Below are positions 1 through 64,000 of a DNA stretch of 64,000 bases, one piece after another. A program made the translations under genes and the position numbers. Origin of the DNA: Saccharopolyspora gloriosae. Its GTDB lineage: Bacteria; Actinomycetota; Actinomycetes; Mycobacteriales; Pseudonocardiaceae. The first letter of the stretch is position 1; each line of letters begins with the position of its first letter. Below the pieces are notes generated by a model. That model saw only the letters and a program-made list of their open reading frames with translations, made no database searches and was not told the origin of the DNA. Location of the stretch: contig NZ_CP059557.1 in NCBI RefSeq assembly GCF_022828475.1, positions 4,945,470 to 5,009,469 on the forward strand. The letters are read 5' to 3'.

Positions 1-1253
1 TGCGGCACCTCGTCCAGCCCCGCCACCACCGACCCCACCCCGGCCTGCGCGGTCGCCCGCAGGTGCAGGCCTGCGGCTGCCACGATCTCCTTGGTCATGC
101 CGAGCACCCCGGGCATCGCCCTCGAGGGCAGATCCGGCAGCAGCACGTACACCCGCGAATTCAACGTCGTCACCAGGGCGCTGCGCCGGTAGGCCGCGGC
201 GTGCACCGAAATCAGCCCGGTCATCTCGGTGCGCTCCAGCTCCAGCTCCGGCCGGTCCGACACACCGGCGCGTCCGCGCAAGGTGAACGCCACGACCACC
301 GCAGGTCGGGACGTGTCGGCTCCGATGTCGCCGGCCACGCCGACCGCGTCGACCTTGCCGTCGAGCAGCCCGATCAACAGGTTCTCCCGCAGGGGTGGCG
401 CGGCGCTGGCCTCCGCGCGCTGCCGGATCAGCTGCACCGCGGCCACCCGGGCCGCGCCGAGCAACGCCCGCCGCGAACGCTCCTCGAGCGGTTTCGCCCC
501 TTCCTGCACCCAGATCGTGCCCAGCGGCTGTGAACCCGCGTGGATGCCGACCGCCATCCGCCGCCGAATGCCGAGGTCGGGGCGTTCGTCCACCCGCACG
601 ACCTCCTCACCGGAGCGCAACCGCTCGTACACGCCCCACTCGCGCAGCATCGCCAGGTAGGGCTCAGGTCCGCGGCGGCCGAGGATGGACAGCCTGCGCA
701 GCTCGTCCACGTCGTCGTCGGAGCGGGAGTACGCGAGCACCCTGCTGGCGGTGTCCTCGATGCTCACGATGCCGTCGGTCATCGCCGCGACCGTCTGGGC
801 CAGCGAGAACAGGTCCCCGAGCGACTCCCCCGCATCGGCCTCGACGGTCAACCGCGCGTTGTCCACGACCGAGCGCACCAGCGACTCCAACTGCTCCCAA
901 CGCACCTCCGGCCACACCCCGAACAGCGCGATCCCCGCGTCGAGCGCGGCGTCCCGCAACGCTCGCGCGTCCTGCTCGGTCTGCGTCTTCACCGCCACCG
1001 CCGCGGCACCGTCGCGGCCCGCGGCCCGGACCTGGCGCAGCGCGGAACGACCGCGCACTCCGATCACCAGCACCAGATCGCCGGGGGTCGTCGTGGAGTC
1101 CTCCTCCGGCTCCACGATCACCACGTCACGCACGTCGACGTCCAGGCCTGCGGGCGCGGCGAGCAGGTCGATCAGCGGCTCTCCGACGGCGACCAGCAGC
1201 TGCCGCAACGGCGCTCCCGCGGTCGCAGCCGACCCACGAGGATCCTTGTTCAA
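1..1253 (-). CDS. PucR/CdaR-family transcriptional regulator, 3' part cut by window edge (PruC-like)
   Basis: About 417 residues are visible, and the reading frame stays open to the window edge, so the C-terminal helix-turn-helix expected in PucR proteins lies outside. The visible part has a PucR-type N-terminal domain, then a sensor-like region around residues 145-270 (includes DGIVSIEDTASRVLAYS), then the start of the GGDEF-like central region. I placed the start at a TTG at 1253 because no ATG or GTG lies upstream in frame. A GGAGGG stretch precedes it by about 14 nt, which is long, so the start is uncertain. It is divergent from pruA (gap of 116 bp). In mycobacteria a PucR-type activator (PruC) drives the pruAB proline genes, so the same role is inferred from position. 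The sequence shows the family, not the ligand. Confidence 0.8.
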   Translation of the reverse strand, partial: MNKDPRGSAATAGAPLRQLLVAVGEPLIDLLAAPAGLDVDVRDVVIVEPEEDSTTTPGDLVLVIGVRGRSALRQVRAAGRDGAAAVAVKTQTEQDARALRDAALDAGIALFGVWPEVRWEQLESLVRSVVDNARLTVEADAGESLGDLFSLAQTVAAMTDGIVSIEDTASRVLAYSRSDDDVDELRRLSILGRRGPEPYLAMLREWGVYERLRSGEEVVRVDERPDLGIRRRMAVGIHAGSQPLGTIWVQEGAKPLEERSRRALLGAARVAAVQLIRQRAEASAAPPLRENLLIGLLDGKVDAVGVAGDIGADTSRPAVVVAFTLRGRAGVSDRPELELERTEMTGLISVHAAAYRRSALVTTLNSRVYVLLPDLPSRAMPGVLGMTKEIVAAAGLHLRATAQAGVGSVVAGLDEVP

Positions 1254-1369
1254 CCGGACAACACGCTCCCTCCAAAGATGGCTGATCGTACAGCCGCACA
1301 TCGCCGTCCCGCTCCTAGTGTTCTGGGTAACCAGGTGCCCCCATCGACGAGCAAGGAGGCGACAAGGCC

Positions 1370-2998
1370 ATGGATGCCATCACCACCGTTCCGGCCCCGA
1401 GCAACGAACCGGTCAAGTCCTACGCTCCCGGCTCGGCGGAGCGGGAATCGCTGCACAAGCGCATCGCCGAGCTCGAATCCGAACGCCTCGACCTCACCTC
1501 CACCATCAACGGCGTGCAGCGCATGGCGGGCGGCGACCGCTTCGACGTGGTGCAGCCGCACAAGCACGCGCACGTGCTGGGCACCTCCGCGCAAGCCACC
1601 CGCGAAGACGTGGCCGACGCGGTGCGGGCCGCGAAGCAGGCCGCACCGGAGTGGGCGGCGACCTCCTTCGACGAACGCGCCGCCGTGCTGCTGCGGGCCG
1701 CGGACCTGCTGGCCGGGCCGTGGCGGGACACCATCAACGGCGCCACCGTGCTCGGGCAGTCCAAGTCGGTGCAGCAGGCCGAGATCGACGCGGCCTGCGA
1801 GTTCATCGACTTCCTGCGGTTCAACGTGCACTACGCGCGGCGCATCCTGGCCGAGCAGCCGAGTTCCGTCGCGGGCGAGTGGAACCGGATGGAGTACCGG
1901 CCGCTGGACGGCTTCGTCACCGCGATCACCCCGTTCAACTTCACCGCCATCGCCGGGAACCTGCCCACCGCTCCGGCGCTGATGGGCAACACGGTCGTGT
2001 GGAAGCCGACTCCGTCGCAGCAGCTCGCGGCGCACTACACGATGCGCATGCTGGAGGCCGCCGGGCTGCCTCCCGGCGTGATCAACCTGGTCACCGGCGA
2101 CGGCCAGGCGGTCAGCGAGGTCGCGCTGGGCGACGCGGACTTCGCCGGGCTGCACTTCACCGGGTCCACGGCCACGTTCAAGAAGTTGTGGCGCACCGTC
2201 TCCGACAACCTCGACTCCTACCGCAGCTACCCGCGCATCGTCGGTGAGACCGGCGGCAAGGACTTCATCGTCGTGCACCCTTCGGCCGATCCGGCGCCGC
2301 TGGCGACGGCGTTCGCGCGGGGCGCGTTCGAGTACCAGGGGCAGAAGTGCTCGGCCGCCTCCCGGGCCTACGTGCCGCGGTCGATCTGGGAGTCGGGACT
2401 GCGCGAGGAGCTCGCGGATCTCACCCGGTCGATCAGCTTCGGCGACGTCACCGACTTCGCGCACTTCGGCGGCGCGGTGATCGACGCCCGCGCGTTCGCC
2501 AAGCACAAGGCGGCGCTGCAGCGGGCGCGCGACACCGCCTCGGTGGAGGTCCTCGCGGGCGGCGAGTGCGACGACTCCGTCGGCTACTTCGTGCAGCCCA
2601 CGGTGCTGGTCTGCTCGGACCCGGCCGACGAGGTGTTCAGCACCGAGTACTTCGGGCCGATCATCGCGGTGCACGTCTACGACGACGCGCGGTACTCGGA
2701 AATCCTGGACGTGGTCGACTCCTCCAGCCAGTACGCGCTGACCGGCGCGGTGTTCTCGACCGACCGGTCCGCGATCGAGCTGGCGCACCGGAAGTTGCGG
2801 CACGCGGCGGGGAACTTCTACGTCAACGACAAGCCCACCGGTTCGATCGTGTCGCGCCAGCCCTTCGGCGGCAGCCGGGCCTCCGGCACCAACGACAAGG
2901 CGGGCTCGATGTTCAACATCCAGCGGTGGACCAGCCCGCGCGCGATCAAGGAGACCTTCGTCGCGCCGACGCACCTCGGCTACCCGCACATGGACTGA
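1370..2998 (+). CDS. pruA: L-glutamate gamma-semialdehyde (1-pyrroline-5-carboxylate) dehydrogenase
   Basis: 542-residue aldehyde dehydrogenase of the P5CDH type, oxidising glutamate semialdehyde to glutamate with NAD, the second step of proline catabolism in the cytoplasm. The catalytic cysteine is Cys327 in EYQGQKCSAASR and the general-base glutamate is Glu293 in VGETGGKD. The length is close to the usual 540-545 of stand-alone P5CDH. The ATG start follows an AAGGAGG Shine-Dalgarno 11 nt upstream. pruB follows 29 bp downstream, so the two probably form one transcript. The divergent PucR-type gene is the likely activator. Assignment is firm. Confidence 0.95.
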   Translation: MDAITTVPAPSNEPVKSYAPGSAERESLHKRIAELESERLDLTSTINGVQRMAGGDRFDVVQPHKHAHVLGTSAQATREDVADAVRAAKQAAPEWAATSFDERAAVLLRAADLLAGPWRDTINGATVLGQSKSVQQAEIDAACEFIDFLRFNVHYARRILAEQPSSVAGEWNRMEYRPLDGFVTAITPFNFTAIAGNLPTAPALMGNTVVWKPTPSQQLAAHYTMRMLEAAGLPPGVINLVTGDGQAVSEVALGDADFAGLHFTGSTATFKKLWRTVSDNLDSYRSYPRIVGETGGKDFIVVHPSADPAPLATAFARGAFEYQGQKCSAASRAYVPRSIWESGLREELADLTRSISFGDVTDFAHFGGAVIDARAFAKHKAALQRARDTASVEVLAGGECDDSVGYFVQPTVLVCSDPADEVFSTEYFGPIIAVHVYDDARYSEILDVVDSSSQYALTGAVFSTDRSAIELAHRKLRHAAGNFYVNDKPTGSIVSRQPFGGSRASGTNDKAGSMFNIQRWTSPRAIKETFVAPTHLGYPHMD

Positions 2999-3027
2999 TC
3001 CGTTCCCAACGCTTTCGAGGAGATCCG

Positions 3028-3957
<930 letters not shown>

Positions 3958-4789
3958 CCGAGGCACTACCGGCACAGGGCCGGCTGGGCGATCGCCCGGC
4001 CGGCCTTGCTGCGTTTCCGCCCTCTTCGCGCCCATTCGGTCGAACCATGTGTCGCCACAGCCGAGACCATACGGTCCAATATAAGCATTTTCAGACACAT
4101 TCGACACCATCTGTGTCCGCCGACCCATAAACGATCACCAATTGGCCACCATTCCATCCTAATCGGAAATCTAAACATGCCTACATTCCTTGTCGCGATT
4201 CCATAATCGCAATGACAGTCGCAACTCGAGCGCAATCCATAGAAATGCGACATGCCCAAATGGGCGAGCGCATTCAAGTACACCGCTAGTCCGATTGTGC
4301 CGGGTTACCACACCGACCCCGAACCTCCGAGGCACGGCCGGATGCCGCCACTGAGGCGAACGGCAGACACCCGGCTCGGCGTTGGGCCGACGACCCCGTC
4401 GTACCGTCCGCCACTCCTGCGAGTGAGCAACATCTCGGCAACCACGGGGGCGCCCGGCGGCCGCGCCACGGCGTGCTGACCACCGCGTGGGCGCCACGCT
4501 CGGCATTGAGACCCCGGGGGTCGTTACGACCTGGTATCGCGGTCTGCCAAACGGGTGATCATTTTCAGGCCGCCGGGCACGCCGAACAGCCCCCCGCCCT
4601 GCCGCCGCTTGCCGCACGCCTCAGAAAACCGGCTGCATAACGGCTCGCCGGTACGGTGCGTGACGATTTACTGATCAACTACTCCCGCATGTCTTACCAC
4701 CTCGGCGATGATTTTGGAATCTCCAAAAGGTGAACACCCCCGGGTAACCTGACTCGCAAGTAATTCTTATCCCCACGATCGGAGGCGCT
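3958..4789. other. Intergenic stretch, no gene seen
   Basis: About 830 bp between pruB and the prenyltransferase. It is clearly richer in A+T than its surroundings from about 4070 to 4270 and from 4660 to 4790. Short open frames on both strands show no family resemblance or good ribosome site. The A+T-rich part just before 4790 (TAATTCTTAT near 4761) probably holds the promoter of the prenyltransferase gene. Confidence 0.5.
3978..4005 (+). terminator. GC-rich stem-loop after pruB
   Basis: A 28-nt self-complementary block centred on the palindrome GGGCGATCGCCC with GGCCGG flanks lies 21 nt after the pruB stop. There is no clean U-tract, so it may act as a bidirectional or Rho-assisted terminator. 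Confidence 0.4.
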
Positions 4790-5863
4790 GTGGGCGCGGC
4801 CGGTGCAACACTCGGCGAGTACACCAAAAAACAATTATCGAATCTGTGCGGTTCGGTCGGAATCGCGGATTCAATCCCACTCGCCATATTGTCGAAACTA
4901 CTCGGCAAATCAGAATCGAGACCACTGTCCCTGGTTCCGTCCTGGCCGTCGGAGGTCGCCGACGACCACACGCCGGTCGAATTCTCCTTAGCCGTCGACA
5001 ACAGCGGACGGCGCCGCATCCGCATGCTCGGCGAGACGCCGCCGGACGGCGAGTCCGATCTGGACCCCGGTGCCGCGATCACCCTGCTCGAAGAGCTCGC
5101 GGAGACCTACGCACTGCCGCTGAACAAGTTCAACGCCATCCGGGACCTGTTCCTCCCGGCGAACCCGTCCGGCCTGTTCACCCTGTGGTTCTCGTTCATC
5201 TTCTCCCCCGACGGCCCACCGGCGATCAAGGTGTACTTGAATCCGCTGGTGAGGGGCGAGGGAAGCGCGGGAGAGCTCGTCGCCGAAAGCCTCGACAGAC
5301 TCGGACTCACCGGCGCCTACGACACGATCCGGGAGAACGCGCTGCTGCGCGGCGAGCTCGACCAGTTCACGTTCTTCGCCCTGGACATCTCCGGGAGCCC
5401 GCAAGCCCGCGTGAAGGTGTACCTGAGCCACCACGAAGCGGCCGCGGAGACACCGGCGCGGGCCGCCAAGGCCGTGCCGGACGTCGACCCGCAGCAAGTG
5501 ATCGACTTCTGCTGGGACACCGGCGGCGACACGGCTTGCTTCGAGGGCAGACCGCTGATCTCCAGCTACGCGTTCTCCGGCGACGACACCGCGATCCCCA
5601 GCAACTACAGCATCTACGTCCCCATTCGCGGCTACGTGCCGCACGACGGGGTCGCGCAGGACCGGGTGTGGCGGGCGCTGCGGCGGCGCGGGATGGACAC
5701 CGGGATCTTCGAACGAGCGCTGTCCGCGGTCGCCGCGCGCCCGCTGTCCGACGGTGCCGGACTGCTCGCCCACACCTCGCTGCGGATCGGCGGCTCCCAC
5801 TCGGGAGTGACGCAGTACCTCTCCGCTGAGGCATACCAGCAACCGTCGTATCCGCCGCGGTGA
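4790..5863 (+). CDS. DMATS-type aromatic (indole/tryptophan) prenyltransferase
   Basis: 357-residue protein of the tryptophan dimethylallyltransferase (ABBA-fold) family. It shows two KVYL strand motifs, AIKVYLNPL at about residue 146 and RVKVYLSHH at about 208, which supply diphosphate-binding Lys/Tyr residues in this family, plus a late SIYVPIRGYVP strand. It is expected to attach a dimethylallyl group to an indole ring; regiospecificity cannot be read from sequence. The GTG start is chosen for GGAGG 4 nt upstream. The next gene, 75 bp downstream on the same strand, is a tryptophanase-like lyase. The same pairing is known for IptA of Streptomyces sp. SN-593, which makes 6-dimethylallylindole compounds. 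Whether tryptophan or free indole is prenylated is open. Confidence 0.88.
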   Translation: MGAAGATLGEYTKKQLSNLCGSVGIADSIPLAILSKLLGKSESRPLSLVPSWPSEVADDHTPVEFSLAVDNSGRRRIRMLGETPPDGESDLDPGAAITLLEELAETYALPLNKFNAIRDLFLPANPSGLFTLWFSFIFSPDGPPAIKVYLNPLVRGEGSAGELVAESLDRLGLTGAYDTIRENALLRGELDQFTFFALDISGSPQARVKVYLSHHEAAAETPARAAKAVPDVDPQQVIDFCWDTGGDTACFEGRPLISSYAFSGDDTAIPSNYSIYVPIRGYVPHDGVAQDRVWRALRRRGMDTGIFERALSAVAARPLSDGAGLLAHTSLRIGGSHSGVTQYLSAEAYQQPSYPPR

Positions 5864-5938
5864 CCTCCGCGCCTCTCCCCCGCACTTCACGTCCGAGCCC
5901 TACCCCCCTGGGGCTCGGCCCTCGCTTGAGGAGCAACC

Positions 5939-7312
5939 ATGCTGGACTTCCCGACCACCCTGGCCGCGGTCGTCAAACCGGTTCCCGCGCTCTCCCGCGA
6001 TGATCGGGAACGCGAGATCGAACGGGCCGGGTACAACCCGTTCAAGATCGACGGCCGCACCGTGAGCATCGATTTCCTCTCCGACTCCGGCACCGGCGCG
6101 CTGTCCACCGCGCAGCGGGCCGCCGCCGAACGGGCCGATGAAAGCTACGCCTGCTCGGCGAGCTGGTACAGATTCGAGGAATCGGTACGCGATCTCGTTC
6201 CGTACCAACACATCTTCCCCGTGCACCAGGGCCGCGCGGCCGAACGCGTCCTGTTCTCCTCGCTGCTCTCGCCCGGTCAGATCAGCATCAGCAACACCCA
6301 CTTCGACACCACTCGCGCCAACGTCGAGATCGCCGGTGGCCGGGCGCTGGACCTGCCCTGCACCGCTTCGTCCGATTTGGACTCCGACCTCCCGTTCAAG
6401 GGCGACATCGACCTTGGCGCGCTGGAGCGGACGCTGGCCGGACCGGAGGGCTCGAAGGTCGCCATCGTGCTGATGACGATCACGAACAACGGGCTGGGCG
6501 GACAGCCGGTCTCGATCGCGAACATGACGGCGGCCGCCGAGATCGCCCGTCGCCACGGCGTGCCGTTCTGGCTGGACGGGGCGCGTTTCGCGGAGAACGC
6601 GTGGCTGGTCACCCGCCGGGAACCCGGCTACTCGAGCTGGGATCCGCGCGACGTGGCACGCCACCAGTTCGCGCTGGCCGACGGCTGCGTGATCAGCCTG
6701 AAGAAGGACGGCCTCGGCCACGCCGGCGGTCTGCTGGCCATGCGCGACGACGCGTTGGCCCAGCGGTGCAAGGCGCTGGTGATCGCGGGCGAAGGATTCG
6801 TCACCTACGGCGGCATTTCCGGGCGAGACCTGGAGGTCGTGGCGCAGGGCCTGCGCGAGGTGACCGACCCGCAGCACCTGGCGGGCCGGGAGAGCTCCGC
6901 GGCGCTGCTCGCGGAACTGGCCCACCAAGCCGGAGTGAGCACGGTGCGCCCATCCGGGATGCACGCGATCTACCTGAACGCGGGCAGGTTGCTCGCGCAC
7001 CTGACGCCTGCCGAGTTCCCCGGTCACGCGTTGGCCTGCGAGCTCTACCGGCGCGGCGGAATCCGGGCCGCCGAGCTCGGCTCGCTCTACCTCGGTGAGC
7101 TCGACGACGGTCTCCGGCTGCGCGAACCGGCGCCGTTCGAGCTGGTGCGGCTGGCGATCCCGCGGCGGTCCTACGACGAGACGCACCTGCGGTTCGTCGG
7201 ATCCGTGCTGGACGACATCGCGAAGGAACCGGAACAGGTACCGGGTTACCGCCTCACCTCGGCTCCCCCACTCCTACGCCACTTCGACTGCCGGTTGACT
7301 TCGTTGTCCTGA
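5939..7312 (+). CDS. tnaA: Tryptophanase / beta-eliminating lyase
   Basis: 457-residue PLP enzyme of the tryptophanase/tyrosine phenol-lyase family, predicted to split tryptophan (or prenyl-tryptophan) into indole, pyruvate and ammonia. The cofactor lysine is in SLKKDGLGHAGG (Lys256 as the second lysine of the KKD motif), preceded by the Asp/Arg pair in PFWLDGARFAENAW. Other family landmarks are the QGRAAE segment and THFDTTRANVE. The ATG follows GAGGAG with good spacing. It lies 75 bp after the prenyltransferase, probably in one operon. It ends directly before repeat copy A. Tyrosine phenol-lyase activity cannot be excluded from sequence; the prenyltransferase partner favours an indole substrate. 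Confidence 0.88.
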   Translation: MLDFPTTLAAVVKPVPALSRDDREREIERAGYNPFKIDGRTVSIDFLSDSGTGALSTAQRAAAERADESYACSASWYRFEESVRDLVPYQHIFPVHQGRAAERVLFSSLLSPGQISISNTHFDTTRANVEIAGGRALDLPCTASSDLDSDLPFKGDIDLGALERTLAGPEGSKVAIVLMTITNNGLGGQPVSIANMTAAAEIARRHGVPFWLDGARFAENAWLVTRREPGYSSWDPRDVARHQFALADGCVISLKKDGLGHAGGLLAMRDDALAQRCKALVIAGEGFVTYGGISGRDLEVVAQGLREVTDPQHLAGRESSAALLAELAHQAGVSTVRPSGMHAIYLNAGRLLAHLTPAEFPGHALACELYRRGGIRAAELGSLYLGELDDGLRLREPAPFELVRLAIPRRSYDETHLRFVGSVLDDIAKEPEQVPGYRLTSAPPLLRHFDCRLTSLS

Positions 7313-7330
7313 CGGGGGCGGCCTGCGTTG

Positions 7331-7530
7331 GTGTCCGGGTGGCGGAACCTCAGTGGCCCTCTCGCTGCGGGATCTTCTTCCCGAGTGGCTCCGACCACGA
7401 GGGAAAGGCCGTCCTCGCGAGAAGGCCACTGAGAACCCGGTGGTCGTTTTTTCGACGTGGGCTATGTGCTTCGCACATACGGGCACGGCCTTCGGCCGTT
7501 AGATTCGGCTTCGCCGTTGGCAGGACGAGC
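7331..7530 (+). repeat. Dispersed structured intergenic repeat, copy A
   Basis: Full-length copy. Arms 7349-7365 and 7417-7433 form a 17-bp outer stem (one mismatch) around an inner hairpin GTGG-N6-CCAC. Then come a conserved AACCCGGTGGTC block, a T-run, GACGTGGGC, a TATGTGC/GCACATA hairpin and a CGGCCTTCGGCCG hairpin. It lies between the convergent tnaA and cvnD genes. See copies at 13985, 18679, 23526, 58483 and 60783. Confidence 0.85.
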
Positions 7531-7589
7531 ACTTCTGAGAAAAAGAAGGGGGGTGGGCCGCTTGGCCCACCCCCTCTTCTTCCCGCCCG

Positions 7590-8153
7590 TCAGTTGTTCG
7601 CTGCGGCCAGGTCTCGCTGGTGCAGGGCGTGCTTCACCAGGGTGACCAGCACCTTCTTGCTGGAGTCCCGGTCCCGTGCGTCGCAGAACAGGATGGGGGT
7701 CTCCGGGTTCATCGCCGCGGCGCCGCGCACTTCGTCCTCGGTGTAGCTGAACTGCGTGTCCTCGAAGCAGTTCATCGCGACGACGAACGGAATCTTGCGC
7801 CGCTCGAAGAAGTCGATGGACGGGAAGCCCATCGCGAGCCGACGGGTGTCCAGCAACACCACCGCGCCGATGGCGCCGGTGGACAGCTCCGTCCACAGTG
7901 AACCGAACCGGGCCTGCCCCGGCGTGCCGAACAGGTACAGCACGATCTCCTTCGAGATCGTGATGCGCCCGAAGTCCAGCGCCACCGTGGTGGTCCGCTT
8001 CATCTCCATACCGGTGAGGTCGTCGACGCCGACGCTCGCCTCGGTCATTTCCTCTTCGGTGCTCAGCGGCGTGATCTCGCTGACCGAGCCGATGAAGGTC
8101 GTCTTGCCCACGGCGAACCCGCCCGCGACGACCAGCTTCACCGAATCGGGCAT
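7590..8153 (-). CDS. cvnD: Conservon GTPase CvnD (Ras-like ATP/GTP-binding protein)
   Basis: 187-residue small GTPase, the last gene of a conservon. The P-loop is GGFAVGKTT near the N-terminus, the switch/DxxG-equivalent is LYLFGTPGQARFG, and the base-recognition region contains VAMNCFED. The chosen ATG at 8153 lies 16 bp after the cvnC stop; a GTG one codon earlier is equally possible. In Streptomyces the CvnABCD proteins form a membrane-associated, heterotrimeric-G-protein-like complex affecting development and secondary metabolism. The signal sensed here is unknown. The gene is convergent with tnaA across repeat copy A. Confidence 0.93.
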   Translation of the reverse strand: MPDSVKLVVAGGFAVGKTTFIGSVSEITPLSTEEEMTEASVGVDDLTGMEMKRTTTVALDFGRITISKEIVLYLFGTPGQARFGSLWTELSTGAIGAVVLLDTRRLAMGFPSIDFFERRKIPFVVAMNCFEDTQFSYTEDEVRGAAAMNPETPILFCDARDRDSSKKVLVTLVKHALHQRDLAAANN

Positions 8154-8169
8154 CACGGGTGGTGCGCCG

Positions 8170-8538
8170 TCAGAGCCTGTTGAGTCCGGCAAGCACTGCC
8201 TCCAAAATGTCTCGATCGCGCGGTTGCACCATGCGGGAACGCGCAAGTGATCCGTGTTCGAGCAGGTCGGAACAGAGCACCCGGATGACGCCCAGCGGCA
8301 GGCTCAGCGATGCGGACAGTTCCGCGATCGACTGCGGAGCTCCGCACCGCTGCAGGATGGCCTCGTGCTCGGGTGTCTCCGCGGCCCCGTGGCCGGCGTC
8401 GGCCAAGGTCGCGACGACCTGGGTGGCCCGGTCAAGGCTGAGCGCCGCGTCCGGGGTGCGGCCGCCGGTCAGCGCGTACGAGCGCACCATCCGGCCGGCA
8501 TCGTCGTCGTACCACGCGTCGTTGTCGGGCGCGGTCAA
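8170..8538 (-). CDS. cvnC: Conservon protein CvnC (DUF742)
   Basis: 122-residue DUF742 protein with a winged-helix-like fold, as in all conservons. The typical pattern RSYALTGGRT near the start and the SLPLGVIRVLCSDLLEHG helix pair are present. Its ATG overlaps the cvnB stop by 4 nt (ATGA), so it is translationally coupled. It is thought to bridge the CvnA/B complex and the GTPase CvnD. The gene order B-C-D is canonical. Confidence 0.93.
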   Translation of the reverse strand: MTAPDNDAWYDDDAGRMVRSYALTGGRTPDAALSLDRATQVVATLADAGHGAAETPEHEAILQRCGAPQSIAELSASLSLPLGVIRVLCSDLLEHGSLARSRMVQPRDRDILEAVLAGLNRL

Positions 8539-8963
8539 TGCTTGTCCGCACCGACCGGGTTGCGCGCGCCCTTGCCGAGCCGCTCACCCACGTTCTTGAT
8601 CAGCCGCCGCATCTCGTATTGCAGCTGCTCGGCGTCGACGGTGCGACCCGCGACGACCAGCACCGAGTTGCGCGGGTCCACGGCCAGCACGTACATCGAC
8701 TGGGTCTCGGTGGCGAGCAGGTTCATGTCGATGTCCCCGCCCTCCAGCTCGTGGCTGAGCGCCTTGCTGGTGGCGCGCAGCGTGCCGCAGGCGGCCGAGA
8801 TCTTGTCGGCCCGGTCCTGGTCGAGGTTCTTCGAGAACGCGGCGGGCAGACCATCATGGGTGAGCACCAGGGCGTGCAACGTGTCCGGCACGTTGTCCAG
8901 CATCTGGTCGAGAAGCCAAGCCAGGTCCAGCTCCGGCTTCCGGGAGTTCATCACGTCGTTCAC
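8535..8963 (-). CDS. cvnB: Conservon protein CvnB (Roadblock/LC7 domain)
   Basis: 142-residue Roadblock/LC7 protein, a likely regulator or GTPase-activating-type partner of CvnD. The LC7 core is visible as LDQMLDNVPDTLHALVLTHDGLPAAFS, then the central helix DKISAACGTLRATSKALSHELEGG, then the strand SVLVVAGRTVD. It starts 7 bp after the cvnA stop and overlaps cvnC by 4 nt. All of this fits a single conservon transcript. Confidence 0.93.
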   Translation of the reverse strand: MNDVMNSRKPELDLAWLLDQMLDNVPDTLHALVLTHDGLPAAFSKNLDQDRADKISAACGTLRATSKALSHELEGGDIDMNLLATETQSMYVLAVDPRNSVLVVAGRTVDAEQLQYEMRRLIKNVGERLGKGARNPVGADKH

Positions 8964-8970
8964 GCTTTCC

Positions 8971-11304
8971 TCACTGCATGTCGTCGTCGGAATTGGGCTT
9001 GTCGCCTGCGTCGTCGCGCGACTTCCTGTCGGCGTTGAAGAAAGTCATCAATCCCGGTGCGAACTCAGGCTTGCTCTGCCGATCTGTCGGCTCGTCCTCA
9101 CCGAAACCGGCCGGAAGATCGGCGTAGGGAACCCGCTGCGGGAGCGGAGGTCGGTCCATGTGCTCACCTTCCGTGCTCGCGCGCGGTGCCTCGGGCTTCG
9201 GCTCCTCCTGCACGACCGGCTCGGCCACGACGGTGCCGCTCGCCGCGGACGGCACCCTGGTGGGCAGCGGCTGCGCGGGTGCGCTCGCCGACGCCACCGG
9301 GACGTCGCCGCTCCACGAGTCGCGGCGTTCCTCATCGTCTTCGGTGACCAGGTGCACCTGCGGGATGAAGATCTCGGCCCGCACGCCCTGGTAGATCGAG
9401 GTGCCGAACTCGACGACCCACTCGTTGCGCTCCGCCAGCTGGGCCACGGTGAACAGGCCGAGCTGCTCGCCTCGGTCACCGAGCCGCACCAGCGAGGCGA
9501 ACCCGGGCGGATTCTTCATCGTCTCGTTGGCGCCGTTGCGCGCATCCGGGGTCATGCCGACACCGCGGTCGGAGATCTGCACGACGAGTCCGCTGCCCAC
9601 GGACACGGCCTCCACGTGCACATCGGTGCCGGGCGGCGAGAACGAGGCGGCGTTGGCGAACAGCTCGGCGAACATGCGCAGCATGTCGCCGATCACCTGC
9701 GGGGTCACGCCGACGCTGGGCACGTGGCCCAGCCGCAACCGGTCGTGGTGCTTGGTCTCGGCGGCGGAGGCGCGCAGGATCTCGGTGAGGTCGCGCGGCC
9801 TGCTCCAGCGGCGGCCGGGTGCGGCGCCGCAGAGCACGAGCTGGTTCTCCACGACGTGCCGGGCCTGGGTGACCGACTCGTCCAGCGCGAACAGGGCACC
9901 GAGCCGGTCCGGGTCCTCCTCGTTCTGCAGCAGCGCGTCGAGTCGCTGCGGCAGCGGCCCGAGCGCGGACTGCACGCGGCGCGTCTGTCCGATGTAGAAG
10001 GTGAGGGCGCCCTGCTGGGTGTCGGCCTCGTTGATCGCCGCCTGCAGCGCTTCCTGCTGGAAGGCGCGGAACGCGTCGGCGACCTGACCGATCTCGTCGG
10101 AGCCGTAGCCCTGCAGCGCGTTGGACTCGACCTCGACCCGGTCACCGGATCGCACCCTGCGCATCATCGACGGCAGGGTCTTCTCGGCGAGTTCGCGGGC
10201 CTCGGCGCTGAGTCGCTGCAGACGGGGCAGCAGCGAGCCGTCGATGACCGAGCGGTACCGGCGACGCGTCCAGAAGAAGAAGCCCAGCGCGAACAGACCG
10301 GCCGCGATCGCACCGGCGACGGCGGTGGTGATGGCGTTGTCGCCGTTGTCCACGGCCTCGGTGGAGACCTGATCGGCCTGGTCCCGGGTGAGCGCGGTGA
10401 GTTCGCCGCCGACGGCGTCGGTGAGGCGCCGCCACTCCTCCAGCGACACTCCGGTCTCCGCCGGGTCCGACCATTCGCCCTGCTGCAGCAGCTTGTTCTC
10501 CGCGACGACCAGCTGCGCCCACTCCGGGGAGGACACCAGCCGCTCGTAGCGCGCGCGCACCGCGGGCTTCAGGTAGGAGACGTTCTTCTCCAGCTCGGTG
10601 TGGTACGACCCGTTGAGCTGGATCAGCTGGAGGTGCTGGTCCGCGGGGAGCCGACCGGTGGTGAGCGCCGTGGAGATCAGCGCCGACTCCCGCGACATCA
10701 AGTCGGTGGAGCGGAACAGCGCGGTCGCGGCGATACCGCCCTGCGAGGCGTCGGTGTCCGGCACGATGCGGGACTGGACGTCGAACAGTTCGGTCGCGAT
10801 CGTGAAGACGTTGTTGTAGTAGTCGGTGAGCTCGGGGGACGAGACCTGCCCGGCGGCCAGCCGGGAACGGATCTGCGGCAGCTTTCCGAGTTCGGTGGTC
10901 AGCTGCTCGACGGGAACGGCGATCGCGGCGGGCGCCGAGCTCAGCGCCGACTCGATCGTCCGGTTCATGTCGCCGACCGCGGCGTCGGTCCGGGCCTGCT
11001 GCTGTTGCAGCGCGGTCTGGTCGCCGCCGCCGGCGGCGAGCAGCTCCTGGCTCAGCTGGCGTTCGGTCTGCACCGCGTCGAGCGCGGTGACGGCGGGCAG
11101 CGATACCTGCCGTACACCGGACGCGATCAGCCGGGTGTAGACACCGTCGGTGATGAACGACGCACACCAGACGAGCCACAGCACCAGCACGACGATCCAG
11201 GGGATCGTGACCGCCAGCGTCAGGCTGGATCGGATGGATCTTTCCGACGTGCTCTGAGGTTCACCAGGTGGCTTGGTGACGTTGTCGGGATCTGTTGTGC
11301 TCAC
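8971..11304 (-). CDS. cvnA: Conservon sensor histidine kinase-like protein CvnA
   Basis: 777-residue membrane sensor. A short cytoplasmic N-terminus is followed by one membrane helix (about residues 27-50), an extracytoplasmic nitrate-sensor-like helical domain (about 60-320), a second helix (about 322-346), a HAMP-like region to about 410, and a HATPase domain around 520-640 with the N box near FANAASFSPPGTDVHV and the G box SDRGVGM. A long Pro/Ala-rich tail follows. No clear phosphoacceptor H-box is evident, as is usual for CvnA. It is the first gene of the operon; the promoter should lie within 11305-11870. Confidence 0.92.
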   Translation of the reverse strand: MSTTDPDNVTKPPGEPQSTSERSIRSSLTLAVTIPWIVVLVLWLVWCASFITDGVYTRLIASGVRQVSLPAVTALDAVQTERQLSQELLAAGGGDQTALQQQQARTDAAVGDMNRTIESALSSAPAAIAVPVEQLTTELGKLPQIRSRLAAGQVSSPELTDYYNNVFTIATELFDVQSRIVPDTDASQGGIAATALFRSTDLMSRESALISTALTTGRLPADQHLQLIQLNGSYHTELEKNVSYLKPAVRARYERLVSSPEWAQLVVAENKLLQQGEWSDPAETGVSLEEWRRLTDAVGGELTALTRDQADQVSTEAVDNGDNAITTAVAGAIAAGLFALGFFFWTRRRYRSVIDGSLLPRLQRLSAEARELAEKTLPSMMRRVRSGDRVEVESNALQGYGSDEIGQVADAFRAFQQEALQAAINEADTQQGALTFYIGQTRRVQSALGPLPQRLDALLQNEEDPDRLGALFALDESVTQARHVVENQLVLCGAAPGRRWSRPRDLTEILRASAAETKHHDRLRLGHVPSVGVTPQVIGDMLRMFAELFANAASFSPPGTDVHVEAVSVGSGLVVQISDRGVGMTPDARNGANETMKNPPGFASLVRLGDRGEQLGLFTVAQLAERNEWVVEFGTSIYQGVRAEIFIPQVHLVTEDDEERRDSWSGDVPVASASAPAQPLPTRVPSAASGTVVAEPVVQEEPKPEAPRASTEGEHMDRPPLPQRVPYADLPAGFGEDEPTDRQSKPEFAPGLMTFFNADRKSRDDAGDKPNSDDDMQ

Positions 11305-11867
11305 AGCGCTCCACGTTGTCGGTCATCTGACGTGGTGTGTTGAGGAGGCATGCGTGTCCCTGCGGGCGCGGCCTGAGGCGCCGGACTCGTCCCACCGGCT
11401 GAAATCAGGCAGGAGGTCTCGCCGTTAGATGGCCTGAACAGGCGTCTTCCCGGGGACACGGCTCCTTCCGCACACCGTCGTCTTCCGCTCGTGCCGAGCA
11501 TGAGCGGAAGTGCAATTCCCCCCTGCGCGAGGCACTTTATCGGAAGATGATCAGTGCGTCGGCGATCGGCCCCAGAGTGGTTCGCCGCGTCCACGACGAC
11601 GCACGTCACGGAGTGTTTTCACTTGTGAGCACAGCGAAAACAACGTGACCGAGGCAACGTGCGCGACAGCTGCGGGAACGTGGACCCGGGACCACCGGAA
11701 CCAGCGAGACCACGCTGCGACCATCCGTGACCGACAAGCACGGATGGTCGCGCGCCGAAAAGCTCGGCAAATGACCGCCGAATGCGGGCACAGATCCTCG
11801 GCCACCTGCGCGGTTCGATTTCTACGTTCCGGTCAACGGAATCCGACCCGATTTTTCGGGCGCTCGA
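11305..11867. other. Intergenic region upstream of cvnA, no gene seen
   Basis: About 560 bp. Open frames here have no good start or family resemblance. It should contain the cvnA promoter, which I cannot place with confidence. Confidence 0.4.
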
Positions 11868-12325
11868 TCACCGGGCCGCGGGGCGGTCCGCCGGGGCGTG
11901 CGGCCACCTGGCGAGCGGCTGCGGATCGGCGGTTCGGGCCGCCGTCGCGAGGCATCCGTCCGGCCGCACCAGCGGCAGCCCCGGCCACGCCGCGAGATCG
12001 CGGACGGTCGCTGAATCGGTTCCGCGCAGCGCGGGCCGTTCGGCTGCGATCTCCACGTGGCGCACGGTGAGCACCCCCGCGCCACGGCCCGGAACCGATC
12101 GCTCAGCACGGCCGAATGGGCGACCGGGCCGCAGAGCGCGAGCGTGAACCGGGCCGGGTCGAACATGTCGTGCGGCCGCTCGGTCTCCGTCCGGTCGCAC
12201 CAACGGAGACCGGGATCACCTCGGACCATCCGCGGCGCTGCGCGGGACTGCTCGGCGTCTTCCTCATCGGGCTCGCCACCGACCGCTACGTACCGGCCGA
12301 CCCCGCCGTCGCGGATCTGGGCCAC
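11868..12325 (-). pseudogene. Remnant of FAD-dependent aromatic monooxygenase C-terminus (frameshifted)
   Basis: Two overlapping minus-strand frames together read like the C-terminal thioredoxin-like domain of large flavin monooxygenases. The first frame gives FDPARFTLALCGPVAHSAVL; after a frame change near 12080 the second gives VRHVEIAAERPALRG and LPLVRPDGCLA, resembling the LVRPD(G/Q)xVAW ending of this family. The FAD-binding domain is missing. It is inferred to be a decayed gene. The resemblance is by eye and modest. Confidence 0.4.
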
Positions 12326-12465
12326 GACGAGCTCATCGCTCGGGCCGCACCGGTCGTCCGCCGAGATCCTGACCGGGCCGTGCCCAGGCGTACCCGCAGA
12401 ATGAGCTGCGCAGGTGCCGGGGACGGAACCTCAACCGGTTCCGCCCCGACAAGGCACAGGAAAGA

Positions 12466-13482
12466 TCATGCCCCTCGGGCGCCGCGTCGTAGCGGCAGCA
12501 CCTGCCACCAGGTGATGCAGCGCCATGCCCACTCCAGCGGCCCCTGGCGGAAATGCGCGAGCCACAGCCTGCTCCACAGCACCTGTACCGCGAGAATTCC
12601 CAACGCCAGCAACAACATCGCCCCGTAGGCGTTGGATTCGTGCAGGCCGATCAAGTGCCCCAGCGGGATCACCAGCAAAGTGGCGGTGATGTAGTTCGTC
12701 AGCGCCATCCGGCCGATCGGCTCCAGCACTCCGCCCAGCCCCCGGCGCAGCGGAGTCCGCAACAACAGGAGCAGCCCGGTGATGTAGGTGACGGCCAAGC
12801 AGAATCCGGCGACGCCGGAACTCGTGCTGAACCCGGCATTCAACGGATCCTGGTCCTGGATGATCAGCGCGGGGACCGCGCCGGCCAGCGACATCGCGAA
12901 CACCGCCGCGATCGCCCATCCGAGCCGGGGCAGCATCCGCGGCACGTCGAACTGGGCGAGCGCGAATCCGAACACGAGCAAGCCCGGGATGTTCGCCACT
13001 CCTCCGCCGAAGTACGCCAGGCTGCCTCCGATCAGGCCGGCGCCGACCACCAGGTTCACCCAGCGATTCGCCCAGCTCAGCGGTAGCAGGAAGGCCAGCC
13101 CGACCATTGCGTACGGGGCCAACGCCTCACCGGGGTGCAGGATCTGGTGCAGCAGCCCGAGCCCCAGCAATGCCAGCAATCGGCGAGTCAGCAGCAGCCG
13201 GGGGCGCGCGGAGCGGTTCCAGGCGCTCGCGAGGAAAAGCCCGAACCCCACGCCGAACAGCAGCGAGAAGATGGGGAAGAAGCGCTGCTGGACGAACAGG
13301 TCCAGGAAGTGCGGGATCGGCAGCTTCTCCAGGTCCATCCGTAACAGCGGCGGGATGTTGACGAAAAGAATTCCGCACAGCGCCATGCCGCGTACGGCGT
13401 CGAGTTCACCGATCCGCGGTTTCGCCCGTCCATCAGCGTCCGGTGGTGTGCTGTCGAATCGGACTGTCGCGGCATTGAACAT
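12466..13482 (-). CDS. DUF418 family multi-pass membrane protein
   Basis: 338-residue integral membrane protein with about eight to nine hydrophobic segments. It begins with the DUF418/acyltransferase-3-like motif GELDAVRGMALCGILFVNI and ends with the characteristic FRQGPLEWAWRCITWW. Family members are of unknown biochemical role, with some in acyl-transfer or transport contexts. I chose the ATG at 13482; a GTG at 13536 in the same frame would add 18 residues, and neither has a strong ribosome site. It stands alone between a monooxygenase remnant and a ribbon-helix-helix gene. Confidence 0.8.
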   Translation of the reverse strand: MFNAATVRFDSTPPDADGRAKPRIGELDAVRGMALCGILFVNIPPLLRMDLEKLPIPHFLDLFVQQRFFPIFSLLFGVGFGLFLASAWNRSARPRLLLTRRLLALLGLGLLHQILHPGEALAPYAMVGLAFLLPLSWANRWVNLVVGAGLIGGSLAYFGGGVANIPGLLVFGFALAQFDVPRMLPRLGWAIAAVFAMSLAGAVPALIIQDQDPLNAGFSTSSGVAGFCLAVTYITGLLLLLRTPLRRGLGGVLEPIGRMALTNYITATLLVIPLGHLIGLHESNAYGAMLLLALGILAVQVLWSRLWLAHFRQGPLEWAWRCITWWQVLPLRRGARGA

Positions 13483-13610
13483 GGAGTTCGCTTTCGTGGA
13501 GATGAGCTGACCACCGGACGCATTCCCGGCTCTCACTCATCTTCAACCGGCCGGGCACTCCGGAGGATCGGTCATCCGGTCACGCTCCCCGGCCGTTCAG
13601 CCGAATTGGC

Positions 13611-13814
13611 TCAGTCCTGTTCGGACTTCGGCGGCCGCCCGCGCTTGGCAGGCCCACCGGCATCCGGCGGAAGCCGGCCGGCATCGGCGAGCGCCCGCCG
13701 CAGCACGAACTCGATCTGCGCGTTGGTGCTGCGCAACTCGTCCTGCGCCCACCGCGCCAGCGCATCGTGGATCGCCGGATCCAGCCGAAGGAGAAAACCC
13801 TTCCGCGCGCCCAT
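13611..13814 (-). CDS. Ribbon-helix-helix (Arc-type) DNA-binding protein
   Basis: 67-residue protein. The N-terminal strand FLLRLDP is followed by two helices (AIHDALARWAQDELRSTNAQIEFVLRRAL), as in Arc/MetJ-type repressors, then a basic tail RGRPPKSEQ. The start at 13814 is preceded by GGGCGGG; an upstream ATG at 13853 would add 13 residues. It follows the SPFH gene on the same strand. Such a pair is common in actinobacteria, but here repeat copy B separates them. It is a likely regulator of the SPFH gene or of itself. Confidence 0.72.
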   Translation of the reverse strand: MGARKGFLLRLDPAIHDALARWAQDELRSTNAQIEFVLRRALADAGRLPPDAGGPAKRGRPPKSEQD

Positions 13815-13984
13815 ATCCCGCCCCAGTAATCGTTCCAGTACGAGCCACACCATGATCTTGCCAACGCCGACGGCAAACCCGATCTCACGACGACGAAGCC
13901 CGCAAAGGGCTGAGAAGCAAGCCTGCCTTACGACCGAAAGGCCGCGCCTTCCGGCGAAGCCGACTCCTTACGGCGAAGCCGACT

Positions 13985-14163
13985 CCTTGCGGCCGAAGGC
14001 CGTGCCTGGATGCGCGTCAGCGCATAGCCCACGTCACAAAGCCGACAACCGGCGGGTTCTCAGTTGGTCTCTCGCGAGGACAGCTTTTTCCCTCGTGGCG
14101 GAGCCACTTGGGAAAAAGATCCCGCAGCGAGAGACCAACTGAGGTTCCGCCACCCGACCACCA
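13985..14163 (-). repeat. Dispersed structured intergenic repeat, copy B
   Basis: Full-length copy in minus orientation. Outer arms 14059-14075 and 14127-14143 pair perfectly over 17 bp with a sequence different from copies A and F. The inner hairpin pairs TTTTTCCC with GGGAAAAA. The second module shows TATGCGC/GCGCATA and a CGGCCTTCGGCCG hairpin. A partial duplication of the GGCTTCGCCG end unit extends to about 13950. It lies between the SPFH and ribbon-helix-helix genes. Confidence 0.85.
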
Positions 14164-14185
14164 AAGCAGAACGAGCCGCACAACC

Positions 14186-15103
14186 TCAGTGATACAACGA
14201 ACCGGTATTGACGACCGGTTGGGTGTCGCCGCAGAGGACGACTAACAGGTTGCTGACCATCGCCGCCTTGCGTTCCTCGTCGAGTTCGACGACTTCCCGT
14301 TCGGACAGCCGCTGCAGCGCGAGGTCGACCATGCCGACGGCACCTTCGACGATCCGCTGCCGCGCGGCCACCACGGCACCGGCCTGCTGCCGCTGCAGCA
14401 TGGCTTGGGCGATCTCGGGGGCGTAGGCGAGGTGGGTCAGCCTGGATTCGATCACGTCGACGCCTGCCGCTTCGACGCGTGCCGTGATCTCGGCGGAGAG
14501 CTTGCCGGTGATCTCGTCGGCGTTCTCCCGCAGTGAGAACGGGTGCTCGTCATCGCTGTCGTAGGGGTAGCTGGTGGCGATGTGGCGCACCGCGGTCTCG
14601 GTCTGGGTTTCCACGAATTCCACGAAGCTGTCCACCGCGAACGAGGCTTGCGCGGTGTCGGCGACCTGCCAGACGACGACGGCGGCGATCTCGATCGGGC
14701 TGCCGCCGGAGTCGTTGACCTTCATGACGGCGGTCTCGTGGTTGCGGATCCGGGTGGAGACCTTCGTCTTGGAGCTGAACGGGTTCACCCAGTGCAGTCC
14801 TGTTGGGCGCACGGTTCCGGTGTAGCGGCCGAGGAATTGCAGCACTCGGGCTTCACCGGGTGCGACGGCGACGAGCCCGCCGGAGAGCAGCAGTCCGGCG
14901 ACCACCAGCACGCCCCCGACGATGATCGGCACGGCGATCTCCCCGGCGAGTCCGATCGTGAGCACCACTCCCCCGCCGATGACGAGCAGCAGCGCGAGCC
15001 CTGCCATCGGCATTCCCGACAGCCGGAAGCTCTCCCGTTCCTCGACCGGCGATTCCGGCATCCGGATCTTTTCGCGTTCCCGCGTGTCCACTTGAGCGGT
15101 CAT
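14186..15103 (-). CDS. SPFH/band-7 domain membrane protein
   Basis: 305-residue protein. A cytoplasmic N-terminus of about 25 residues precedes two adjacent hydrophobic segments (about residues 30-75), then the SPFH/prohibitin domain with [20 protein letters not shown] and [14 protein letters not shown], then a helical region [25 protein letters not shown] typical of flotillin/stomatin proteins. It probably organises membrane microdomains or a protease or stress complex; the exact role is unknown. The ATG at 15103 follows GGGGGCGCC; a GTG at 15139 is also in frame. An inverted repeat lies 40 bp upstream. Confidence 0.85.
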
Positions 15104-15142
15104 GGCGCCCCCTGCGCGTAGTGATCGTTCAACTTTCACAAC

Positions 15143-15162
15143 AGTATCATGGTGATATCACT
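15143..15162. promoter_or_regulatory. Palindromic site upstream of the SPFH gene
   Basis: TATCA-TGG-TGATA (15145-15157) overlaps the perfect palindrome GTGATATCAC (15152-15161). This A+T-rich inverted repeat stands out in GC-rich DNA and lies in the promoter region of the SPFH gene. It is a candidate operator, perhaps for the ribbon-helix-helix protein; the factor is inference. Confidence 0.5.
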
Positions 15163-15290
15163 TTTCTTCCGGGGCGGTCACCGAGCAGTCCAGGTCAGCT
15201 GGCGGCCGGCCGAGCAACGGCACGGAATATGATCGGGCCGACCAACAGCCGCCATCGGGGCGGCGCGGCGACACCGGCGGGGTGGTGACG

Positions 15291-15959
15291 GTGAGCGAAC
15301 GAACGACACGGACCGATCGGGCCGAGGCGACCAGGGAACGAATCCTCAGCACGGCCGAGCGCCTGTTCGCCGAACACGGCCTGTTCGCGGTCTCCAACAG
15401 GCAGGTGAGCGAAGCCGCAGGCCAGGGCAACAACGCCGCCGTGGGCTACCACTTCGGCACCAAAACCGACCTGGTGCGGGCGATCGTGCGCAAGCACACC
15501 GAGGAGATCGAACGGCTCCGGCTGGGCCTGGTCGAGCAGACCAACGGCTCCACCGACGTCCGGGACTGGGTCGCGTGCTTCGTCCACCCCTTCACCCGGC
15601 ACCTCGCCGACCTCGGCACGCCGACCTGGTTCGCCCGGTTCGCCGCGCAGCTCATGACCGATCCCGGTTTCCGCCCGATCATGGTCGAGGAGGCGCTGAC
15701 CTCATCGACGCTGCACGAGGCGCTCGCCGGCATGGACCGCTGCCTGCCGGAGCTGCCCACCGACGTGCGCGCCGAGCGCTACGACATGGTGCGGCAGCTC
15801 ATCATGCACATGTGCGCCGAACGCGAACGCGCACTCGCCGAGGAGACGCCCACTCCCCGCGCCGACTGGCACGCGGCGTCCTGCGGCCTGATCGACGCCA
15901 TCACCGGCATGTGGCTCGCGCCCGTCACCCCGCCCGCGGAAGATCCCGGTGCTAACTGA
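15291..15959 (+). CDS. TetR-family transcriptional regulator
   Basis: 222-residue TetR regulator. The N-terminal helix-turn-helix is complete: ATRERILSTAERLFAEHG, QVSEAAGQGNNAAVGYHFG, TKTDLVRAIVRKH. The C-terminal ligand domain is not assignable to a known ligand. The start is one of several GTGs between 15282 and 15291; I prefer 15291 because GGCGGGG lies 8 nt upstream. It is convergent with the next TetR gene and divergent from the SPFH gene (187 bp apart). Confidence 0.85.
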   Translation: MSERTTRTDRAEATRERILSTAERLFAEHGLFAVSNRQVSEAAGQGNNAAVGYHFGTKTDLVRAIVRKHTEEIERLRLGLVEQTNGSTDVRDWVACFVHPFTRHLADLGTPTWFARFAAQLMTDPGFRPIMVEEALTSSTLHEALAGMDRCLPELPTDVRAERYDMVRQLIMHMCAERERALAEETPTPRADWHAASCGLIDAITGMWLAPVTPPAEDPGAN

Positions 15960-16023
15960 AGACATCGCAGGATGATCCGCGCAACGGTCCCGGGCACCTG
16001 CGCAGTTCGTCCTGAAAGGACCC

Positions 16024-16665
16024 CTAAGCCGGGTCCGGGAACTGGCTTTTGGCTCCCTCGAACAACATCGTGCACGCCTGCAGCAGCTCGGCGGGCCGTT
16101 CGGGGGCTCCTTTGAGCAGCCAGTCGACCAGCAGGTAGTTGACCCCGCCGACGAGCGCCATCGCCGTCATCCGGTGCAGCGCGGCGGGCTTGCCCGCTCC
16201 CAGCCACATCTCGGCGACCAGGTCCGCGAACCCGGTCAGCGCCGCGTGCCGCCGGACTTCCAGTTCCGGCGATACCCCGACGACCTCGATCAGCACGATC
16301 TTCGCGCGCCGTTCGTCGGCGGTGAGGAAGTCGATGAACGCGCCCAGTCCGCGGTCGACGAGCTCGGACCGGTCCGCCGCGGCGATCGCCTCCAGGGTCG
16401 CGGCGCGCAGACCGTCGATGAGCTTCTCGTACACGGCGACGAGCGCGGCCTCCCGATCGCGGAAGGATTCGTAGAAGTACCGCTGGGTCAGTCCGGCTCG
16501 GACGCACACCTGCTTGACCGATGTCGCGCGATAGCCCTGGGTGCCGAAGAGGTCTTCGGCGGCCTCCAGCAGGACGGTTCGTCGCTGCCGCGCGCGCTCC
16601 GCGGGGTCCAGGCCCGCGTATCGACGTCCGCCGACGTTGTCCCGTCCCAATCCCGCCCCTTCCAA
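16024..16665 (-). CDS. TetR-family regulator divergent from the SDR/MBL operon
   Basis: 213-residue TetR protein. The DNA-binding region reads RQRRTVLLEAAEDLFGTQG, ATSVKQVCVRAGLTQRYFYES, FRDREAALVAVYEKL. It is divergent from the SDR gene, and the 74-bp gap contains a near-perfect inverted repeat (16698-16717), the usual layout for a local repressor. The ligand is unknown; substrates of the SDR/MBL pair are natural candidates. Confidence 0.87.
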   Translation of the reverse strand: MEGAGLGRDNVGGRRYAGLDPAERARQRRTVLLEAAEDLFGTQGYRATSVKQVCVRAGLTQRYFYESFRDREAALVAVYEKLIDGLRAATLEAIAAADRSELVDRGLGAFIDFLTADERRAKIVLIEVVGVSPELEVRRHAALTGFADLVAEMWLGAGKPAALHRMTAMALVGGVNYLLVDWLLKGAPERPAELLQACTMLFEGAKSQFPDPA

Positions 16666-16697
16666 CGCCGATCGGTCTCGGTTAGCCTACCCGCAAT

Positions 16698-16717
16698 CTG
16701 ACACGAAGGCGTGTCAG
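16698..16717. promoter_or_regulatory. Putative TetR operator
   Basis: CTGACACG-AAGG-CGTGTCAG is a perfect 8+8-bp inverted repeat midway between the divergent TetR and SDR genes. Size and placement fit a TetR dimer site controlling both promoters. Confidence 0.75.
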
Positions 16718-16739
16718 AACGAGTTCCAGGGGAGGAACC

Positions 16740-17579
16740 GTGCAGCGGACACCGGCCGGGCTGGTCATCGCCGTCACGGGCGCCGCCAGAGGAATCGGGC
16801 GCGAGATCGCCCGCGAACTGGCCGCGGCGGGCGCCCGCGTCGCCGTCGGCGACCGCGACCTGGAAGCCGCCGTCGACACCGCGCGACAACTGCCCGGTGA
16901 TGTCGCCGCGTTCGCAGTCGACGTCACCGACACCGCCTCGTTCACCGCGTTCCTGGAGGCCGTCGAGGAACGCTGGGCGCCCATCGACGTGCTGGTCAAC
17001 AACGCGGGCGTGATGTGGGTCGGGCCGTTCGACGAGGAACCGGACAGCGCCGCGCGGCGCCAAGTGGACGTCAACCTGCTCGGCGTCATCCGCGGCGTGC
17101 GGCTCGCCGCGCCCGCCATGCGCGCCCGCGGTCGCGGCCAGATCGTCACCGTCGCCTCCGGAGCCGCGAAGCTCGCGCCCGCGGGAGAAGCCACGTACGC
17201 GGCCACCAAGCACGCCGTGTACGGCTACCTCAACGCCGTGCGCACCGAACTGCACGGCAGCGGCGTCCAGCTCTCGGTGGTGCTGCCCGGTGTGGTGGAG
17301 ACCGAACTCGCCGCCGGAACCGCCACCGGGCCGGTGCGCAGGCTCGCCCCCGCCGAGGTCGCGCAAGCCGTGCTCGCCGTCATCCGGCGACCGCGCTTCG
17401 AAATCACCCTGCCCCGCCGCTTGAACTTCGGCGCGCGGATGGCGGCGCTACTGCCCGACCCGGCCCGTTTCCTCTTGCTGCGCGCCGTGGTGCCGAACCA
17501 GGTCCTGGCCGACAAGAACGCCCGACGCACCTACGAGAACCGTGCCGTGAGCGGCACAGAGGGGGCCTCCGAACAATGA
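16740..17579 (+). CDS. Short-chain dehydrogenase/reductase
   Basis: 279-residue SDR oxidoreductase. The cofactor motif TGAARGIG is at residues 14-21, followed by NNAGV, the catalytic serine in VTVASGAAK, and YAATK (Tyr and Lys of the YxxxK pair). The C-terminal part beyond residue 230 is somewhat extended and contains RFLLLRAVVPNQVL, perhaps membrane-associated. The GTG start follows AGGGGAGGA. The stop overlaps the ATG of the next gene (ATGA), so the two are translationally coupled. Substrate unknown; probably a lipid-like or hydrophobic alcohol/ketone (inference). Confidence 0.87.
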   Translation: MQRTPAGLVIAVTGAARGIGREIARELAAAGARVAVGDRDLEAAVDTARQLPGDVAAFAVDVTDTASFTAFLEAVEERWAPIDVLVNNAGVMWVGPFDEEPDSAARRQVDVNLLGVIRGVRLAAPAMRARGRGQIVTVASGAAKLAPAGEATYAATKHAVYGYLNAVRTELHGSGVQLSVVLPGVVETELAAGTATGPVRRLAPAEVAQAVLAVIRRPRFEITLPRRLNFGARMAALLPDPARFLLLRAVVPNQVLADKNARRTYENRAVSGTEGASEQ

Positions 17580-18691
17580 CAGCGAACGTGGACGCGCACC
17601 TGGTCCGCCCGATCCCCGAATTCGAGGGCGTGCACGACATCTGGCCGCGCGGCAAGCGCCTGGACGCGGTACGCGAGGCGGCCCGGTCCTACCGCGAACG
17701 ATTCATCGAACAGGGCACGATCAAAGGGATCCGCAGCATCGACATCGCGGCGGCGCCCTACCCCTCCCGATACGCTTTCCAGGGCTACAACCTCTCGGTC
17801 AATCCGGTCATCTCGATCATCAACCGGATGTTCGTGATCCAGTTCGAGGGCTTCGACGGCGAACTCAAGACGCTCGTGTGGGAACCGACCGTCGCGGCAG
17901 GCTCCGCCGAAGCGCCGTTCTACGGCAAGCTCCAGAGGATGGCGGGCGATTTCCTGTCCGACAAGGTCTTCGCCAAGTACTACAACGACCCGGACACCGT
18001 GCTGCCCGGCCTCGGCCTGAGCAACGACGACGTCGACTACGTCAGCTTCGACCACCTGCACGTCCAGGACGTCCGGATGATCATGGGCAGCGACCGGGTC
18101 ATCCCCGGCGAGCGGACACCGCGCGAACCGCTGTTCCCCAACGGCAAACTCCTCGTGCACCGCAAGGAACTCGGCACCTTCGAGTCACCGCACCCGATGC
18201 AGTGGGCCTGGTACGTCGACGGCGGCATGGACGGAGTTCCCGCCGAGCGGCTCGAAGTCTTCGACGGCGACGTCGAACTCGGCATCGGTGTCAGTCTGCT
18301 GTGGACGCCCGGACACACCGATGGCAACCACTCCCTGTTCGTGAACACCCCCGACGGCGTGTGGGTCTCCTCCGAGAACGGCATGGCCGCAGACAGCTGG
18401 CAGCCCGAACTGTCCAAGATCCCCGGCGTGAAGCAGCAGGCGCGGTTCTTCAACCGGGAAGTGGTGCTCAACGCCAACACCCTCGAAGACTCGCTCGACC
18501 AGTACGACTCGATGGTCAAGGAGAAGACCATGGCGTCGCGCTCGCCGAAGGACTCCCGGTGGCTGCAGATCATCCCGTCCTCGGAATGCGCCCCTTGGAA
18601 GCGGCAATGGCCGGTGGTCCCGACCCACACCCACGGCGGCCTCGATTACGGGATCATCCGCCGGTCAGGGCCTTCGGAGGTGGCCGGGTAG
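17576..18691 (+). CDS. Metallo-beta-lactamase-fold hydrolase
   Basis: 371-residue protein with an MBL-fold core. The metal motif is HLHVQD (about residue 160) and a later metal strand is LLWTPGHTDGNHSLFV. The first motif departs from the usual HxHxDH, so activity may be unusual. It is coupled to the SDR by a 4-nt overlap. The last codons run into repeat copy C, which supplies the stop codon (GTGGCCGGGTAG). The natural C-terminus may therefore have been altered by arrival of the repeat. Substrate unknown. Confidence 0.75.
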   Translation: MTANVDAHLVRPIPEFEGVHDIWPRGKRLDAVREAARSYRERFIEQGTIKGIRSIDIAAAPYPSRYAFQGYNLSVNPVISIINRMFVIQFEGFDGELKTLVWEPTVAAGSAEAPFYGKLQRMAGDFLSDKVFAKYYNDPDTVLPGLGLSNDDVDYVSFDHLHVQDVRMIMGSDRVIPGERTPREPLFPNGKLLVHRKELGTFESPHPMQWAWYVDGGMDGVPAERLEVFDGDVELGIGVSLLWTPGHTDGNHSLFVNTPDGVWVSSENGMAADSWQPELSKIPGVKQQARFFNREVVLNANTLEDSLDQYDSMVKEKTMASRSPKDSRWLQIIPSSECAPWKRQWPVVPTHTHGGLDYGIIRRSGPSEVAG

Positions 18692-18840
18692 CGGAGCCTC
18701 GGTTGCTTCCTCGCCACGGGATCATCTTCCCGAGTGGCTCCACCACGGAAGTGCTGTCCTCGCGAGGAAGCAGCCGGTGGTCACCTTCTTGACGTGAGCA
18801 GTGCGCGTACGCGCGTCCAAGCGCGGCTTCCCGCAGAGCA
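18679..18840 (+). repeat. Dispersed structured intergenic repeat, copy C (degenerate)
   Basis: A diverged copy. Left arm 18698-18714 (CTCGGTTGCTTCCTCGC) still pairs with 18762-18776, but the conserved CTGAGAACCCG block after the right arm is partly deleted. The inner hairpin GTGG-CTCC-ACCAC and the GACGTGAGCA block remain. It overlaps the 3' end of the MBL gene and lies in the convergent gap to the MftD-like gene. Confidence 0.75.
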
Positions 18841-18906
18841 GGCTTGCTGCGCAGCCCTTCGCGAACTGCGCAGCGGACGTCGTGCAAGTCGTTCGGCGCG
18901 GCGTCG

Positions 18907-20079
18907 TCAGGCTCCGAGCGTGGTTTCGAAGCCGGGTGGGATGACCACGTCGGTGCGGTCGAGTTCGTGGATCGAGGAGCGCCCCAGGCCGAGCAGAGCG
19001 GAGTCGATACCGCCGCGCAGGATGTCGAGGACGTTCTCCACGCCGGGCTGACCGTTCGCGGCCAGGCCCCACAGGTAGGCGCGGCCGATCATGACCGCCT
19101 TCGCGCCGAGCGCGAGCGCCTTGACGACGTCGCTGCCCCGGCGCACGCCGCCGTCGAGCAGCACCTCCACCTGCCCGCCGACCGCGTCCGCGATGGCGGG
19201 CAGCACCCGGATGCTCGCCGGGGTGCCGTCCAGGTTGTTGCCGCCGTGGTTGGACACCGAGATCGCCGTGACCCCGGCGTCGACGGCGCGCTTGGCGTCG
19301 TCGACCCGGCACACGCCCTTGAGCATGAACGGGCCGTCCCACTGCTCGCGCATCCACGCGATGTCGTCCCAGCTCGGCGGCGGTGTCTGCATCCACTGCC
19401 CGTAGGCACCGAAGAACGTCGGCCCCTGCTCGCCACGTCCGTCCACATTGGGCACACGCAGGTCCGGGATCGTGCGCTGCTTCGCGAACGCCGCCAGCCA
19501 GCGCGGATGCCGCAACGCTTCCGGGGCGTAACACAGCATCGTGGCTAGGCTCATGCTCTCCGGGATCGACGGACTGCCCCAGTCCCGGCCGTGCGAGAAC
19601 GACCAGTCCGTGGTCGCGATCATTCCGACCGCACCGGCCTCCTTCGCCCGCTGCATCCGCCGGACCACGGCGTCCCGTCCGCCCACCCAATAGGTCTGGA
19701 AGAACGTCTGCGGATTCGCCGCCACCACGTCCTCGATCGATTTGCTCGCGAAGCCGCTCAGCCCCATGGCCGTCCCGCGCGCTGCGGCCGCGCGGGCCAC
19801 GGCCACCTCACCGTCCGGGTGCACCGCCTGCACGCCGGTCGGCGAGATGACCACCGGCAGCGAGATCGGCTGCCCCAGCACGGTCGTGGCCAGGTCCCGT
19901 TCCGGCGACAGTCCCGCGACGTGCGGGGCGAATCCCAGCTCACCGAACGCCGCCTGGTTGTCGGCGAGCGTCGCGCCCTTCTCCGAGCCCGCGATCAACG
20001 CACCGTAGACCGACCACGGCAAGCGCTTACGAGCCCTGCGCTGTGCTTCGGCGACGCTCTCGAACCAACCGTTGCTCAT
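18907..20079 (-). CDS. FMN-dependent alpha-hydroxy-acid dehydrogenase-like protein, MftD type
   Basis: 390-residue TIM-barrel flavoprotein of the lactate oxidase/glycolate oxidase superfamily. It matches, from memory of the family, pre-mycofactocin synthase MftD along most of its length: WFESVAEAQRRARKRLP, SLIAGSEKG-type start, ATTDWSFSHGRDWGSP, GPFMLKGVCRVDDAKRAVDAG, and SNHGGNNLDGTPASIR. The last has Asn-Asn where lactate oxidases have Arg-Gln. MftD oxidatively deaminates the AHDP intermediate to the quinone-like redox centre of mycofactocin. No mftA, mftB, mftC, mftE or mftF is in this window, so it may be an orphan or a paralogue with another substrate. Confidence 0.82.
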   Translation of the reverse strand: MSNGWFESVAEAQRRARKRLPWSVYGALIAGSEKGATLADNQAAFGELGFAPHVAGLSPERDLATTVLGQPISLPVVISPTGVQAVHPDGEVAVARAAAARGTAMGLSGFASKSIEDVVAANPQTFFQTYWVGGRDAVVRRMQRAKEAGAVGMIATTDWSFSHGRDWGSPSIPESMSLATMLCYAPEALRHPRWLAAFAKQRTIPDLRVPNVDGRGEQGPTFFGAYGQWMQTPPPSWDDIAWMREQWDGPFMLKGVCRVDDAKRAVDAGVTAISVSNHGGNNLDGTPASIRVLPAIADAVGGQVEVLLDGGVRRGSDVVKALALGAKAVMIGRAYLWGLAANGQPGVENVLDILRGGIDSALLGLGRSSIHELDRTDVVIPPGFETTLGA

Positions 20080-20624
20080 CGCGGATCGCCCCTTGCGTGG
20101 CTGGGTGTGACGGCAGCCACGAGATTAATGGCATCCCGTGCCAAAATAAAACCCTCCCGGCGACATCCCCACCACGCCACCCGATCAGAGCAGCCTGCTG
20201 ATCAAGATCAGCGGATGACCCGGCGAAGGCACGCAGGCGAGGCGCCGCCAACGATCCTCAGCGCCGCCGCCAGCGCCTGTCTCTAAATTCGGCCGACCTG
20301 GTCGGCGGCTACTTAGCTCAGCCCACACAAGCCGCGCGGGGTTCGCAAGCCTGCGGCGCGCAGATGGTCAGCACGGAAGGCCGACCCTCCCACGTGCGGG
20401 TAGCCGCCCTCGCCGCACTGCCGACCTGGGCTCACATTCGCGGACACGCTGCTCGCGCGATCCGCTCCAGCGGCAACCGGACGCGCGAGGCCGACCATCC
20501 ACGAATAGAACTATCTCAGTACATCGACCGGATAACCTGCCCTCTTTCGCCGGATCTAGCTTTTTTTGTACTTCGATCGTACTGTCTGCTTGTCGTCATC
20601 GTTGACACGTGAGAGTGGTGCCGC
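20080..20624. other. Divergent intergenic region, no gene seen
   Basis: 545 bp between divergent genes; promoters for both should lie here. A+T content rises around 20510-20610. A TTAGCTCAG string at 20314-20322 looks like a tRNA D-arm, but no tRNA can be folded around it. Confidence 0.4.
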
Positions 20625-21455
20625 ATGCAGGAAGTCGTCATCGTCGGCTGCGGGGAGGTGGGACTCGCCTACGCCCGCAAGGCACTGGAGCTGGATCCCG
20701 CACCCCGGTTGCAACTGCTCGACCCCGCCCCCGGCGCGGAGGCCGTCGAGTTCGCCGCGAGCACCGGGACCGGGTTGCACGCCTCGGCCGGGACATGGCT
20801 GGACGAGTCCACCGTGGTCCTGCTCGCCGTCCCGGGACAGGCCGCGACACGAGCGCTCGAAACCATCACGCCCTGGTTGTTCTCCGGCGCCACCGTCGCC
20901 GACCTGAGCACCGCGGCGACCGAGTCCAAGCAGCGGTCGGCCGAGCACTGCCGGACCGGCGGGATCCGGTACGTGGACCTGGCGATCACCGGTTCCGTCG
21001 CGGCGAACGGGCCGCGCACGCCGCTGCTCTACGCCGGCCCGGAATGCGCCGGGCTGATCACCCTGCTGGAGCGGCTGGGCGCCCCGCTGACGCTGCTGGA
21101 CGGGGCCGAACCCGGGGACGCGATGCGGGTGAAGCTGCTCCGCTCGGTGATCATGAAAGGCCTGGAGGCGCTGGTCGTCGAATGCGTTCCGGCCGCCGAG
21201 GAGTACGGCGTGACCGAGCAGCTATGGACCTCGCTCGGCGACGTCGACCGCACCGGTTTCGTCCCGCTGCTGCACGCGATGCTGCGCACCCACGCACAGC
21301 ACGCGGCCCGCCGCGAGCACGAAGTGGCCCAATCCGCCGAACAGCTCGAAGCGATCGGGCGCCCCAGCGCGATGACCCGGGCGACGCAGCAGCGATTCGC
21401 CGCCACCCTCGCCGCCGATCAGTCCGAACAGGACTCCGCGCCCGCACGGTCCTGA
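20625..21455 (+). CDS. NAD(P)-binding dehydrogenase of the 6PGDH/3-hydroxyisobutyrate dehydrogenase type
   Basis: 276-residue dehydrogenase. The Rossmann nucleotide motif is VIVGCGEVG at residues 5-13. The expected substrate segment appears as YVDLAITGSVAANGPRTPLL, and the family lysine is in MRVKLLRSVIMKG, followed by a DUF1932-like helical C-terminal domain. It probably acts on a beta-hydroxyacid. It heads a cluster with an MFS importer and an RraA-like aldolase (38-bp gap, then ATGA overlap), so uptake and breakdown of a small carboxylic acid is likely. Confidence 0.8.
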   Translation: MQEVVIVGCGEVGLAYARKALELDPAPRLQLLDPAPGAEAVEFAASTGTGLHASAGTWLDESTVVLLAVPGQAATRALETITPWLFSGATVADLSTAATESKQRSAEHCRTGGIRYVDLAITGSVAANGPRTPLLYAGPECAGLITLLERLGAPLTLLDGAEPGDAMRVKLLRSVIMKGLEALVVECVPAAEEYGVTEQLWTSLGDVDRTGFVPLLHAMLRTHAQHAARREHEVAQSAEQLEAIGRPSAMTRATQQRFAATLAADQSEQDSAPARS

Positions 21456-21493
21456 ACGCGCCCGACGGAGCCCTTCGACACCCACGGAGCACC

Positions 21494-22876
21494 ATGTCCC
21501 CCACCAGCAATGGCGCTGCGCCAGGACACTACCGGCCGGACATCGTCCGCAAGATCAAACTCCGGATCGTCCCCTTCCTCGCCGTCCTTTACATCATCGC
21601 GTTCATCGACCGTGCCAACGTCGGCTACGCCGCGCTAGGCATGAACAGCGACCTCGGCATCACCGCCGTGCAGTTCGGCTTCATCGCCGGGCTGTTCTCC
21701 ATCGGATACTTCGCCTTCGAGGTGCCCAGCAACATGCTGATGCGCCGAGTCGGCGCCCGGCGCTGGATCGCCCGCATCCTGTTCAGCTGGGGCTTGGTGG
21801 CGGTGCTGACCGGCCTGGTCCAGAACGTCACCCAGCTTGCGATCGCCCGCACGCTGCTCGGCATCGCCGAAGCCGGCTTCTTCCCCTGCGTGCTGCTCTA
21901 CCTCAGCCAGTGGTTCCCGGAACGCGAGCGCGCCCGCGTGGTCGCCCAGTTCATGGTCGCCCTCCCCGTGGCCACGCTGATCGCCGGACCGCTGTCCGGG
22001 CTGATCCTCGACCACGTCCACTGGCTCGACCTGGCCAGCTGGCGCTGGGTGTTCATCCTCGAAGGCATGCCCGCCGTCCTGCTCGGCGTGATCACCCTGT
22101 TCGTGCTGGTCGACGCACCTTCCCAAGCTCAGTGGTTGAGCGCGGCGGAAAAGCGGTGGCTCACCGACACCCTGGAGCGGGAGAACGCCGCCAAAAACGC
22201 CCGCCACCGACAGCCCGGGTTCTGGCGCAGCCTGCTCGGCGCACGGGTACTCGCCCTGTCGCTGATCTACTACAGCAAGTCCGTCGCGATCTACGTTTTG
22301 GCGTTCTTCACCCCGCAGATCGTCCAAGGCCTCGGGCAGAACCTGAGCCACTCCACGGTGGGCGTGCTCTCCGCGCTGCCCTACGGTGCCGCGGCCGTGG
22401 TCATGGTCTGGTGGGCGCGACACTCCGACCGCACCCGCGAACGCCGTTGGCACGTGGCGGTTCCACTGTTCGTCTGCGCCGCCGGGTTGTGCGCCATGCC
22501 GTTCGCCGAAGGCAGCCTCGTCACCTCCCTGCTGTTGCTGACCGTCGTCACCGTCGCCGTCTACGCGACATACGGGCCGTTCTGGTCACTGCCCTCGCTG
22601 TTCCTCACCGGCCCCGCCGTTGCGGTCGGGCTGGCCTCGATCAACTCGATCGCCAACCTCGGCGGGTTCGTCGGCCCGTTCGGGTTCGGTGCGCTCGAAA
22701 CCGCAACCGGAGACATCACCGCCGGGCTCGCGCTCGTCGCCATCGTCCTGGTCATCTCCGGCGTGCTCGTGGTGCGACTGCGCTTCGTCCGCGACGCCGA
22801 AGCCGCCTTGCGACCCGACGACGCCCGGCACGACCCGCACCGCACCGATCCGGCGCTGCAGAAGGAGATCCCATGA
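21494..22876 (+). CDS. MFS transporter, anion:cation symporter (ACS) family
   Basis: 460-residue permease with about twelve membrane helices in two sixes separated by a cytoplasmic loop (about residues 205-245). ACS family signatures are FIDRANVGYAALGM in helix 1 and GLFSIGYFAFEVPSNMLM in helix 2. Family members import organic anions such as phthalate, 4-hydroxyphenylacetate or sugar acids by proton symport. Its stop overlaps the start of the RraA-like gene (ATGA), tying the imported substrate to that aldolase. Confidence 0.87.
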   Translation: MSPTSNGAAPGHYRPDIVRKIKLRIVPFLAVLYIIAFIDRANVGYAALGMNSDLGITAVQFGFIAGLFSIGYFAFEVPSNMLMRRVGARRWIARILFSWGLVAVLTGLVQNVTQLAIARTLLGIAEAGFFPCVLLYLSQWFPERERARVVAQFMVALPVATLIAGPLSGLILDHVHWLDLASWRWVFILEGMPAVLLGVITLFVLVDAPSQAQWLSAAEKRWLTDTLERENAAKNARHRQPGFWRSLLGARVLALSLIYYSKSVAIYVLAFFTPQIVQGLGQNLSHSTVGVLSALPYGAAAVVMVWWARHSDRTRERRWHVAVPLFVCAAGLCAMPFAEGSLVTSLLLLTVVTVAVYATYGPFWSLPSLFLTGPAVAVGLASINSIANLGGFVGPFGFGALETATGDITAGLALVAIVLVISGVLVVRLRFVRDAEAALRPDDARHDPHRTDPALQKEIP

Positions 22877-23496
22877 CCACGACCCCGGAACAACTCGCAC
22901 GCCTTGCCGCTCTCGGCACTGCCACCGTCTACGAGGCCAACGGGCAGACAGGAGCCTTCGATTCCGGGCTCAAGCCCCTCGACCCGGGCAGCCGGATGGC
23001 CGGACGCGCCGTGACGCTGGACCTCCCACCGGCCGACAACTGGTACGTGCACCTCGCCGTGCTGCAAGCAGGCCCCGGCGACGTCCTCGTCGTCGACGCG
23101 AAGGGCTACCTCGAAGCCGGCCCCTGGGGCGACGTGCTCACCTGCGCGGCCCAGCAACGCGGCCTCGCCGGGCTCGTCATCGACGGAGCGGTCCGCGACA
23201 GCCGCGACATCATCGATTCCGGCTTCCCGGTGTTCACCCGCGGGCTGTCCATCAAAGGCACCAGCAAATCCGTACCGGGTCGGATCAACGTTCCGGTCCA
23301 CGTCGGCGGAGTCACCGTCGAACCCGGCGACGTCGTGCTCGGCGACGCCGATGGACTCGTTCGGGTCCCCGCAGCCGAGATCGGGCAAGCCCTGCGAGCA
23401 TCCGAGTCGCGCCAGGCCAAGGAAAACGGCTTCCGCGAACGCCTCCGCATCGGCGCCACCACCCTCGAACTGCTCGGCCTGGCCGATCCGCGCTGA
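22873..23496 (+). CDS. RraA-like / HMG aldolase family protein (oxaloacetate decarboxylase-aldolase fold)
   Basis: 207-residue protein of the RraA/demethylmenaquinone methyltransferase-like fold. The active-site signature AGPGDVLVVDAKG...GPWGDVL, followed by GLAGLVIDGAVRDS, carries the Gly-rich loop and the Arg-Asp pair used by 4-hydroxy-4-methyl-2-oxoglutarate / 4-carboxy-4-hydroxy-2-oxoadipate aldolases. In this context an aldolase making pyruvate is more likely than an RNase E regulator. It is translationally coupled to the MFS gene. Repeat copy D follows. Confidence 0.82.
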   Translation: MTTTPEQLARLAALGTATVYEANGQTGAFDSGLKPLDPGSRMAGRAVTLDLPPADNWYVHLAVLQAGPGDVLVVDAKGYLEAGPWGDVLTCAAQQRGLAGLVIDGAVRDSRDIIDSGFPVFTRGLSIKGTSKSVPGRINVPVHVGGVTVEPGDVVLGDADGLVRVPAAEIGQALRASESRQAKENGFRERLRIGATTLELLGLADPR

Positions 23497-23525
23497 GGAC
23501 TTCTTTCCGGAATGGCCTGCTTTGT

Positions 23526-23652
23526 GGTCGGGTGGCGGAACCTCAGTGAGCCTCTCGCTGAGAATCCGCCGGTGGTCGCTTTTTTGACGTGGGCTATGTG
23601 CTTCGCACATACAGGCACGGCTGCGCCGCAAAGATTCGGCTTCGCCGCTGAC
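23526..23652 (+). repeat. Dispersed structured intergenic repeat, copy D (short form)
   Basis: The flanks (GGTGGCGGAACCTCAG and CCGGTGGTCGC-T6-GACGTGGGC) and the TATGTGC/GCACATA hairpin are intact. The inner hairpin and most of the outer stem are deleted, leaving a small CTCAGTGAG/CTCGCTGAG hairpin. It lies between the RraA-like and GntR genes. Confidence 0.8.
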
Positions 23653-23724
23653 GAGAGAACTGCCAGAAGAGCATCCTTCAAGGACCGCTAAGCTCGCCGG
23701 GACGCCGCACACGGAGGGGAAGCG

Positions 23725-24360
23725 ATGCCACGACCGTCCGAGACGGTCTACGACGCGCTCAAGTCGCTCATCCAGACCGGTCAGCTGGCTCCCGGCGAGC
23801 ACCTCGTCGAAGACGAGTTGTGCGCCCGTCACGAGGTCAGCCGCACGCCCGTACGCAACGCCCTGCGCAAGCTCAGCAGTGAAGACCTCGTCACGATCAA
23901 ACCCCACCGGGGCGCTTTCGTCGCCTCGTGGACCGACGACGACGCCGCCGAGGTCATGACCCTGCGCAGCATGCTCGAACCCCACGCCGCCGCGCTGGCC
24001 GCCCAGCGCCGCACCGACGACCAGCTGGCCGACCTGCGCGGACTGTGCGGGCACATGGAGACCTGCGAACAGGATCGCCCTCGGGACTTCCGCGACGAAC
24101 TCGCCCGGCTCAACCACGAGCTGCACCTGACCACCCTGCAAGCCGCCGCGTCGCCCCGCCTCTACAACATCACCGCCACGCTCACCCGAGCGCCGCTGAT
24201 GACCGGCTCATTCCAGTTCTACGGCGACGACCAGCTGCGACGCAGCCTGCGCGAACATCGCGACCTCGTCGACGCCATCGCACACCGCGACGCCCCCGCC
24301 GCCCACGCGGTCATGGAAGCCCACCTCCGGCTCGCCTACCGCACCATGCTCACGAAGTAG
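23725..24360 (+). CDS. GntR-family regulator (FadR/FCD type)
   Basis: 211-residue regulator. The winged helix-turn-helix reads VYDALKSLIQTGQLAPGEHL, EDELCARHEVSRTPVRNALRKL, EDLVTIKPHRGAFVA. The FCD ligand domain follows with metal-type residues in LRSMLEPHAAALAA, NHELHLTTLQAA and EHRDLVDAIAHRD. The ATG is preceded by GGAGGGGA. It lies downstream of the dehydrogenase/MFS/aldolase set and probably controls it. Confidence 0.88.
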   Translation: MPRPSETVYDALKSLIQTGQLAPGEHLVEDELCARHEVSRTPVRNALRKLSSEDLVTIKPHRGAFVASWTDDDAAEVMTLRSMLEPHAAALAAQRRTDDQLADLRGLCGHMETCEQDRPRDFRDELARLNHELHLTTLQAAASPRLYNITATLTRAPLMTGSFQFYGDDQLRRSLREHRDLVDAIAHRDAPAAHAVMEAHLRLAYRTMLTK

Positions 24361-24399
24361 CGCGTCCACGGCCTGGAACCCGGCGCCGAGCCGTCCCGG

Positions 24400-24790
24400 C
24401 CTGCCCGCGGGCAACGGGCGCTGAGTCGGCCCGTTGTAGATGCTCAACGAACGCATGAGCGCGTTCGCGGCGAGTTGTTCGGCGACGGCTTGCAGCGCCG
24501 CGCGCATCGTCGGCACCCGTGAATCGCCGTGCTCGTACACCCGGTGCCCGAACCCCATGATCTTGCGCCGCCCGCCGGCGCCCGGCTGTGCGGTGAGTTC
24601 GGCGCCGGATTCGAACCGCCTGCCACCGCCTGTCCGCGCTGCAACGCCCCGGCAGCCGCGGAGTCCCCTTCTCGTTCGTGCGAGTGGACAAACATGTCGA
24701 AACGCCGGTCCGCCACCGGATTCCACTTCTCCCGGGCAGCGGATCCTGCCCGCTGTGGACCATCTACGACGCGTTCGGCTCAGCCGGCTA
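24400..24790 (-). pseudogene. Citrate/2-methylcitrate synthase remnant
   Basis: The minus strand encodes KIMGFGHRVYEHGDSRVPTM, a near-exact citrate/methylcitrate synthase active-site segment with its catalytic histidine. A little further on, NALMRSLSIYNGP matches the family C-terminal end. The roughly 50-80 residues normally between them are missing, frames shift upstream, and no N-terminal part is present. This is a decayed gene. Confidence 0.7.
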
Positions 24791-24949
24791 AGTCCTCACC
24801 CAGGTCGCCGAACTCCGGCCGCTGAGCGCCCGCTCTCGCACTCCCGTGGAAATAGGTGTCCCGTACTCGGGCGCGGTGATTTCATGTGCTCAACCAGGCC
24901 GCCGCCGCGGTGACCCATTACTCGCACGTTGACGGCAAGGAGAAATCCC

Positions 24950-25795
24950 ATGCCAGTGGTCGAGCTTTCGGCAGGCACCATCGACTACGACGACACCGGC
25001 GGAAACGACCCGGTCCTGCTGTTCCTGCACGGCTTCGCGCAGAACGGCTCGCTCTGGCGCCACGTGGTGCACGAGCTGCGCGCGGAACACCGTTGCGTGG
25101 TACCGACCCTTCCGCTCGGCGGGCACCGCCACCCGATGCGCCCGGACGCGGACCTGTCGCTGCGCGGAGTGTCCCGCCTGGTCTCCGAGCTCATCGAGAG
25201 GCTGGGACTCCAAGAAGTCACCCTCGTGGAGAACGACTGGGGTGGAGCACATCTGACCATCGCCGAGGACGGCGATCAGCGAGTGTCGCGGCTGGTGCTC
25301 ACCTCGTGCGAGGCGTTCGACAACTACCCGCCGGGCCTTCCCGGACGCACGGTGTGGCTCGCGGCGAAAATTCCGGGTGGCATCACCGCCATGGCACAGG
25401 CTCTGCGGCTCCGCGGCCTGCGGCGCCTACCGATCGCGTTCGGCTGGATGAGCAAACGACGAGTCCCGGATGACGTCATGGACTCGTGGCTGCACCCGGT
25501 GATCACCCAGTCCGCGATCCGGCGCGATGCGCGGAAGTACCTCCGCGCCGTCGACCGACGCGACACGTTCGCCGCCGCGGACGCGTTGCGCTGCTTCGAC
25601 CGTCCCGCCCTCGTCATCTGGGCGGCCGAAGACCGCGTCATGCCACCGGATCACGGACGACGCCTGGCCGAACTGCTGCCCCGCGGCCGGCTGATCGAGA
25701 TCAACGACTCCTACACGCTCATCCCCGAAGACCGACCGGGCGAACTCGCCGCGACGATCCGCCGGTTCATCCGGGAAGCGCCAGCCACCGGTTGA
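24950..25795 (+). CDS. Alpha/beta hydrolase (haloalkane dehalogenase-like)
   Basis: 281-residue alpha/beta-hydrolase. The oxyanion loop is LFLHGFAQNGSLW, and the nucleophile elbow VENDWGG has Asp, as in haloalkane dehalogenases rather than Ser. An acidic residue is in VIWAAEDRVMP. Where the catalytic His is normally found (DxxHF), the sequence reads IEINDSYTLIPEDRP, with Tyr instead, so catalysis by the usual triad is doubtful. The ATG at 24950 follows AAGGAGAAA. It is the last backbone gene before the island. Confidence 0.82.
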   Translation: MPVVELSAGTIDYDDTGGNDPVLLFLHGFAQNGSLWRHVVHELRAEHRCVVPTLPLGGHRHPMRPDADLSLRGVSRLVSELIERLGLQEVTLVENDWGGAHLTIAEDGDQRVSRLVLTSCEAFDNYPPGLPGRTVWLAAKIPGGITAMAQALRLRGLRRLPIAFGWMSKRRVPDDVMDSWLHPVITQSAIRRDARKYLRAVDRRDTFAAADALRCFDRPALVIWAAEDRVMPPDHGRRLAELLPRGRLIEINDSYTLIPEDRPGELAATIRRFIREAPATG

Positions 25796-25816
25796 CAGAC
25801 GGCCACCACCCCATAG

Positions 25817-25854
25817 CAAAAACCCCGGCCGACGAAATTCGCCGAACGGGGTTC
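25817..25854 (-). terminator. Terminator left over from the original tRNA-Val gene
   Basis: Read on the minus strand, AACCCCG and CGGGGTT pair around a short loop and are followed by TTTTTGC, a standard intrinsic terminator. It lies just beyond the left att copy, where the tRNA-Val 3' flank was before the island inserted. It can also end the plus-strand hydrolase transcript. Confidence 0.65.
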
Positions 25855-25861
25855 TACTGAA

Positions 25862-25913
25862 TTTGGTGCGCGATACTGGGATCGAACCAGTGACCTCTAC
25901 CGTGTCAAGGTAG
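25862..25913 (-). repeat. Left attachment site: displaced 3' end of tRNA-Val
   Basis: 52 nt matching the tRNA-Val(GAC) 3' part (anticodon stem to CCA) at 47768-47819, with a single C/T difference in the T-loop. The 5' part of the tRNA is absent, so this is a direct-repeat att copy, not a gene. Confidence 0.9.
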
Positions 25914-26025
25914 TGAGTTTCCGCTGGCGACCAGGGATTTTGCGTTCCGCCGCAGGTCAGCGGCTCTTGTTCCTCCTCGTTGCGACGGGTTTCTACGCGT
26001 TGTCGCGCGTTCCCGTCGCCAGGAA

Positions 26026-26036
26026 ATCGCCATTTG
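26026..26036 (+). repeat. Possible integrase arm site, left end
   Basis: ATCGCCATTTG, matching two copies at the right end of the island (47688-47697 and 47699-47709). It is placed about 110 bp inside the left att. Confidence 0.4.
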
Positions 26037-26180
26037 ATCTTGGCCAACGTGGAGGACGGTCACCTTGCCTCACGCACTCTTCGGCTTGCCTCATAGGTCT
26101 CACGCGCGACGGTACGAGCCGCGCGGTGCACCATGGAAGGGTCTGCCCAGACTTCGGTTGTCACTCGGGGTTGAGTGGTG

Positions 26181-26996
26181 TCAGGCCGCGTGTGCGGCGG
26201 TGTAGATGGTCTCAAACTCGACCGGGGTGAGTTTGCCCAGGCGTCGTTGCCGGCGTTTACGGTGGTATTTCGTCTCGATCCAGGACACAATCGCCAGCCG
26301 GAGTTCCTCGCGGGTGCGCCACCGTCGGGTGTCGAGAACGTTCTTTTGTAGCAAGGAAAAGAACGATTCCATCGCGGCGTTGTCGCCACACGCCCCGACC
26401 CGGCCCATCGACCCGGTCAGCTCGTGTTTCCGTAGCAGGCGCCGGAACTTCTTCGACCGGAACTGGCTACCTCGATCCGAGTGCACGATCACTCCACGTG
26501 GGTTCGCTCGTAGCGCGAGGGCATTACGCACCGCCGCGACCGCCAGCGAGGACTTCATCCGGTGGCTGATCGAGTAGCCAACGATCCGGTTGGAGTAGCA
26601 GTCCTTGACCGCGCACAGATACAACTTCCCCTCGGCAGTGGAATGTTCGGTGATGTCGGTCAACCACGTGACATCCGGGGCGGTGGTGGTGAATTCCCGT
26701 CCCACGAGGTCGTCGTGCACCGGCGGACCCGGCTTCCGGAACCGGCCCTTTTTCTTGGCGTGCAAAGAAAAGATGCGTTGCATCGAGCAGATACGCCACA
26801 CCCGGTTCTCCGACGCCGCGAACCCGCGGGCAGACAGTTCGTCGGCGATGAACCGGTACCCCTCGGTGGGATCGTCGACGTGGATGTCCAGCGCCGCGTT
26901 GATCAGATGCGCGTCGTCGATGTCCCGCCGGGAGACCGGGTCACGACGCCACTGGTAGTAAGCCTGCCGGGAGATCCCCAGCACCCTGCACGTCAC
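26181..26996 (-). CDS. IS3-family transposase OrfB (rve integrase core)
   Basis: 271 residues as a stand-alone frame. An HTH_21-like segment HVDDPTEGYRFIADELSARG precedes the rve catalytic core with DDE residues in TWLTDITEH, VIVHSDRGSQF, and the Glu of GDNAAMESFF. The C-terminus KLTPVEFETIY is complete. It is probably made as an OrfAB fusion: after a -1 shift at the end of orfA (GGAAAATAG near 27056) the frame continues as VFPLVRELAAPGAP into the OrfB start. It appears intact. Confidence 0.9.
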   Translation of the reverse strand: MTCRVLGISRQAYYQWRRDPVSRRDIDDAHLINAALDIHVDDPTEGYRFIADELSARGFAASENRVWRICSMQRIFSLHAKKKGRFRKPGPPVHDDLVGREFTTTAPDVTWLTDITEHSTAEGKLYLCAVKDCYSNRIVGYSISHRMKSSLAVAAVRNALALRANPRGVIVHSDRGSQFRSKKFRRLLRKHELTGSMGRVGACGDNAAMESFFSLLQKNVLDTRRWRTREELRLAIVSWIETKYHRKRRQRRLGKLTPVEFETIYTAAHAA

Positions 26997-27055
26997 CGCG
27001 GCCGGCGCCCTGATCGGGGCGCCGGGAGCGGCCAGTTCACGGACGAGCGGGAAGA

Positions 27056-27343
27056 CTATTTTCCCGGCAGATTGCCCTGCGCCAGATACGCCGCGGCCTT
27101 GCGCAGGACCTCGTTCTCCTGCTCCAGCACCCGGTTGCGCTTGCGGAGTTCCCGCAGCTCAGCGGACTCCTCCCGCGTCACGCCGGCACGCTTGCCGTCT
27201 TCGACGTCCGCGGCTTTGAGCCAGTTGGCCAGGCAGGACTCTGAGATCCCGAAACCCTTGGCGATCTGCTTCAACGGAGCCTCGCCACGACGGGCCACAG
27301 CGACCACATCATCACGGAACTCCTGGGGGTAGGGCTTGGGCAC
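27056..27343 (-). CDS. IS3-family OrfA (HTH_Tnp_1)
   Basis: 95-residue helix-turn-helix protein beginning PKPYPQEFRDDVVAVARRGEA, with a leucine-rich coiled coil ELRELRKRNRVLEQENEVLR that mediates multimerisation. Its stop lies at an A-rich GGAAAATAG sequence suited to programmed -1 frameshifting into orfB. Confidence 0.9.
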   Translation of the reverse strand: MPKPYPQEFRDDVVAVARRGEAPLKQIAKGFGISESCLANWLKAADVEDGKRAGVTREESAELRELRKRNRVLEQENEVLRKAAAYLAQGNLPGK

Positions 27344-27417
27344 GGTCGCATCCTTCCAGGTGAGGCCACAGCCTCACACGTCAGGTGTCAACCAAACAAT
27401 GATGATGGCGGCCCCTG

Positions 27418-27591
27418 CGCGAGTTCGAGGACTTCTACAACGGGCATCGACCCCACCGGACGCTCGGTCACGCCGCGCCGCTGCGCACACTACCCGCGCC
27501 GATCAATGATCAGGGCCAGATCACTGGCCTCGACGTTTGCCGACACGATCGACTCGGCGGAGTCCTCCATGAGTACCGAAATGCCGCATGA
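27418..27591 (+). pseudogene. 3' end of an integrase-core transposase
   Basis: REFEDFYNGHRPHRTLGHAA followed by PLRTLPAPI is the typical C-terminus of rve-type integrase-core transposases (YNxHRPHRxL). The frame continues to a stop at 27589. The catalytic core is missing; the IS3 element lies directly upstream. Confidence 0.6.
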
Positions 27592-27629
27592 CCAGCACGG
27601 ATACTTTATCGGCACCCGCAGTGTCCAAA

Positions 27630-27839
27630 GCGGCGCCACCGGGCGCGGCGCGGGGGTGCCCACCAGGTCCTGGGCGGACACGCCCATCCGGGCCAGCAGC
27701 AACCGCGCTGCCTCGAGCTCGGCCGAGCCCGCTGCCGCCTGCTCACCGTCACCGGCCACGACGCCTCACCTCCCAGCAGGGCGGCGTGCCGCGACGCCAG
27801 CAGTTCATCCAGCGCGGCCAGTGTGTGCACGATCAACAC
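27630..27839 (-). pseudogene. Fragment of a recombinase/integrase N-terminus
   Basis: ELEAARLLLARMGVSAQDLVG resembles the N-terminal region of actinobacterial tyrosine recombinases. A second frame (MLIVHTLAALDELLASRHA) lies just upstream, so at least one frameshift has occurred. Confidence 0.4.
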
Positions 27840-27866
27840 ACGTTCCAGGAGGCCTGACCCAGCGCC

Positions 27867-28120
27867 GCGGGGCCGAGCAGGTCATCGGAATCGACCGCGT
27901 TCCCGAACGCCTCGATCGCGCCCGCAAAGACGGTCTGGAGGTGTTCGACCTCCGGGACTCGACCAACCCCGGCGACTGGGTCCGCGAGCGCACCCACGGC
28001 CGAGGCACGGATGCGGTCATCGATGCGGTGGGGATGGAAGCCGACGGCTCTCCCGTCGGCAAGCTGGCCCAGCACCGGTCCGCCCCCGTCGGCAAGCTGG
28101 CCCAGCACCGGTCCGTGATT
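27867..28120 (+). pseudogene. Zinc-type alcohol dehydrogenase fragment
   Basis: GAEQVIGIDRVPERLDRARK followed by DAVIDAVGMEADGSP matches the NAD-binding half of zinc-dependent alcohol/formaldehyde dehydrogenases like the intact gene at 28268. Both ends are missing. It ends in a 33-bp tandem duplication. Confidence 0.6.
28052..28115 (+). repeat. 33-bp tandem duplication
   Basis: CCGTCGGCAAGCTGGCCCAG plus the following CACCGGTCCG occurs twice (28053-28082 and 28086-28115), period 33 bp, inside the dehydrogenase remnant. Confidence 0.85.
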
Positions 28121-28267
28121 CTGCGCGCGGCCAGGGGGGTTTCCTTTTTCCGGGGACGGGCATCTTCCGATTACGGGCGGACCCCGCGAGCCGGACCCCG
28201 CGAGCGGGGCGTTAGTGCACGGTTGCCCGTCCACTGATTTGTTCGACACCGAGTCGGGAGTGGGATC

Positions 28268-29416
28268 ATGAAGGGATTGGTTTACGACGGTCCGCGTCAG
28301 GTGACGGTCAAGGACGTGCCTGATGCGAAGATCGAACGTCCCACGGACGTGCTCGTGCGCATCACGGCCACGAACATCTGTGGGTCCGACTTGCACATGT
28401 ACGAAGGTCGCACCGACCTGGAAGCCGGACGGGTGCTGGGGCACGAGAACCTCGGCATAGTGGCCGAGGTGGGCAGCGGCGTTGAGCGCATCCACACCGG
28501 TGACCGGGTGTGCTTGCCGTTCAACATCGGCTGTGGATTCTGCCGCAACTGCGAGAACGGTCTGCCCTCCTACTGCTTGACGGTCAACCCCGATCCGAAC
28601 ATGGCCGGTGCCGCGTTCGGCTTCGCCGGGATGGGCCCCTTCAACGGCGGCCAGGCCGAGTACCTGCGGGTGCCCTTCGGCGACTTCAACTGCCTGCGGC
28701 TGCCCGAGGACGCCGAAGAGAAGGAAGACGACTACGTCATGGTCTCCGACATCTTCCCCACCGGCTGGCACGCCACCCGCCTGGCCGGGCTGCACCCCGG
28801 CGAATCCTGCGTGGTCTACGGCGCGGGCCCGGTTGGCCTGATGGCGGCCTACTCCGCGATGCTCCAGGGCGCCAGCAGGGTCATGATCGTCGACCGGCAT
28901 CCAGACCGGTTGAGGCTGGCCGAACAGATCGGGGTCATCCCGATCGACGACTCGAAGGGCGACCCGGTCCAGCAGGTCATGGACCAGACAGGCGGCCGCG
29001 GCGCCGACCGCGGCTGCGAATGTGTCGGCTACCAGGCCCACGACCCGCAAGGCACCGAGCACTCGAACATGACGATGAACAACTTGGTGGGGTCGGTGCG
29101 GTTCACCGGTGGCATCGGCGTGGTCGGTATCTTCCTGCCCGCCGACCCCGGATCTCAGGACGAGATGCAACGCAACGGCCAGATCGCCTTCGACATGGGC
29201 TCGTTCTGGTTCAAGGGCCAGAAGGTCGGCACCGGCCAAGCCCCGGTCAAGCGCTACAACCGGTACCTGCGTGACCTCATCCACGAAGGCAGGGCCAAGC
29301 CTTCCTGGATCGTCTCCCACGACCTGCCGCTGCAACGGGCACCGGAGGCCTACGACCACTTCGACGCCCGCGACGACGGCTGGACCAAGGTCGTCCTCAA
29401 ACCCGCCATGGCCTGA
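28268..29416 (+). CDS. Glutathione-independent formaldehyde dehydrogenase-like zinc alcohol dehydrogenase
   Basis: 382-residue medium-chain zinc dehydrogenase. The catalytic zinc residues are in TNICGSDLHMYEGR and GHENLG. A structural Cys cluster CGFCRNCENGLPSYC is present but with altered spacing. The NAD fold is VVYGAGPVGLMAAYSA. The insertion around SNMTMNNLVGSVRFTGG is typical of the FdhA/dismutating formaldehyde dehydrogenase branch. It is followed by an ABM remnant, an amidohydrolase and an ABM protein on the same strand, suggesting a small catabolic cargo operon. Substrate could be formaldehyde or another small aldehyde/alcohol. Confidence 0.85.
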   Translation: MKGLVYDGPRQVTVKDVPDAKIERPTDVLVRITATNICGSDLHMYEGRTDLEAGRVLGHENLGIVAEVGSGVERIHTGDRVCLPFNIGCGFCRNCENGLPSYCLTVNPDPNMAGAAFGFAGMGPFNGGQAEYLRVPFGDFNCLRLPEDAEEKEDDYVMVSDIFPTGWHATRLAGLHPGESCVVYGAGPVGLMAAYSAMLQGASRVMIVDRHPDRLRLAEQIGVIPIDDSKGDPVQQVMDQTGGRGADRGCECVGYQAHDPQGTEHSNMTMNNLVGSVRFTGGIGVVGIFLPADPGSQDEMQRNGQIAFDMGSFWFKGQKVGTGQAPVKRYNRYLRDLIHEGRAKPSWIVSHDLPLQRAPEAYDHFDARDDGWTKVVLKPAMA

Positions 29417-29436
29417 ACGGCACCAGGAGGCGCCTC

Positions 29437-29545
29437 ATGGCCACCACAGGTCTGCTCGTGCGAGTTGAAGCACAGCCGGACAAGGGGGGCCGACGTGGAG
29501 AAGTTCCTCCGCGACGGACTCAGCGGCGTGGGCTTCGTCGATGTG
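29437..29545 (+). pseudogene. Broken copy of the ABM-fold gene at 30528
   Basis: Starts ATG with AGGAGG upstream and reads TGLLVRVEAQPDK, then after a +1 frame change ADVEKFLRDGLS. It parallels TAGLLVRIEALPGREKDVED of the intact protein at 30528. It stops aligning after about 35 codons. Confidence 0.7.
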
Positions 29546-29576
29546 TTCGGGTACCGGACGCGTGCCAGGAGTGCCG

Positions 29577-30488
<912 letters not shown>

Positions 30489-30527
30489 CAGCACCCCACG
30501 CACGACGTCCTTCCAAGGAGACCGATC

Positions 30528-30836
30528 ATGGCTGAACCAGTGACCGCGGGGCTTCTCGTGCGTATCGAGGCGCTGCCGGGCCGAGAGAAAGACGTCGAGG
30601 ACTTCCTCCAGCACGGGCTGACCCTCGTGCAGGACGAACCCGCCACCGTGCGGTGGTTCGCCATCCGGTTCGGGCCCTCGTCGTTCGGCATCTACGACGC
30701 CTTCCCCGACGACTCCGGTCGCCAGGCCCACCTCTCGGGCCAGGTCGCCCAAGCCCTCGCCGACAACACCGGCACCCTGTTCGCCCAGCCCACCATCGAG
30801 CCCGTGGACGTCATCGCCGAGAAACCCCCGATCTGA
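30528..30836 (+). CDS. ABM-family (antibiotic biosynthesis monooxygenase fold) protein
   Basis: 102-residue dimeric alpha+beta-barrel protein: VTAGLLVRIEALPGREKDVED, then FAIRFGPSSFGIYDAFPDDSG and RQAHLSGQVAQAL. Such proteins act as cofactor-free oxygenases or as quinol-binding accessory proteins. The ATG follows CAAGGAG. A truncated sister copy lies at 29437. Confidence 0.82.
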   Translation: MAEPVTAGLLVRIEALPGREKDVEDFLQHGLTLVQDEPATVRWFAIRFGPSSFGIYDAFPDDSGRQAHLSGQVAQALADNTGTLFAQPTIEPVDVIAEKPPI

Positions 30837-30859
30837 ACTCGATCGCGGCCAGTTCGTCA

Positions 30860-31045
30860 GACGTGGATGATCTCCGGCGTGGCTGTCGGAGATCTCCGGG
30901 CGGCGCACCCGCACGTAGTCGCGGACCGTGGAGTAGGTAATCTCGAGCTGGGAATCGGGACTGGAACGAGAAGTCTCGTCGGGCATCCGGTAGCCGAGGA
31001 GTGGCGTGTCCGCAGACGATGGGTGGGGTGTCGGTACGCGCCATT
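30860..31045 (-). pseudogene. IS21-type transposase fragment
   Basis: The minus strand reads SQLEITYSTVRDYVRVRRPEI, like the helix-turn-helix segment of IS21 IstA proteins. It is preceded by MPDETSRSSPDSQLE-type sequence and shifts frame on both sides. Short and isolated. Confidence 0.4.
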
Positions 31046-31075
31046 GCGTCTCCTCCTCGTCGTAGGTCCGGCCCG

Positions 31076-32182
31076 TCAGCGCAGCAACACGGGATCCGCG
31101 TCGACGCGAATGCGAAAGAGCGCGTAGGGCCGGCGGCGCAGGTCGCGCCCGCCATTGAAGCTCGGCTGGCGGTGGAGCTGGTTGGCGGTGACGTAGAGGT
31201 AGCCGTCGGTCGCGAGCGAGAGCGTGTCGGGCCACAGCAGCCGCGGATCGTGCGCTACCGTCTCCCACGACCCGTCGCGCGAGCGGCGCAGGACAGCATT
31301 GTGCTCGTAGTTCGTCGCGTAGACGTATCCGGCGGCGTCTGACTCGAGGCCGTCCCCCGCCCCGCCCTTGTCTCCCTCGTGGCGCACGGTCGCCGCGACC
31401 GCGTCGTCGTCGAGGCCACGGTCGGCGAGGGCATCGGTGGCCACGCTGTAGAGGTGCGAGCTCGCGAGCGGACAGTAATAGAGGCGGTCTCCGTCCGCGC
31501 CGATGGCGATCCCGTCCGATCCCATCGCGACGAGCGGCCGCCCCTGGTCGTCGACGAGCGGCCGGCCCTCGACGACCGGGAGGTGATCCGTCAGGCTCTC
31601 GGCTTTCACCGACGGATGTTCGTGCAGCCTCCGCCAGCTCTCTCCGGAAGCCAGGTCCACCACGACGATCCCGTTCGGGCCCCGGTCGGAGGAGTCGGTG
31701 ATGTAGGCCGTGCCTTCGGTGCCTCTGCGCAGGTCGAAGCGCACGTCGTTGAGGTAGCTGGTCGGCAGAGCGACGTCCTGCGGAACGAGGATAGTCTGAA
31801 CGACCTGATCGCCCCTCAGGTCGACGCACACGAGCTTCGGCCCGCCGTGCTGGGTGCGCTCGAACATCGGACTCCCCGTGTCCAGCACCCACAGACGGTC
31901 GGCGGGATCGACGACGACGCTCTGAACGGATACGAACGTGCCGGCCAGGTTGTTCTCGTCCGTGCGGTTGATCGCGTCGTCGGGGTACGGGACGGGCCGG
32001 TCATCCCGTAGCTCGGCCACCGTGGCGTCCACGTCGTCGCCCCACTCCGGGAAGTTGACGAAGATTCGTCCCTCGTGCGACACGGTGACGCCGGTGGGCA
32101 TCGCGCCTTCGAAGAGGGCGACGGTTTCGAGCCCACCCAGCGGGAGGTCGGTCGCCAGCTCCTCGCGTTGCTTCCCGGTCAC
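31076..32182 (-). CDS. Major royal jelly protein/SMP-30-like beta-propeller protein
   Basis: 368-residue predicted six-bladed propeller. MRJP/Yellow-family landmarks are VQSVVVDPADRLWVLDTG, SYLNDVRFDL, AYITDSSDRGPNGIVVVDLA, SDGIAIGADGDRLYY, and GYVYATNYEHNAV. There is no signal peptide, so it is probably cytoplasmic. Bacterial members are often lactonase-like. The GTG at 32182 follows AAGGAGGG. It lies downstream of the PfpI remnant on the same strand. Confidence 0.8.
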   Translation of the reverse strand: MTGKQREELATDLPLGGLETVALFEGAMPTGVTVSHEGRIFVNFPEWGDDVDATVAELRDDRPVPYPDDAINRTDENNLAGTFVSVQSVVVDPADRLWVLDTGSPMFERTQHGGPKLVCVDLRGDQVVQTILVPQDVALPTSYLNDVRFDLRRGTEGTAYITDSSDRGPNGIVVVDLASGESWRRLHEHPSVKAESLTDHLPVVEGRPLVDDQGRPLVAMGSDGIAIGADGDRLYYCPLASSHLYSVATDALADRGLDDDAVAATVRHEGDKGGAGDGLESDAAGYVYATNYEHNAVLRRSRDGSWETVAHDPRLLWPDTLSLATDGYLYVTANQLHRQPSFNGGRDLRRRPYALFRIRVDADPVLLR

Positions 32183-32189
32183 TAGTGCA

Positions 32190-32555
32190 CCCTCCTTCGT
32201 GCGGGCGCTTGGATGGCGCGCGTGGTAGGAACGAGGCGGAAGCCGGGGTGACGGCTCGAGACGAGGCCCTGGTCGGTCACGACCTCCTGGTCGACCACGT
32301 TCGCGCCGGCGTTGCGGAGGTCGGTCCGGACACTCGGAAACGAGGTGAGCGTCCGCCCCCGCGCGACGTCGGCTTCGACGAGCATCCACGGCCCATGGCA
32401 GATCACCCCGACCGGCTTGCCGGTCTCGAAGAAGTCGAGCAGGAAGGCGACCGGCCGGCCTGCTGGACTGCGTCGCGGGGCTGCTCGAGCTCGATCTGCT
32501 CGACGCCGTCGGCTGCGAGGATCGCGGCCCTCCGTCCCTGTAGCTCGCTGGGCAT
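32190..32555 (-). pseudogene. DJ-1/PfpI family protein with internal deletion
   Basis: The start is intact (ATG with AAAGGAG): [21 protein letters not shown]. The sequence then jumps, with a frame change, to [20 protein letters not shown] and [20 protein letters not shown]. Roughly 65 residues between the N-terminal strand and the catalytic-Cys elbow (ICHGP) are missing, and the C-terminus is scrambled. Confidence 0.75.
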
Positions 32556-32886
32556 GGGGGCTCCTTTCGGTGGGGGGTTACCGTCATTCTACCCGTCAAC
32601 CGCCCCGGTTAACCAAGTAGCTGTGCCAACCCGACTGCGTTCCGAGTGAGGAAGTGAGCGGTCCCAGAGCTGCGTCACGCCGCTGCTTGATCTCCGGGGG
32701 TGCTGCGGGGCCCGCAGGGGCCTCGCAGGTCAAGTCGAACCAGTCAGCTCGTCCCGGTGAGCGAACGGCGGATTCAAACAACACTCCCGCAAGGAGGGAT
32801 CGTCGGGTTCGGGGCAGGCCCGTCGGCCCCTCTTTTGCTGTGTGGCCCGCGGCGCAGGCGGTTTGCACCCGATCACGGGGGGAAGT
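32556..32886. other. Unassigned stretch in the island
   Basis: About 330 bp; open frames on both strands lack ribosome sites and family resemblance. Confidence 0.35.
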
Positions 32887-33210
32887 TCAGGAGCCGGGCT
32901 CGGGCCCGGTGCCGGCAGGTTCGCCGATGTAGCGCGATTCGGGGCGGGCCAGGCGTCCGCGTGCGGTGACCAGCAGGGCCCGGGCCTGTTCTGGCTGGCC
33001 GGCTTGCACCGCCTGGGCGGCCGCGCGCACCGCGGTGGCTGCGTCGTCGGTGACAAGCTGGTCGGCGCCGCGGGCGAGTGCCGCCACGGCGCGGTGCACG
33101 TGGGGTTGGGCATGGCGCAGCGCGGCGCCCTGGCCGGTGAGCATTTCCACCAGCGCCGCGTCCACCGCGGCCCGCAGCTGCTCGACCACCGCATCTGATG
33201 ACGACAACAT
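32887..33210 (-). CDS. Hypothetical small alanine-rich protein
   Basis: 107 residues, mostly helical and rich in Ala, Arg and Gln: SSSDAVVEQLRAAVDAALVE, RAVAALARGADQLV, AAQAVQAGQPEQARALLVTA. It ends ARPESRYIGEPAG. No family recognised. The pattern suggests a helical bundle. The start at 33210 is a guess (GTG at 33219 is alternative). It is divergent from the next small gene. Confidence 0.45.
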   Translation of the reverse strand: MLSSSDAVVEQLRAAVDAALVEMLTGQGAALRHAQPHVHRAVAALARGADQLVTDDAATAVRAAAQAVQAGQPEQARALLVTARGRLARPESRYIGEPAGTGPEPGS

Positions 33211-33354
33211 CGCGCCCACGCTAGGGCGGTCTCGCCCGAGTCGGGCGCTGCGACATGCCGACGACCTGCGAAGATAACCCCTTTGCGCGGTGGTCGTCGA
33301 CGTGTGTGTCGTGGTGGCTGGGCTGGGTCCGGGCTGGTCTGTCAGGCTGATTGT

Positions 33355-33615
33355 GTGTCCGGGCCGCCGATGGAGGTGTTCGCCGCGATCGAGTCCGCCG
33401 CCGAGCTGCGGTGGATGCTCGAACACGCCGATGTCGCCGACCCGACCGAGCGCGCGTGGGTGGGCCACGAGGTCGAACTGCTGGAGCACTGGGCCGACCT
33501 GCTCGTCGAGGGCGACTACGCGGCGGTGGGCGAGGGGCTGGCCAGTTTCGCCCACCACTGCAGGCACGTGCTGATCTGCGCCGAGCACGACGGCGGTCGC
33601 GACCCGTTCCGGTAG
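33355..33615 (+). CDS. Hypothetical small protein
   Basis: 86 residues: MEVFAAIESAAELRWMLEHA, ERAWVGHEVELLEHWADLLV, then a Cys/His-rich end FAHHCRHVLICAEHDGG. No family recognised. GTG 33355 or ATG 33370 may be the start. It is divergent from the helical hypothetical gene. Confidence 0.45.
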   Translation: MSGPPMEVFAAIESAAELRWMLEHADVADPTERAWVGHEVELLEHWADLLVEGDYAAVGEGLASFAHHCRHVLICAEHDGGRDPFR

Positions 33616-33639
33616 CGGCGAAAGCCACCACGACCCCCA

Positions 33640-33832
33640 CTGTGGCGTGTCCGAGCTGGCCGCGACGGCGAAGTCCCTGCGGTGGTCGGCGCTGGCGGTC
33701 GTTGGCGTGCTCGGCCTGGCCTACGTGATGAACCAGTCCGGGCAGACCACCACCATCGGCACCGCGATCGCGGGAGTGGGCACGGCGTTCGCCTTCCTGT
33801 CGCCGGTGCTGGGTTGGATCGGGGTCGCGGCC
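33640..33832 (+). pseudogene. L-lactate permease (LctP) C-terminal fragment
   Basis: LGLAYVMNQSGQTTTIGTAI and FAFLSPVLGWIGVAAS match the late membrane segments of LctP-type lactate permeases (YVMNxSG, FLSPxLGWIGV). The reading breaks abruptly at about 33832, where a glycosidase sequence begins in another frame. Confidence 0.65.
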
Positions 33833-34644
33833 AGCCAAACGTGCTCGGGATCGAGCTGCTGAACGCGCCGTGGCCGGGAACGGCCTACCCGACCTGCTTC
33901 CCGCTGGGCTGCCCGCTTTTCGACCGCCGGTACCAAGCCGTGCACGAGGACCTGACGAAGCGGATCCGCGAGGTCTCCCCCACCCTGCCGGTGTTCTGGG
34001 AACCCAACGTGACCTGGAACCAGACGATGCCGACCCACCTCGCCGAACCACCGCTGACACCACCGATCGACGACCCGCACGTCGCGTTCTCCTTCCACGA
34101 CTACTGCGCGATCAGCCAGTCGGCGATCTACCTGGGGATGCCCGAGGAACTGATCGGCCTGTGCCCGCTGCAGCACGACCGCACGTGGGCCAACGCCGAC
34201 GCGTTCACCGGACGCACCGCAACACCCGCCCTCGTCACGGAGTTCGGCGACAACGACCCCGGCGTGCTCGCCAACACGCTGTCGCGCGCGGACGAACGAT
34301 TCGTCGGATGGCAGTACTGGCACTACGAAAGCGTCAGCGGCCCGGAGCCGGACGAGGACCCGTTCCTCGGCGAAGTCGGACGCCAGCTCGTGCGCACCTA
34401 CCCGCGGGCCACCGCGGGCACGCCGACCTCGATGCACTTCGACCCGGCCAACGGCGACTTCGACTACACCTACCGGCCAACGGGCACGGCCCCGACCGAG
34501 ATCTACGTGTCAGACCTGCACTATCCGAACGGATACGGGGTCGCGGTGACCGGCGGGCGAGTCACCTCCCCGCCCGGGACACCCGTCGTGACGGTGCAGG
34601 CCAGCGGCAGCGACCCGGTCTCGGTGACCGTCCGGGGCAGCTGA
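33833..34644 (+). pseudogene. 5'-truncated GH5 (endoglycoceramidase-like) glycosidase
   Basis: About 270 residues in one frame up to the stop: NVLGIELLNAPWPGTAYP, VFWEPNVTWNQTMPTHL, VAFSFHDYC, then ALVTEFGDND with the nucleophile Glu, and a C-terminal beta domain FDYTYRPTGTAPTEIYVSD. The N-terminal half of the barrel is absent. The acid/base motif NEP of GH5 reads NAP here, so even this part is inactive. It is fused directly to the lactate permease fragment. Confidence 0.75.
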
Positions 34645-34652
34645 CCCGGCCC

Positions 34653-34988
34653 CTACTCTGCGGCGAGCACCGACGCCAGCGGCCCCGGGAAGCGCTGCTC
34701 CAGCTCCGAGCTGCGCAACTCGCTGTAACGAGCCGTGCCCTCTTCGTGCTGGGCGATGATCCCGTTCTCCCGCAACACCTTGAAGTGGTGCGTGGAGGTC
34801 GACTTGGACACGGCCAGCCCGAACGCGGCGCAGTTCATCGGGTGCTCGGACCGGGCGAGCGAGCGGACGATGCCCAGCCGGACGGGCTCGCCGAGCGCCC
34901 GCAGCACCTGCGCGATGCCGATCTCGCGCAGGTCGGGCTGGGGAAGCGTCTTCCCGGTGCGCCGGGAGCCATCGGTGGGCACAGCCAC
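34653..34988 (-). CDS. ArsR-family helix-turn-helix regulator
   Basis: 111-residue winged-helix protein. IAQVLRALGEPVRLGIVRSL is followed by the recognition helix region AVSKSTSTHHFKVLRENGII and the wing EEGTARYSELR. There is no clear metal-binding Cys motif (one Cys in NCAAFG). GTG start. It is convergent with the GH5 remnant; its target is unknown. Confidence 0.8.
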   Translation of the reverse strand: MAVPTDGSRRTGKTLPQPDLREIGIAQVLRALGEPVRLGIVRSLARSEHPMNCAAFGLAVSKSTSTHHFKVLRENGIIAQHEEGTARYSELRSSELEQRFPGPLASVLAAE

Positions 34989-35066
34989 ATCTTACGGCGT
35001 TGCCCACTCCCGCTCGTACGGCGACGCGTCCGCACTGGAGTCCACTCTGGACCGCGGCGCTCCGGG

Positions 35067-35564
35067 CTACCGGGCCGTTGGAGTTGTGGTGCTCAGCCGC
35101 GGAGAAAGCTCGTCCGGGGCGAGGACGTCCGCGCCGTCCCGTTCGATCCTGTCGGCGAGGTCGGCGGCATAACGGGTGAGCTGGTCGACGGCGACCGAGT
35201 GCGGAGGGTGCTGGGCGTAGGGCTGGATGTGGTCCCGCGCCCTCCGCAGCAGCGCGGCGGCACCAGCGGCGTTGCCGCGGCGCAGGTGCGTGAGACCCAC
35301 CGCCAGCTGCGCGAGCCCTTTCCACAGCGCGCGTTGCGGTACGGGGGCGTTCTTCCAGGCCGCTTCGAGCACTTCGTGCGCGTGGAACGGGCGGCCGTCG
35401 TCGAGCATCTGCTGGGCCTCGGCCAGGCTCTCGTCCGGGGCGAGCACCATGTCCTCGTCGACCCGCTCCACCCCGGCGCTGCCGTAGGGCAGCGGACGCC
35501 CCAGCCCGTCGCGGGGACGGGCGTTGCGGGCTCGGCCTTGCGGGTCCCGGTCACGTTGCGGCAT
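35067..35564 (-). CDS. DUF309 domain protein
   Basis: 165 residues. The DUF309 helical-repeat signature is clear: AQQMLDDGRPFHAHEVLEAAWKN, WKGLAQLAVGLTHLRRGN, GAAALLRRARDHI. Function unknown. The N-terminal 40 residues are Arg/Pro-rich, so a later start is possible. It is divergent from clpC. Confidence 0.78.
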   Translation of the reverse strand: MPQRDRDPQGRARNARPRDGLGRPLPYGSAGVERVDEDMVLAPDESLAEAQQMLDDGRPFHAHEVLEAAWKNAPVPQRALWKGLAQLAVGLTHLRRGNAAGAAALLRRARDHIQPYAQHPPHSVAVDQLTRYAADLADRIERDGADVLAPDELSPRLSTTTPTAR

Positions 35565-35698
35565 GCCGCCATTGTTCGCCTTCGCACGCCCCCGTCCCAA
35601 AGTGCGGGACGCGGCGGTGGTGCTCCTGTGGCTCCGGTTCAGCTGTGAGGCGAGGCTGGCGACCCCGTGTTCACGGAGGACGAACGCGGGGCGCGGGT

Positions 35699-35724
35699 GG
35701 AATGGGCGAGCCCCGCGACCTGTT
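35699..35724 (+). promoter_or_regulatory. Sigma-R/SigH-type promoter upstream of clpC
   Basis: GGAAT, exactly 18 nt, then GTT, the consensus of the actinobacterial thiol-oxidative/heat stress sigma factors SigR (Streptomyces) and SigH (mycobacteria). It ends 55 nt before the clpC ATG, giving a leader of about 45-50 nt. Confidence 0.6.
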
Positions 35725-35779
35725 GAGCGGGGGGTCGAACGAGAGACGAAGTCGACCGCGCAGCGGTCAGGGAGTGCGA

Positions 35780-38143
<2,364 letters not shown>

Positions 38144-38153
38144 CACCGGAAGT

Positions 38154-38191
38154 CGCTGCGCCGCGCGGGAACCGTCCCGCGCGGCGCAGCG
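38154..38191 (+). terminator. 17-bp perfect hairpin between clpC and the Cys-rich gene
   Basis: CGCTGCGCCGCGCGGGA (38154-38170) pairs perfectly with 38175-38191 around a 4-nt loop, 10 nt after the clpC stop. There is no U-tract, so partial termination or mRNA 3'-end protection is more likely than full termination before the next gene. Confidence 0.6.
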
Positions 38192-38218
38192 GCGCCCGCA
38201 CCGAAGGAGGTTCGATCC

Positions 38219-38674
38219 ATGCGTTGCACCAGCTGCGGCGACGAACTCCCGGCCGACCGGTCCGAGTGGGGATACGACTACTGCGTCAAGGCCGACTGCG
38301 TCGAGCAGAACTTCACCGGCGTGCGCCTCGTCGAGGTCGCGGTCAACAAGAGCGCCTCGCAGCTGGTCGCGGCCGGGGACGACATCGACGAAGTCCTGGA
38401 GAAGACCAGGAACGGCGACTACGCGAAGAAGAACACCACGCTGGGAGCGGCCAACCGCGGCAACGGGCCGGTGCACCCCCGACCGGCGCGGAGCCCGAGG
38501 ACCGCGTCCCCGGCGCCACCAGCGCGGGCCAAGCGGTGGACGCCCCAGCAGGAGAAGATCGTGAAGGTCTTCAACGAGATGGGACTGCGCCCCCGCGAGA
38601 TGATGCAACGCGCTCCGCACCTGGGTCTGAGCGTCGACCTGATCACCGAGATCGTCTGCTCGATCAAGCGGTAG
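38219..38674 (+). CDS. Small Cys-rich zinc-finger-like protein downstream of clpC
   Basis: 151 residues, no family recognised. The N-terminus MRCTSCGDELPAD...YDYCVKADCVE has four Cys (3, 6, 22, 27) fit for one zinc. The middle (about 70-105) is Pro/Arg/Ala-rich and probably disordered. The C-terminus RWTPQQEKIVKVFNEMGLRP and LGLSVDLITEIVCSIKR looks like a helical HTH-like domain. It has a strong GAAGGAGG site and lies 75 bp after clpC, so co-transcription is likely. By analogy with McsA (zinc-finger ClpC partner of Firmicutes) it may be an adaptor; that is inference. Confidence 0.7.
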   Translation: MRCTSCGDELPADRSEWGYDYCVKADCVEQNFTGVRLVEVAVNKSASQLVAAGDDIDEVLEKTRNGDYAKKNTTLGAANRGNGPVHPRPARSPRTASPAPPARAKRWTPQQEKIVKVFNEMGLRPREMMQRAPHLGLSVDLITEIVCSIKR

Positions 38675-38692
38675 TCCGCGGGACCGTCCCGG

Positions 38693-39115
38693 TCAGTGGT
38701 GGGTGACGTCCTTGTTCTCCAGCGCACCCCACCCGTGCCAGCGCTCCACCTCGATCCACGCGCTGACCCGCTTGCGGTCGCGCACGGGGTAGTCCTGCCC
38801 GAGGTAGCGGCGGGCGAGGCGGTCGATGTCGGCGAGGCCGGCGTCCTCCGCCAGCTCCACCACCCGGCCCTGCACGCTGACGTGGGTGTGCCACTCGTCC
38901 TTGTCCAGCACGGTGAGCGTCACCCGGGGGTCGTTGCGGAGGTACTCCAGCCGCTTGCGGCCCTCGTCCATGTTGACCAGGACGCGGCCGTCCTCCCACA
39001 GGTACCAGGTGGCCACTGACACTGGCTGCCCGTCCGGCCGGACGGACGCGATCACCGCCGGGTTCGGCTTGGCCAGGAGTTCGCCGACTTGCTCGGGCAC
39101 GGGCGGCTTGGCCAC
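38693..39115 (-). CDS. Pyridoxamine 5'-phosphate oxidase-fold protein (F420/FMN-binding)
   Basis: 140-residue split-barrel protein: PNPAVIASVRPDGQPVSVAT, WYLWEDGRVLVNMDEGRKRL, DPRVTLTVLDKDEWHTHVSV, then RRYLGQDYPVRDR. The layout matches PPOX-class F420-dependent reductases/biliverdin-reductase-type proteins. The GTG at 39115 follows AGGAGG. It is convergent with the Cys-rich gene (18 bp). Confidence 0.83.
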   Translation of the reverse strand: MAKPPVPEQVGELLAKPNPAVIASVRPDGQPVSVATWYLWEDGRVLVNMDEGRKRLEYLRNDPRVTLTVLDKDEWHTHVSVQGRVVELAEDAGLADIDRLARRYLGQDYPVRDRKRVSAWIEVERWHGWGALENKDVTHH

Positions 39116-39256
39116 GGGTGACCTCCTCACCTCGGATGCTGATCACGTTCCAGGCTAGTCTCCCACCGCCCCGCCGGCTCGCCGACGGTTGGCGCCGAGC
39201 CCATCGGGGAAGGTTACTGGGCGAGGACACCCGGATTGCACGTCGAGGAGGGCGCA

Positions 39257-39619
39257 ATGGCTACCCAGTCGAACATCCGCGTGCGTCGCGCCTACGAGGA
39301 AGTCACCGGGCAGGACGGCAACCGCGTGCTGGTGGACCGGATCTGGCCGCGCGGGCTGTCCAAGGACAAGGCTTCCCTCGACGAATGGTGCAAGGCCGTC
39401 GCACCTTCGACCGAGCTGCGCAAGTGGTACGGCCACGATCCGGACCGCTTCACGGAGTTCGAACGGCGTTACCGCAGCGAGCTCCGCGACCCCGAACGGG
39501 CCGAAGCGCTCCAGCACCTTCGCGACCTCGCGAAAAAGCGCCGGCTGACGCTGGTCACCGCCACCAAGGATCCCGGCATCAGCGCGGCGGCGGTGATCGC
39601 CGACCTGCTGCGCGGGTGA
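39257..39619 (+). CDS. DUF488 family protein (YeaO-like, short form)
   Basis: 120 residues: IRVRRAYEEVTGQDGNRVLVDRIWPRGLSKDKASLDEWCKAVAPS, ELRKWYGHDPDRFTEFERRYR, LTLVTATKDP. This is the compact DUF488 branch (DRxWPRG, KWYGHDP). Function unknown; often near stress genes. GAGGAGGG lies 6 nt before the ATG. A second, longer DUF488 protein follows after an SDR remnant. Confidence 0.82.
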   Translation: MATQSNIRVRRAYEEVTGQDGNRVLVDRIWPRGLSKDKASLDEWCKAVAPSTELRKWYGHDPDRFTEFERRYRSELRDPERAEALQHLRDLAKKRRLTLVTATKDPGISAAAVIADLLRG

Positions 39620-39649
39620 GGTCATGTGCGAGCCACCAAAATCATGGAA

Positions 39650-39843
39650 AACCCCGTCAGCAGTCGCCAGGAAGGACTGAACGCCGCCCTGCGACTTGCC
39701 GCCGACCCCGTGCTCCACGGTGCGACCGGCCGGTACTTCAACGTTAGGACACCGCGTCGTCCCGACCCGCAGGCCTACGCCCCTGACGCCCGCGCTCGGC
39801 CGCGCGGACCTTCGGCGGATCTCCCTGGAGTCTCCGCTGGTTG
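39650..39843 (+). pseudogene. SDR C-terminal remnant
   Basis: EGLNAALRLAADPVLHGATG followed by RYFNVRTPRRPDPQAYAPDA and, after a frame shift, LRRISLE resembles the C-terminal end of short-chain dehydrogenases (TGRYFxG...AYDPxAxxRLWxLS). The Rossmann part is absent. Confidence 0.55.
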
Positions 39844-39845
39844 AG

Positions 39846-40388
39846 ATGCGGTGGACGATGGTCGAAGTACTCACCTTCGGGCACGGGACCGCGACGAAAG
39901 ACGCAGTCGTCGCCTTGCTCCACCGCGCCGGCGTGGGCGCGGTCGTCGACGTGCGCACCGCACCCGGGAGCCGCCGAAACCCCGACATGGCCAGAACCGA
40001 ACTCCAGCGTTGGCTGCCAGAACGGGACATCGATTACCGGTGGGACAAGCGACTGGGCGGTTTCCGCAAAGTACCGCCGGATTCGCCGGACTGGATGTGG
40101 AAGAACCACTCGTTCCGCGCGTATGCGGCGCACATGCGGACGCCGGATTTCACCGCCGCGGTCGGCGATCTACTGGACCAGGCGGTGCACGAGCGAACCG
40201 CGATCATGTGCGCGGAAAGCCTGTGGTGGCGCTGCCATCGTCGCCTGATCGCCGACTTCCTCCAGCTGGCGCGCGGAATCGACGTGCGGCATCTGATGCA
40301 CGACGCGACATCGACCCCGCACCGGCCGGTCGCAGGCGCCCGGGTGCGCGAGGACGGTCTGCTCGTCTACGACGGTGGGCTGGGGTGA
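39846..40388 (+). CDS. DUF488 family protein (long form)
   Basis: 180 residues. VLTFGHGTATKDAVVALLHR, VVDVRTAPGSRRNPDM and the conserved Cys segment IMCAESLWWRCHRRLIADFL define the long DUF488 branch; the Cys and CHR residues are the family signature. Starts at ATG 39846 or 39858. A large palindrome follows 5 nt after its stop and may terminate it. Confidence 0.82.
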   Translation: MRWTMVEVLTFGHGTATKDAVVALLHRAGVGAVVDVRTAPGSRRNPDMARTELQRWLPERDIDYRWDKRLGGFRKVPPDSPDWMWKNHSFRAYAAHMRTPDFTAAVGDLLDQAVHERTAIMCAESLWWRCHRRLIADFLQLARGIDVRHLMHDATSTPHRPVAGARVREDGLLVYDGGLG

Positions 40389-40392
40389 AGTC

Positions 40393-40432
40393 GTGAGTCT
40401 TTTGGGCTGCTATAGCGACCCAAAAGACTCAC
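40393..40432. terminator. 40-bp near-perfect palindrome
   Basis: GTGAGTCTTTTGGG (40393-40406) and CCCAAAAGACTCAC (40419-40432) are exact inverse complements. The 12-nt centre contains the palindrome GCTATAGC; only the CTG/CGA triplets around it fail to match. It can terminate transcription in either direction, and it could also be a protein-binding or recombination site. Confidence 0.7.
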
Positions 40433-40849
40433 GGGTCTGTCACCCCCAAGGCCTTTCGGCCCCATCGGACACCCCCGGCCCATTGAGAGCCCCACGCCGG
40501 CTCGCCGAGTTCGTGCGCCACGCTGTGGGTCGGCGTCGGGCAGCTGGGCGGCCAGCCGGCCGTATGGGCCAGCACCCTGGCCAGCCCGTCGGCCTGGTCG
40601 CAGTGCGCCACACGCGCCACACCCCACTCCTGCACGGTGCCGATCCTTTCGTCACCAGCCCGGCCCTGCCCGACACGTGTGATCTCGCGCAGGGCAACTG
40701 CCGGGCTGTGGGCCCGCCCTCGCCGGTCACGCCCTTCCGGGAGCAAGCGGGCCCCGGCCACCACCCGAGCAGTGGCGGCCAGGGCCGCCGTCCATGATCG
40801 CGGGAGGGCGGTCCCGGGATACGGGAGAAACCTGCCATGTGGTCGGGTA
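40433..40849. other. Unassigned stretch in the island
   Basis: About 420 bp. A minus-strand frame (40429-40764) contains VQEWGVARVAHCDQADGLAR, which reads protein-like, but I recognise no family and see no convincing start. Probably decayed sequence. Confidence 0.3.
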
Positions 40850-40857
40850 ATGCCTGG

Positions 40858-40956
40858 TCAGGGGTTGGCGTCGGCGAGGGCGCGGAGTTCGGCGCCTGCG
40901 GCGTCCAGACACCGGGTCGTCCACAGCACCACCGCGTTTAAGACCAGTCGGCGAGG
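40858..40956 (-). pseudogene. Tn3-family transposase C-terminal scrap
   Basis: RLVLNAVVLWTTRCLDAAGA resembles the NAVVLWNTxYLDxA motif that ends Tn3-type TnpA proteins. Only about 32 codons remain before the stop. Confidence 0.5.
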
Positions 40957-40994
40957 CGCCGTAGCGGTACAGCCAGTGCGTCGTCGTAGTCCGT

Positions 40995-41288
40995 CTAATC
41001 GTTCCAGGCGACGACCCACCACGACGGGTACCGCGCGTCGCCGACCGGACATAGTTGCACCCCGGAGGCGTCCAGCACCTCGGCCAACCACCCGGCGATC
41101 CGGTCGGACTCGATTCGCTGCTGCGGGTCGTCGGGGTGGTGGCTGGCACTGCGGGTAGCGGCTGCATCGAGGGTGCCGTCCAGGCGAAGCGACCCGAACG
41201 ACCAGCGGGCGGAAATTGGATCGTCTTCGTCCTCGTCAAGTCGGACCAGGTCGTAGAGGCCGGTCAGCAGGTCGGGGCAGTCCGTCAT
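40995..41288 (-). CDS. Hypothetical acidic protein
   Basis: 97 residues: PDLLTGLYDLVRLDEDEDDP, WSFGSLRLDGTLDAAA, RIAGWLAEVLDASGVQLCPV, ending YPSWWVVAWND. It has the look of a folded acidic cytoplasmic protein; no family recognised. The ATG lacks a strong ribosome site. Confidence 0.5.
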   Translation of the reverse strand: MTDCPDLLTGLYDLVRLDEDEDDPISARWSFGSLRLDGTLDAAATRSASHHPDDPQQRIESDRIAGWLAEVLDASGVQLCPVGDARYPSWWVVAWND

Positions 41289-41459
41289 GCCGGCCAGGCT
41301 GCCAGAGGCTTAAGCCCCTATTGGTCACCCACACAGTGCCAACTGACACACGCTGTGTTACTGCACGAATCGGAGCTAAGCGGCCACGGCGCGCGTGAGA
41401 CCAGCGGCCACGCTGGCCGCGGCCCCCTTTCTTTCTGGCGTCACCAACTTCCCACCCCA

Positions 41460-41593
41460 TCGAGGCCAAACGGGCCGACACCACGATCGAGAAGGCCGTG
41501 CCGCCACCGCGCTCGACCGCCGTCGCCGACCTCATGGACGCACTGCAGGCCAGTGTCGAACAGGCCAGGGCTGCCAGAACATCACGCAAGTGA
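41460..41593 (+). pseudogene. Ku protein C-terminal fragment 1
   Basis: TTIEKAVPPPRSTAVADLMD then ALQASVEQARAARTSRK and a stop: the C-terminal tail typical of bacterial Ku (VxDLMxALxxSVxxA). Everything upstream is missing. Confidence 0.5.
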
Positions 41594-41658
41594 CCGGCAC
41601 CTTGCCGACACCATCAACCACCGGACGGTCGTGGATACAAAGCGGTCAACGGTCAGTC

Positions 41659-41994
41659 CTGAACCCCATCCACAAGCTGACCACGATGCTGTGGCCGGAT
41701 GAGGTCCGGCCACCGGAGTTCGGCTTCCTCGACGCCCAGGCGCCGCAGACCCGCCCGCAGGAGCAGGCCATGGCCGCCCAGCTGGTCGAGTCGCTGTCCG
41801 CCGACACCTTCGACCCGGCCCGCTACCGCGACACCTACCGGGACGCGCTCCTGGAACTCATCGATGCCAAACTCGCCGGCCGCGAGACCACCGTGCCCGC
41901 GCCCCGCGGCGAGGACCCGGCCGTCGTCGACCTCGCCACCGCGCTGCAGGCCAGCATCGACTCCGCCCGCGCCAACCGCCGCGAGGCTCGCTAG
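41659..41994 (+). pseudogene. Ku protein C-terminal fragment 2
   Basis: 111 codons: TMLWPDEVRPPEFGFLD, RPQEQAMAAQLVESLSADTF, YRDTYRDALLELIDAKLAGR, VVDLATALQASIDSARANRR. This is the C-terminal third of bacterial Ku, the non-homologous end-joining protein. The DNA-binding core is missing, so it is non-functional. Its tail duplicates that of fragment 1, so two Ku genes or a partial duplication existed. Confidence 0.7.
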
Positions 41995-42276
41995 CCGACT
42001 CCGCAGCGCGCTGCCACCCGAGGCAGCAGGCACACCCCGGCCCATCCCTTCGGGTGGTCACCCCCGGTGCCGCATGCGGACCCGCGCATGGATCTTTACC
42101 GTGATCAACGGACACACTCCTGCTCCCAGAGCCCGTCGCAGCCGCACTCCCCGCGCCCTGGGGCGGGCCGCGGCCGGTTGTCCCACTCGCCCCACACCCC
42201 CTGGTGCGCCGTCGGCGACGACCGGCCGCCGGCCGCAGCAGCGCACGGCGTCCACCCCGCTGCCCGCGGGGCAGCA
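41995..42276. other. Unassigned stretch
   Basis: About 280 bp without a convincing gene. Confidence 0.3.
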
Positions 42277-42474
42277 CTAGGTAGCCGACGACCAGGGCAG
42301 CCTGTGCTCCTCGGGCTCGTGCCGCCCGACGTAGATCGTCACGTCGACCCCGGCCTCTTGGCAGGCCAGGCACGTCCAGGTGCGATGCCCGCTCCCACTG
42401 GCGCCGGCACAAACGCAGGGATGCCAACCGACCAGCACCCGACCCCCGGTCAGCAGGTGCCCGTGCGGGCACAT
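42277..42474 (-). CDS. Small zinc-ribbon-like protein
   Basis: 65 residues: MCPHGHLLTGGRVLVGWHPC then VCAG...HRTWTCLACQEAGVD and IYVGRHEPEEHRLPW. The Cys/His pairs (CPHGH, HPCVC, CLAC) suggest one or two zinc sites. Function unknown. The ribosome site is weak. Confidence 0.5.
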   Translation of the reverse strand: MCPHGHLLTGGRVLVGWHPCVCAGASGSGHRTWTCLACQEAGVDVTIYVGRHEPEEHRLPWSSAT

Positions 42475-43025
42475 CGGCGTTTTTCGAACACACGTTCATA
42501 ATGCAAGAAGATCATCTTCTGATCAATTTCGAGATCACGACCTGATTGAACAGCAAGCCTGTGCGCTGCAGTGCTAGTCAGACGCTGTTCCGTTGCTGTC
42601 ACCTCAACCAGGCGGAGAGACGGAACAAGAAAAAGGATCTTGAGAAGTTTCCGGGGCGATCTTGAACAGGGCCACCGCGCAGCCATTGGCGCCCCGCCAA
42701 CCGGCGCGACTGTCGATCTCCATCGAGTCCTCTCAAGATCAACAAGCGCCTTGGTGGAACCGGAGATGCCAGTGACGCTGGGTGTCAGTTCCGGTTGAGG
42801 GATGGCGGGAAATTTCTTGGGCGGGCGGTGACCGATCGGGGCCGTTTTTTCGGACTTCAGGGGTGTCCTTGGCAAGACCGACCGATCACCGGAGTACGCG
42901 ATGTCTGCCCTCCCGCTCCCGGAGGTACCGCCCCCTGACACCCCGACTGCCACGGGTTGAACCCCTGCGTCGGGTCGGTCCGAGCACCCCACCGCGAACC
43001 CACCGGCCCGCCGGCGTCGGCGACG
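42475..43025. other. Unassigned stretch upstream of the methylase-like operon
   Basis: About 550 bp; A+T content is raised at 42480-42570, a plausible promoter region. No gene supported. Confidence 0.35.
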
Positions 43026-43747
43026 GTGCGACTGTGTCTCGTCGACCCCGCCGCGGACACCGACGAGATCGTCACCGCCGCAGTTTCGATGATCACTACG
43101 GCCTACACCGCGCCTGGCGACCGGATCATGCTCGCCGACGGCGAGGCCCCCGCGACGGGTTCGAGCCGGACGCGTCGGGACCGACTCGTGGAGTCCGTCC
43201 TCCGACTCGGCCGCGGCGCGACCACCGGTCAGCAACTCCGGCCTCACAGCGATCACGAGTACCCCGCGGCGGGTGGGGGTCTGCCCGGCGCCCCGCGGTC
43301 CGGGTCCGGACTCGGCCCCCCGCCCGGCGACGCGACCGAGCCGGTCGCGAACCCGACGGACCGGCAGCCCTCGGCGAGCCGTCCGGTCCGGGTTCCGACG
43401 ACTTCGAGTTGATCATCGCGGGCTGGTCCGACCACCCCGCAGACCCGTTCGCGATGGCCGACTTCACGCCCGCTCTGGCTCCCGCAGGCACCGTCGTCGT
43501 ACTCACGCACAGTAGCGATCAGCGTCAAGCGCGAGTCGGCCATTCAGGGCAGTTGTCGCGGGCCGCAGCGCTGGCCGGATTGATCTTGACCGACCGGCTG
43601 ATCCTGGCCCACCAACCCCCGTCGACCCCTCGGCCGGCGACCCGGCGCAGCCTCCGGGTGATCGCCCTCGGCGGCCACCGCCGCATCCACACCGTCGCCA
43701 GCGTCTTCCGCCGTTCGACCCTGTCCCTGGAGGTCCGCCATGCCTAA
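43026..43747 (+). pseudogene. Methylase-like protein, frameshifted (first of trio)
   Basis: The first frame (GTG 43026 to about 43400) reads VRLCLVDPAADTDEIVTAAV and TTAYTAPGDRIMLADGEAP; a second frame from about 43390 reads DDFELIIAGWSDHPADPFAM, LAPAGTVVVLTHSS and continues to the stop. Joined, it parallels the next gene from end to end (YTAPGDT..., DLVLTGLRH, WPGGHIVITSRPW), so it is a paralogue with one frame break near 43390. A sequencing error cannot be excluded. The motif IV position reads AGWS, not (D/S)PPY. Confidence 0.6.
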
Positions 43748-44522
43748 GACCCTCCTGCGCCCCGGCAGCGTCTGGGACACCGGCAGTGCCACCCCAGCCC
43801 GGCAAATCGCGGATCGGTATGTCGGGGCCACCCACGCCGACACCGCGCTGACCCCGGAGGTCGCGCGGCAGATCATCACCACCTACACCGCCCCTGGCGA
43901 CACCGTCTGCGACCCCAACCCGGGACCGGGACTGGTCCTGGCCGAAGCCCTCCGGGCGGGCCGGGACGCACTTGGCCTGCCCACCGAGCCCCGGTGGGAA
44001 TCCGCCTTGGAAGCCAACCTCGACCTCGCTCGCCTCGCCGGCCCGGTCGGCACCCCGACTCTGCTGGACAGCGTCGACGACCCCCGTGCCGCCGAGCTGC
44101 CCGGCGCCGTCGACCTCGTGCTCACCGGCCTGCGGCACACCCCGTCCAGCGACCCCAGCCGTGTGCTGGTCGGGCTGTATGAGGACCTGGACGCCGTCGC
44201 CGACTGGGTCTGGCCCGGCGGGCACATCGTCATCACCTCCCGGCCCTGGCGCCGACACGGGCGCCTGCTCGACCTGCCCGGCAAAATCCACGATGCCGCC
44301 GACGCGATCGGCCTCGTCCCCGCCGACCACTGCATCGCCTTGACCGCACCCATCCGAGGAAACCGGGTACGCCCGAGAATCGTCAGCCGCGCGGGAGACC
44401 TCCCGGAAAGCACCGACATTCACGACCATCCCATCGCGCTGTCGGCTCATCTTGACGTGCTGGTTTTCCGGCTCCCCACAAACGCACGTCGCGAAGAATT
44501 TCCGCAGCGAGGTGTCGCGTGA
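43740..44522 (+). CDS. DNA-methylase-like protein with degenerate catalytic motif (second of trio)
   Basis: 260 residues with a Rossmann methyltransferase outline: ALTPEVARQIITTYTAPGDT then VCDPNPGPGLVLAEALRAGR (SAM motif region, DPxxGxG altered), and DLVLTGLRHTP where a catalytic SPPY/DPPY would be expected. WPGGHIVITSRPWRR and IALTAPIRGNRVRPRIV follow. It probably folds like an N4/N6 methylase but may not methylate. It overlaps the preceding gene by 8 nt and the next by 4 nt. Confidence 0.7.
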   Translation: MPKTLLRPGSVWDTGSATPARQIADRYVGATHADTALTPEVARQIITTYTAPGDTVCDPNPGPGLVLAEALRAGRDALGLPTEPRWESALEANLDLARLAGPVGTPTLLDSVDDPRAAELPGAVDLVLTGLRHTPSSDPSRVLVGLYEDLDAVADWVWPGGHIVITSRPWRRHGRLLDLPGKIHDAADAIGLVPADHCIALTAPIRGNRVRPRIVSRAGDLPESTDIHDHPIALSAHLDVLVFRLPTNARREEFPQRGVA

Positions 44523-45595
44523 ACAGTCTCTACTATCATGACGACACCATCGAATTGCACGTCGGCGATGCACTTCAGGTCATGGAATCCATTCCCAGTT
44601 CCTCGGCGGACTGCGTCGTCACCTCGCCACCACATTGGGGACTGCGTGATTACGGCACCGCGATCTGGATCGGCGGAAACCCGGAGTGCCGGCACACCCT
44701 GGGAACAACACCCCATCACCGTCGGACCACCAAGAAACGCACTTCCTCGCGACTGCGCTCCAGCGTGAACAAGCACTGCAGGAAGTGCGGCGCTATTGCG
44801 CACGATCGGCAATACGGCCTTGAGTCGACGATCGATGACTACGTTGGTCGTCTGCGGCAGGTGAGCGCGGAAGTCTGGCGCCTGCTGACTCCTCGGGGAA
44901 CGTACTGGCTCAATCTCCGAGACGGTTTCAGCTACCACAACAGCGGCACGGGGAGCACGCGCAAAATAGCAAGCGAAGAGGCACCCTCGGTCGTTCGCCA
45001 CAAAAGTCTCATGGGAATTCCGTGGCGGGTCGCTCTCACTTTGCAACAAGACGGGTGGATCATTCGTAACGCGATGGTCTGGCACAAGCCCAACGGCATA
45101 CCGGACCCGGCATCGGATCGGTTTTCCTCGCGCTACGAGATGGTTTTCCTCTTGGTGAAGCAGCCGGACTATTACTTCGACGCAGCTCGCGCGCTCGAAC
45201 CGTTGTCGCAGAACCGTCCGGAGCATCGGAAGAATCATCGCGGGGGAAACAAGCCGCACACGGTCCGGTCCCCGTGGCACCCGCGGGGAGCCGGGAAGAA
45301 CGTCGGCGATGTCTGGTCGATATCCACGCGACCGCTGCCGGATGCGCACTGCGCTCCGTTTCCGATCGACCTTCCGCAGCGTTGTATCGCGGTCGGCTGC
45401 CCTGAAGAAGGCAGCGTCCTCGACCCCTTCTCCGGAGCGGGAACCACCGGCCTCGCCGCCCGACAATTGGGCCGGTCTTTCCAGGGAATCGACCTGCGGG
45501 CGGACTACCACGACATCTTCCTGCGGCGACTTCGGCACCAGAGCAGGCGCATCGAGGTCACCAACGAAACAAATCCAGGAGCCAACGTTGCGTAA
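44519..45595 (+). CDS. Site-specific DNA methyltransferase, N4-cytosine/N6-adenine beta class (third of trio)
   Basis: 358 residues. Catalytic motif CVVTSPPHWGLRDYG (SPPH for SPPY/SPPW) is near residue 39, a Cys-pair insertion HCRKCGAIAH around 88, YWLNLRDGFSY follows, and the SAM motif comes late: SVLDPFSGAGTTGLAARQLGR with FQGIDLR. That order (IV before I) is the beta class. No restriction endonuclease gene is nearby, so it is an orphan methylase or anti-restriction factor of the island. GTG start within a GTGA overlap. Confidence 0.88.
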   Translation: MNSLYYHDDTIELHVGDALQVMESIPSSSADCVVTSPPHWGLRDYGTAIWIGGNPECRHTLGTTPHHRRTTKKRTSSRLRSSVNKHCRKCGAIAHDRQYGLESTIDDYVGRLRQVSAEVWRLLTPRGTYWLNLRDGFSYHNSGTGSTRKIASEEAPSVVRHKSLMGIPWRVALTLQQDGWIIRNAMVWHKPNGIPDPASDRFSSRYEMVFLLVKQPDYYFDAARALEPLSQNRPEHRKNHRGGNKPHTVRSPWHPRGAGKNVGDVWSISTRPLPDAHCAPFPIDLPQRCIAVGCPEEGSVLDPFSGAGTTGLAARQLGRSFQGIDLRADYHDIFLRRLRHQSRRIEVTNETNPGANVA

Positions 45596-45803
45596 GAACC
45601 AGTTCGGCGCCGCTGGCAACGCGGGCTTTCCTCCAGCACGACGGCGTGACCGAAACGCCGTGCAGCGGTGCGTGATAGGGCAGTCACGATTCGATCCCGT
45701 CCGCCGGCGTTACGCTTCCCGCCGCGATGTCGCCCCGGGCCTGGGGCGACCCGGCAGCTTCGGCATGTGCGACCAGCCGACGATCACACGAGGTGAGGAC
45801 GAA

Positions 45804-45935
45804 ATGAGTCGTGCTCCTCAGCCGAGCGATCACCAGTCCCGGCACGCCGCATGGTCGACGGAAAGGCAGCTCAACGCCGTCCTACCAAGTCTGGCCGAAG
45901 GCACCCGCGACGGGGTTGAGGGGACTGCCGCATGA
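45804..45935 (+). CDS. 43-residue leader protein before the excisionase
   Basis: Begins MSRAPQPSDHQSRHAAWSTE and ends LAEGTRDGVEGTAA. A strong GAGGTGAGGA site precedes its ATG, and its stop overlaps the excisionase start (ATGA). Probably translated to couple or regulate excisionase synthesis. No family recognised. The 208 bp before it contain a small hairpin GTCGCCCC/GGGGCGAC near 45730. Confidence 0.6.
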   Translation: MSRAPQPSDHQSRHAAWSTERQLNAVLPSLAEGTRDGVEGTAA

Positions 45936-46270
45936 GCACACACGATCCGCTCACCGATGCCGCTGCTGCGGGTGCTGACACGATCTCGGCAGCAGCCGAA
46001 CTTGCCACGGCAGCTCGTGAACTGGCCGACGCCGTCCGCGCGCTGGCCGAACACGCTCCGCACGACCCCGATGCGTTGCTCACCGCCGAACAGCTCGGAG
46101 ACCTCCTGCGGCTTTCGCCGCGCACATTGAAGGAGCAGGCAGCAGCCGGGCTCATCCCGCACCGCAGGTTCGGCAAGCACTACCGCTTCAGCCGCGACGA
46201 CGCCGCAGAAATCGTACGGCTCGCCAGGAAAACTCCCATGCCTCAACGGAGAGGGTTCCGGGCGGCTTGA
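45932..46270 (+). CDS. xis: Excisionase-like MerR/HTH_17 DNA-binding protein
   Basis: 112 residues. An Ala-rich helix (about 10-45) precedes a winged helix-turn-helix: DALLTAEQLGDLLRLSPRTL, KEQAAAGLIPHRRFGKHYRFS, RDDAAEIVRLA. This is the usual excision/directionality factor beside actinobacterial integrases. It is coupled to the upstream 43-codon gene and followed 88 bp later by the integrase. Confidence 0.83.
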   Translation: MSTHDPLTDAAAAGADTISAAAELATAARELADAVRALAEHAPHDPDALLTAEQLGDLLRLSPRTLKEQAAAGLIPHRRFGKHYRFSRDDAAEIVRLARKTPMPQRRGFRAA

Positions 46271-46358
46271 CCCGGGCACCGTGCCCACACAGATGTCCGC
46301 CCCGGCACCAGCCGGGGCGGCTTCACAAAAGAGAGCAAGAGCAAGGAAGGAAGTGGTC

Positions 46359-47717
46359 ATGGCCTACGGTCAACGACTGGGCGATGCCCAGGGTGATGGC
46401 TGGCGTGCCCGGTACAAGCGCCCCGACGGCACCTGGGGCAGCAAGTCCGGCTTCACGTCGGAAAAGGCAGCCGAGGGCTGGGGCAACGAGCAGGAAGCCC
46501 TGATCCGGCGGCACATGTGGATCGACCCCCGCAAAGGCGACACCCCGTTTGAGGACTTCGCGTCGGAGCTGCTGGACTCCATCGGTCCCCGGCTGGAACC
46601 GACGACGCTGGCGAAGTACAAGTCCCATCTGAACAACCAGCTGCTGCCACAGTGGTCCGCGTGGCCGTTGATCGGGATCTTCAACAGTTACCTGGAGATC
46701 GAGAAGTGGGTCTCCGAGCTGCATGAGGACTACGCCGAGTCCACGGTGTCGTCGGTGTTCGCGACGTTCTCAACGTTCCTCAACATGGCCTTCCGTGCTC
46801 AGTACATCCCGGCCAACCCGTGCTCGGGTATCCGGGTGACCTCGGGCGAGTTCGCGCCGGACCGCCTCGTCGCCACCCCCGTGCAGGTGCTGCGTGCGGC
46901 CATGCGGCTGTACCACTCGGCTGGTCCGGCGGGCTTCGCCATCGCCGTGGTGGACGCCTACACCGGAGCGCGCTGGAGCGAGCTGGCCGGTCAGCAGCGG
47001 CACGAGTACAACCGCGAGCGCCGGGCGATCCGGATCGAAGAACCGTTGAAGGAGATCGGAGGGAAGCTGTTCAAAGGCGGCCGACGCATCGGTCCCGGTG
47101 GCGTCATCGCCGACGGCGGCCCGAGTCCCGCGAAGCGGAAGACCTCACGACCGGGCAAGGGGAAGAAGAAGGGACGCACGAAAACCCCTGCCAGCACCCG
47201 GGACGTCCTGCTTCCCCCAAGCATCGCCGTGCTCTACGAGGCGCTGATGGACTCCCATCGCCACCCGTTCCTCTTCTGCACACCCGACGGGAACCTCCTG
47301 CGGAGGTCGAACTTCCGCCAGCGTCACTGGCGCCCGGCCTGGGACGGCATCGAGCCCGACGACCCGCAGGCCGAGGATCACGTCCCGGCAATCCTGATGT
47401 GGTTCACCTTCCACGAAGGACGGCACACCCACAGCACGTGGCTAACCGAAGACGGGGTGTCCGAGGTGGCACGCCGCGCCCGACTCGGACAGAAGATGAA
47501 GGGCATCGCCCGGGTCTACGATCACGTGACCCCGGAGATGGAACAACAAGTGCTCGAAGTGCTGGAAGCCCGGTGGGCGGCCTCCGTGGCGGCGCTGACC
47601 GCCGCCGAGCGCGCCCAACTCATGATGTGGTTCCCGCGCCTGCGGGACACCCTTGAAACCAGCAATGGCGAACCCGTTCAAGATCGCATCGCCATTTCAT
47701 CGCCATTTGCAAGCTGA
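46359..47717 (+). CDS. int: Tyrosine-recombinase integrase of the island
   Basis: 452 residues. The N-terminal arm-binding region GDGWRARYKRPDGTWGSKSG precedes the SAM-like core-binding domain (about 65-170) and the catalytic domain. Catalytic residues visible: Arg in AYTGARWSELAG, His-x-x-Arg in FTFHEGRHTHSTWL, and the nucleophile Tyr in ARVYDHVTPEM. A Lys-rich insertion KRKTSRPGKGKKKGRTK (about 265-285) is unusual in size. The ATG at 46359 follows AAGGAAGG. The gene ends 50 bp from the tRNA-Val att site it should recognise. Complete and likely active. Confidence 0.92.
   Translation: MAYGQRLGDAQGDGWRARYKRPDGTWGSKSGFTSEKAAEGWGNEQEALIRRHMWIDPRKGDTPFEDFASELLDSIGPRLEPTTLAKYKSHLNNQLLPQWSAWPLIGIFNSYLEIEKWVSELHEDYAESTVSSVFATFSTFLNMAFRAQYIPANPCSGIRVTSGEFAPDRLVATPVQVLRAAMRLYHSAGPAGFAIAVVDAYTGARWSELAGQQRHEYNRERRAIRIEEPLKEIGGKLFKGGRRIGPGGVIADGGPSPAKRKTSRPGKGKKKGRTKTPASTRDVLLPPSIAVLYEALMDSHRHPFLFCTPDGNLLRRSNFRQRHWRPAWDGIEPDDPQAEDHVPAILMWFTFHEGRHTHSTWLTEDGVSEVARRARLGQKMKGIARVYDHVTPEMEQQVLEVLEARWAASVAALTAAERAQLMMWFPRLRDTLETSNGEPVQDRIAISSPFAS
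47688..47709 (+). repeat. Possible integrase arm sites, right end
   Basis: ATCGCCATTT twice in tandem (47688-47697, 47699-47708) inside the last codons of int, matching one copy at 26026 near the other end. About 60 bp from the right att. Confidence 0.4.
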
Positions 47718-47767
47718 CAGCGAGCCCGCCCCATAGGAGGAGCAGGGCCGCTGACCTGCATGAAAAC

Positions 47768-47819
47768 TTTGGTGCGCGATACTGGGATTGAACCAGTGAC
47801 CTCTACCGTGTCAAGGTAG
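47768..47819 (-). repeat. Right attachment site within tRNA-Val
   Basis: 52 nt matching 25862-25913 except for one base; it spans the tRNA 3' end, T-arm and part of the anticodon arm. Confidence 0.9.
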
Positions 47820-47844
47820 CGCTCTCCCGCTGAGCTAATCGCGC
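47770..47844 (-). tRNA. tRNA-Val (GAC)
   Basis: Acceptor GCGCGAT/ATCGCGC, D-arm TAGCTCAGCGGGAGAGCGCTA, anticodon loop TTGACAC (anticodon GAC), T-loop GGTTCAATCCC, and an encoded CCA. It is intact because the island restores its 3' half. Confidence 0.95.
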
Positions 47845-47845
47845 G

Positions 47846-47917
47846 AGGCGGAGGCGGGAATCGAACCCGCGTACAGGGCTTTGCAGGCCCTTGCCTAAGC
47901 CACTCGGCCACTCCGCC
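47846..47917 (-). tRNA. tRNA-Cys (GCA)
   Basis: Acceptor GGCGGAG/CTCCGCC, anticodon loop CTGCAAA, T-loop GGTTCGAATCC. It lies 1 nt from tRNA-Val and is probably co-transcribed with it. Confidence 0.93.
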
Positions 47918-48001
47918 GCGTTGGGCAATCTCTGGACCGAACACTCAAGCCACCGGGTGCCGATACCCGGAAACCCGAGATCGACCCGATTGGTTTCCCA
48001 G

Positions 48002-48074
48002 AGCGGATGACGGGACTCGAACCCGCGACCCTCACCTTGGCAAGGTGATGCGCTACCAGCTGCGCTACATCCGC
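48002..48074 (-). tRNA. tRNA-Gly (GCC)
   Basis: Acceptor GCGGATG/CATCCGC, anticodon loop TTGCCAA, T-loop GGTTCGAGTCC. First of a Gly-Cys-Val tRNA group on the minus strand. Confidence 0.93.
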
Positions 48075-48226
48075 CTGCACTGCGGTGATTGCTCCGGCTC
48101 GGCTCCGGAGTCACCGCTGCGTTGCACAGAGAACTTTAAACCACGCCGAACTCGACGATCAAAGGGGGGGCGATCGTCGGCCGCGCGGCCCATGCCGAGC
48201 CCGGCCGCCCTGGTGAGAGCGGCGCG

Positions 48227-48652
48227 TCAGGACAGGTCGTGCGGAAGCAGCCGAGTCAGCGCGTCGTCCACGTTGACCCACAGGTTCTCGTTGCCCGGCA
48301 CCACGACGTCGTACGTGCGGTCCAGGAAGTCCGCCAGCTCTTGCGCCGAGGCCTCGAACACCGCGTGGCCGGAAGGCGAGCTGAGCTCGATCGCGACGAC
48401 CTCGGGATCGTCGACCGCGGGCCGGATGCTCACATCCCCCTCGCCGGCGTGCGCGATCAGGCCGTCCGCGAGCAGGTCGCGGGCGAACACCCACTCGACC
48501 CAACCGGCACGGCCGGTGCGGAACGCGGCGACCACGGCGTACGGGTCGCGGGTGTCGTAGCGCAGTTCGACCTGGACGGGCACCGCCGGTGTCTGCGGAG
48601 CCAGCAGATCGAACACCGCCGTCGAACGGAGTGTCACGTGATCGTTTCGCAT
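48227..48652 (-). CDS. ssgB: SsgA/SsgB-family sporulation and cell-division regulator
   Basis: 141 residues, the size of SsgB. Family segments: VQVELRYDTRDPYAVVAAFR, WVEWVFARDLLADGL, and SSPSGHAVFEASAQELADFL. SsgB-type proteins recruit FtsZ to sporulation septa in Streptomyces and are confined to morphologically complex actinobacteria. The ATG follows GGAAGGCGAGG. It lies upstream of the tRNA-Gly-Cys-Val group on the same strand. Which SsgA-like subtype it is would need a tree. Confidence 0.88.
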   Translation of the reverse strand: MRNDHVTLRSTAVFDLLAPQTPAVPVQVELRYDTRDPYAVVAAFRTGRAGWVEWVFARDLLADGLIAHAGEGDVSIRPAVDDPEVVAIELSSPSGHAVFEASAQELADFLDRTYDVVVPGNENLWVNVDDALTRLLPHDLS

Positions 48653-49394
48653 CGTCCTCGCCTTCCTAACTCCCTCCCGGTCCGCTTATCGACCGAGCAA
48701 CACAGTTGTGACGCCTATGCGGGGTCATATGCTCGCCACCAGGCTCTACATCACCCGGTCGGGGCATACTGAACTTCGTAACGCGATCGGAAAACTGCGC
48801 AGAGTGGTCACATCGCACCCCCGACCGACATCGGCCCGACTCTTCGAAGCTGGCGTTCGGCGCCGGCAGAAGCGAGACCGAGCCATCCCCACAGCGTCTC
48901 CGACAGCGCCAACGAGCTCGCCCCCTGCCACCGCCGGACACCACTCGAGGATAGGCGATAGACCTGCGTCCATATGGGTTTCAACGGACAGAGCTGAGAC
49001 ACTCGCCACGAGCATTCGCCGAGACGGACTAACCCGGACATCCGGACGCGCAACCGCACACGCCTGGCCGCCACCCGGTCGAGGAGAGCGGTGCCACAGT
49101 GTGACCAGGCTCGAAAGGTCACGCTCGATCTCGGCGCCACAACTGTGAAAAACCGACTCATGACGCACGTCACATTTTGTCGGACGTTGCAACCCTTCTT
49201 CGCACGTGCTCCGCCGAGCCGGTCCCGAGCAGGGCCGTATCCTTTGCCCCGTAACAAGGTGCCGCACCTCACTAGCGAGCACGGGCCGGCGGGCACGCTG
49301 ATCACGACGCCGCAGGACAGCAGCACCCCGAACGACAGCACGTGGCAGGTGGACTCTGAGCAGGACAGCCGAACCGGGACCGGAGAAGATCGAC
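48653..49394. other. Long intergenic region, no gene seen
   Basis: About 740 bp between divergent ssgB and the TIGR02611-type gene. Open frames have no ribosome site or family match. Length suggests complex promoter control of ssgB, but I cannot name sites. Confidence 0.4.
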
Positions 49395-49898
49395 ATGGCC
49401 TCGGACGACGATGCCCCGCGGCCCCGCCGCCGGTTGCACAAGCTCCGGCGAGCAGTGCGCGCCCGCCGTGAACGCATCCGGCGCAACCCCACGCTGAACA
49501 TGACCTACCGGGTGGCACTCGGAGGCTTCGGAACCCTCATCCTCATCCTCGGAATCATCGCGATCCCGTACCCCGGCCCCGGCTGGCTCATCGTGTTCGC
49601 CGGCCTCGGCATCCTCGCCACCGAGTTCCACTGGGCGCACCGCGTCAACATGTTCACCAGGCGGCACTACCACCGCTGGGTCAGCTGGCTCGGCAGGCAG
49701 CACTGGACGGTCAAGCTCGGCATCGCCGCCCTGACCGGCATCATCGTGGTCGTGACGCTGTGGTTGCTCGGCATGTACGCCACAATCGGCAACTGGCTCG
49801 GAGTGCGCTGGCCGTGGTTGGCCTCCCCCTGTTCGGTGACTGAAAACGGTGTTGTAGAGTTCTCCATGTCGCCGGGAACGGCGGCACCGGGCGATTAG
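49395..49898 (+). CDS. TIGR02611-type (PGPGW) small membrane protein
   Basis: 167 residues. The basic cytoplasmic N-terminus (RRRLHKLRRAVRARRERIRR) is followed by two close membrane helices around GFGTLILILGIIAIPYPGPG WLIVFAGLGILA with the PYPGPGW turn, the segment FHWAHRVNMFTRR, and a third helix KLGIAALTGIIVVVTLWLLG. Function unknown; conserved in actinobacteria. Its stop codon TAG is part of the following tRNA-Val gene, so gene and tRNA overlap by 10 nt. Confidence 0.85.
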   Translation: MASDDDAPRPRRRLHKLRRAVRARRERIRRNPTLNMTYRVALGGFGTLILILGIIAIPYPGPGWLIVFAGLGILATEFHWAHRVNMFTRRHYHRWVSWLGRQHWTVKLGIAALTGIIVVVTLWLLGMYATIGNWLGVRWPWLASPCSVTENGVVEFSMSPGTAAPGD

Positions 49899-49960
49899 CT
49901 CAGGGGGAGAGCGCTTCGTTCACACCGAAGAGGTCACTGGTTCGATCCCAGTATCGCCCA
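49889..49960 (+). tRNA. tRNA-Val (CAC)
   Basis: Acceptor GGGCGAT/ATCGCCC, anticodon loop TTCACAC (anticodon CAC), T-loop GGTTCGATCCC. No encoded CCA. It shares its T-arm and part of its D-arm with tRNA-Val(GAC) at 47770. Confidence 0.94.
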
Positions 49961-49966
49961 CACTCC

Positions 49967-50011
49967 GGATATGGCCCTTGACCAGCATGGTCGAGGGCCA
50001 TATCCGTTTTT
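49967..50011 (+). terminator. Intrinsic terminator after tRNA-Val(CAC)
   Basis: GGATATGGCCCT pairs with AGGGCCATATCC, with an inner GACC/GGTC pairing, followed by GTTTTT. A strong, standard terminator. Confidence 0.85.
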
Positions 50012-50640
50012 GTGCACGGTGATAGCCCTGAATTTCGCCCCACGGTGCCTAACCGGCCTCGGATGCTCCTTTCTCGGGCTCGCCGGACAAAGCGAGGCCG
50101 GATGAGCCCTGCGGCCTCATCAGCGGTGCTGCGGTCCAGCTCCGGTACATCCTCGGAGTCAGTGTCCAAAGTGAAGGCCACAGCGGATACCCGAGCCGTC
50201 TTGTCCAGCTCGCCGCTGATCGGCACAGACGCCCGCGAGCGTCCCATTTCCTTGAGCCGTAACGCTTCCACCGGAATGCGGATGCTTGTCGAGGTCGGTC
50301 CGGGTGTGGCTTGACCGTCGAGCTCTGCGGGAAAAACGAGAGGCAGGGTCGGCGGGCTGGGCGTGTTCGCCGTCGGTGTGGGATCTCGGCGTCAAGGCTC
50401 CCTCGTCGTCTTAGTTCAGTTCGGCGCCCGCGCTTCCCGGGTCATCAGATCGGTCAGCGCACGCCGGACTGTCGTCGGCGGGCGTCGACGAACACAGCGA
50501 TCGAGATCGTCCCGATGCGTTCGGGCCTGGATGGCGCGGCGCTGTCCTGCCCAGGCTGGTGGACCTCGCGAGTTCGACTGATCGAACGCTCCTGGCTCGG
50601 CTGGTTTCGAGGTCGCGATACCGAGTTGGGCCGGAGGCGC
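50012..50640. other. Unassigned stretch
   Basis: About 630 bp. A minus-strand frame (roughly 50050-50300) reads EMGRSRASVPISGELDKTAR and VSAVAFTLDTDSEDVPELD, which is protein-like, but it has no clear start and its frame runs on through the terminator and tRNA. It may be a decayed gene. Confidence 0.3.
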
Positions 50641-50862
50641 TTACTGCCGGTCGTGGCGTGAGTGGATGTGGCGCCAGGCGAAGTGGACGGCCGCTGTTGC
50701 TCCCACTGCTGCGCCGGCCCAGCACAATGCCGTCGTCCATGCGGCGATGTCTTGGGTGAGTGAGAACAGGCTGATCGCGATCAGGGCTATGGCGGACCAG
50801 AATCGTTGTCCGTAGGTACGGGCGTGACGATCAGCCGGTCGCGGGTCTCGTCGCACTTGCAC
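50641..50862 (-). CDS. Small membrane protein
   Basis: 73 residues with a basic N-terminus and two hydrophobic stretches (FWSAIALIAISLFSL and TALCWAGAAVGATAAVHFAW), ending in a His/Arg-rich tail HIHSRHDRQ. No family recognised. It lies 25 bp after the helical hypothetical gene on the same strand. Confidence 0.5.
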   Translation of the reverse strand: MQVRRDPRPADRHARTYGQRFWSAIALIAISLFSLTQDIAAWTTALCWAGAAVGATAAVHFAWRHIHSRHDRQ

Positions 50863-50887
50863 ACCTTCCGTCGCGGCTGCCCAGAGG

Positions 50888-51127
50888 TCAGTGATCGCCT
50901 GCTTTTTCGTGCGCGTCCAACCGGGCCAGCAGGGATTCGAGTGCCGTCATGCGGCGGCCCTGTCGCCTGCCCTCGACGAGGCAGTGGCGCATCGATTCGA
51001 CGTCCTGCGTGCGGACTTTGCCGCCGTGGTGGACGCGGTTGAAGGCCTGGTAGTCCAGCGGCAACATGTCGCGTTCGGATTTCCGGTGCACCTGTTCGGT
51101 GACGCGCGGTCCCATGAACGCGGCCAT
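50888..51127 (-). CDS. Hypothetical basic helical protein coupled to the ketopantoate reductase-like gene
   Basis: 79 residues: [60 protein letters not shown]. Its ATG shares one base with the upstream stop (TGATG), so translation is coupled. Family unknown; helical and probably a protein-binding partner of the upstream enzyme. Confidence 0.6.
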   Translation of the reverse strand: MAAFMGPRVTEQVHRKSERDMLPLDYQAFNRVHHGGKVRTQDVESMRHCLVEGRRQGRRMTALESLLARLDAHEKAGDH

Positions 51128-51918
51128 CAGCCTGCCCCCCAGCCGTGCTGCGGCAGCGTCAAGATCTCGCGTTGCGCGTCGCAGGCTAGGCGCCAGAGTT
51201 CCTTGTTCTTCGCGACGGTGGCGAAATCGGCCCAGCCCATCAATTCGCAGGCCCCGTAAACCGGGAAGGCGACCTTGGAGAAGATGTCGTCCATGGGCCG
51301 GCTCATCAGGGTGCAGCGGGATTCGCCCGAGCTGTTGTAGAGCTCGGCGAACCGCTTCGCGGCGGCGGGGTTTCCCGATTCGAGGCGGAAACCGAGCTTT
51401 CCCGGGGAGTGGCGGTAGCAGGCGGTGGACTCCGCGATGCGGGCCGGATCCGTCGGTGGGTGCACCGGCAGCTCCGCCGAGGACTGGTGGCTGAGCATGC
51501 CGAGGAAGCCGTGCAGCAACCGATCGTCCGCGATCCCCAGTTCCCGCAAGTGGTGTTCGCGGACTCCGACTCCGAAACCGCACATGATGACGATCGCGTC
51601 CGAGTCCCGGATGGCGTCTCCGAGGCCGCGCAGCATCGCGGTGCCCTGCTCGGTGCGGGCGGTGTGACCGTCGAGCGTGATCAGGACGAAGTTGAAGCTC
51701 CGGCCCGCCAGTTCCGCGGCGTCCTCGACCACGTCGTAGCCGTCGAGGGTGCGCAGCGAGGCGTCGTCGTAGCAGTAGAGCCGCTGCGGGAATTCGACCG
51801 CGGGCTTCCGGCCCGGCCGGACCAGGAAGGTGAGCTCCGCACCGGCCAGGCGGAGGTGGTAGCCGACGGGGAGTCCCGTCGCGCCGGCACCGACGATCAG
51901 GACGGCGGGTTCGCTCAT
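51127..51918 (-). CDS. Ketopantoate reductase-like (ApbA/PanE) NADP oxidoreductase
   Basis: 263 residues. The N-terminal Rossmann motif [21 protein letters not shown] is typical of ApbA/PanE, followed by [11 protein letters not shown] and [17 protein letters not shown]. The C-terminal domain ([34 protein letters not shown]) differs from true PanE and lacks the usual K/N/E set in recognisable form, so pantothenate synthesis is unlikely. The ATG at 51918 has AAGAGG upstream. It is divergent from the kdgD-like operon. Confidence 0.78.
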
Positions 51919-52147
51919 GGTGTGCCTCTTGGTCGGGTTCGGGGATCGATCAACTGTGCCACTTCGGCCGCGCCCACCGGTCAGCACTCGGACGGTTGGG
52001 CGGCCAGCGGCGCGGTGTGGGCGCATCCCGAGGGGAAACCGATTCAAGTTGGGCATCACAGAATGCGAAACAAGTCTTGGACGGGATCGGTCGCGGCTTC
52101 CTAGTCTCGAGTCCAATCGCATTCCGTTACCAGTCGGAGGAACGCAC

Positions 52148-53074
52148 ATGCCCGCCGCCGCTCCCCTCGAGCTCGCTCAACGCCTCGGTTCCAGGTTGCT
52201 GTCCTTCCCGGTCACCCACTTCACCCCCGATCTCGCGTTCGACGAGGCCGCCTACCGGGACAACATCGCCCGGCTCGCCAAGTACGACGTGGCCGGTCTG
52301 TTCGCGGCCGGTGGCACCGGTGAGTTCTTCTCGTTGACTCCGAGTGAGGTGGGCCGGGTCGTGCGCGCCGCCGTCGAGAGCGCGCCCGCGAGCACCCCGG
52401 TCATCGCCCCGGCCGGGCAGGGCACCGCGCAAGCCGTCGCCTTCGCCGAGGACGCCGAGGCAGCCGGAGCGGACGGGTTGCTGCTGTTCCCGCCCTACCT
52501 GACCGAGGCGTCCACGGCCGGGCTCGTCGCGCACGTGCGCGCGGTGTGCGCGGCGACCTCGCTCGGCGTGGTGATCTACAACAGGGCCAACGCCATCTAC
52601 TCGCAGGACGCCGTGGCCGAGCTCGCCGAGAGCTGCCCGAACCTGGTCGGGTTCAAGGACGGCGTCGGGGATCTTGAGGCCATCACCCGGATCCACTCAC
52701 GGCTCGGTGACCGCCTGGTCTACATCGGCGGGCTGCCCACCGCGGAGACCTTCGCGCTGCCCTATCTCGAACTCGGCGTCACCACGTACAGCTCGGCGAT
52801 CTTCAACTTCCTGCCCGAATTCGCGCTGGCCTTCTACGCGGCGGTGCGGGCGGGCGATCGGGCGACCGTGCGGCGACTGCTCAACGAGGTGGTCATGCCC
52901 TACACCGCGATCCGGGATCGCAGTCCGGGCTACGCGGTCAGCATCGTCAAGGCCGGGCTGGAGCTGACCGGGCATTCGGCGGGGCCGGTCCGGCCGCCGC
53001 TGACGGACTTGGACGAGCAGGAACGTGCACTGCTGTCCGAGGTGATCGCGGTGTCGCGCTCCCTCGTGCCCTGA
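52148..53074 (+). CDS. kdgD: DHDPS/NAL-family aldolase, 5-dehydro-4-deoxyglucarate dehydratase-like
   Basis: 308-residue TIM-barrel lyase. The KdgD-type start [17 protein letters not shown] and [18 protein letters not shown] are present, with the Schiff-base lysine in [10 protein letters not shown] and the Tyr in GVVIYNRAN. It would dehydrate/decarboxylate a 2-keto sugar acid to 2-oxoglutarate semialdehyde, but it sits with an ABC importer, an M24 peptidase-like enzyme and RidA, so the physiological substrate may differ. CGGAGG precedes the ATG. First gene of the operon. Confidence 0.8.
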
Positions 53075-53179
53075 GCCGCGGCAGGCGCGGCCGGGCATCA
53101 ACGCCGATCGCCCGGCCGCATCGCCGACCCGCCGCCGAGCGCCGTTCGTTCGCGCACCTTCCAACGATGTGAGGAACGC

Positions 53180-54085
53180 ATGACTCCAACCCCGCCATCG
53201 AGGGCCGCCGGACCGGAGAGTCCGCCGGTCGCCGACCACCGATCCCCGGACGTGGCCGCTCCCGGCCTCGAACCCGGGAGAGGCGCACCGGTTACCGACG
53301 TCTCGCCACCGCGCCGCCGCGGACCGGACCGGGAGTCCGTGATCGCCGCGCTCAAGGCCGTCGTGGGAATCATCGGGCTGTTCGCGGTGTGGGAGATCGC
53401 CGTGCGGGTGTTCGACCCGCCGGAATACCTGATGGTCGGCCCGATCTCCGCGTTCGTCGAGCTGGCCGAACGCCCCGGCTACTTCGCGGAGAACACGTTC
53501 ATCACGTTGCAGGAGGCGTTGGCCGGGTTCGCGCTCGGTACCGCGCTGGGCGTGCTGTGCGGGGCGGCGCTGCACTACTCGACGACGGTCCGGAGCTTCC
53601 TGTATCCGGCGCTGATCGCGATCGACACGGTTCCGAAGGTCGCGCTGGCGCCACTGTTCATCGTCTGGTTCGGCTTCGGTTTCGAGTCGAAGGCGTTCGT
53701 GGCGATGGCCATCGCCTTCTTCCCGCTCGTGATCAACACCTACGACGGGCTCCGGTCGGTGCCGCACGAGCTGCAGGAACTGGCCCGGATCAACAAGGCC
53801 TCGCAGTGGAAGAAGATGACGAAGATCGAGTTCATCCACGCGATCCCGTCGATCCTGTCCGGCGCGAAGATCTCCATCTCGCTCGCCGTCGGCGGTGCGG
53901 TCGTGGGTGAGTTCATCGCCGGGTCGAAGGGACTCGGCTACGTGATCATGCTGGCGAACAGCCAGATCGACCTGCCGTCGATGTTCGCGGCGTTCGTCGT
54001 GCTCGCGTCGATCGCGCTGGTGCTGTTCTTCCTGGTCGACCTCGCCGGGCGCAAGCTCGTCCCGTGGAAGCAGCACGCGAAATGA
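53180..54085 (+). CDS. ABC transporter permease, SsuC/TauC type
   Basis: 301 residues. A Pro-rich cytoplasmic N-terminus of about 55 residues precedes about six membrane helices. The inner-membrane coupling motif is in ELQELARINKASQWKKMTKI (EAA loop), and GEFIAGSKGLGYVIMLANSQ is typical of the nitrate/sulfonate/taurine/HMP importer class. Its stop overlaps the start of the binding-protein gene by 4 nt. Confidence 0.87.
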   Translation: MTPTPPSRAAGPESPPVADHRSPDVAAPGLEPGRGAPVTDVSPPRRRGPDRESVIAALKAVVGIIGLFAVWEIAVRVFDPPEYLMVGPISAFVELAERPGYFAENTFITLQEALAGFALGTALGVLCGAALHYSTTVRSFLYPALIAIDTVPKVALAPLFIVWFGFGFESKAFVAMAIAFFPLVINTYDGLRSVPHELQELARINKASQWKKMTKIEFIHAIPSILSGAKISISLAVGGAVVGEFIAGSKGLGYVIMLANSQIDLPSMFAAFVVLASIALVLFFLVDLAGRKLVPWKQHAK

Positions 54086-55122
54086 CGGCGGCGGGTGCGC
54101 GCCGGTCGATCCGCCGGACCGTTCTCGCGCTGGGCGCGATCCTCACCTTGCTGGCACTGGTGTCGTGCGGCGCCGACACCGGGCGGGAACGGATGTCGCT
54201 GATGCTCGACGTCAGCTGGCTGCCGAAGCACGCGCCGTTCGTCTCGGCCGTCGAACGCGGCTTCTTCCGCGCCGAGGGCATCGACCTGGAGGTCATGCCG
54301 GGATCCGGGTCCGCCAACACGGTCACCGCGGTGGACACCGGCAAGGTCGACTTCGGGTGGGCCGATTACGGCTCGTCCGTGCTGAACCAGGGCCGGGGTG
54401 CCGACGTCAAGCAGGTCAACCTGGTGCAGGCGCGTTCCGCCTACGCGGTCGTCGCGCTGGCCGGTACCGGCATCGACGACTGGTCCGACCTCAAGGGCAG
54501 GACCGTCGCCACCGAAGCCACCGGCGCGATGACCGCGATGTGGCCGTACGCGTTGAGCAAGCTGGGCTTGTCCGTCGACGACGTGAACGTCGTGCACGCG
54601 ACCGGTGCCGCGAAGATGCCCGGCCTGGTCGCCGGCCAGTGGGACGCGAACCTCGCCCTCCACGTCTCCGACCAGCCGACGATCGACGCGCTGGGCCGGG
54701 AGGCCACCGTCCTGAAGTGGTCCGACCTGGGGATCGACCTGTACGGCAACGGGATCGTGGCCTCCGAGGAGAAGCTGCGGACGAACCCGGACCAGGTGCG
54801 GCGGTTCAACCGGGCGATGCAGCGGGGCTTCCTGTGGGCGTGCGAGCACCCGGAGCAGGCGGCGCGGGACTTCGGCGAGGAGGTCAGCGGATACGAGGAC
54901 CGCACGGTGGTCCTGGCGATCAACGCGCAGTGCGAGCTGAACTGGGGCACCGGCCCCGACGCGGACACCTTCGGCGTCATGGACGACGCGGGCGCCCAGG
55001 AAATGATCGACGTCGCGCACCGCTTCCTCGGGATGAGCCCCGACGTGCACCTCACCCCTGCCGACGTCTACAGCAACGACTACCTCGAACCGCTGCACCG
55101 CGGTGAACAGATCACGCCGTGA
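54082..55122 (+). CDS. ABC transporter substrate-binding lipoprotein, SsuA/NMT1 type
   Basis: 346 residues. The signal peptide ends in a lipobox: LTLLALVSCGAD, with Cys about residue 31. The mature part follows the NMT1/SsuA fold: DVSWLPKHAPFVSAVERGFF, GIDLEVMPGSGSANTVTAVD, GKVDFGWADYGSSVLNQGRG. Ligand not predictable; small amine, pyrimidine precursor or sulfonate are typical of the family. Coupled to permease and ATPase genes. Confidence 0.87.
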   Translation: MTAAGARRSIRRTVLALGAILTLLALVSCGADTGRERMSLMLDVSWLPKHAPFVSAVERGFFRAEGIDLEVMPGSGSANTVTAVDTGKVDFGWADYGSSVLNQGRGADVKQVNLVQARSAYAVVALAGTGIDDWSDLKGRTVATEATGAMTAMWPYALSKLGLSVDDVNVVHATGAAKMPGLVAGQWDANLALHVSDQPTIDALGREATVLKWSDLGIDLYGNGIVASEEKLRTNPDQVRRFNRAMQRGFLWACEHPEQAARDFGEEVSGYEDRTVVLAINAQCELNWGTGPDADTFGVMDDAGAQEMIDVAHRFLGMSPDVHLTPADVYSNDYLEPLHRGEQITP

Positions 55123-55142
55123 TGCCCGGACGGGAGAGCCAG

Positions 55143-55922
55143 ATGAGCCACGAGTACGCGATTTCGGTGAACGACGTCGGCAAGACCTTCCGGTCGCGCG
55201 ACGGGCAGCACAACACCGTCCTGCGGGGGATGGACTTCCGCGTGCGCCCCGGGGAGTTCGTCTCCATCGTCGGTCAGTCCGGCAGCGGGAAGACGACCCT
55301 GCTCAAGACGATCTCCGGCCTCCAGGACCCCACGGAAGGCGAGATCCTGGTGAAGGGGCGCCCGATCAAGGAAGGGCTCGAGGACATCGCGATGGTGTTC
55401 CAGAGCCCGGTGCTGCTGCCGTGGCGCAACAACCTCGACAACGTGCTGCTGCCGCTGGAATTCCGCGGCACCCGCGACGCCGCCGCCGAGCGCTACGCCC
55501 GGGAGCTGCTGGAAATGGTGGGCCTGGGCGACCGGGCCACGCGGTACTCCTACGAGCTCAGCGGCGGCATGCAGCAGCGCGTCGCCATCTGCCGCGCCCT
55601 GGTGTCGCGCCCGGAGCTGCTGCTGATGGACGAACCGTTCGGCGCGCTCGACGCGATGACCCGGGACTCGATGAACTTCGAGATCCAGCGGATCTGGCGC
55701 ACCACCGGGTGCAGCGTCCTGTTCGTCACGCACAGCATCCCCGAGGCGGTGTGGCTGGCCGACCGGGTCGTTGTGGTCGGGGGCAAACCCGGCCGCATCG
55801 TCGCCGACGTCGAGATCGACCTGCCGCGGCCGCGCGGCAAGGAGCACCGGTTCTCCCCTGTCTTCTCCGAGTACGCGACCGAGATCGAGTCGCACATCGG
55901 CGTCACCACCGGCATCAGCTGA
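55143..55922 (+). CDS. ABC transporter ATPase, SsuB/TauB type
   Basis: 259 residues. Walker A GQSGSGKTT, Q-loop VFQSPVLLPWRNN, signature YELSGGMQQRVAICRAL, Walker B ELLLMDEPFGALD, H-loop LFVTHSIPEA. The LLPW after the Q-loop is the usual SsuB/TauB/ThiZ pattern. ATG 55143 is favoured by GGGAGAG; a GTG/ATG at 55119-55122 overlapping the previous stop is also in frame. Confidence 0.9.
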   Translation: MSHEYAISVNDVGKTFRSRDGQHNTVLRGMDFRVRPGEFVSIVGQSGSGKTTLLKTISGLQDPTEGEILVKGRPIKEGLEDIAMVFQSPVLLPWRNNLDNVLLPLEFRGTRDAAAERYARELLEMVGLGDRATRYSYELSGGMQQRVAICRALVSRPELLLMDEPFGALDAMTRDSMNFEIQRIWRTTGCSVLFVTHSIPEAVWLADRVVVVGGKPGRIVADVEIDLPRPRGKEHRFSPVFSEYATEIESHIGVTTGIS

Positions 55923-55947
55923 CCCGCTCACGACCCCGGAGGAACAC

Positions 55948-57603
55948 ATGTTGCACCTCACCGCGGACGACGCACTGGTCAAGCAGCACTACGGGCTCGA
56001 TGCCCGGCGCAGCTTGCTGTTCTCCGCGATCCGGCTCGACTCCCATCCGCTCGTCAGCCCGTTGATCGCGGAGCGCGGTGGTGAACGCACCTTGCTGGTC
56101 CGCCAGCAGGAGCAGGGCAACGCGCTCTCGGCGGGCGTGCCGAAGGAGCAGATCCGCTTCTACGCCCCGTGGGTGACGATCGATCCGCGGGTCGTCGCCG
56201 GCATCCCGGTGGCGGGATCGCTGACCGAGCTCGTCGCGGAGCTCGCCGACGACGGCCGAGTGCACCTCGCCGCGAACGTCGTGCTGGCCCACCATCGGGC
56301 GTTCGCCGCATCGGGCGCGCTGGAGGTGACCGTTGATGCGCAGCCCCCGACGCCGGTGGTCGCGCACGAGGTCGACACCACCGCCGTGCTGGCCCGGTTC
56401 GCCGAGTGGCGGGCCGGAGGGGCGCAGGTCGCGCGCAGGCTCATCGACGGTGTCGAGCACCTCGACGGGCTCGCCGCGGAACTCCCCGACGGCGAGGACA
56501 CCCGGTTCACGGCGCTCACCGCGCTGGCCCGCGAGCACGGTCTGGACGCGGTGCTGCTGGCCGCCACCCCCAACCACACCGAGGTCACCGGGCAGGGCCG
56601 GCCCGAGAACGCGGTCGCGGTGTGGCTGCCCGGCGCCGAACGCCTCGTCGTGCTCGCACCGGAGGGCACGTCCGGGCTGCCCGGCACCCCGATCGGCCGC
56701 CACGCCTCGTTCGGGGCCGCCGTCACCGAGCTGAGCCCGGGCGGGCGCATCGGGGTCGAGGAGGAGTTCATCGGGATCGGCTTCGCCCAGGAGCTGGAGC
56801 AGGCGGGCGGTGAGCTCATCGGCATCTCCGCGGCCCTCGGGCACTGGCGCGACGTCCGGGACCGCGAAGACCTCGCCTTCCAGATCATCGCCTCCCGGAC
56901 CAGCGTGTTCGCGATCGAGGCCGCGCTGGCGTGGGCGGAGCGGGGCATCGAGGACGGCCGGGAGTTCACCGAACTCGACATCTACGCCGTCTACCTCGAC
57001 AAGATCGTCGAGTTCCGGGACGAGAACGACATCCCGTTCGGCGTCGAGCCGTACTTCACGAACCTGCACTCGTCGAACCGGATGTTGTTCCCCGGACCGC
57101 CGGTGGACTTCCCGATCAACCGGGACACCACCTGCATCCAGCTCGACGCGGGCGTGCGGGTCGTGGCGGGCGGCGTCACCGTCGCCACCTCCGACATGGC
57201 CCGCTCGCTGCCCCGCACCGAGGGGGCGAAGGAGGCGTACGCGTTCTTCTTCGACGTCGTGCGGGACGGCATCATCGGACAGCTGCGGCCAGGCGTGGTG
57301 TGCCAGGACGTGCACGAGGGAACGCTGAAGTACTTGGCGCCGCACCTCGACCGGATGCGCCAGATCGGCGTGCTAGGCACCGAAGTCGACTTCAACACCG
57401 AGTACCGCAAGCGCAACGTCGGGCACCTGATGGGCAAGCAGGAGTCGTTCGCGAACGAGCTGCGCCCCGGCTACGAGCACGTCCTGCAGGTCGGTTCGTT
57501 CGGTGCCGCGGAGATCCCGTGGCGCTACGACAACGTCGCCATCGGCACCGAAGACCTCTGGTACGTCGGCCGGGACCGCACCTACATCGTGAGCCAGTGG
57601 TGA
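55948..57603 (+). CDS. M24 family (creatinase/aminopeptidase P-like) metallohydrolase
   Basis: 551 residues, longer than usual, with an extended N-terminal region (about 1-300) before the pita-bread domain. Metal-ligand candidates: two Asp in IQLDAGVRVVAGGVTVATSD, His in KRNVGHLMGKQES, and Glu in late strands. The domain also holds the unusual segment FTNLHSSNRMLFPGPPVDFP. Family activities include Xaa-Pro peptidase, creatinase and ectoine hydrolase. Transporter and RidA partners favour a small-molecule amidine/amide substrate over peptides (inference). GGAGGA precedes the ATG. Confidence 0.75.
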   Translation: MLHLTADDALVKQHYGLDARRSLLFSAIRLDSHPLVSPLIAERGGERTLLVRQQEQGNALSAGVPKEQIRFYAPWVTIDPRVVAGIPVAGSLTELVAELADDGRVHLAANVVLAHHRAFAASGALEVTVDAQPPTPVVAHEVDTTAVLARFAEWRAGGAQVARRLIDGVEHLDGLAAELPDGEDTRFTALTALAREHGLDAVLLAATPNHTEVTGQGRPENAVAVWLPGAERLVVLAPEGTSGLPGTPIGRHASFGAAVTELSPGGRIGVEEEFIGIGFAQELEQAGGELIGISAALGHWRDVRDREDLAFQIIASRTSVFAIEAALAWAERGIEDGREFTELDIYAVYLDKIVEFRDENDIPFGVEPYFTNLHSSNRMLFPGPPVDFPINRDTTCIQLDAGVRVVAGGVTVATSDMARSLPRTEGAKEAYAFFFDVVRDGIIGQLRPGVVCQDVHEGTLKYLAPHLDRMRQIGVLGTEVDFNTEYRKRNVGHLMGKQESFANELRPGYEHVLQVGSFGAAEIPWRYDNVAIGTEDLWYVGRDRTYIVSQW

Positions 57604-58073
57604 GCGCCGCCATGTCCGACATCCGCAGGCGACTCGCCGAACTGTCCCTGGAACTGCCGGTGCTCGGCCCGCCGAAGTACGCCTACGAGCCCGCCGTGCT
57701 GTCCGGGGAGCTGCTGCACGTCTCCGGCCAGATCTCCCGCACACCCGCGGGGGAGGTCCTCGGCGGCCGCCTGGGCGACGACGCGGACGTGCGCGCCGGC
57801 GTGACCGCCGCGAGGGTCTGCGCGCTGAACCTGCTGGCGCGCGTCGACGACGCGGTCGGTTTGGAGAACGTCGTGCGGGTGCTCAAGCTCAACGCCTGGG
57901 TGACGAGCACCCCGCACGCGATCGACCAGCCGGAAGTGGTCGACGGGGCCTCGCAGCTGTTGATCGACGTGCTCGGCGACGCCGGTCGGCACGCCCGGAC
58001 CGCCCTGCCCGCGCCGATCCTGCCGCAGGGCGCGCTGGTCGAGATCGACGCGACGGTGTCAGTCCGCACCTGA
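57600..58073 (+). CDS. RidA-family (YjgF/YER057c) protein
   Basis: 157 residues: LLHVSGQISRTPAGEVLGGR, AARVCALNLLARVDDAVGLE, VVRVLKLNAWVTSTP, and the C-terminal HARTALPAPILPQGALVEID with the Arg that binds the imine carboxylate. RidA proteins hydrolyse reactive enamines/imines. The GTG overlaps the M24 stop (GTGA). Presence at the end of this operon suggests the pathway forms an imine. A strong terminator follows. Confidence 0.88.
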   Translation: MSAAMSDIRRRLAELSLELPVLGPPKYAYEPAVLSGELLHVSGQISRTPAGEVLGGRLGDDADVRAGVTAARVCALNLLARVDDAVGLENVVRVLKLNAWVTSTPHAIDQPEVVDGASQLLIDVLGDAGRHARTALPAPILPQGALVEIDATVSVRT

Positions 58074-58078
58074 CGAAC

Positions 58079-58118
58079 ACGGGCCATCACGTGGCGACCG
58101 TGTCACGTGATGGCCCGT
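58079..58118 (+). terminator. Terminator of the ABC/M24/RidA operon
   Basis: ACGGGCCATCACGTG (58079-58093) pairs with CACGTGATGGCCCGT (58104-58118), a 15-bp perfect stem with a 10-nt loop, 5 nt after the RidA stop. Confidence 0.8.
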
Positions 58119-58187
58119 TGAGAAGGGGACGGGGCGACCTCGCACCTGTGTGCGGGGCCGCCCCGTTGGGTGGCAAGTACCTGCTGA

Positions 58188-58304
58188 TCAGGTCTCGTTG
58201 AACAGCAAACGGAACACGAGGTTGATGAGCACGCTCGTCACCACGCGAACTGCAAACCGCTCAGCGAACTTCTTGCGCTTGGGCCTGTTCTCCTCGTCGG
58301 CCAT
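58188..58304 (-). CDS. 38-residue basic/amphipathic small protein
   Basis: A short gene with a good ribosome site (AAGGGGCAGGG) before its ATG. It encodes an acidic start MADEENR, a basic KRKKFAERFAVRV stretch, and a hydrophobic C-terminal helix TSVLINLVFRLLFNET, then TGA. It looks like a membrane-associated amphipathic peptide; no family recognised. It lies on its own between the operon terminator and repeat copy E. Confidence 0.6.
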   Translation of the reverse strand: MADEENRPKRKKFAERFAVRVVTSVLINLVFRLLFNET

Positions 58305-58482
58305 GACCCTGCCCCTTCCACCGTGGGCTCAACCGAGCCCGAGGCCCCGGACCATTTCGGTCCGCGTCGCCCCACATCTGGTGCAGAGACACTGCTCGCA
58401 GTATGGGGTCCTTTCAGAATGATCTTGTGATCGTTGTCCTGTCAGCGGCGGAGCCGCTGAGCAGTGACCAGCTCGAGCAAGA

Positions 58483-58600
58483 TGACCACCGGCGGGTTCT
58501 CAGCGGCTTCCTCGCGAGGACAGCGATTTCGTGGTGTATGGACATACATGAGAAATCGATCCCGCAGCGAGGAAGCCGCTGAGGTTCCGCTGAGCGACCA
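58483..58600 (-). repeat. Dispersed structured intergenic repeat, copy E
   Basis: Outer arms 58499-58515 and 58567-58583 pair perfectly (CTCAGCGGCTTCCTCGC), again a different sequence from other copies. The inner hairpin is replaced by an unrelated one (GATTTC/GAAATC with TGTATG/CATACA). The GACGTGGGC/TATGxxx module is absent. It lies upstream of the 38-codon gene and downstream of peptidase E. Confidence 0.82.
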
Positions 58601-58671
58601 GCTACGCAGGCCATTCTGAAAGGGCTTTTAAGTCGCCGGGGTCGGAACGGCTCCAGGGCCGATCAGGTGGT

Positions 58672-59400
58672 TCAGCAGAGGTCGTAGCGGGGTGTGGTGC
58701 GCAGCAGGCCGGAGAGATCGGTGCCCGGGGCGAGGTCGTGCGCCGGTCCACGGCGGGTGAACATGCGGGTCTGCTGAGTGCCGCCCAGCTCGGCGCGCTG
58801 GTCGCGGACCCGCAGCCAAGCGCCCTCGCGGAGCCCGAGGACGGGGACGTCGTTGTGCTCCAGGAACTCGGTGAGGCGTTCGTCGCGGGTCTCGCCGCGG
58901 TGCGTGCTCGCCGGGTCGGGCGGCTGGTAGTGCGGGTTGATCTGGAAGGGCACCAATCCGAGCGCGGCGAACGAGGCTGGCTGCACGATCGGCATGTCGT
59001 TGCTGGTCCGCAGGCTCGGGCAGGCCACGTTGGTGCCCGCGCTGGAACCCAGGTAGGGAACTCCGGCGAGCACCGCGCGCCGCAGCTCCCGGATGAGCCC
59101 CTGGCGTTGCAGCGTCGCGAGCAGGCGGAACGTGTTGCCGCCACCGAGGAACACGGCCTCGGCCGCCGCGATGGCGCGCACCGGGTCGGCGGCGCGGTGC
59201 AGTCCGTCGACCTTGATGCCGATGGAGCTCAGCACCGAATGCACGGTGCGCGCGTAGTCGTCGAAGTCGCGGCGGGCGTAGGGCACGAACAGCATGCGTT
59301 CCCGGCCTGCCATCAGTTCCGTGATCGCGGGCAGCGCGTGCCCCAGGAAACCGGGCGACCCGTGCACTCGCGAACTCGACAGCAGGAGCAGCTGCACCAC
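58672..59400 (-). CDS. pepE: Peptidase E (alpha-aspartyl dipeptidase, S51)
   Basis: 242 residues. The catalytic Ser is in YLGSSAGTNVACP; EAVFLGGGNTFRLL, VQPASFAALGLVPFQINPHY and HRGETRDERLTEFL are the usual S51 segments supplying the Glu/His residues. It cleaves Asp-X dipeptides in the cytoplasm. The GTG start follows GGGAGAG. It is divergent from lhgO (86 bp). Confidence 0.9.
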   Translation of the reverse strand: MVQLLLLSSSRVHGSPGFLGHALPAITELMAGRERMLFVPYARRDFDDYARTVHSVLSSIGIKVDGLHRAADPVRAIAAAEAVFLGGGNTFRLLATLQRQGLIRELRRAVLAGVPYLGSSAGTNVACPSLRTSNDMPIVQPASFAALGLVPFQINPHYQPPDPASTHRGETRDERLTEFLEHNDVPVLGLREGAWLRVRDQRAELGGTQQTRMFTRRGPAHDLAPGTDLSGLLRTTPRYDLC

Positions 59401-59486
59401 GGCTCTCCCTCCCCGCGCCCGTGGACCGCAGCGAACCCTACCGTCGGCGCTGGAACGGGTGGGCCGGGACGGGCAGGATGACCGGC

Positions 59487-60686
59487 ATGGCCGAAGACGA
59501 CGTGACGATCATCGGCGGCGGCATCGTGGGCTTGGCGACGGCGCACGCGCTGCTGCGAGCGGGCACCGGCAGGCGGATCACGGTCCTGGAGAAGGAAACC
59601 TCGGTGGGGGCGCACCAGACCGGTCACAACTCCGGAGTCCTCCACAGTGGACTCTATTACCCGCCGGGCAGCGCGAAGGCCCGGTTCGCGCGGGCCGGAG
59701 CGGAGGAGATGTACCGGTTCTGCGAGGAGCACGGCGTCCCCGTCCGGCGCATCGGGAAGCTCGTCGTGGCGACCCGGCCCGAGCAGCTGCCACGACTGGC
59801 CGAACTCGCCCGGCGCGGCGCGGCCAACGGCGTTCGACTGTCCGAACTGGACGATTCGGGGATCGCCGAGCGGGAACCTCGGGTTCGCGGCTTGCGGGCA
59901 CTGCTGGTGCCGGATGCGGGCATCACGGATTTCGGCGAAGTGTGCCGAGTGCTCGCCGAACGGCTGGCCGAGCAGGACGTGCGGGTGCTGCGGGGCACCG
60001 AGCTGCTCGCCGCTCGGCGGGACGGGGATCGGCTGGTGCTCACCACCACGACCGGCGAGATCCGCACCCGGCTGGCGGTGAACTGCGCGGGACTGCACAG
60101 CGACACCGTGGCCGAACTCGCCGGGACCCGGCCCGCCGCGCGGATCCTGCCGTTCCGCGGCGAGTACTACGAGACGACTCCGGCCCGCCACGACCTGGTG
60201 CGCGCCCTGGTGTATCCGGTGCCCGATCCGGCGTTCCCGTTCCTCGGCGTGCACTTCACGCGCATGATCGACGGCGGACTGCACGTGGGTCCGAACGCGG
60301 TCCCGGCGCTGGCCCGCGAAGGCTACGACTGGCGAACCTGGTCCGCCTCGCACCTGCGGCGACTGCTCGGCGACCCCGGACTGCGTTCACTGGCGAAGCG
60401 CTACTGGCGCACCGGCGCGGCGGAGATCGCGCGCTCCGCCGCGAAACCGCTGTTCGTCCGAGCCGCACGCGAACTGCTGCCGCAGCTGCGCGGCGCCGAC
60501 CTGGTGCCCGCCGCAGCGGGCGTCCGAGCACAGGCAGTGCGCCCGGACGGCACCCTCGTAGACGACTTCCTGGTGCACGAGGACGAACGCTGGATCCACG
60601 TCCTCAATGCCCCGTCCCCGGCCGCAACAGCCTCACTGCGCATCGGCACCGACATCGCCGAACGAGTGACCACCCACCTCAGCTGA
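59487..60686 (+). CDS. lhgO: L-2-hydroxyglutarate oxidase-like FAD oxidoreductase
   Basis: 399 residues of the D-amino-acid-oxidase/LhgO superfamily. FAD motif VTIIGGGIVGLATAHALLRAG, then KETSVGAHQTGHNSGVLHSG (the HNSGVxH signature of L-2-hydroxyglutarate oxidases), LYYPPGSAKARF, and RGEYYET. The C-terminus VLNAPSPAATASLRIGTDIA is complete. It oxidises L-2-hydroxyglutarate to 2-oxoglutarate. ATG 59487 has AGGATG upstream; ATG 59478 is alternative. Confidence 0.88.
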   Translation: MAEDDVTIIGGGIVGLATAHALLRAGTGRRITVLEKETSVGAHQTGHNSGVLHSGLYYPPGSAKARFARAGAEEMYRFCEEHGVPVRRIGKLVVATRPEQLPRLAELARRGAANGVRLSELDDSGIAEREPRVRGLRALLVPDAGITDFGEVCRVLAERLAEQDVRVLRGTELLAARRDGDRLVLTTTTGEIRTRLAVNCAGLHSDTVAELAGTRPAARILPFRGEYYETTPARHDLVRALVYPVPDPAFPFLGVHFTRMIDGGLHVGPNAVPALAREGYDWRTWSASHLRRLLGDPGLRSLAKRYWRTGAAEIARSAAKPLFVRAARELLPQLRGADLVPAAAGVRAQAVRPDGTLVDDFLVHEDERWIHVLNAPSPAATASLRIGTDIAERVTTHLS

Positions 60687-60782
60687 AAACGACCACACCG
60701 CCCGCCGGCGCGAAGCACATCGGTTCATCAGCGGCAGCACCCATGCTTTCCAACGAAGCCGCCCCTGCGGCGATAGCCGAAT

Positions 60783-60960
60783 CCGTACGGCCGAAGGCCG
60801 TGCTTGTATGCGCGTCAGCGCATAACCCACGTCGAGAAGGTGACCACCGGCGGGTTCTCAGTGGCCTTCTCGCGAGGACGGCTTTTTCCCTCGTGGCGGA
60901 GCCACCAGGGAAAAAGATCCCGCAGCGAGAAGGCCACTGAGGTTCCGCTACCCGACCACC
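60783..60960 (-). repeat. Dispersed structured intergenic repeat, copy F
   Basis: Full-length copy in minus orientation. Arms 60857-60873 and 60925-60941 pair perfectly over 17 bp; the inner hairpin pairs TTTTTCCC/GGGAAAAA; the TATGCGC/GCGCATA and CGGCCGAAGGCCG hairpins are present. It lies between the convergent lhgO and holin-like genes. Confidence 0.87.
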
Positions 60961-60982
60961 CAAGAAAAACGAGCCGTGGAAC

Positions 60983-61429
60983 TCAGTAGTACCCGCGATC
61001 CCGGTAGTCACGGTATTCGCGATACTCACGCTCCCGCTTCTCAGCAGAGTTGATGGCGATCCGGCGCACCACCCCGTGCAGCGCACTGCTGACGATGGTG
61101 ACGATCAACGCGCCCCAGAACGCCGCCCAGAACCCGTCCACGTGGAACGGCAGGTTCAGCTCCCCGGCGACGTACCCGGAGAGCCAGAACAGCAGCGCGT
61201 TCACCACGAGCCCGAACAGCCCGAGCGTGAGCAGGTACAGCAGGCAGCCGAAGGTCTTCGCGATCGGCTTCAGGACCGCGTTGACCACGCCGACCACGAT
61301 CGCGACCACCAGCAGGGTGACGATCTTCGTCCCGGTGTCGGTGTTCGCGTCGCCGAGCTGGATGCCGGGCAGCAGCGTGGTCGCCCACACGGCGACCGCG
61401 GTGATCAGGATGTGCAGCAATACCGTCAC
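60983..61429 (-). CDS. Phage-holin-4_2 family (PF04020-like) membrane protein
   Basis: 148 residues. Four membrane helices: LLHILITAVAVWATTLLPGI, IVTLLVVAIVVGVVNAVLKP, LYLLTLGLFGLVVNALLFWL, and FWAAFWGALIVTIVSSALHG, then a Tyr/Arg-rich tail EREYREYRDYRDRGYY. VNAVLKPIAK and LFGLVVNALLFWL are hallmarks of this chromosomal, non-phage membrane family of unknown role. The GTG start follows GGGAGGGG. The charged tail repeat is unusual. Confidence 0.85.
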   Translation of the reverse strand: MTVLLHILITAVAVWATTLLPGIQLGDANTDTGTKIVTLLVVAIVVGVVNAVLKPIAKTFGCLLYLLTLGLFGLVVNALLFWLSGYVAGELNLPFHVDGFWAAFWGALIVTIVSSALHGVVRRIAINSAEKREREYREYRDYRDRGYY

Positions 61430-61529
61430 GAGATGCCCCTCCCGAGTTCGCCGTTGATCTAGACGGCGAACCGTACCGTTCCGGCGCGAGCCGGTTCCGG
61501 CCCGCCGCGAGACCACAAGAAACGCCTGA

Positions 61530-62510
61530 TCAGGCGAATATCTCGTCCGTCAGGTCGCGGATCGCGTCGGCGCGGGCACGCCGCTCGGCCTGTTCGTAGG
61601 CGTCCACGAAGCGGAACACGAGTCCTTCGCGCAGCCCCCACGGGCACAGGTCCAGCTCGTCCACGCCGATGGCGCGCAGCAGCGCGTCGGCGGCGACCGC
61701 TCCGGCCAGGATGCGCCGGGCTCTGCTGCGGGACACGCCGGGCAGCTTGGCCCGTTCGGCTTGGCCGAGCGCGGCGAGCTGGGGAATCCACCGCTTCAGG
61801 TTCTCCCGCGCCAGGTTGTCGGGGTGCCGCACCAGGCGCTTCTCGGAGCTCGCGGCGAGCACGGCCAGCTGCCGCAGCACCTTCGACTGCGCGACGGTGT
61901 GGCCGAGGTCCCGTTCGGCGATCCGCGCCAGCGCGGGCGGGGCGAGCCGCTCCACCGCCGCGCGCAGCGCCTCGACCTGGTCGGGCGGCGGCGGGTCGGT
62001 GGGCAGGTATTCGCGGGTGAGCCGGGCCGCGCCCATCGGCAGCGACACCACCTGGTCCGGGGTCTGCCCCGATCCGGTGGCGACTTCGGCGGTACCGCCG
62101 CCGATGTCCACGGTGGTCAGCGGCGTGCCGTTCTTGCCGTGCCAGCGGCGGGCGGCGTGGAAGCAGAGCGCGGCTTCGGCGTGCGGGGTCATCGATCCGA
62201 TGCGGGTGCCCGCCGCGATGGTGAGGCGCTCCCGGAGTTCGGCGCCGTTCTTGGCGTCGCGCACGGCGGCGGTCCCGAAGGCCACCAGCGGCCCGCGCAG
62301 TTCCGTTCCGACGGCGCGCACGCAGTCCTCGACGGCGCGCACGGCCCGCGCCATGCCCTCTTCGGTCACCGAGCCATCGGCACGGGTGTGCTCGGCGAGG
62401 CGGGTGCGCGCCTTGTGGCTCCAGGTGGCGCGCGGCAGGCGCCCGCGGTCGAGGTCGACCAGTTCCAGGCGTGCCGCAGTGGAACCGATGTCCAGAAGTC
62501 CGAGCCTCAT
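61530..62510 (-). CDS. ppx: Exopolyphosphatase/guanosine pentaphosphate phosphohydrolase (Ppx/GppA)
   Basis: 326 residues, ASKHA fold. First nucleotide motif RLGLLDIGSTAARLELVD, catalytic Glu region AVEDCVRAVGTEL and HAEAALCFHAARR, second phosphate motif TTVDIGGGTAEVATG, then VSLPMGAARLTREYL. It degrades polyphosphate and/or pppGpp. The short form lacks the C-terminal HD domain, as in actinobacterial Ppx. GAGGGTGG precedes the ATG. Confidence 0.9.
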   Translation of the reverse strand: MRLGLLDIGSTAARLELVDLDRGRLPRATWSHKARTRLAEHTRADGSVTEEGMARAVRAVEDCVRAVGTELRGPLVAFGTAAVRDAKNGAELRERLTIAAGTRIGSMTPHAEAALCFHAARRWHGKNGTPLTTVDIGGGTAEVATGSGQTPDQVVSLPMGAARLTREYLPTDPPPPDQVEALRAAVERLAPPALARIAERDLGHTVAQSKVLRQLAVLAASSEKRLVRHPDNLARENLKRWIPQLAALGQAERAKLPGVSRSRARRILAGAVAADALLRAIGVDELDLCPWGLREGLVFRFVDAYEQAERRARADAIRDLTDEIFA

Positions 62511-62817
62511 ACCACCCTCACGTGTAGTCCTGACGGGCCGTCGCGCCGTACGGCGAACACCTGGGAGCAGCAATCCAGAACCATCGACATGTCCGAATCA
62601 TGCCGTACGCACAGGGTTTGTTCATCGCCCGTTCGGATTTTCTTGATCCGTAATTGATGTCACTCCTCTACTTAGCACTACCGGTGTCACACGAGCGGTG
62701 TTAAAAAAAGGGGGTCCCGAGACCGTGCTACCCGGCGGTAACATCGGGGTGACCCGGCGACGCGGCTGGTACGCGATGGGCGCGGCCGCTCGCTCGCCAG
62801 CGACGGAGAGGACCACC
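62511..62817. other. Divergent promoter region
   Basis: 307 bp between divergent ppx and the LLM gene. A+T-rich blocks at about 62635-62690 and a run of seven A at 62704-62710 suggest promoters; no gene or clear operator seen. Confidence 0.4.
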
Positions 62818-63864
62818 ATGCGCATCGGGATGCCGCTGAACTACAGCGGGGGCTTCAAAGAAACCGTGGACGAACTGGCGACCTACGAGAAGGCCGGGCT
62901 GGACATCGTCTACGTAGCCGAAGCCTACTCGTTCGACGCGGTCAGCCAGATGGGCTTCATCGCCGCCCGCACCGAGCGGCTCGAGGTCGCCTCCGGAATT
63001 CTGCAGATCTACACCCGTACGCCCACCCTCACCGCCATGACCGCCGCGGGACTGGACTTCGTCTCCAACGGCCGCTTCACCCTGGGCATCGGCGCCTCCG
63101 GGCCGCAGGTCATCGAAGGGTTCCACGGCGTGCCCTACAACGCGCCGCTGGGCCGGACCCGAGAACTGGTCGACATCTGCCGCCAGGTGTGGCGCCGCGA
63201 ACGCGTCCAGCACGAGGGCAAGAACTACCAGATTCCGCTGCCCGAAGGTCAGGGCACGGGCCTGGGCAAACCGCTCAAGCTCATCAACCACCCGGTGCGC
63301 CCCAACATCCCGATCATGATCGCGGCCATCGGCCCGAAGAACGTCGCCATGGTCGCCGAGATCGGTGACGCCTGGGAGCCGATCTTCTACGTGCCGGAGA
63401 AGGCCGGCGAGGTCTGGGGCGAATCGCTGGCCGCGGGCAAGGCCAAGCGCAACCCCGAACTGGGCGAGCTCGACGTCGTCGGCCAGGCCCCGCTGGCCAT
63501 CGGTGACGACGTCGACGCCCTCGTCGACTCGATGCGCCCGATGCTCGCCCTCTACATCGGCGGCATGGGTGCGAAGGGCAAGAACTTCTACAACGACCTC
63601 GCCTGCCGCTACGGCTACGAAGCGGAGGCCGCGGAGATCCAGGACCTCTACCTGGCGGGCAAGAAGGACGAGGCCGCGGCGAAGGTGCCCGACGACCTCG
63701 TCGCCAAGAGCACCCTCATCGGCTCCGAGGGCCACGTGCGGGAGCGGCTCGCGGCGTTCAAGGAGTCCGGCGTGACCACGATGAACGTCACTCCCCTCGC
63801 GGGCAGCTTCGAGGAGCGCACCACGCTCATCGAGAAGATCCGCAAGATCGCCGACGAGATCTGA
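62818..63864 (+). CDS. LLM-class F420-dependent oxidoreductase
   Basis: 348 residues, luciferase-like TIM barrel: RIGMPLNYSGGFKETVDELA, KAGLDIVYVAEAYSFDAVSQ, SGILQIYTRTPTLTAMTAAG, GRFTLGIGASGPQVIEGFHG, VPYNAPLGRTRELVDICRQVW. This matches the F420-dependent LLM subfamily common in actinobacteria. Substrate unknown. GGAGAGGA precedes the ATG. Confidence 0.87.
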   Translation: MRIGMPLNYSGGFKETVDELATYEKAGLDIVYVAEAYSFDAVSQMGFIAARTERLEVASGILQIYTRTPTLTAMTAAGLDFVSNGRFTLGIGASGPQVIEGFHGVPYNAPLGRTRELVDICRQVWRRERVQHEGKNYQIPLPEGQGTGLGKPLKLINHPVRPNIPIMIAAIGPKNVAMVAEIGDAWEPIFYVPEKAGEVWGESLAAGKAKRNPELGELDVVGQAPLAIGDDVDALVDSMRPMLALYIGGMGAKGKNFYNDLACRYGYEAEAAEIQDLYLAGKKDEAAAKVPDDLVAKSTLIGSEGHVRERLAAFKESGVTTMNVTPLAGSFEERTTLIEKIRKIADEI

Positions 63865-63933
63865 TCCGCTTGGCGGCCGGGCGCGTCACCGCGCCCGGCC
63901 ATCGGCGAGGCCGGACCACCGCTCGCGTCGAGC

Positions 63934-64000
63934 TCAGCCGACGATCACCCGGATCGGCGCACCGTCCAAGTAGGCGCGGACGTCCTCGACGGTCTCCGCG
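63934..64000 (-). CDS. C-terminal end of a gene running out of the window
   Basis: The last 21 codons, AETVEDVRAYLDGAPIRVIV G then TGA, are visible. The ending resembles the tail of D-2-hydroxyacid dehydrogenases (xENVRAYLxGxPxRVV), but so little sequence makes this weak. Convergent with the LLM gene. Confidence 0.35.
   Translation of the reverse strand, partial: AETVEDVRAYLDGAPIRVIVG

What the first reader, a model, noticed from the sequence alone, without database searches (positions are those of the whole stretch)
7331..60960. A six-copy intergenic repeat whose long stem is kept by compensatory changes
Copies at 7331, 13985, 18679, 23526, 58483 and 60783 share flanks (GGTGGCGGAACCTCAG ... 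CTGAGAACCCGCCGGTGGTC). The 17-bp stem between them differs: GTGGCCTTC core in A and F, GTTGGTCTC in B, GTTGCTTCC in C, GCGGCTTCC in E. In B, E and F both arms changed together so pairing stays perfect; A has one mismatch and C is partial. A second hairpin also covaries (TATGTGC/GCACATA against TATGCGC/GCGCATA). This is strong evidence that an RNA or cruciform structure, not the sequence, is selected. The copies lie in gaps, three between convergent genes, which fits a transposable terminator or REP/MITE-like element.
Basis: seen in the sequence. Interest (0 to 1): 0.75.

Follow-up and report, generated by a model that had tools for sequence, protein, structure and literature searches.

The report
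Hairpin repeats behind gene stop codons
Several hundred copies of a long hairpin-forming repeat sit mostly just after the ends of genes in a Saccharopolyspora-like bacterium and its relatives; their stems change sequence freely but stay paired, which points to a REP-like mobile repeat whose moving machinery is not known.

Summary
A 1.2 Mb sample of the genome, taken by position, holds 71 copies (about 400 if extrapolated). The family occurs in 52 of 200 genomes and 13 of 46 genera of the host family, apparently Pseudonocardiaceae. No Rfam 15 family matches.

Stem covariation exceeds a tree-based null: 5 of 2145 column pairs were significant, all five in the stem.

Of 71 copies, 49 start 5-45 nt after a stop codon in its sense. 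A similar spacing recurs in other genera (mode near 37 nt to GCGGAAC).

Outside the window's species group, imperfect pairs are mostly A-C on the gene-sense strand (95 against 10 G-U in distinct stems), meaning G-U on the complementary strand. Together with the tail loops, this suggests the complementary single strand is the kept fold. T-tracts are rare there, so a plain terminator fits poorly.

Sites turn over between species; the stem differs at 8 of 9 shared sites. A GTRG tag at the stem foot (214 of 254 copies) resembles REP elements, but no Y1 (REP-type) transposase was found in this genome. Best reading: a REP/REPIN-like non-autonomous element with an unknown mover.

The parts
7331..7450 (+). 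copy A, hairpin core (stem block TGGCCCT/TGGCCTT, one C-A mismatch); starts 18 nt after the stop codon of ORF 5939-7312; tail hairpins to about 7520
14042..14161 (-). copy B, hairpin core (TTGGTCT, perfect); 24 nt after the stop codon of the minus-strand ORF 14186-15139; tail about 13950-14041
18680..18787 (+). copy C, eroded core (TTGCTTC; right arm loses CTGAG); the TAG inside GGGTAG is the stop codon of the called gene (ORF 17015-18691)
23524..23579 (+). copy D, hairpin deleted between short CTG words, both feet kept; 27 nt after the stop of ORF 21910-23496; tail to about 23650
58482..58601 (-). copy E, other subfamily (CGGCTTC, different apical stem, perfect arms); 70 nt from the nearest stop codon in its sense (ORF 58672-59400)
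60840..60959 (-). copy F, hairpin core (TGGCCTT, perfect); 23 nt after the stop codon of minus-strand ORF 60983-61516; tail about 60760-60839

Best explanation
This is a REP/REPIN-like, non-autonomous dispersed DNA element of the Pseudonocardiaceae. One unit is a short lead, a hairpin of about 100 nt with a GT(A/G)G tag at its 5' foot, and one or more small C(GNA)G-loop hairpins behind it. New copies arise from a few active subfamilies and settle, or survive, just behind stop codons at the ends of transcription units, mostly in one orientation. Shown: copy number, spread, spacing, orientation, covariation, site turnover and subfamily structure. Inferred: the form under selection is a folded single strand, probably single-stranded DNA complementary to the mRNA strand during copying or insertion; the arms therefore stay paired while the seven base pairs of the middle block drift; and an enzyme other than a Y1/RAYT transposase moves it. 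Once in place the hairpin may also act as a 3'-end barrier for the gene in front; that is not shown.
For: High copy number with a few repeated stem classes (TTGGTCT 21, CTGTCTT 16, TGAGCCT 15 of 91 copies). Turnover: of orthologous genes, 9 carry a copy in both G000 and G001, 11 only in G000, 4 only in G001, 246 in neither; against G003 it is 1, 16, 8, 221. At 8 of 9 shared sites the stem block differs. Position: 49 of 71 copies start 5-45 nt after a stop; the spacing (mode near 37 nt to GCGGAAC) recurs outside the species group. Covariation with a pairing-blind filter. Strand polarity outside the group: distinct stems AC 95, GU 10, other 33 (97, 11, 33); tree events 46 against 11. Of 309 perfect tail triloops, 262 read C(TNC)G on the sense strand, i.e. 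C(GNA)G on the other, 1 reads the opposite way and 46 are other loops. GTRG foot tag 214 of 254, as in REPs (table seen). Copy B as query: no phage or plasmid match.
Against: No moving enzyme was found: no Y1 match in G000, no reverse transcriptase match in G000, no integron integrase above cut-off in 25 genomes (whose 14 controls also had none above cut-off). The two strand cues disagree: the GTRG tag sits on the sense strand while wobble and tail loops favour the other. Inside the window's own species group the wobble polarity is absent or reversed (tree events W>U 25, W>A 15, P = 0.15; distinct stems GU 29, AC 17), and apical stems show none outside (22 GU, 21 AC) and a sense-strand lean inside (26 GU, 14 AC). 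The tight spacing to stop codons is easier to explain by a role in the host than by mobility alone. No clean empty/filled junction or target duplication could be defined because intergenic sequence had diverged.
Confidence: 0.5

Rival explanations
1. A dispersed transcription terminator or mRNA 3'-end stabiliser: the sense-strand RNA hairpin ends or protects the transcript of the gene in front, and good copies were duplicated and kept for that job.
For: Start 5-45 nt after the stop codon in 49 of 71 copies, 29 of 36 tandem copies in the gene's sense (P = 0.0003), convergent gaps enriched and divergent gaps avoided. Orthologs of the host genes that lack the copy are mostly unit ends: 15 of 16 in G003 and 11 of 11 in G001, against 217 of 320 and 236 of 326 other genes. 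T runs of 4 or more after the stem in 37% of 126 copies of the species group. A pattern scan of 17.5 kb terminator-like sites (shuffles 7.5 +- 2.8); 4 of them lie in copies A and B, all on the sense strand. Inside the species group wobble leans to the sense strand.
Against: T runs in only 2% of 130 copies outside that group; wobble pairs there are on the other strand; 22 of 71 copies are off position yet score no worse (P = 0.27). Whether empty sites hold a native hairpin that the copy replaced is mixed: against gaps under 20 nt, P = 0.53 in G003 and 0.013 in G001.
Confidence: 0.28
2. The arms stay complementary by a mutational process (hairpin-templated correction or template switching at replication), without selection for the structure in each copy.
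For: Variation is concentrated in 7 pairs; off-position copies keep good hairpins; single-arm mutations (14 of 91) and two chimeras of arms exist and are rare, as if mended or lost.
Against: The AAC/AAC mismatch loop, invariant in the 22 copies of alignment A3 and kept in most copies of other genera printed, would itself be corrected; a strong strand polarity of wobble pairs outside the group is not expected of correction in double-stranded DNA.
Confidence: 0.13
3. A structured antisense RNA transcribed across the gene end from the complementary strand.
For: G-U polarity outside the species group and GNA loops on the complementary strand.
Against: In 29 of 36 tandem gaps neither neighbouring gene reads in that direction; no sigma-70-like promoter in the 17.5 kb scanned, though that scan does not cover other actinobacterial promoters.
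Confidence: 0.07
4. A folded-bottom-strand recombination site like an integron attC site.
For: Hairpin behind the stop codon; outside the species group the folded strand appears to be the one complementary to the gene.
Against: No match above the TIGR02249 cut-off in 25 of 25 genomes, only weaker tyrosine-recombinase matches; the 14 control genomes had none above it either. The core reads AAC on both sides instead of AAC and GTT (attC anatomy recalled).
Confidence: 0.02

Closest known systems
REPINs / REP elements with RAYT (TnpA-REP) transposases
   Same: Hundreds of extragenic palindromic copies, conserved ends with a hairpin between, compensatory changes in the hairpin (passage of PMC3116915), GTAG/GTGG tag at the foot (table in PMC2817692), subfamilies.
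   Different: Hairpin of about 100 nt with a single tag instead of two inverted short REPs; mostly one orientation and a narrow spacing after stop codons; no Y1 match in this genome; an actinobacterial family; wobble polarity outside the species group on the untagged strand.
DNA uptake sequence inverted pairs used as terminators
   Same: Closely spaced complementary copies forming terminator hairpins (passage of PMC2267715).
   Different: No short fixed uptake word; the stem sequence varies. Natural transformation was not looked for here.
Integron attC sites
   Same: Conserved structure with variable sequence and a bottom-strand fold (folded bottom strand: passage of PMC8876359; the rest recalled).
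   Different: No integrase match above cut-off, no cassettes seen, different core triplets.

Membership tests
REP/REPIN with RAYT | extragenic palindromes in high copy number | tested here: met
   71 copies in 1.2 Mb, 70 of them placed and each of these between called genes; called genes reach 3-12 nt into the element in 4 cases
REP/REPIN with RAYT | GTAG or GTGG tetranucleotide at the 5' foot of the hairpin | tested here: met
   214 of 254 copies chosen by anchor words (110 of 125 in the species group, 104 of 129 outside); the last G of the tag is paired; 214 of 256 with the earlier filter
REP/REPIN with RAYT | two inverted REPs, each with its tag (REPIN) | tested here: not met
   the commonest feet on the other strand are CCGG, CCCG and GCCG; GTRG is not among the ten commonest listed
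REP/REPIN with RAYT | a Y1 (RAYT) transposase in the genome, often flanked by the repeats | tested here: not met
   0 PF01797 matches in G000, 5 of 14 controls ring; 5 of 13 bearing and 1 of 12 non-bearing genomes have one; the three loci fetched look like IS200/IS605 TnpA by reading, and R1 finds no copy in their 10 kb
intrinsic transcription terminator | hairpin followed by a U-tract | tested here: not met
   as a family feature: 2% of 130 copies outside and 37% of 126 inside the species group have a run of 4 or more T in 22 nt; copy A itself has one and the scan calls it
intrinsic transcription terminator | RNA 3' ends at the hairpin | not testable with these tools
   needs RNA 3'-end mapping
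integron attC | integron integrase in the genome | tested here: inconclusive
   0 of 25 genomes above cut-off, but 0 of 14 controls above it too, so no positive control
IS91-like (Y2) mobile element | Y2 transposase | tested here: inconclusive
   0 of 25, but the control rang nowhere
known Rfam RNA family | match to a curated model | tested here: not met
   only tRNAs in the window at gathering scores; one chance hit at E = 4.5 for copy B

The most novel reading that the evidence does not exclude
A mobile element that travels as single-stranded DNA folded on the strand complementary to the mRNA and is installed at sites of transcription termination, where the opposite strand is open, by machinery other than the known Y1 transposases. 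That one step would explain the narrow spacing behind stop codons, the orientation, the wobble polarity outside the species group and the exchange of stems at shared sites.
Probability: 0.15. Interest if true: 0.85.

Novelty: new variant of a known kind. Interest (0 to 1): 0.6.

Why it matters
It would be a REP-like element without a REP transposase in its host, found in 13 of 46 sampled genera of one actinobacterial family, with a rule of placement (narrow distance and sense after stop codons) that none of the passages I read describe for REPs. Its exchange of stems at orthologous sites gives natural replicates for asking whether pairing, sequence or strand is selected.

Tried and rejected
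Rejected: stems conserved only by descent (null). Disfavoured: plain cruciform in double-stranded DNA outside the species group, since both strands would then show equal G-T tolerance; inside the group this is not excluded. No Y1 or reverse-transcriptase match in this genome; across 25 genomes reverse transcriptases occur in 2 of 13 bearing and 6 of 12 non-bearing ones. The Y2 and integron-integrase searches lack a positive control. I looked for a mover among genes between neighbouring copies by reading translations, without a family search: by eye they are mostly ordinary housekeeping or metabolic genes, one pair (4828949-4833461) encloses what looks like an IS3-type transposase (recalled resemblance), and I saw no recurrent gene. 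The idea that copies replaced native terminators gave a mixed answer. Apical-stem wobble showed no clear polarity. Element orientation against replication showed no strong bias by eye in five blocks (no test made).

Limits. Gene calls are from my own simple codon-usage caller. Two filters were used on 333 fuzzy matches: one on pairing (256 kept; used), and, on review, one on anchor words only (254 kept). The second gave the same covariation and polarity, with 1 of 254 copies below 12 Watson-Crick pairs. One search dropped right-arm blocks seen fewer than three times; one search repeats it with no rows dropped and the linkage contrast is smaller when all 79 copies are used. Among the 130 copies outside the species group, 44 came from loci of the same pattern scan that the listing did not name. 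The model alignments contain opposite-strand duplicates; one search counts pairs on one of these and is not used. The background gap lengths include the elements themselves. Three of the nine shared sites are weak cases: two G000 copies are decayed and one pair differs in few bases.

Literature. Searches listed no paper that I recognised as describing this element; subscription journals are mostly absent from that library. Papers seen only as passages: PMC4686876, PMC2817692, PMC2267715, PMC3733652, PMC3116915, PMC6006769, PMC8876359; the others only as search listings with the start of the abstract. Details of attC and IS200 anatomy beyond those passages are recalled.
Full report
The window lies in a 6.88 Mb single-contig genome. 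Its genus is most likely Saccharopolyspora: relative G002 has a contig of 304,762 bases, the length of NZ_JAPFGB010000008.1 of Saccharopolyspora sp. NFXS83, and G002 is of the same genus as the window. This is inferred from a length match, not from a marker gene.

Observation. All six copies exist. The core is one long hairpin, minimum free energy -80.6 kcal/mol for copy B against -46.6 +- 4.1 for shuffles. From the base: a GCGG/CCGC foot, an AAC/AAC mismatch loop, CTCAG/CTGAG, a block of seven variable pairs, CTCGC/GCGAG, a conserved asymmetric loop, and an apical stem. Copy D has lost the hairpin between two CTG words; copy C has an eroded right arm.

Extent. In 1.2 Mb of stretches chosen by position it finds 126 matches, of which 71 are distinct after removal of opposite-strand duplicates: 30 in 400 kb and 16, 13, 9 and 3 in four blocks of 200 kb. 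That extrapolates to about 400 copies. In the family, 52 of 200 genomes and 13 of 46 genera have matches, with filters that lose weak ones; among 60 relatives the 24 genomes of other families of the order have none. Copy B matches no plasmid or phage record. No Rfam family matches.

Covariation. I compared G-test scores with average-product correction to a null of 60 alignments that redistributes the substitutions on a FastTree tree with column rates kept. On 168 distinct cores chosen by anchor words alone (598 substitutions), five of 2145 column pairs reach E <= 0.05 and all five are stem pairs (6, 7, 11, 12, 15); four further stem pairs lie between 0.28 and 0.67 and eight are weak or nearly invariant. 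The earlier run on 170 cores filtered on pairing gave the same five. This is modelled on R-scape but is not R-scape. Among 91 G000 copies found by anchors, 73 have perfect 7-bp blocks, 14 one mismatch, 1 two, 2 four and 1 five. The two with four are chimeras or near-chimeras in which each arm resembles a different class (L010: TTGGTCT with CTGTCTT; another: GTGTCTT with TTGGTCT). In 61 copies of the six commonest left blocks, the right block is linked at V = 0.95 (null 0.36), a site 13 nt upstream at 0.62, the apex at 0.49, a tail site at 0.74, and three others at 0.33-0.37 near their nulls; on all 79 filtered copies the figures are 0.88 against 0.63-0.74 (one search is the first version with rare blocks dropped). 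These sets were filtered on pairing, so the contrast is only supporting evidence.

Placement. Of 70 placed copies, 36 lie in tandem gaps, 31 in convergent gaps and 3 in divergent gaps. Given the share of gap bases, convergent gaps are enriched (P = 2.5e-8) and divergent ones avoided (P = 4e-7); 29 of 36 tandem copies read in the gene's sense. The core starts 5-45 nt after a stop codon in 49 of 71. In a separate test with a simple reading-frame criterion on the 227 filtered copies with enough flank, 73 of 114 copies of the species group and 65 of 113 of other genera have a gene end 10-60 nt before GCGGAAC, with the mode near 34-37 nt in both; on the other side 0 and 13 do. Stop codon type is not special: 41 TGA, 6 TAG, 2 TAA at element genes against 800, 99, 38 elsewhere.

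Turnover. Between G000 and G001 (median protein identity 93%), orthologous genes carry a copy in both in 9 cases, only in G000 in 11, only in G001 in 4, and in neither in 246 (P = 5.6e-9); against G003 (90%) the figures are 1, 16, 8 and 221 (P = 0.48). So many sites are shared by the close pair and almost none by the more distant one. At 8 of the 9 shared sites the stem block differs, while lead, core and tail are slightly more alike than in random pairs (P about 0.02-0.03). Two of these eight are decayed in G000 and one differs little. Conversion between copies or independent insertion at the same gene ends could both produce this.

Strand. For the 91 distinct arm pairs outside the species group with the anchor-only filter, imperfect pairs on the gene-sense strand are 95 A-C, 10 G-U and 33 other (97, 11 and 33 in 92 arm pairs with the pairing filter). 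On a tree the changes away from Watson-Crick are 46 to A-C, 11 to G-U and 20 to other, and 23 A-C pairs return to Watson-Crick. A-C on one strand is G-U (G-T) on the other, so the complementary strand appears to be the one whose folding is kept. In the window's own species group this does not hold (15 A-C, 25 G-U events; P = 0.15). Many A-C pairs are inherited (position 9 above all), so the event counts are the fairer figure. Tail hairpins point the same way in both groups: of 309 perfect triloop hairpins, 262 read C(TNC)G on the sense strand, 1 C(GNA)G and 46 something else; C(TNC)G is C(GNA)G on the complementary strand. GNA loops make DNA mini-hairpins of unusual stability (passage of PMC4686876). 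Against this, the GT(A/G)G tag at the stem foot, present in 214 of 254 copies, is on the sense strand; in REP elements the tag stands at the 5' end of the repeat (table in PMC2817692). I cannot reconcile the two cues.

What moves it. G000 has no Y1 match and no reverse transcriptase match. Y1 genes occur in 5 of 13 bearing and 1 of 12 non-bearing genomes; the three loci fetched look like IS200/IS605 genes by reading and R1 finds no copy in them. No integron integrase exceeds its cut-off in 25 genomes, but no control genome does either. A Y2 search found nothing and its control was silent.

Function in place. Position and sense suggest a role at transcript ends, and host genes are unit ends (15 of 16 and 11 of 11 orthologs without a copy are convergent or have gaps of 50 nt or more, against 217 of 320 and 236 of 326 others). 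A pattern scan calls four terminator-like sites inside copies A and B on their sense strands, of 12 in 17.5 kb. But T runs are almost absent outside the species group (2%) and 22 off-position copies score no worse than the others (P = 0.27). So selection by the host is not shown.

Verdict. The repeat is real, structured and widespread in its family. It is closest to REP/REPIN elements, in which compensatory hairpin changes are also reported (passage of PMC3116915), but does not show two of their features (paired tags, a RAYT). I file it as a new variant of a known kind with an unknown mover.

Noticed in passing
L010 (G000:C1:5960288-5960477): A copy whose left arm is of class TTGGTCT and right arm of class CTGTCTT, as if two copies had recombined; a reciprocal partner would mark a chromosomal rearrangement.
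   Followed up: partly
window 18680-18691; also G000 423828, 3026325, 4928447: By my gene calls, genes end 3-12 nt inside the element (in copy C at its internal TAG), so the repeat seems to supply their stop codon.
   Followed up: partly
G000 blocks, last 10 codons of genes before a copy: GC at third positions is lower in genes followed by a copy (0.765 of 540 codons) than in others (0.832 of 8130), with smaller differences in G001 and G003; no test allowing for gene-to-gene dependence was made.
   Followed up: partly
tails behind the cores in the window's species group, e.g. window 13950-14041: Runs of small hairpins form arrays of varying length behind many copies; the tails of other genera printed mostly show a single small hairpin.
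   Followed up: partly
G000 3000001-3200000: Only 3 copies in 200 kb here against 9-16 per 200 kb in the other blocks, so the repeat may be thin near the presumed terminus.
   Followed up: no
window 35791-36195: Two 70% identical 177-nt direct repeats inside a long plus-strand frame (35645-38143), perhaps an internal domain repeat of a Clp-type protein (recalled resemblance).
   Followed up: no
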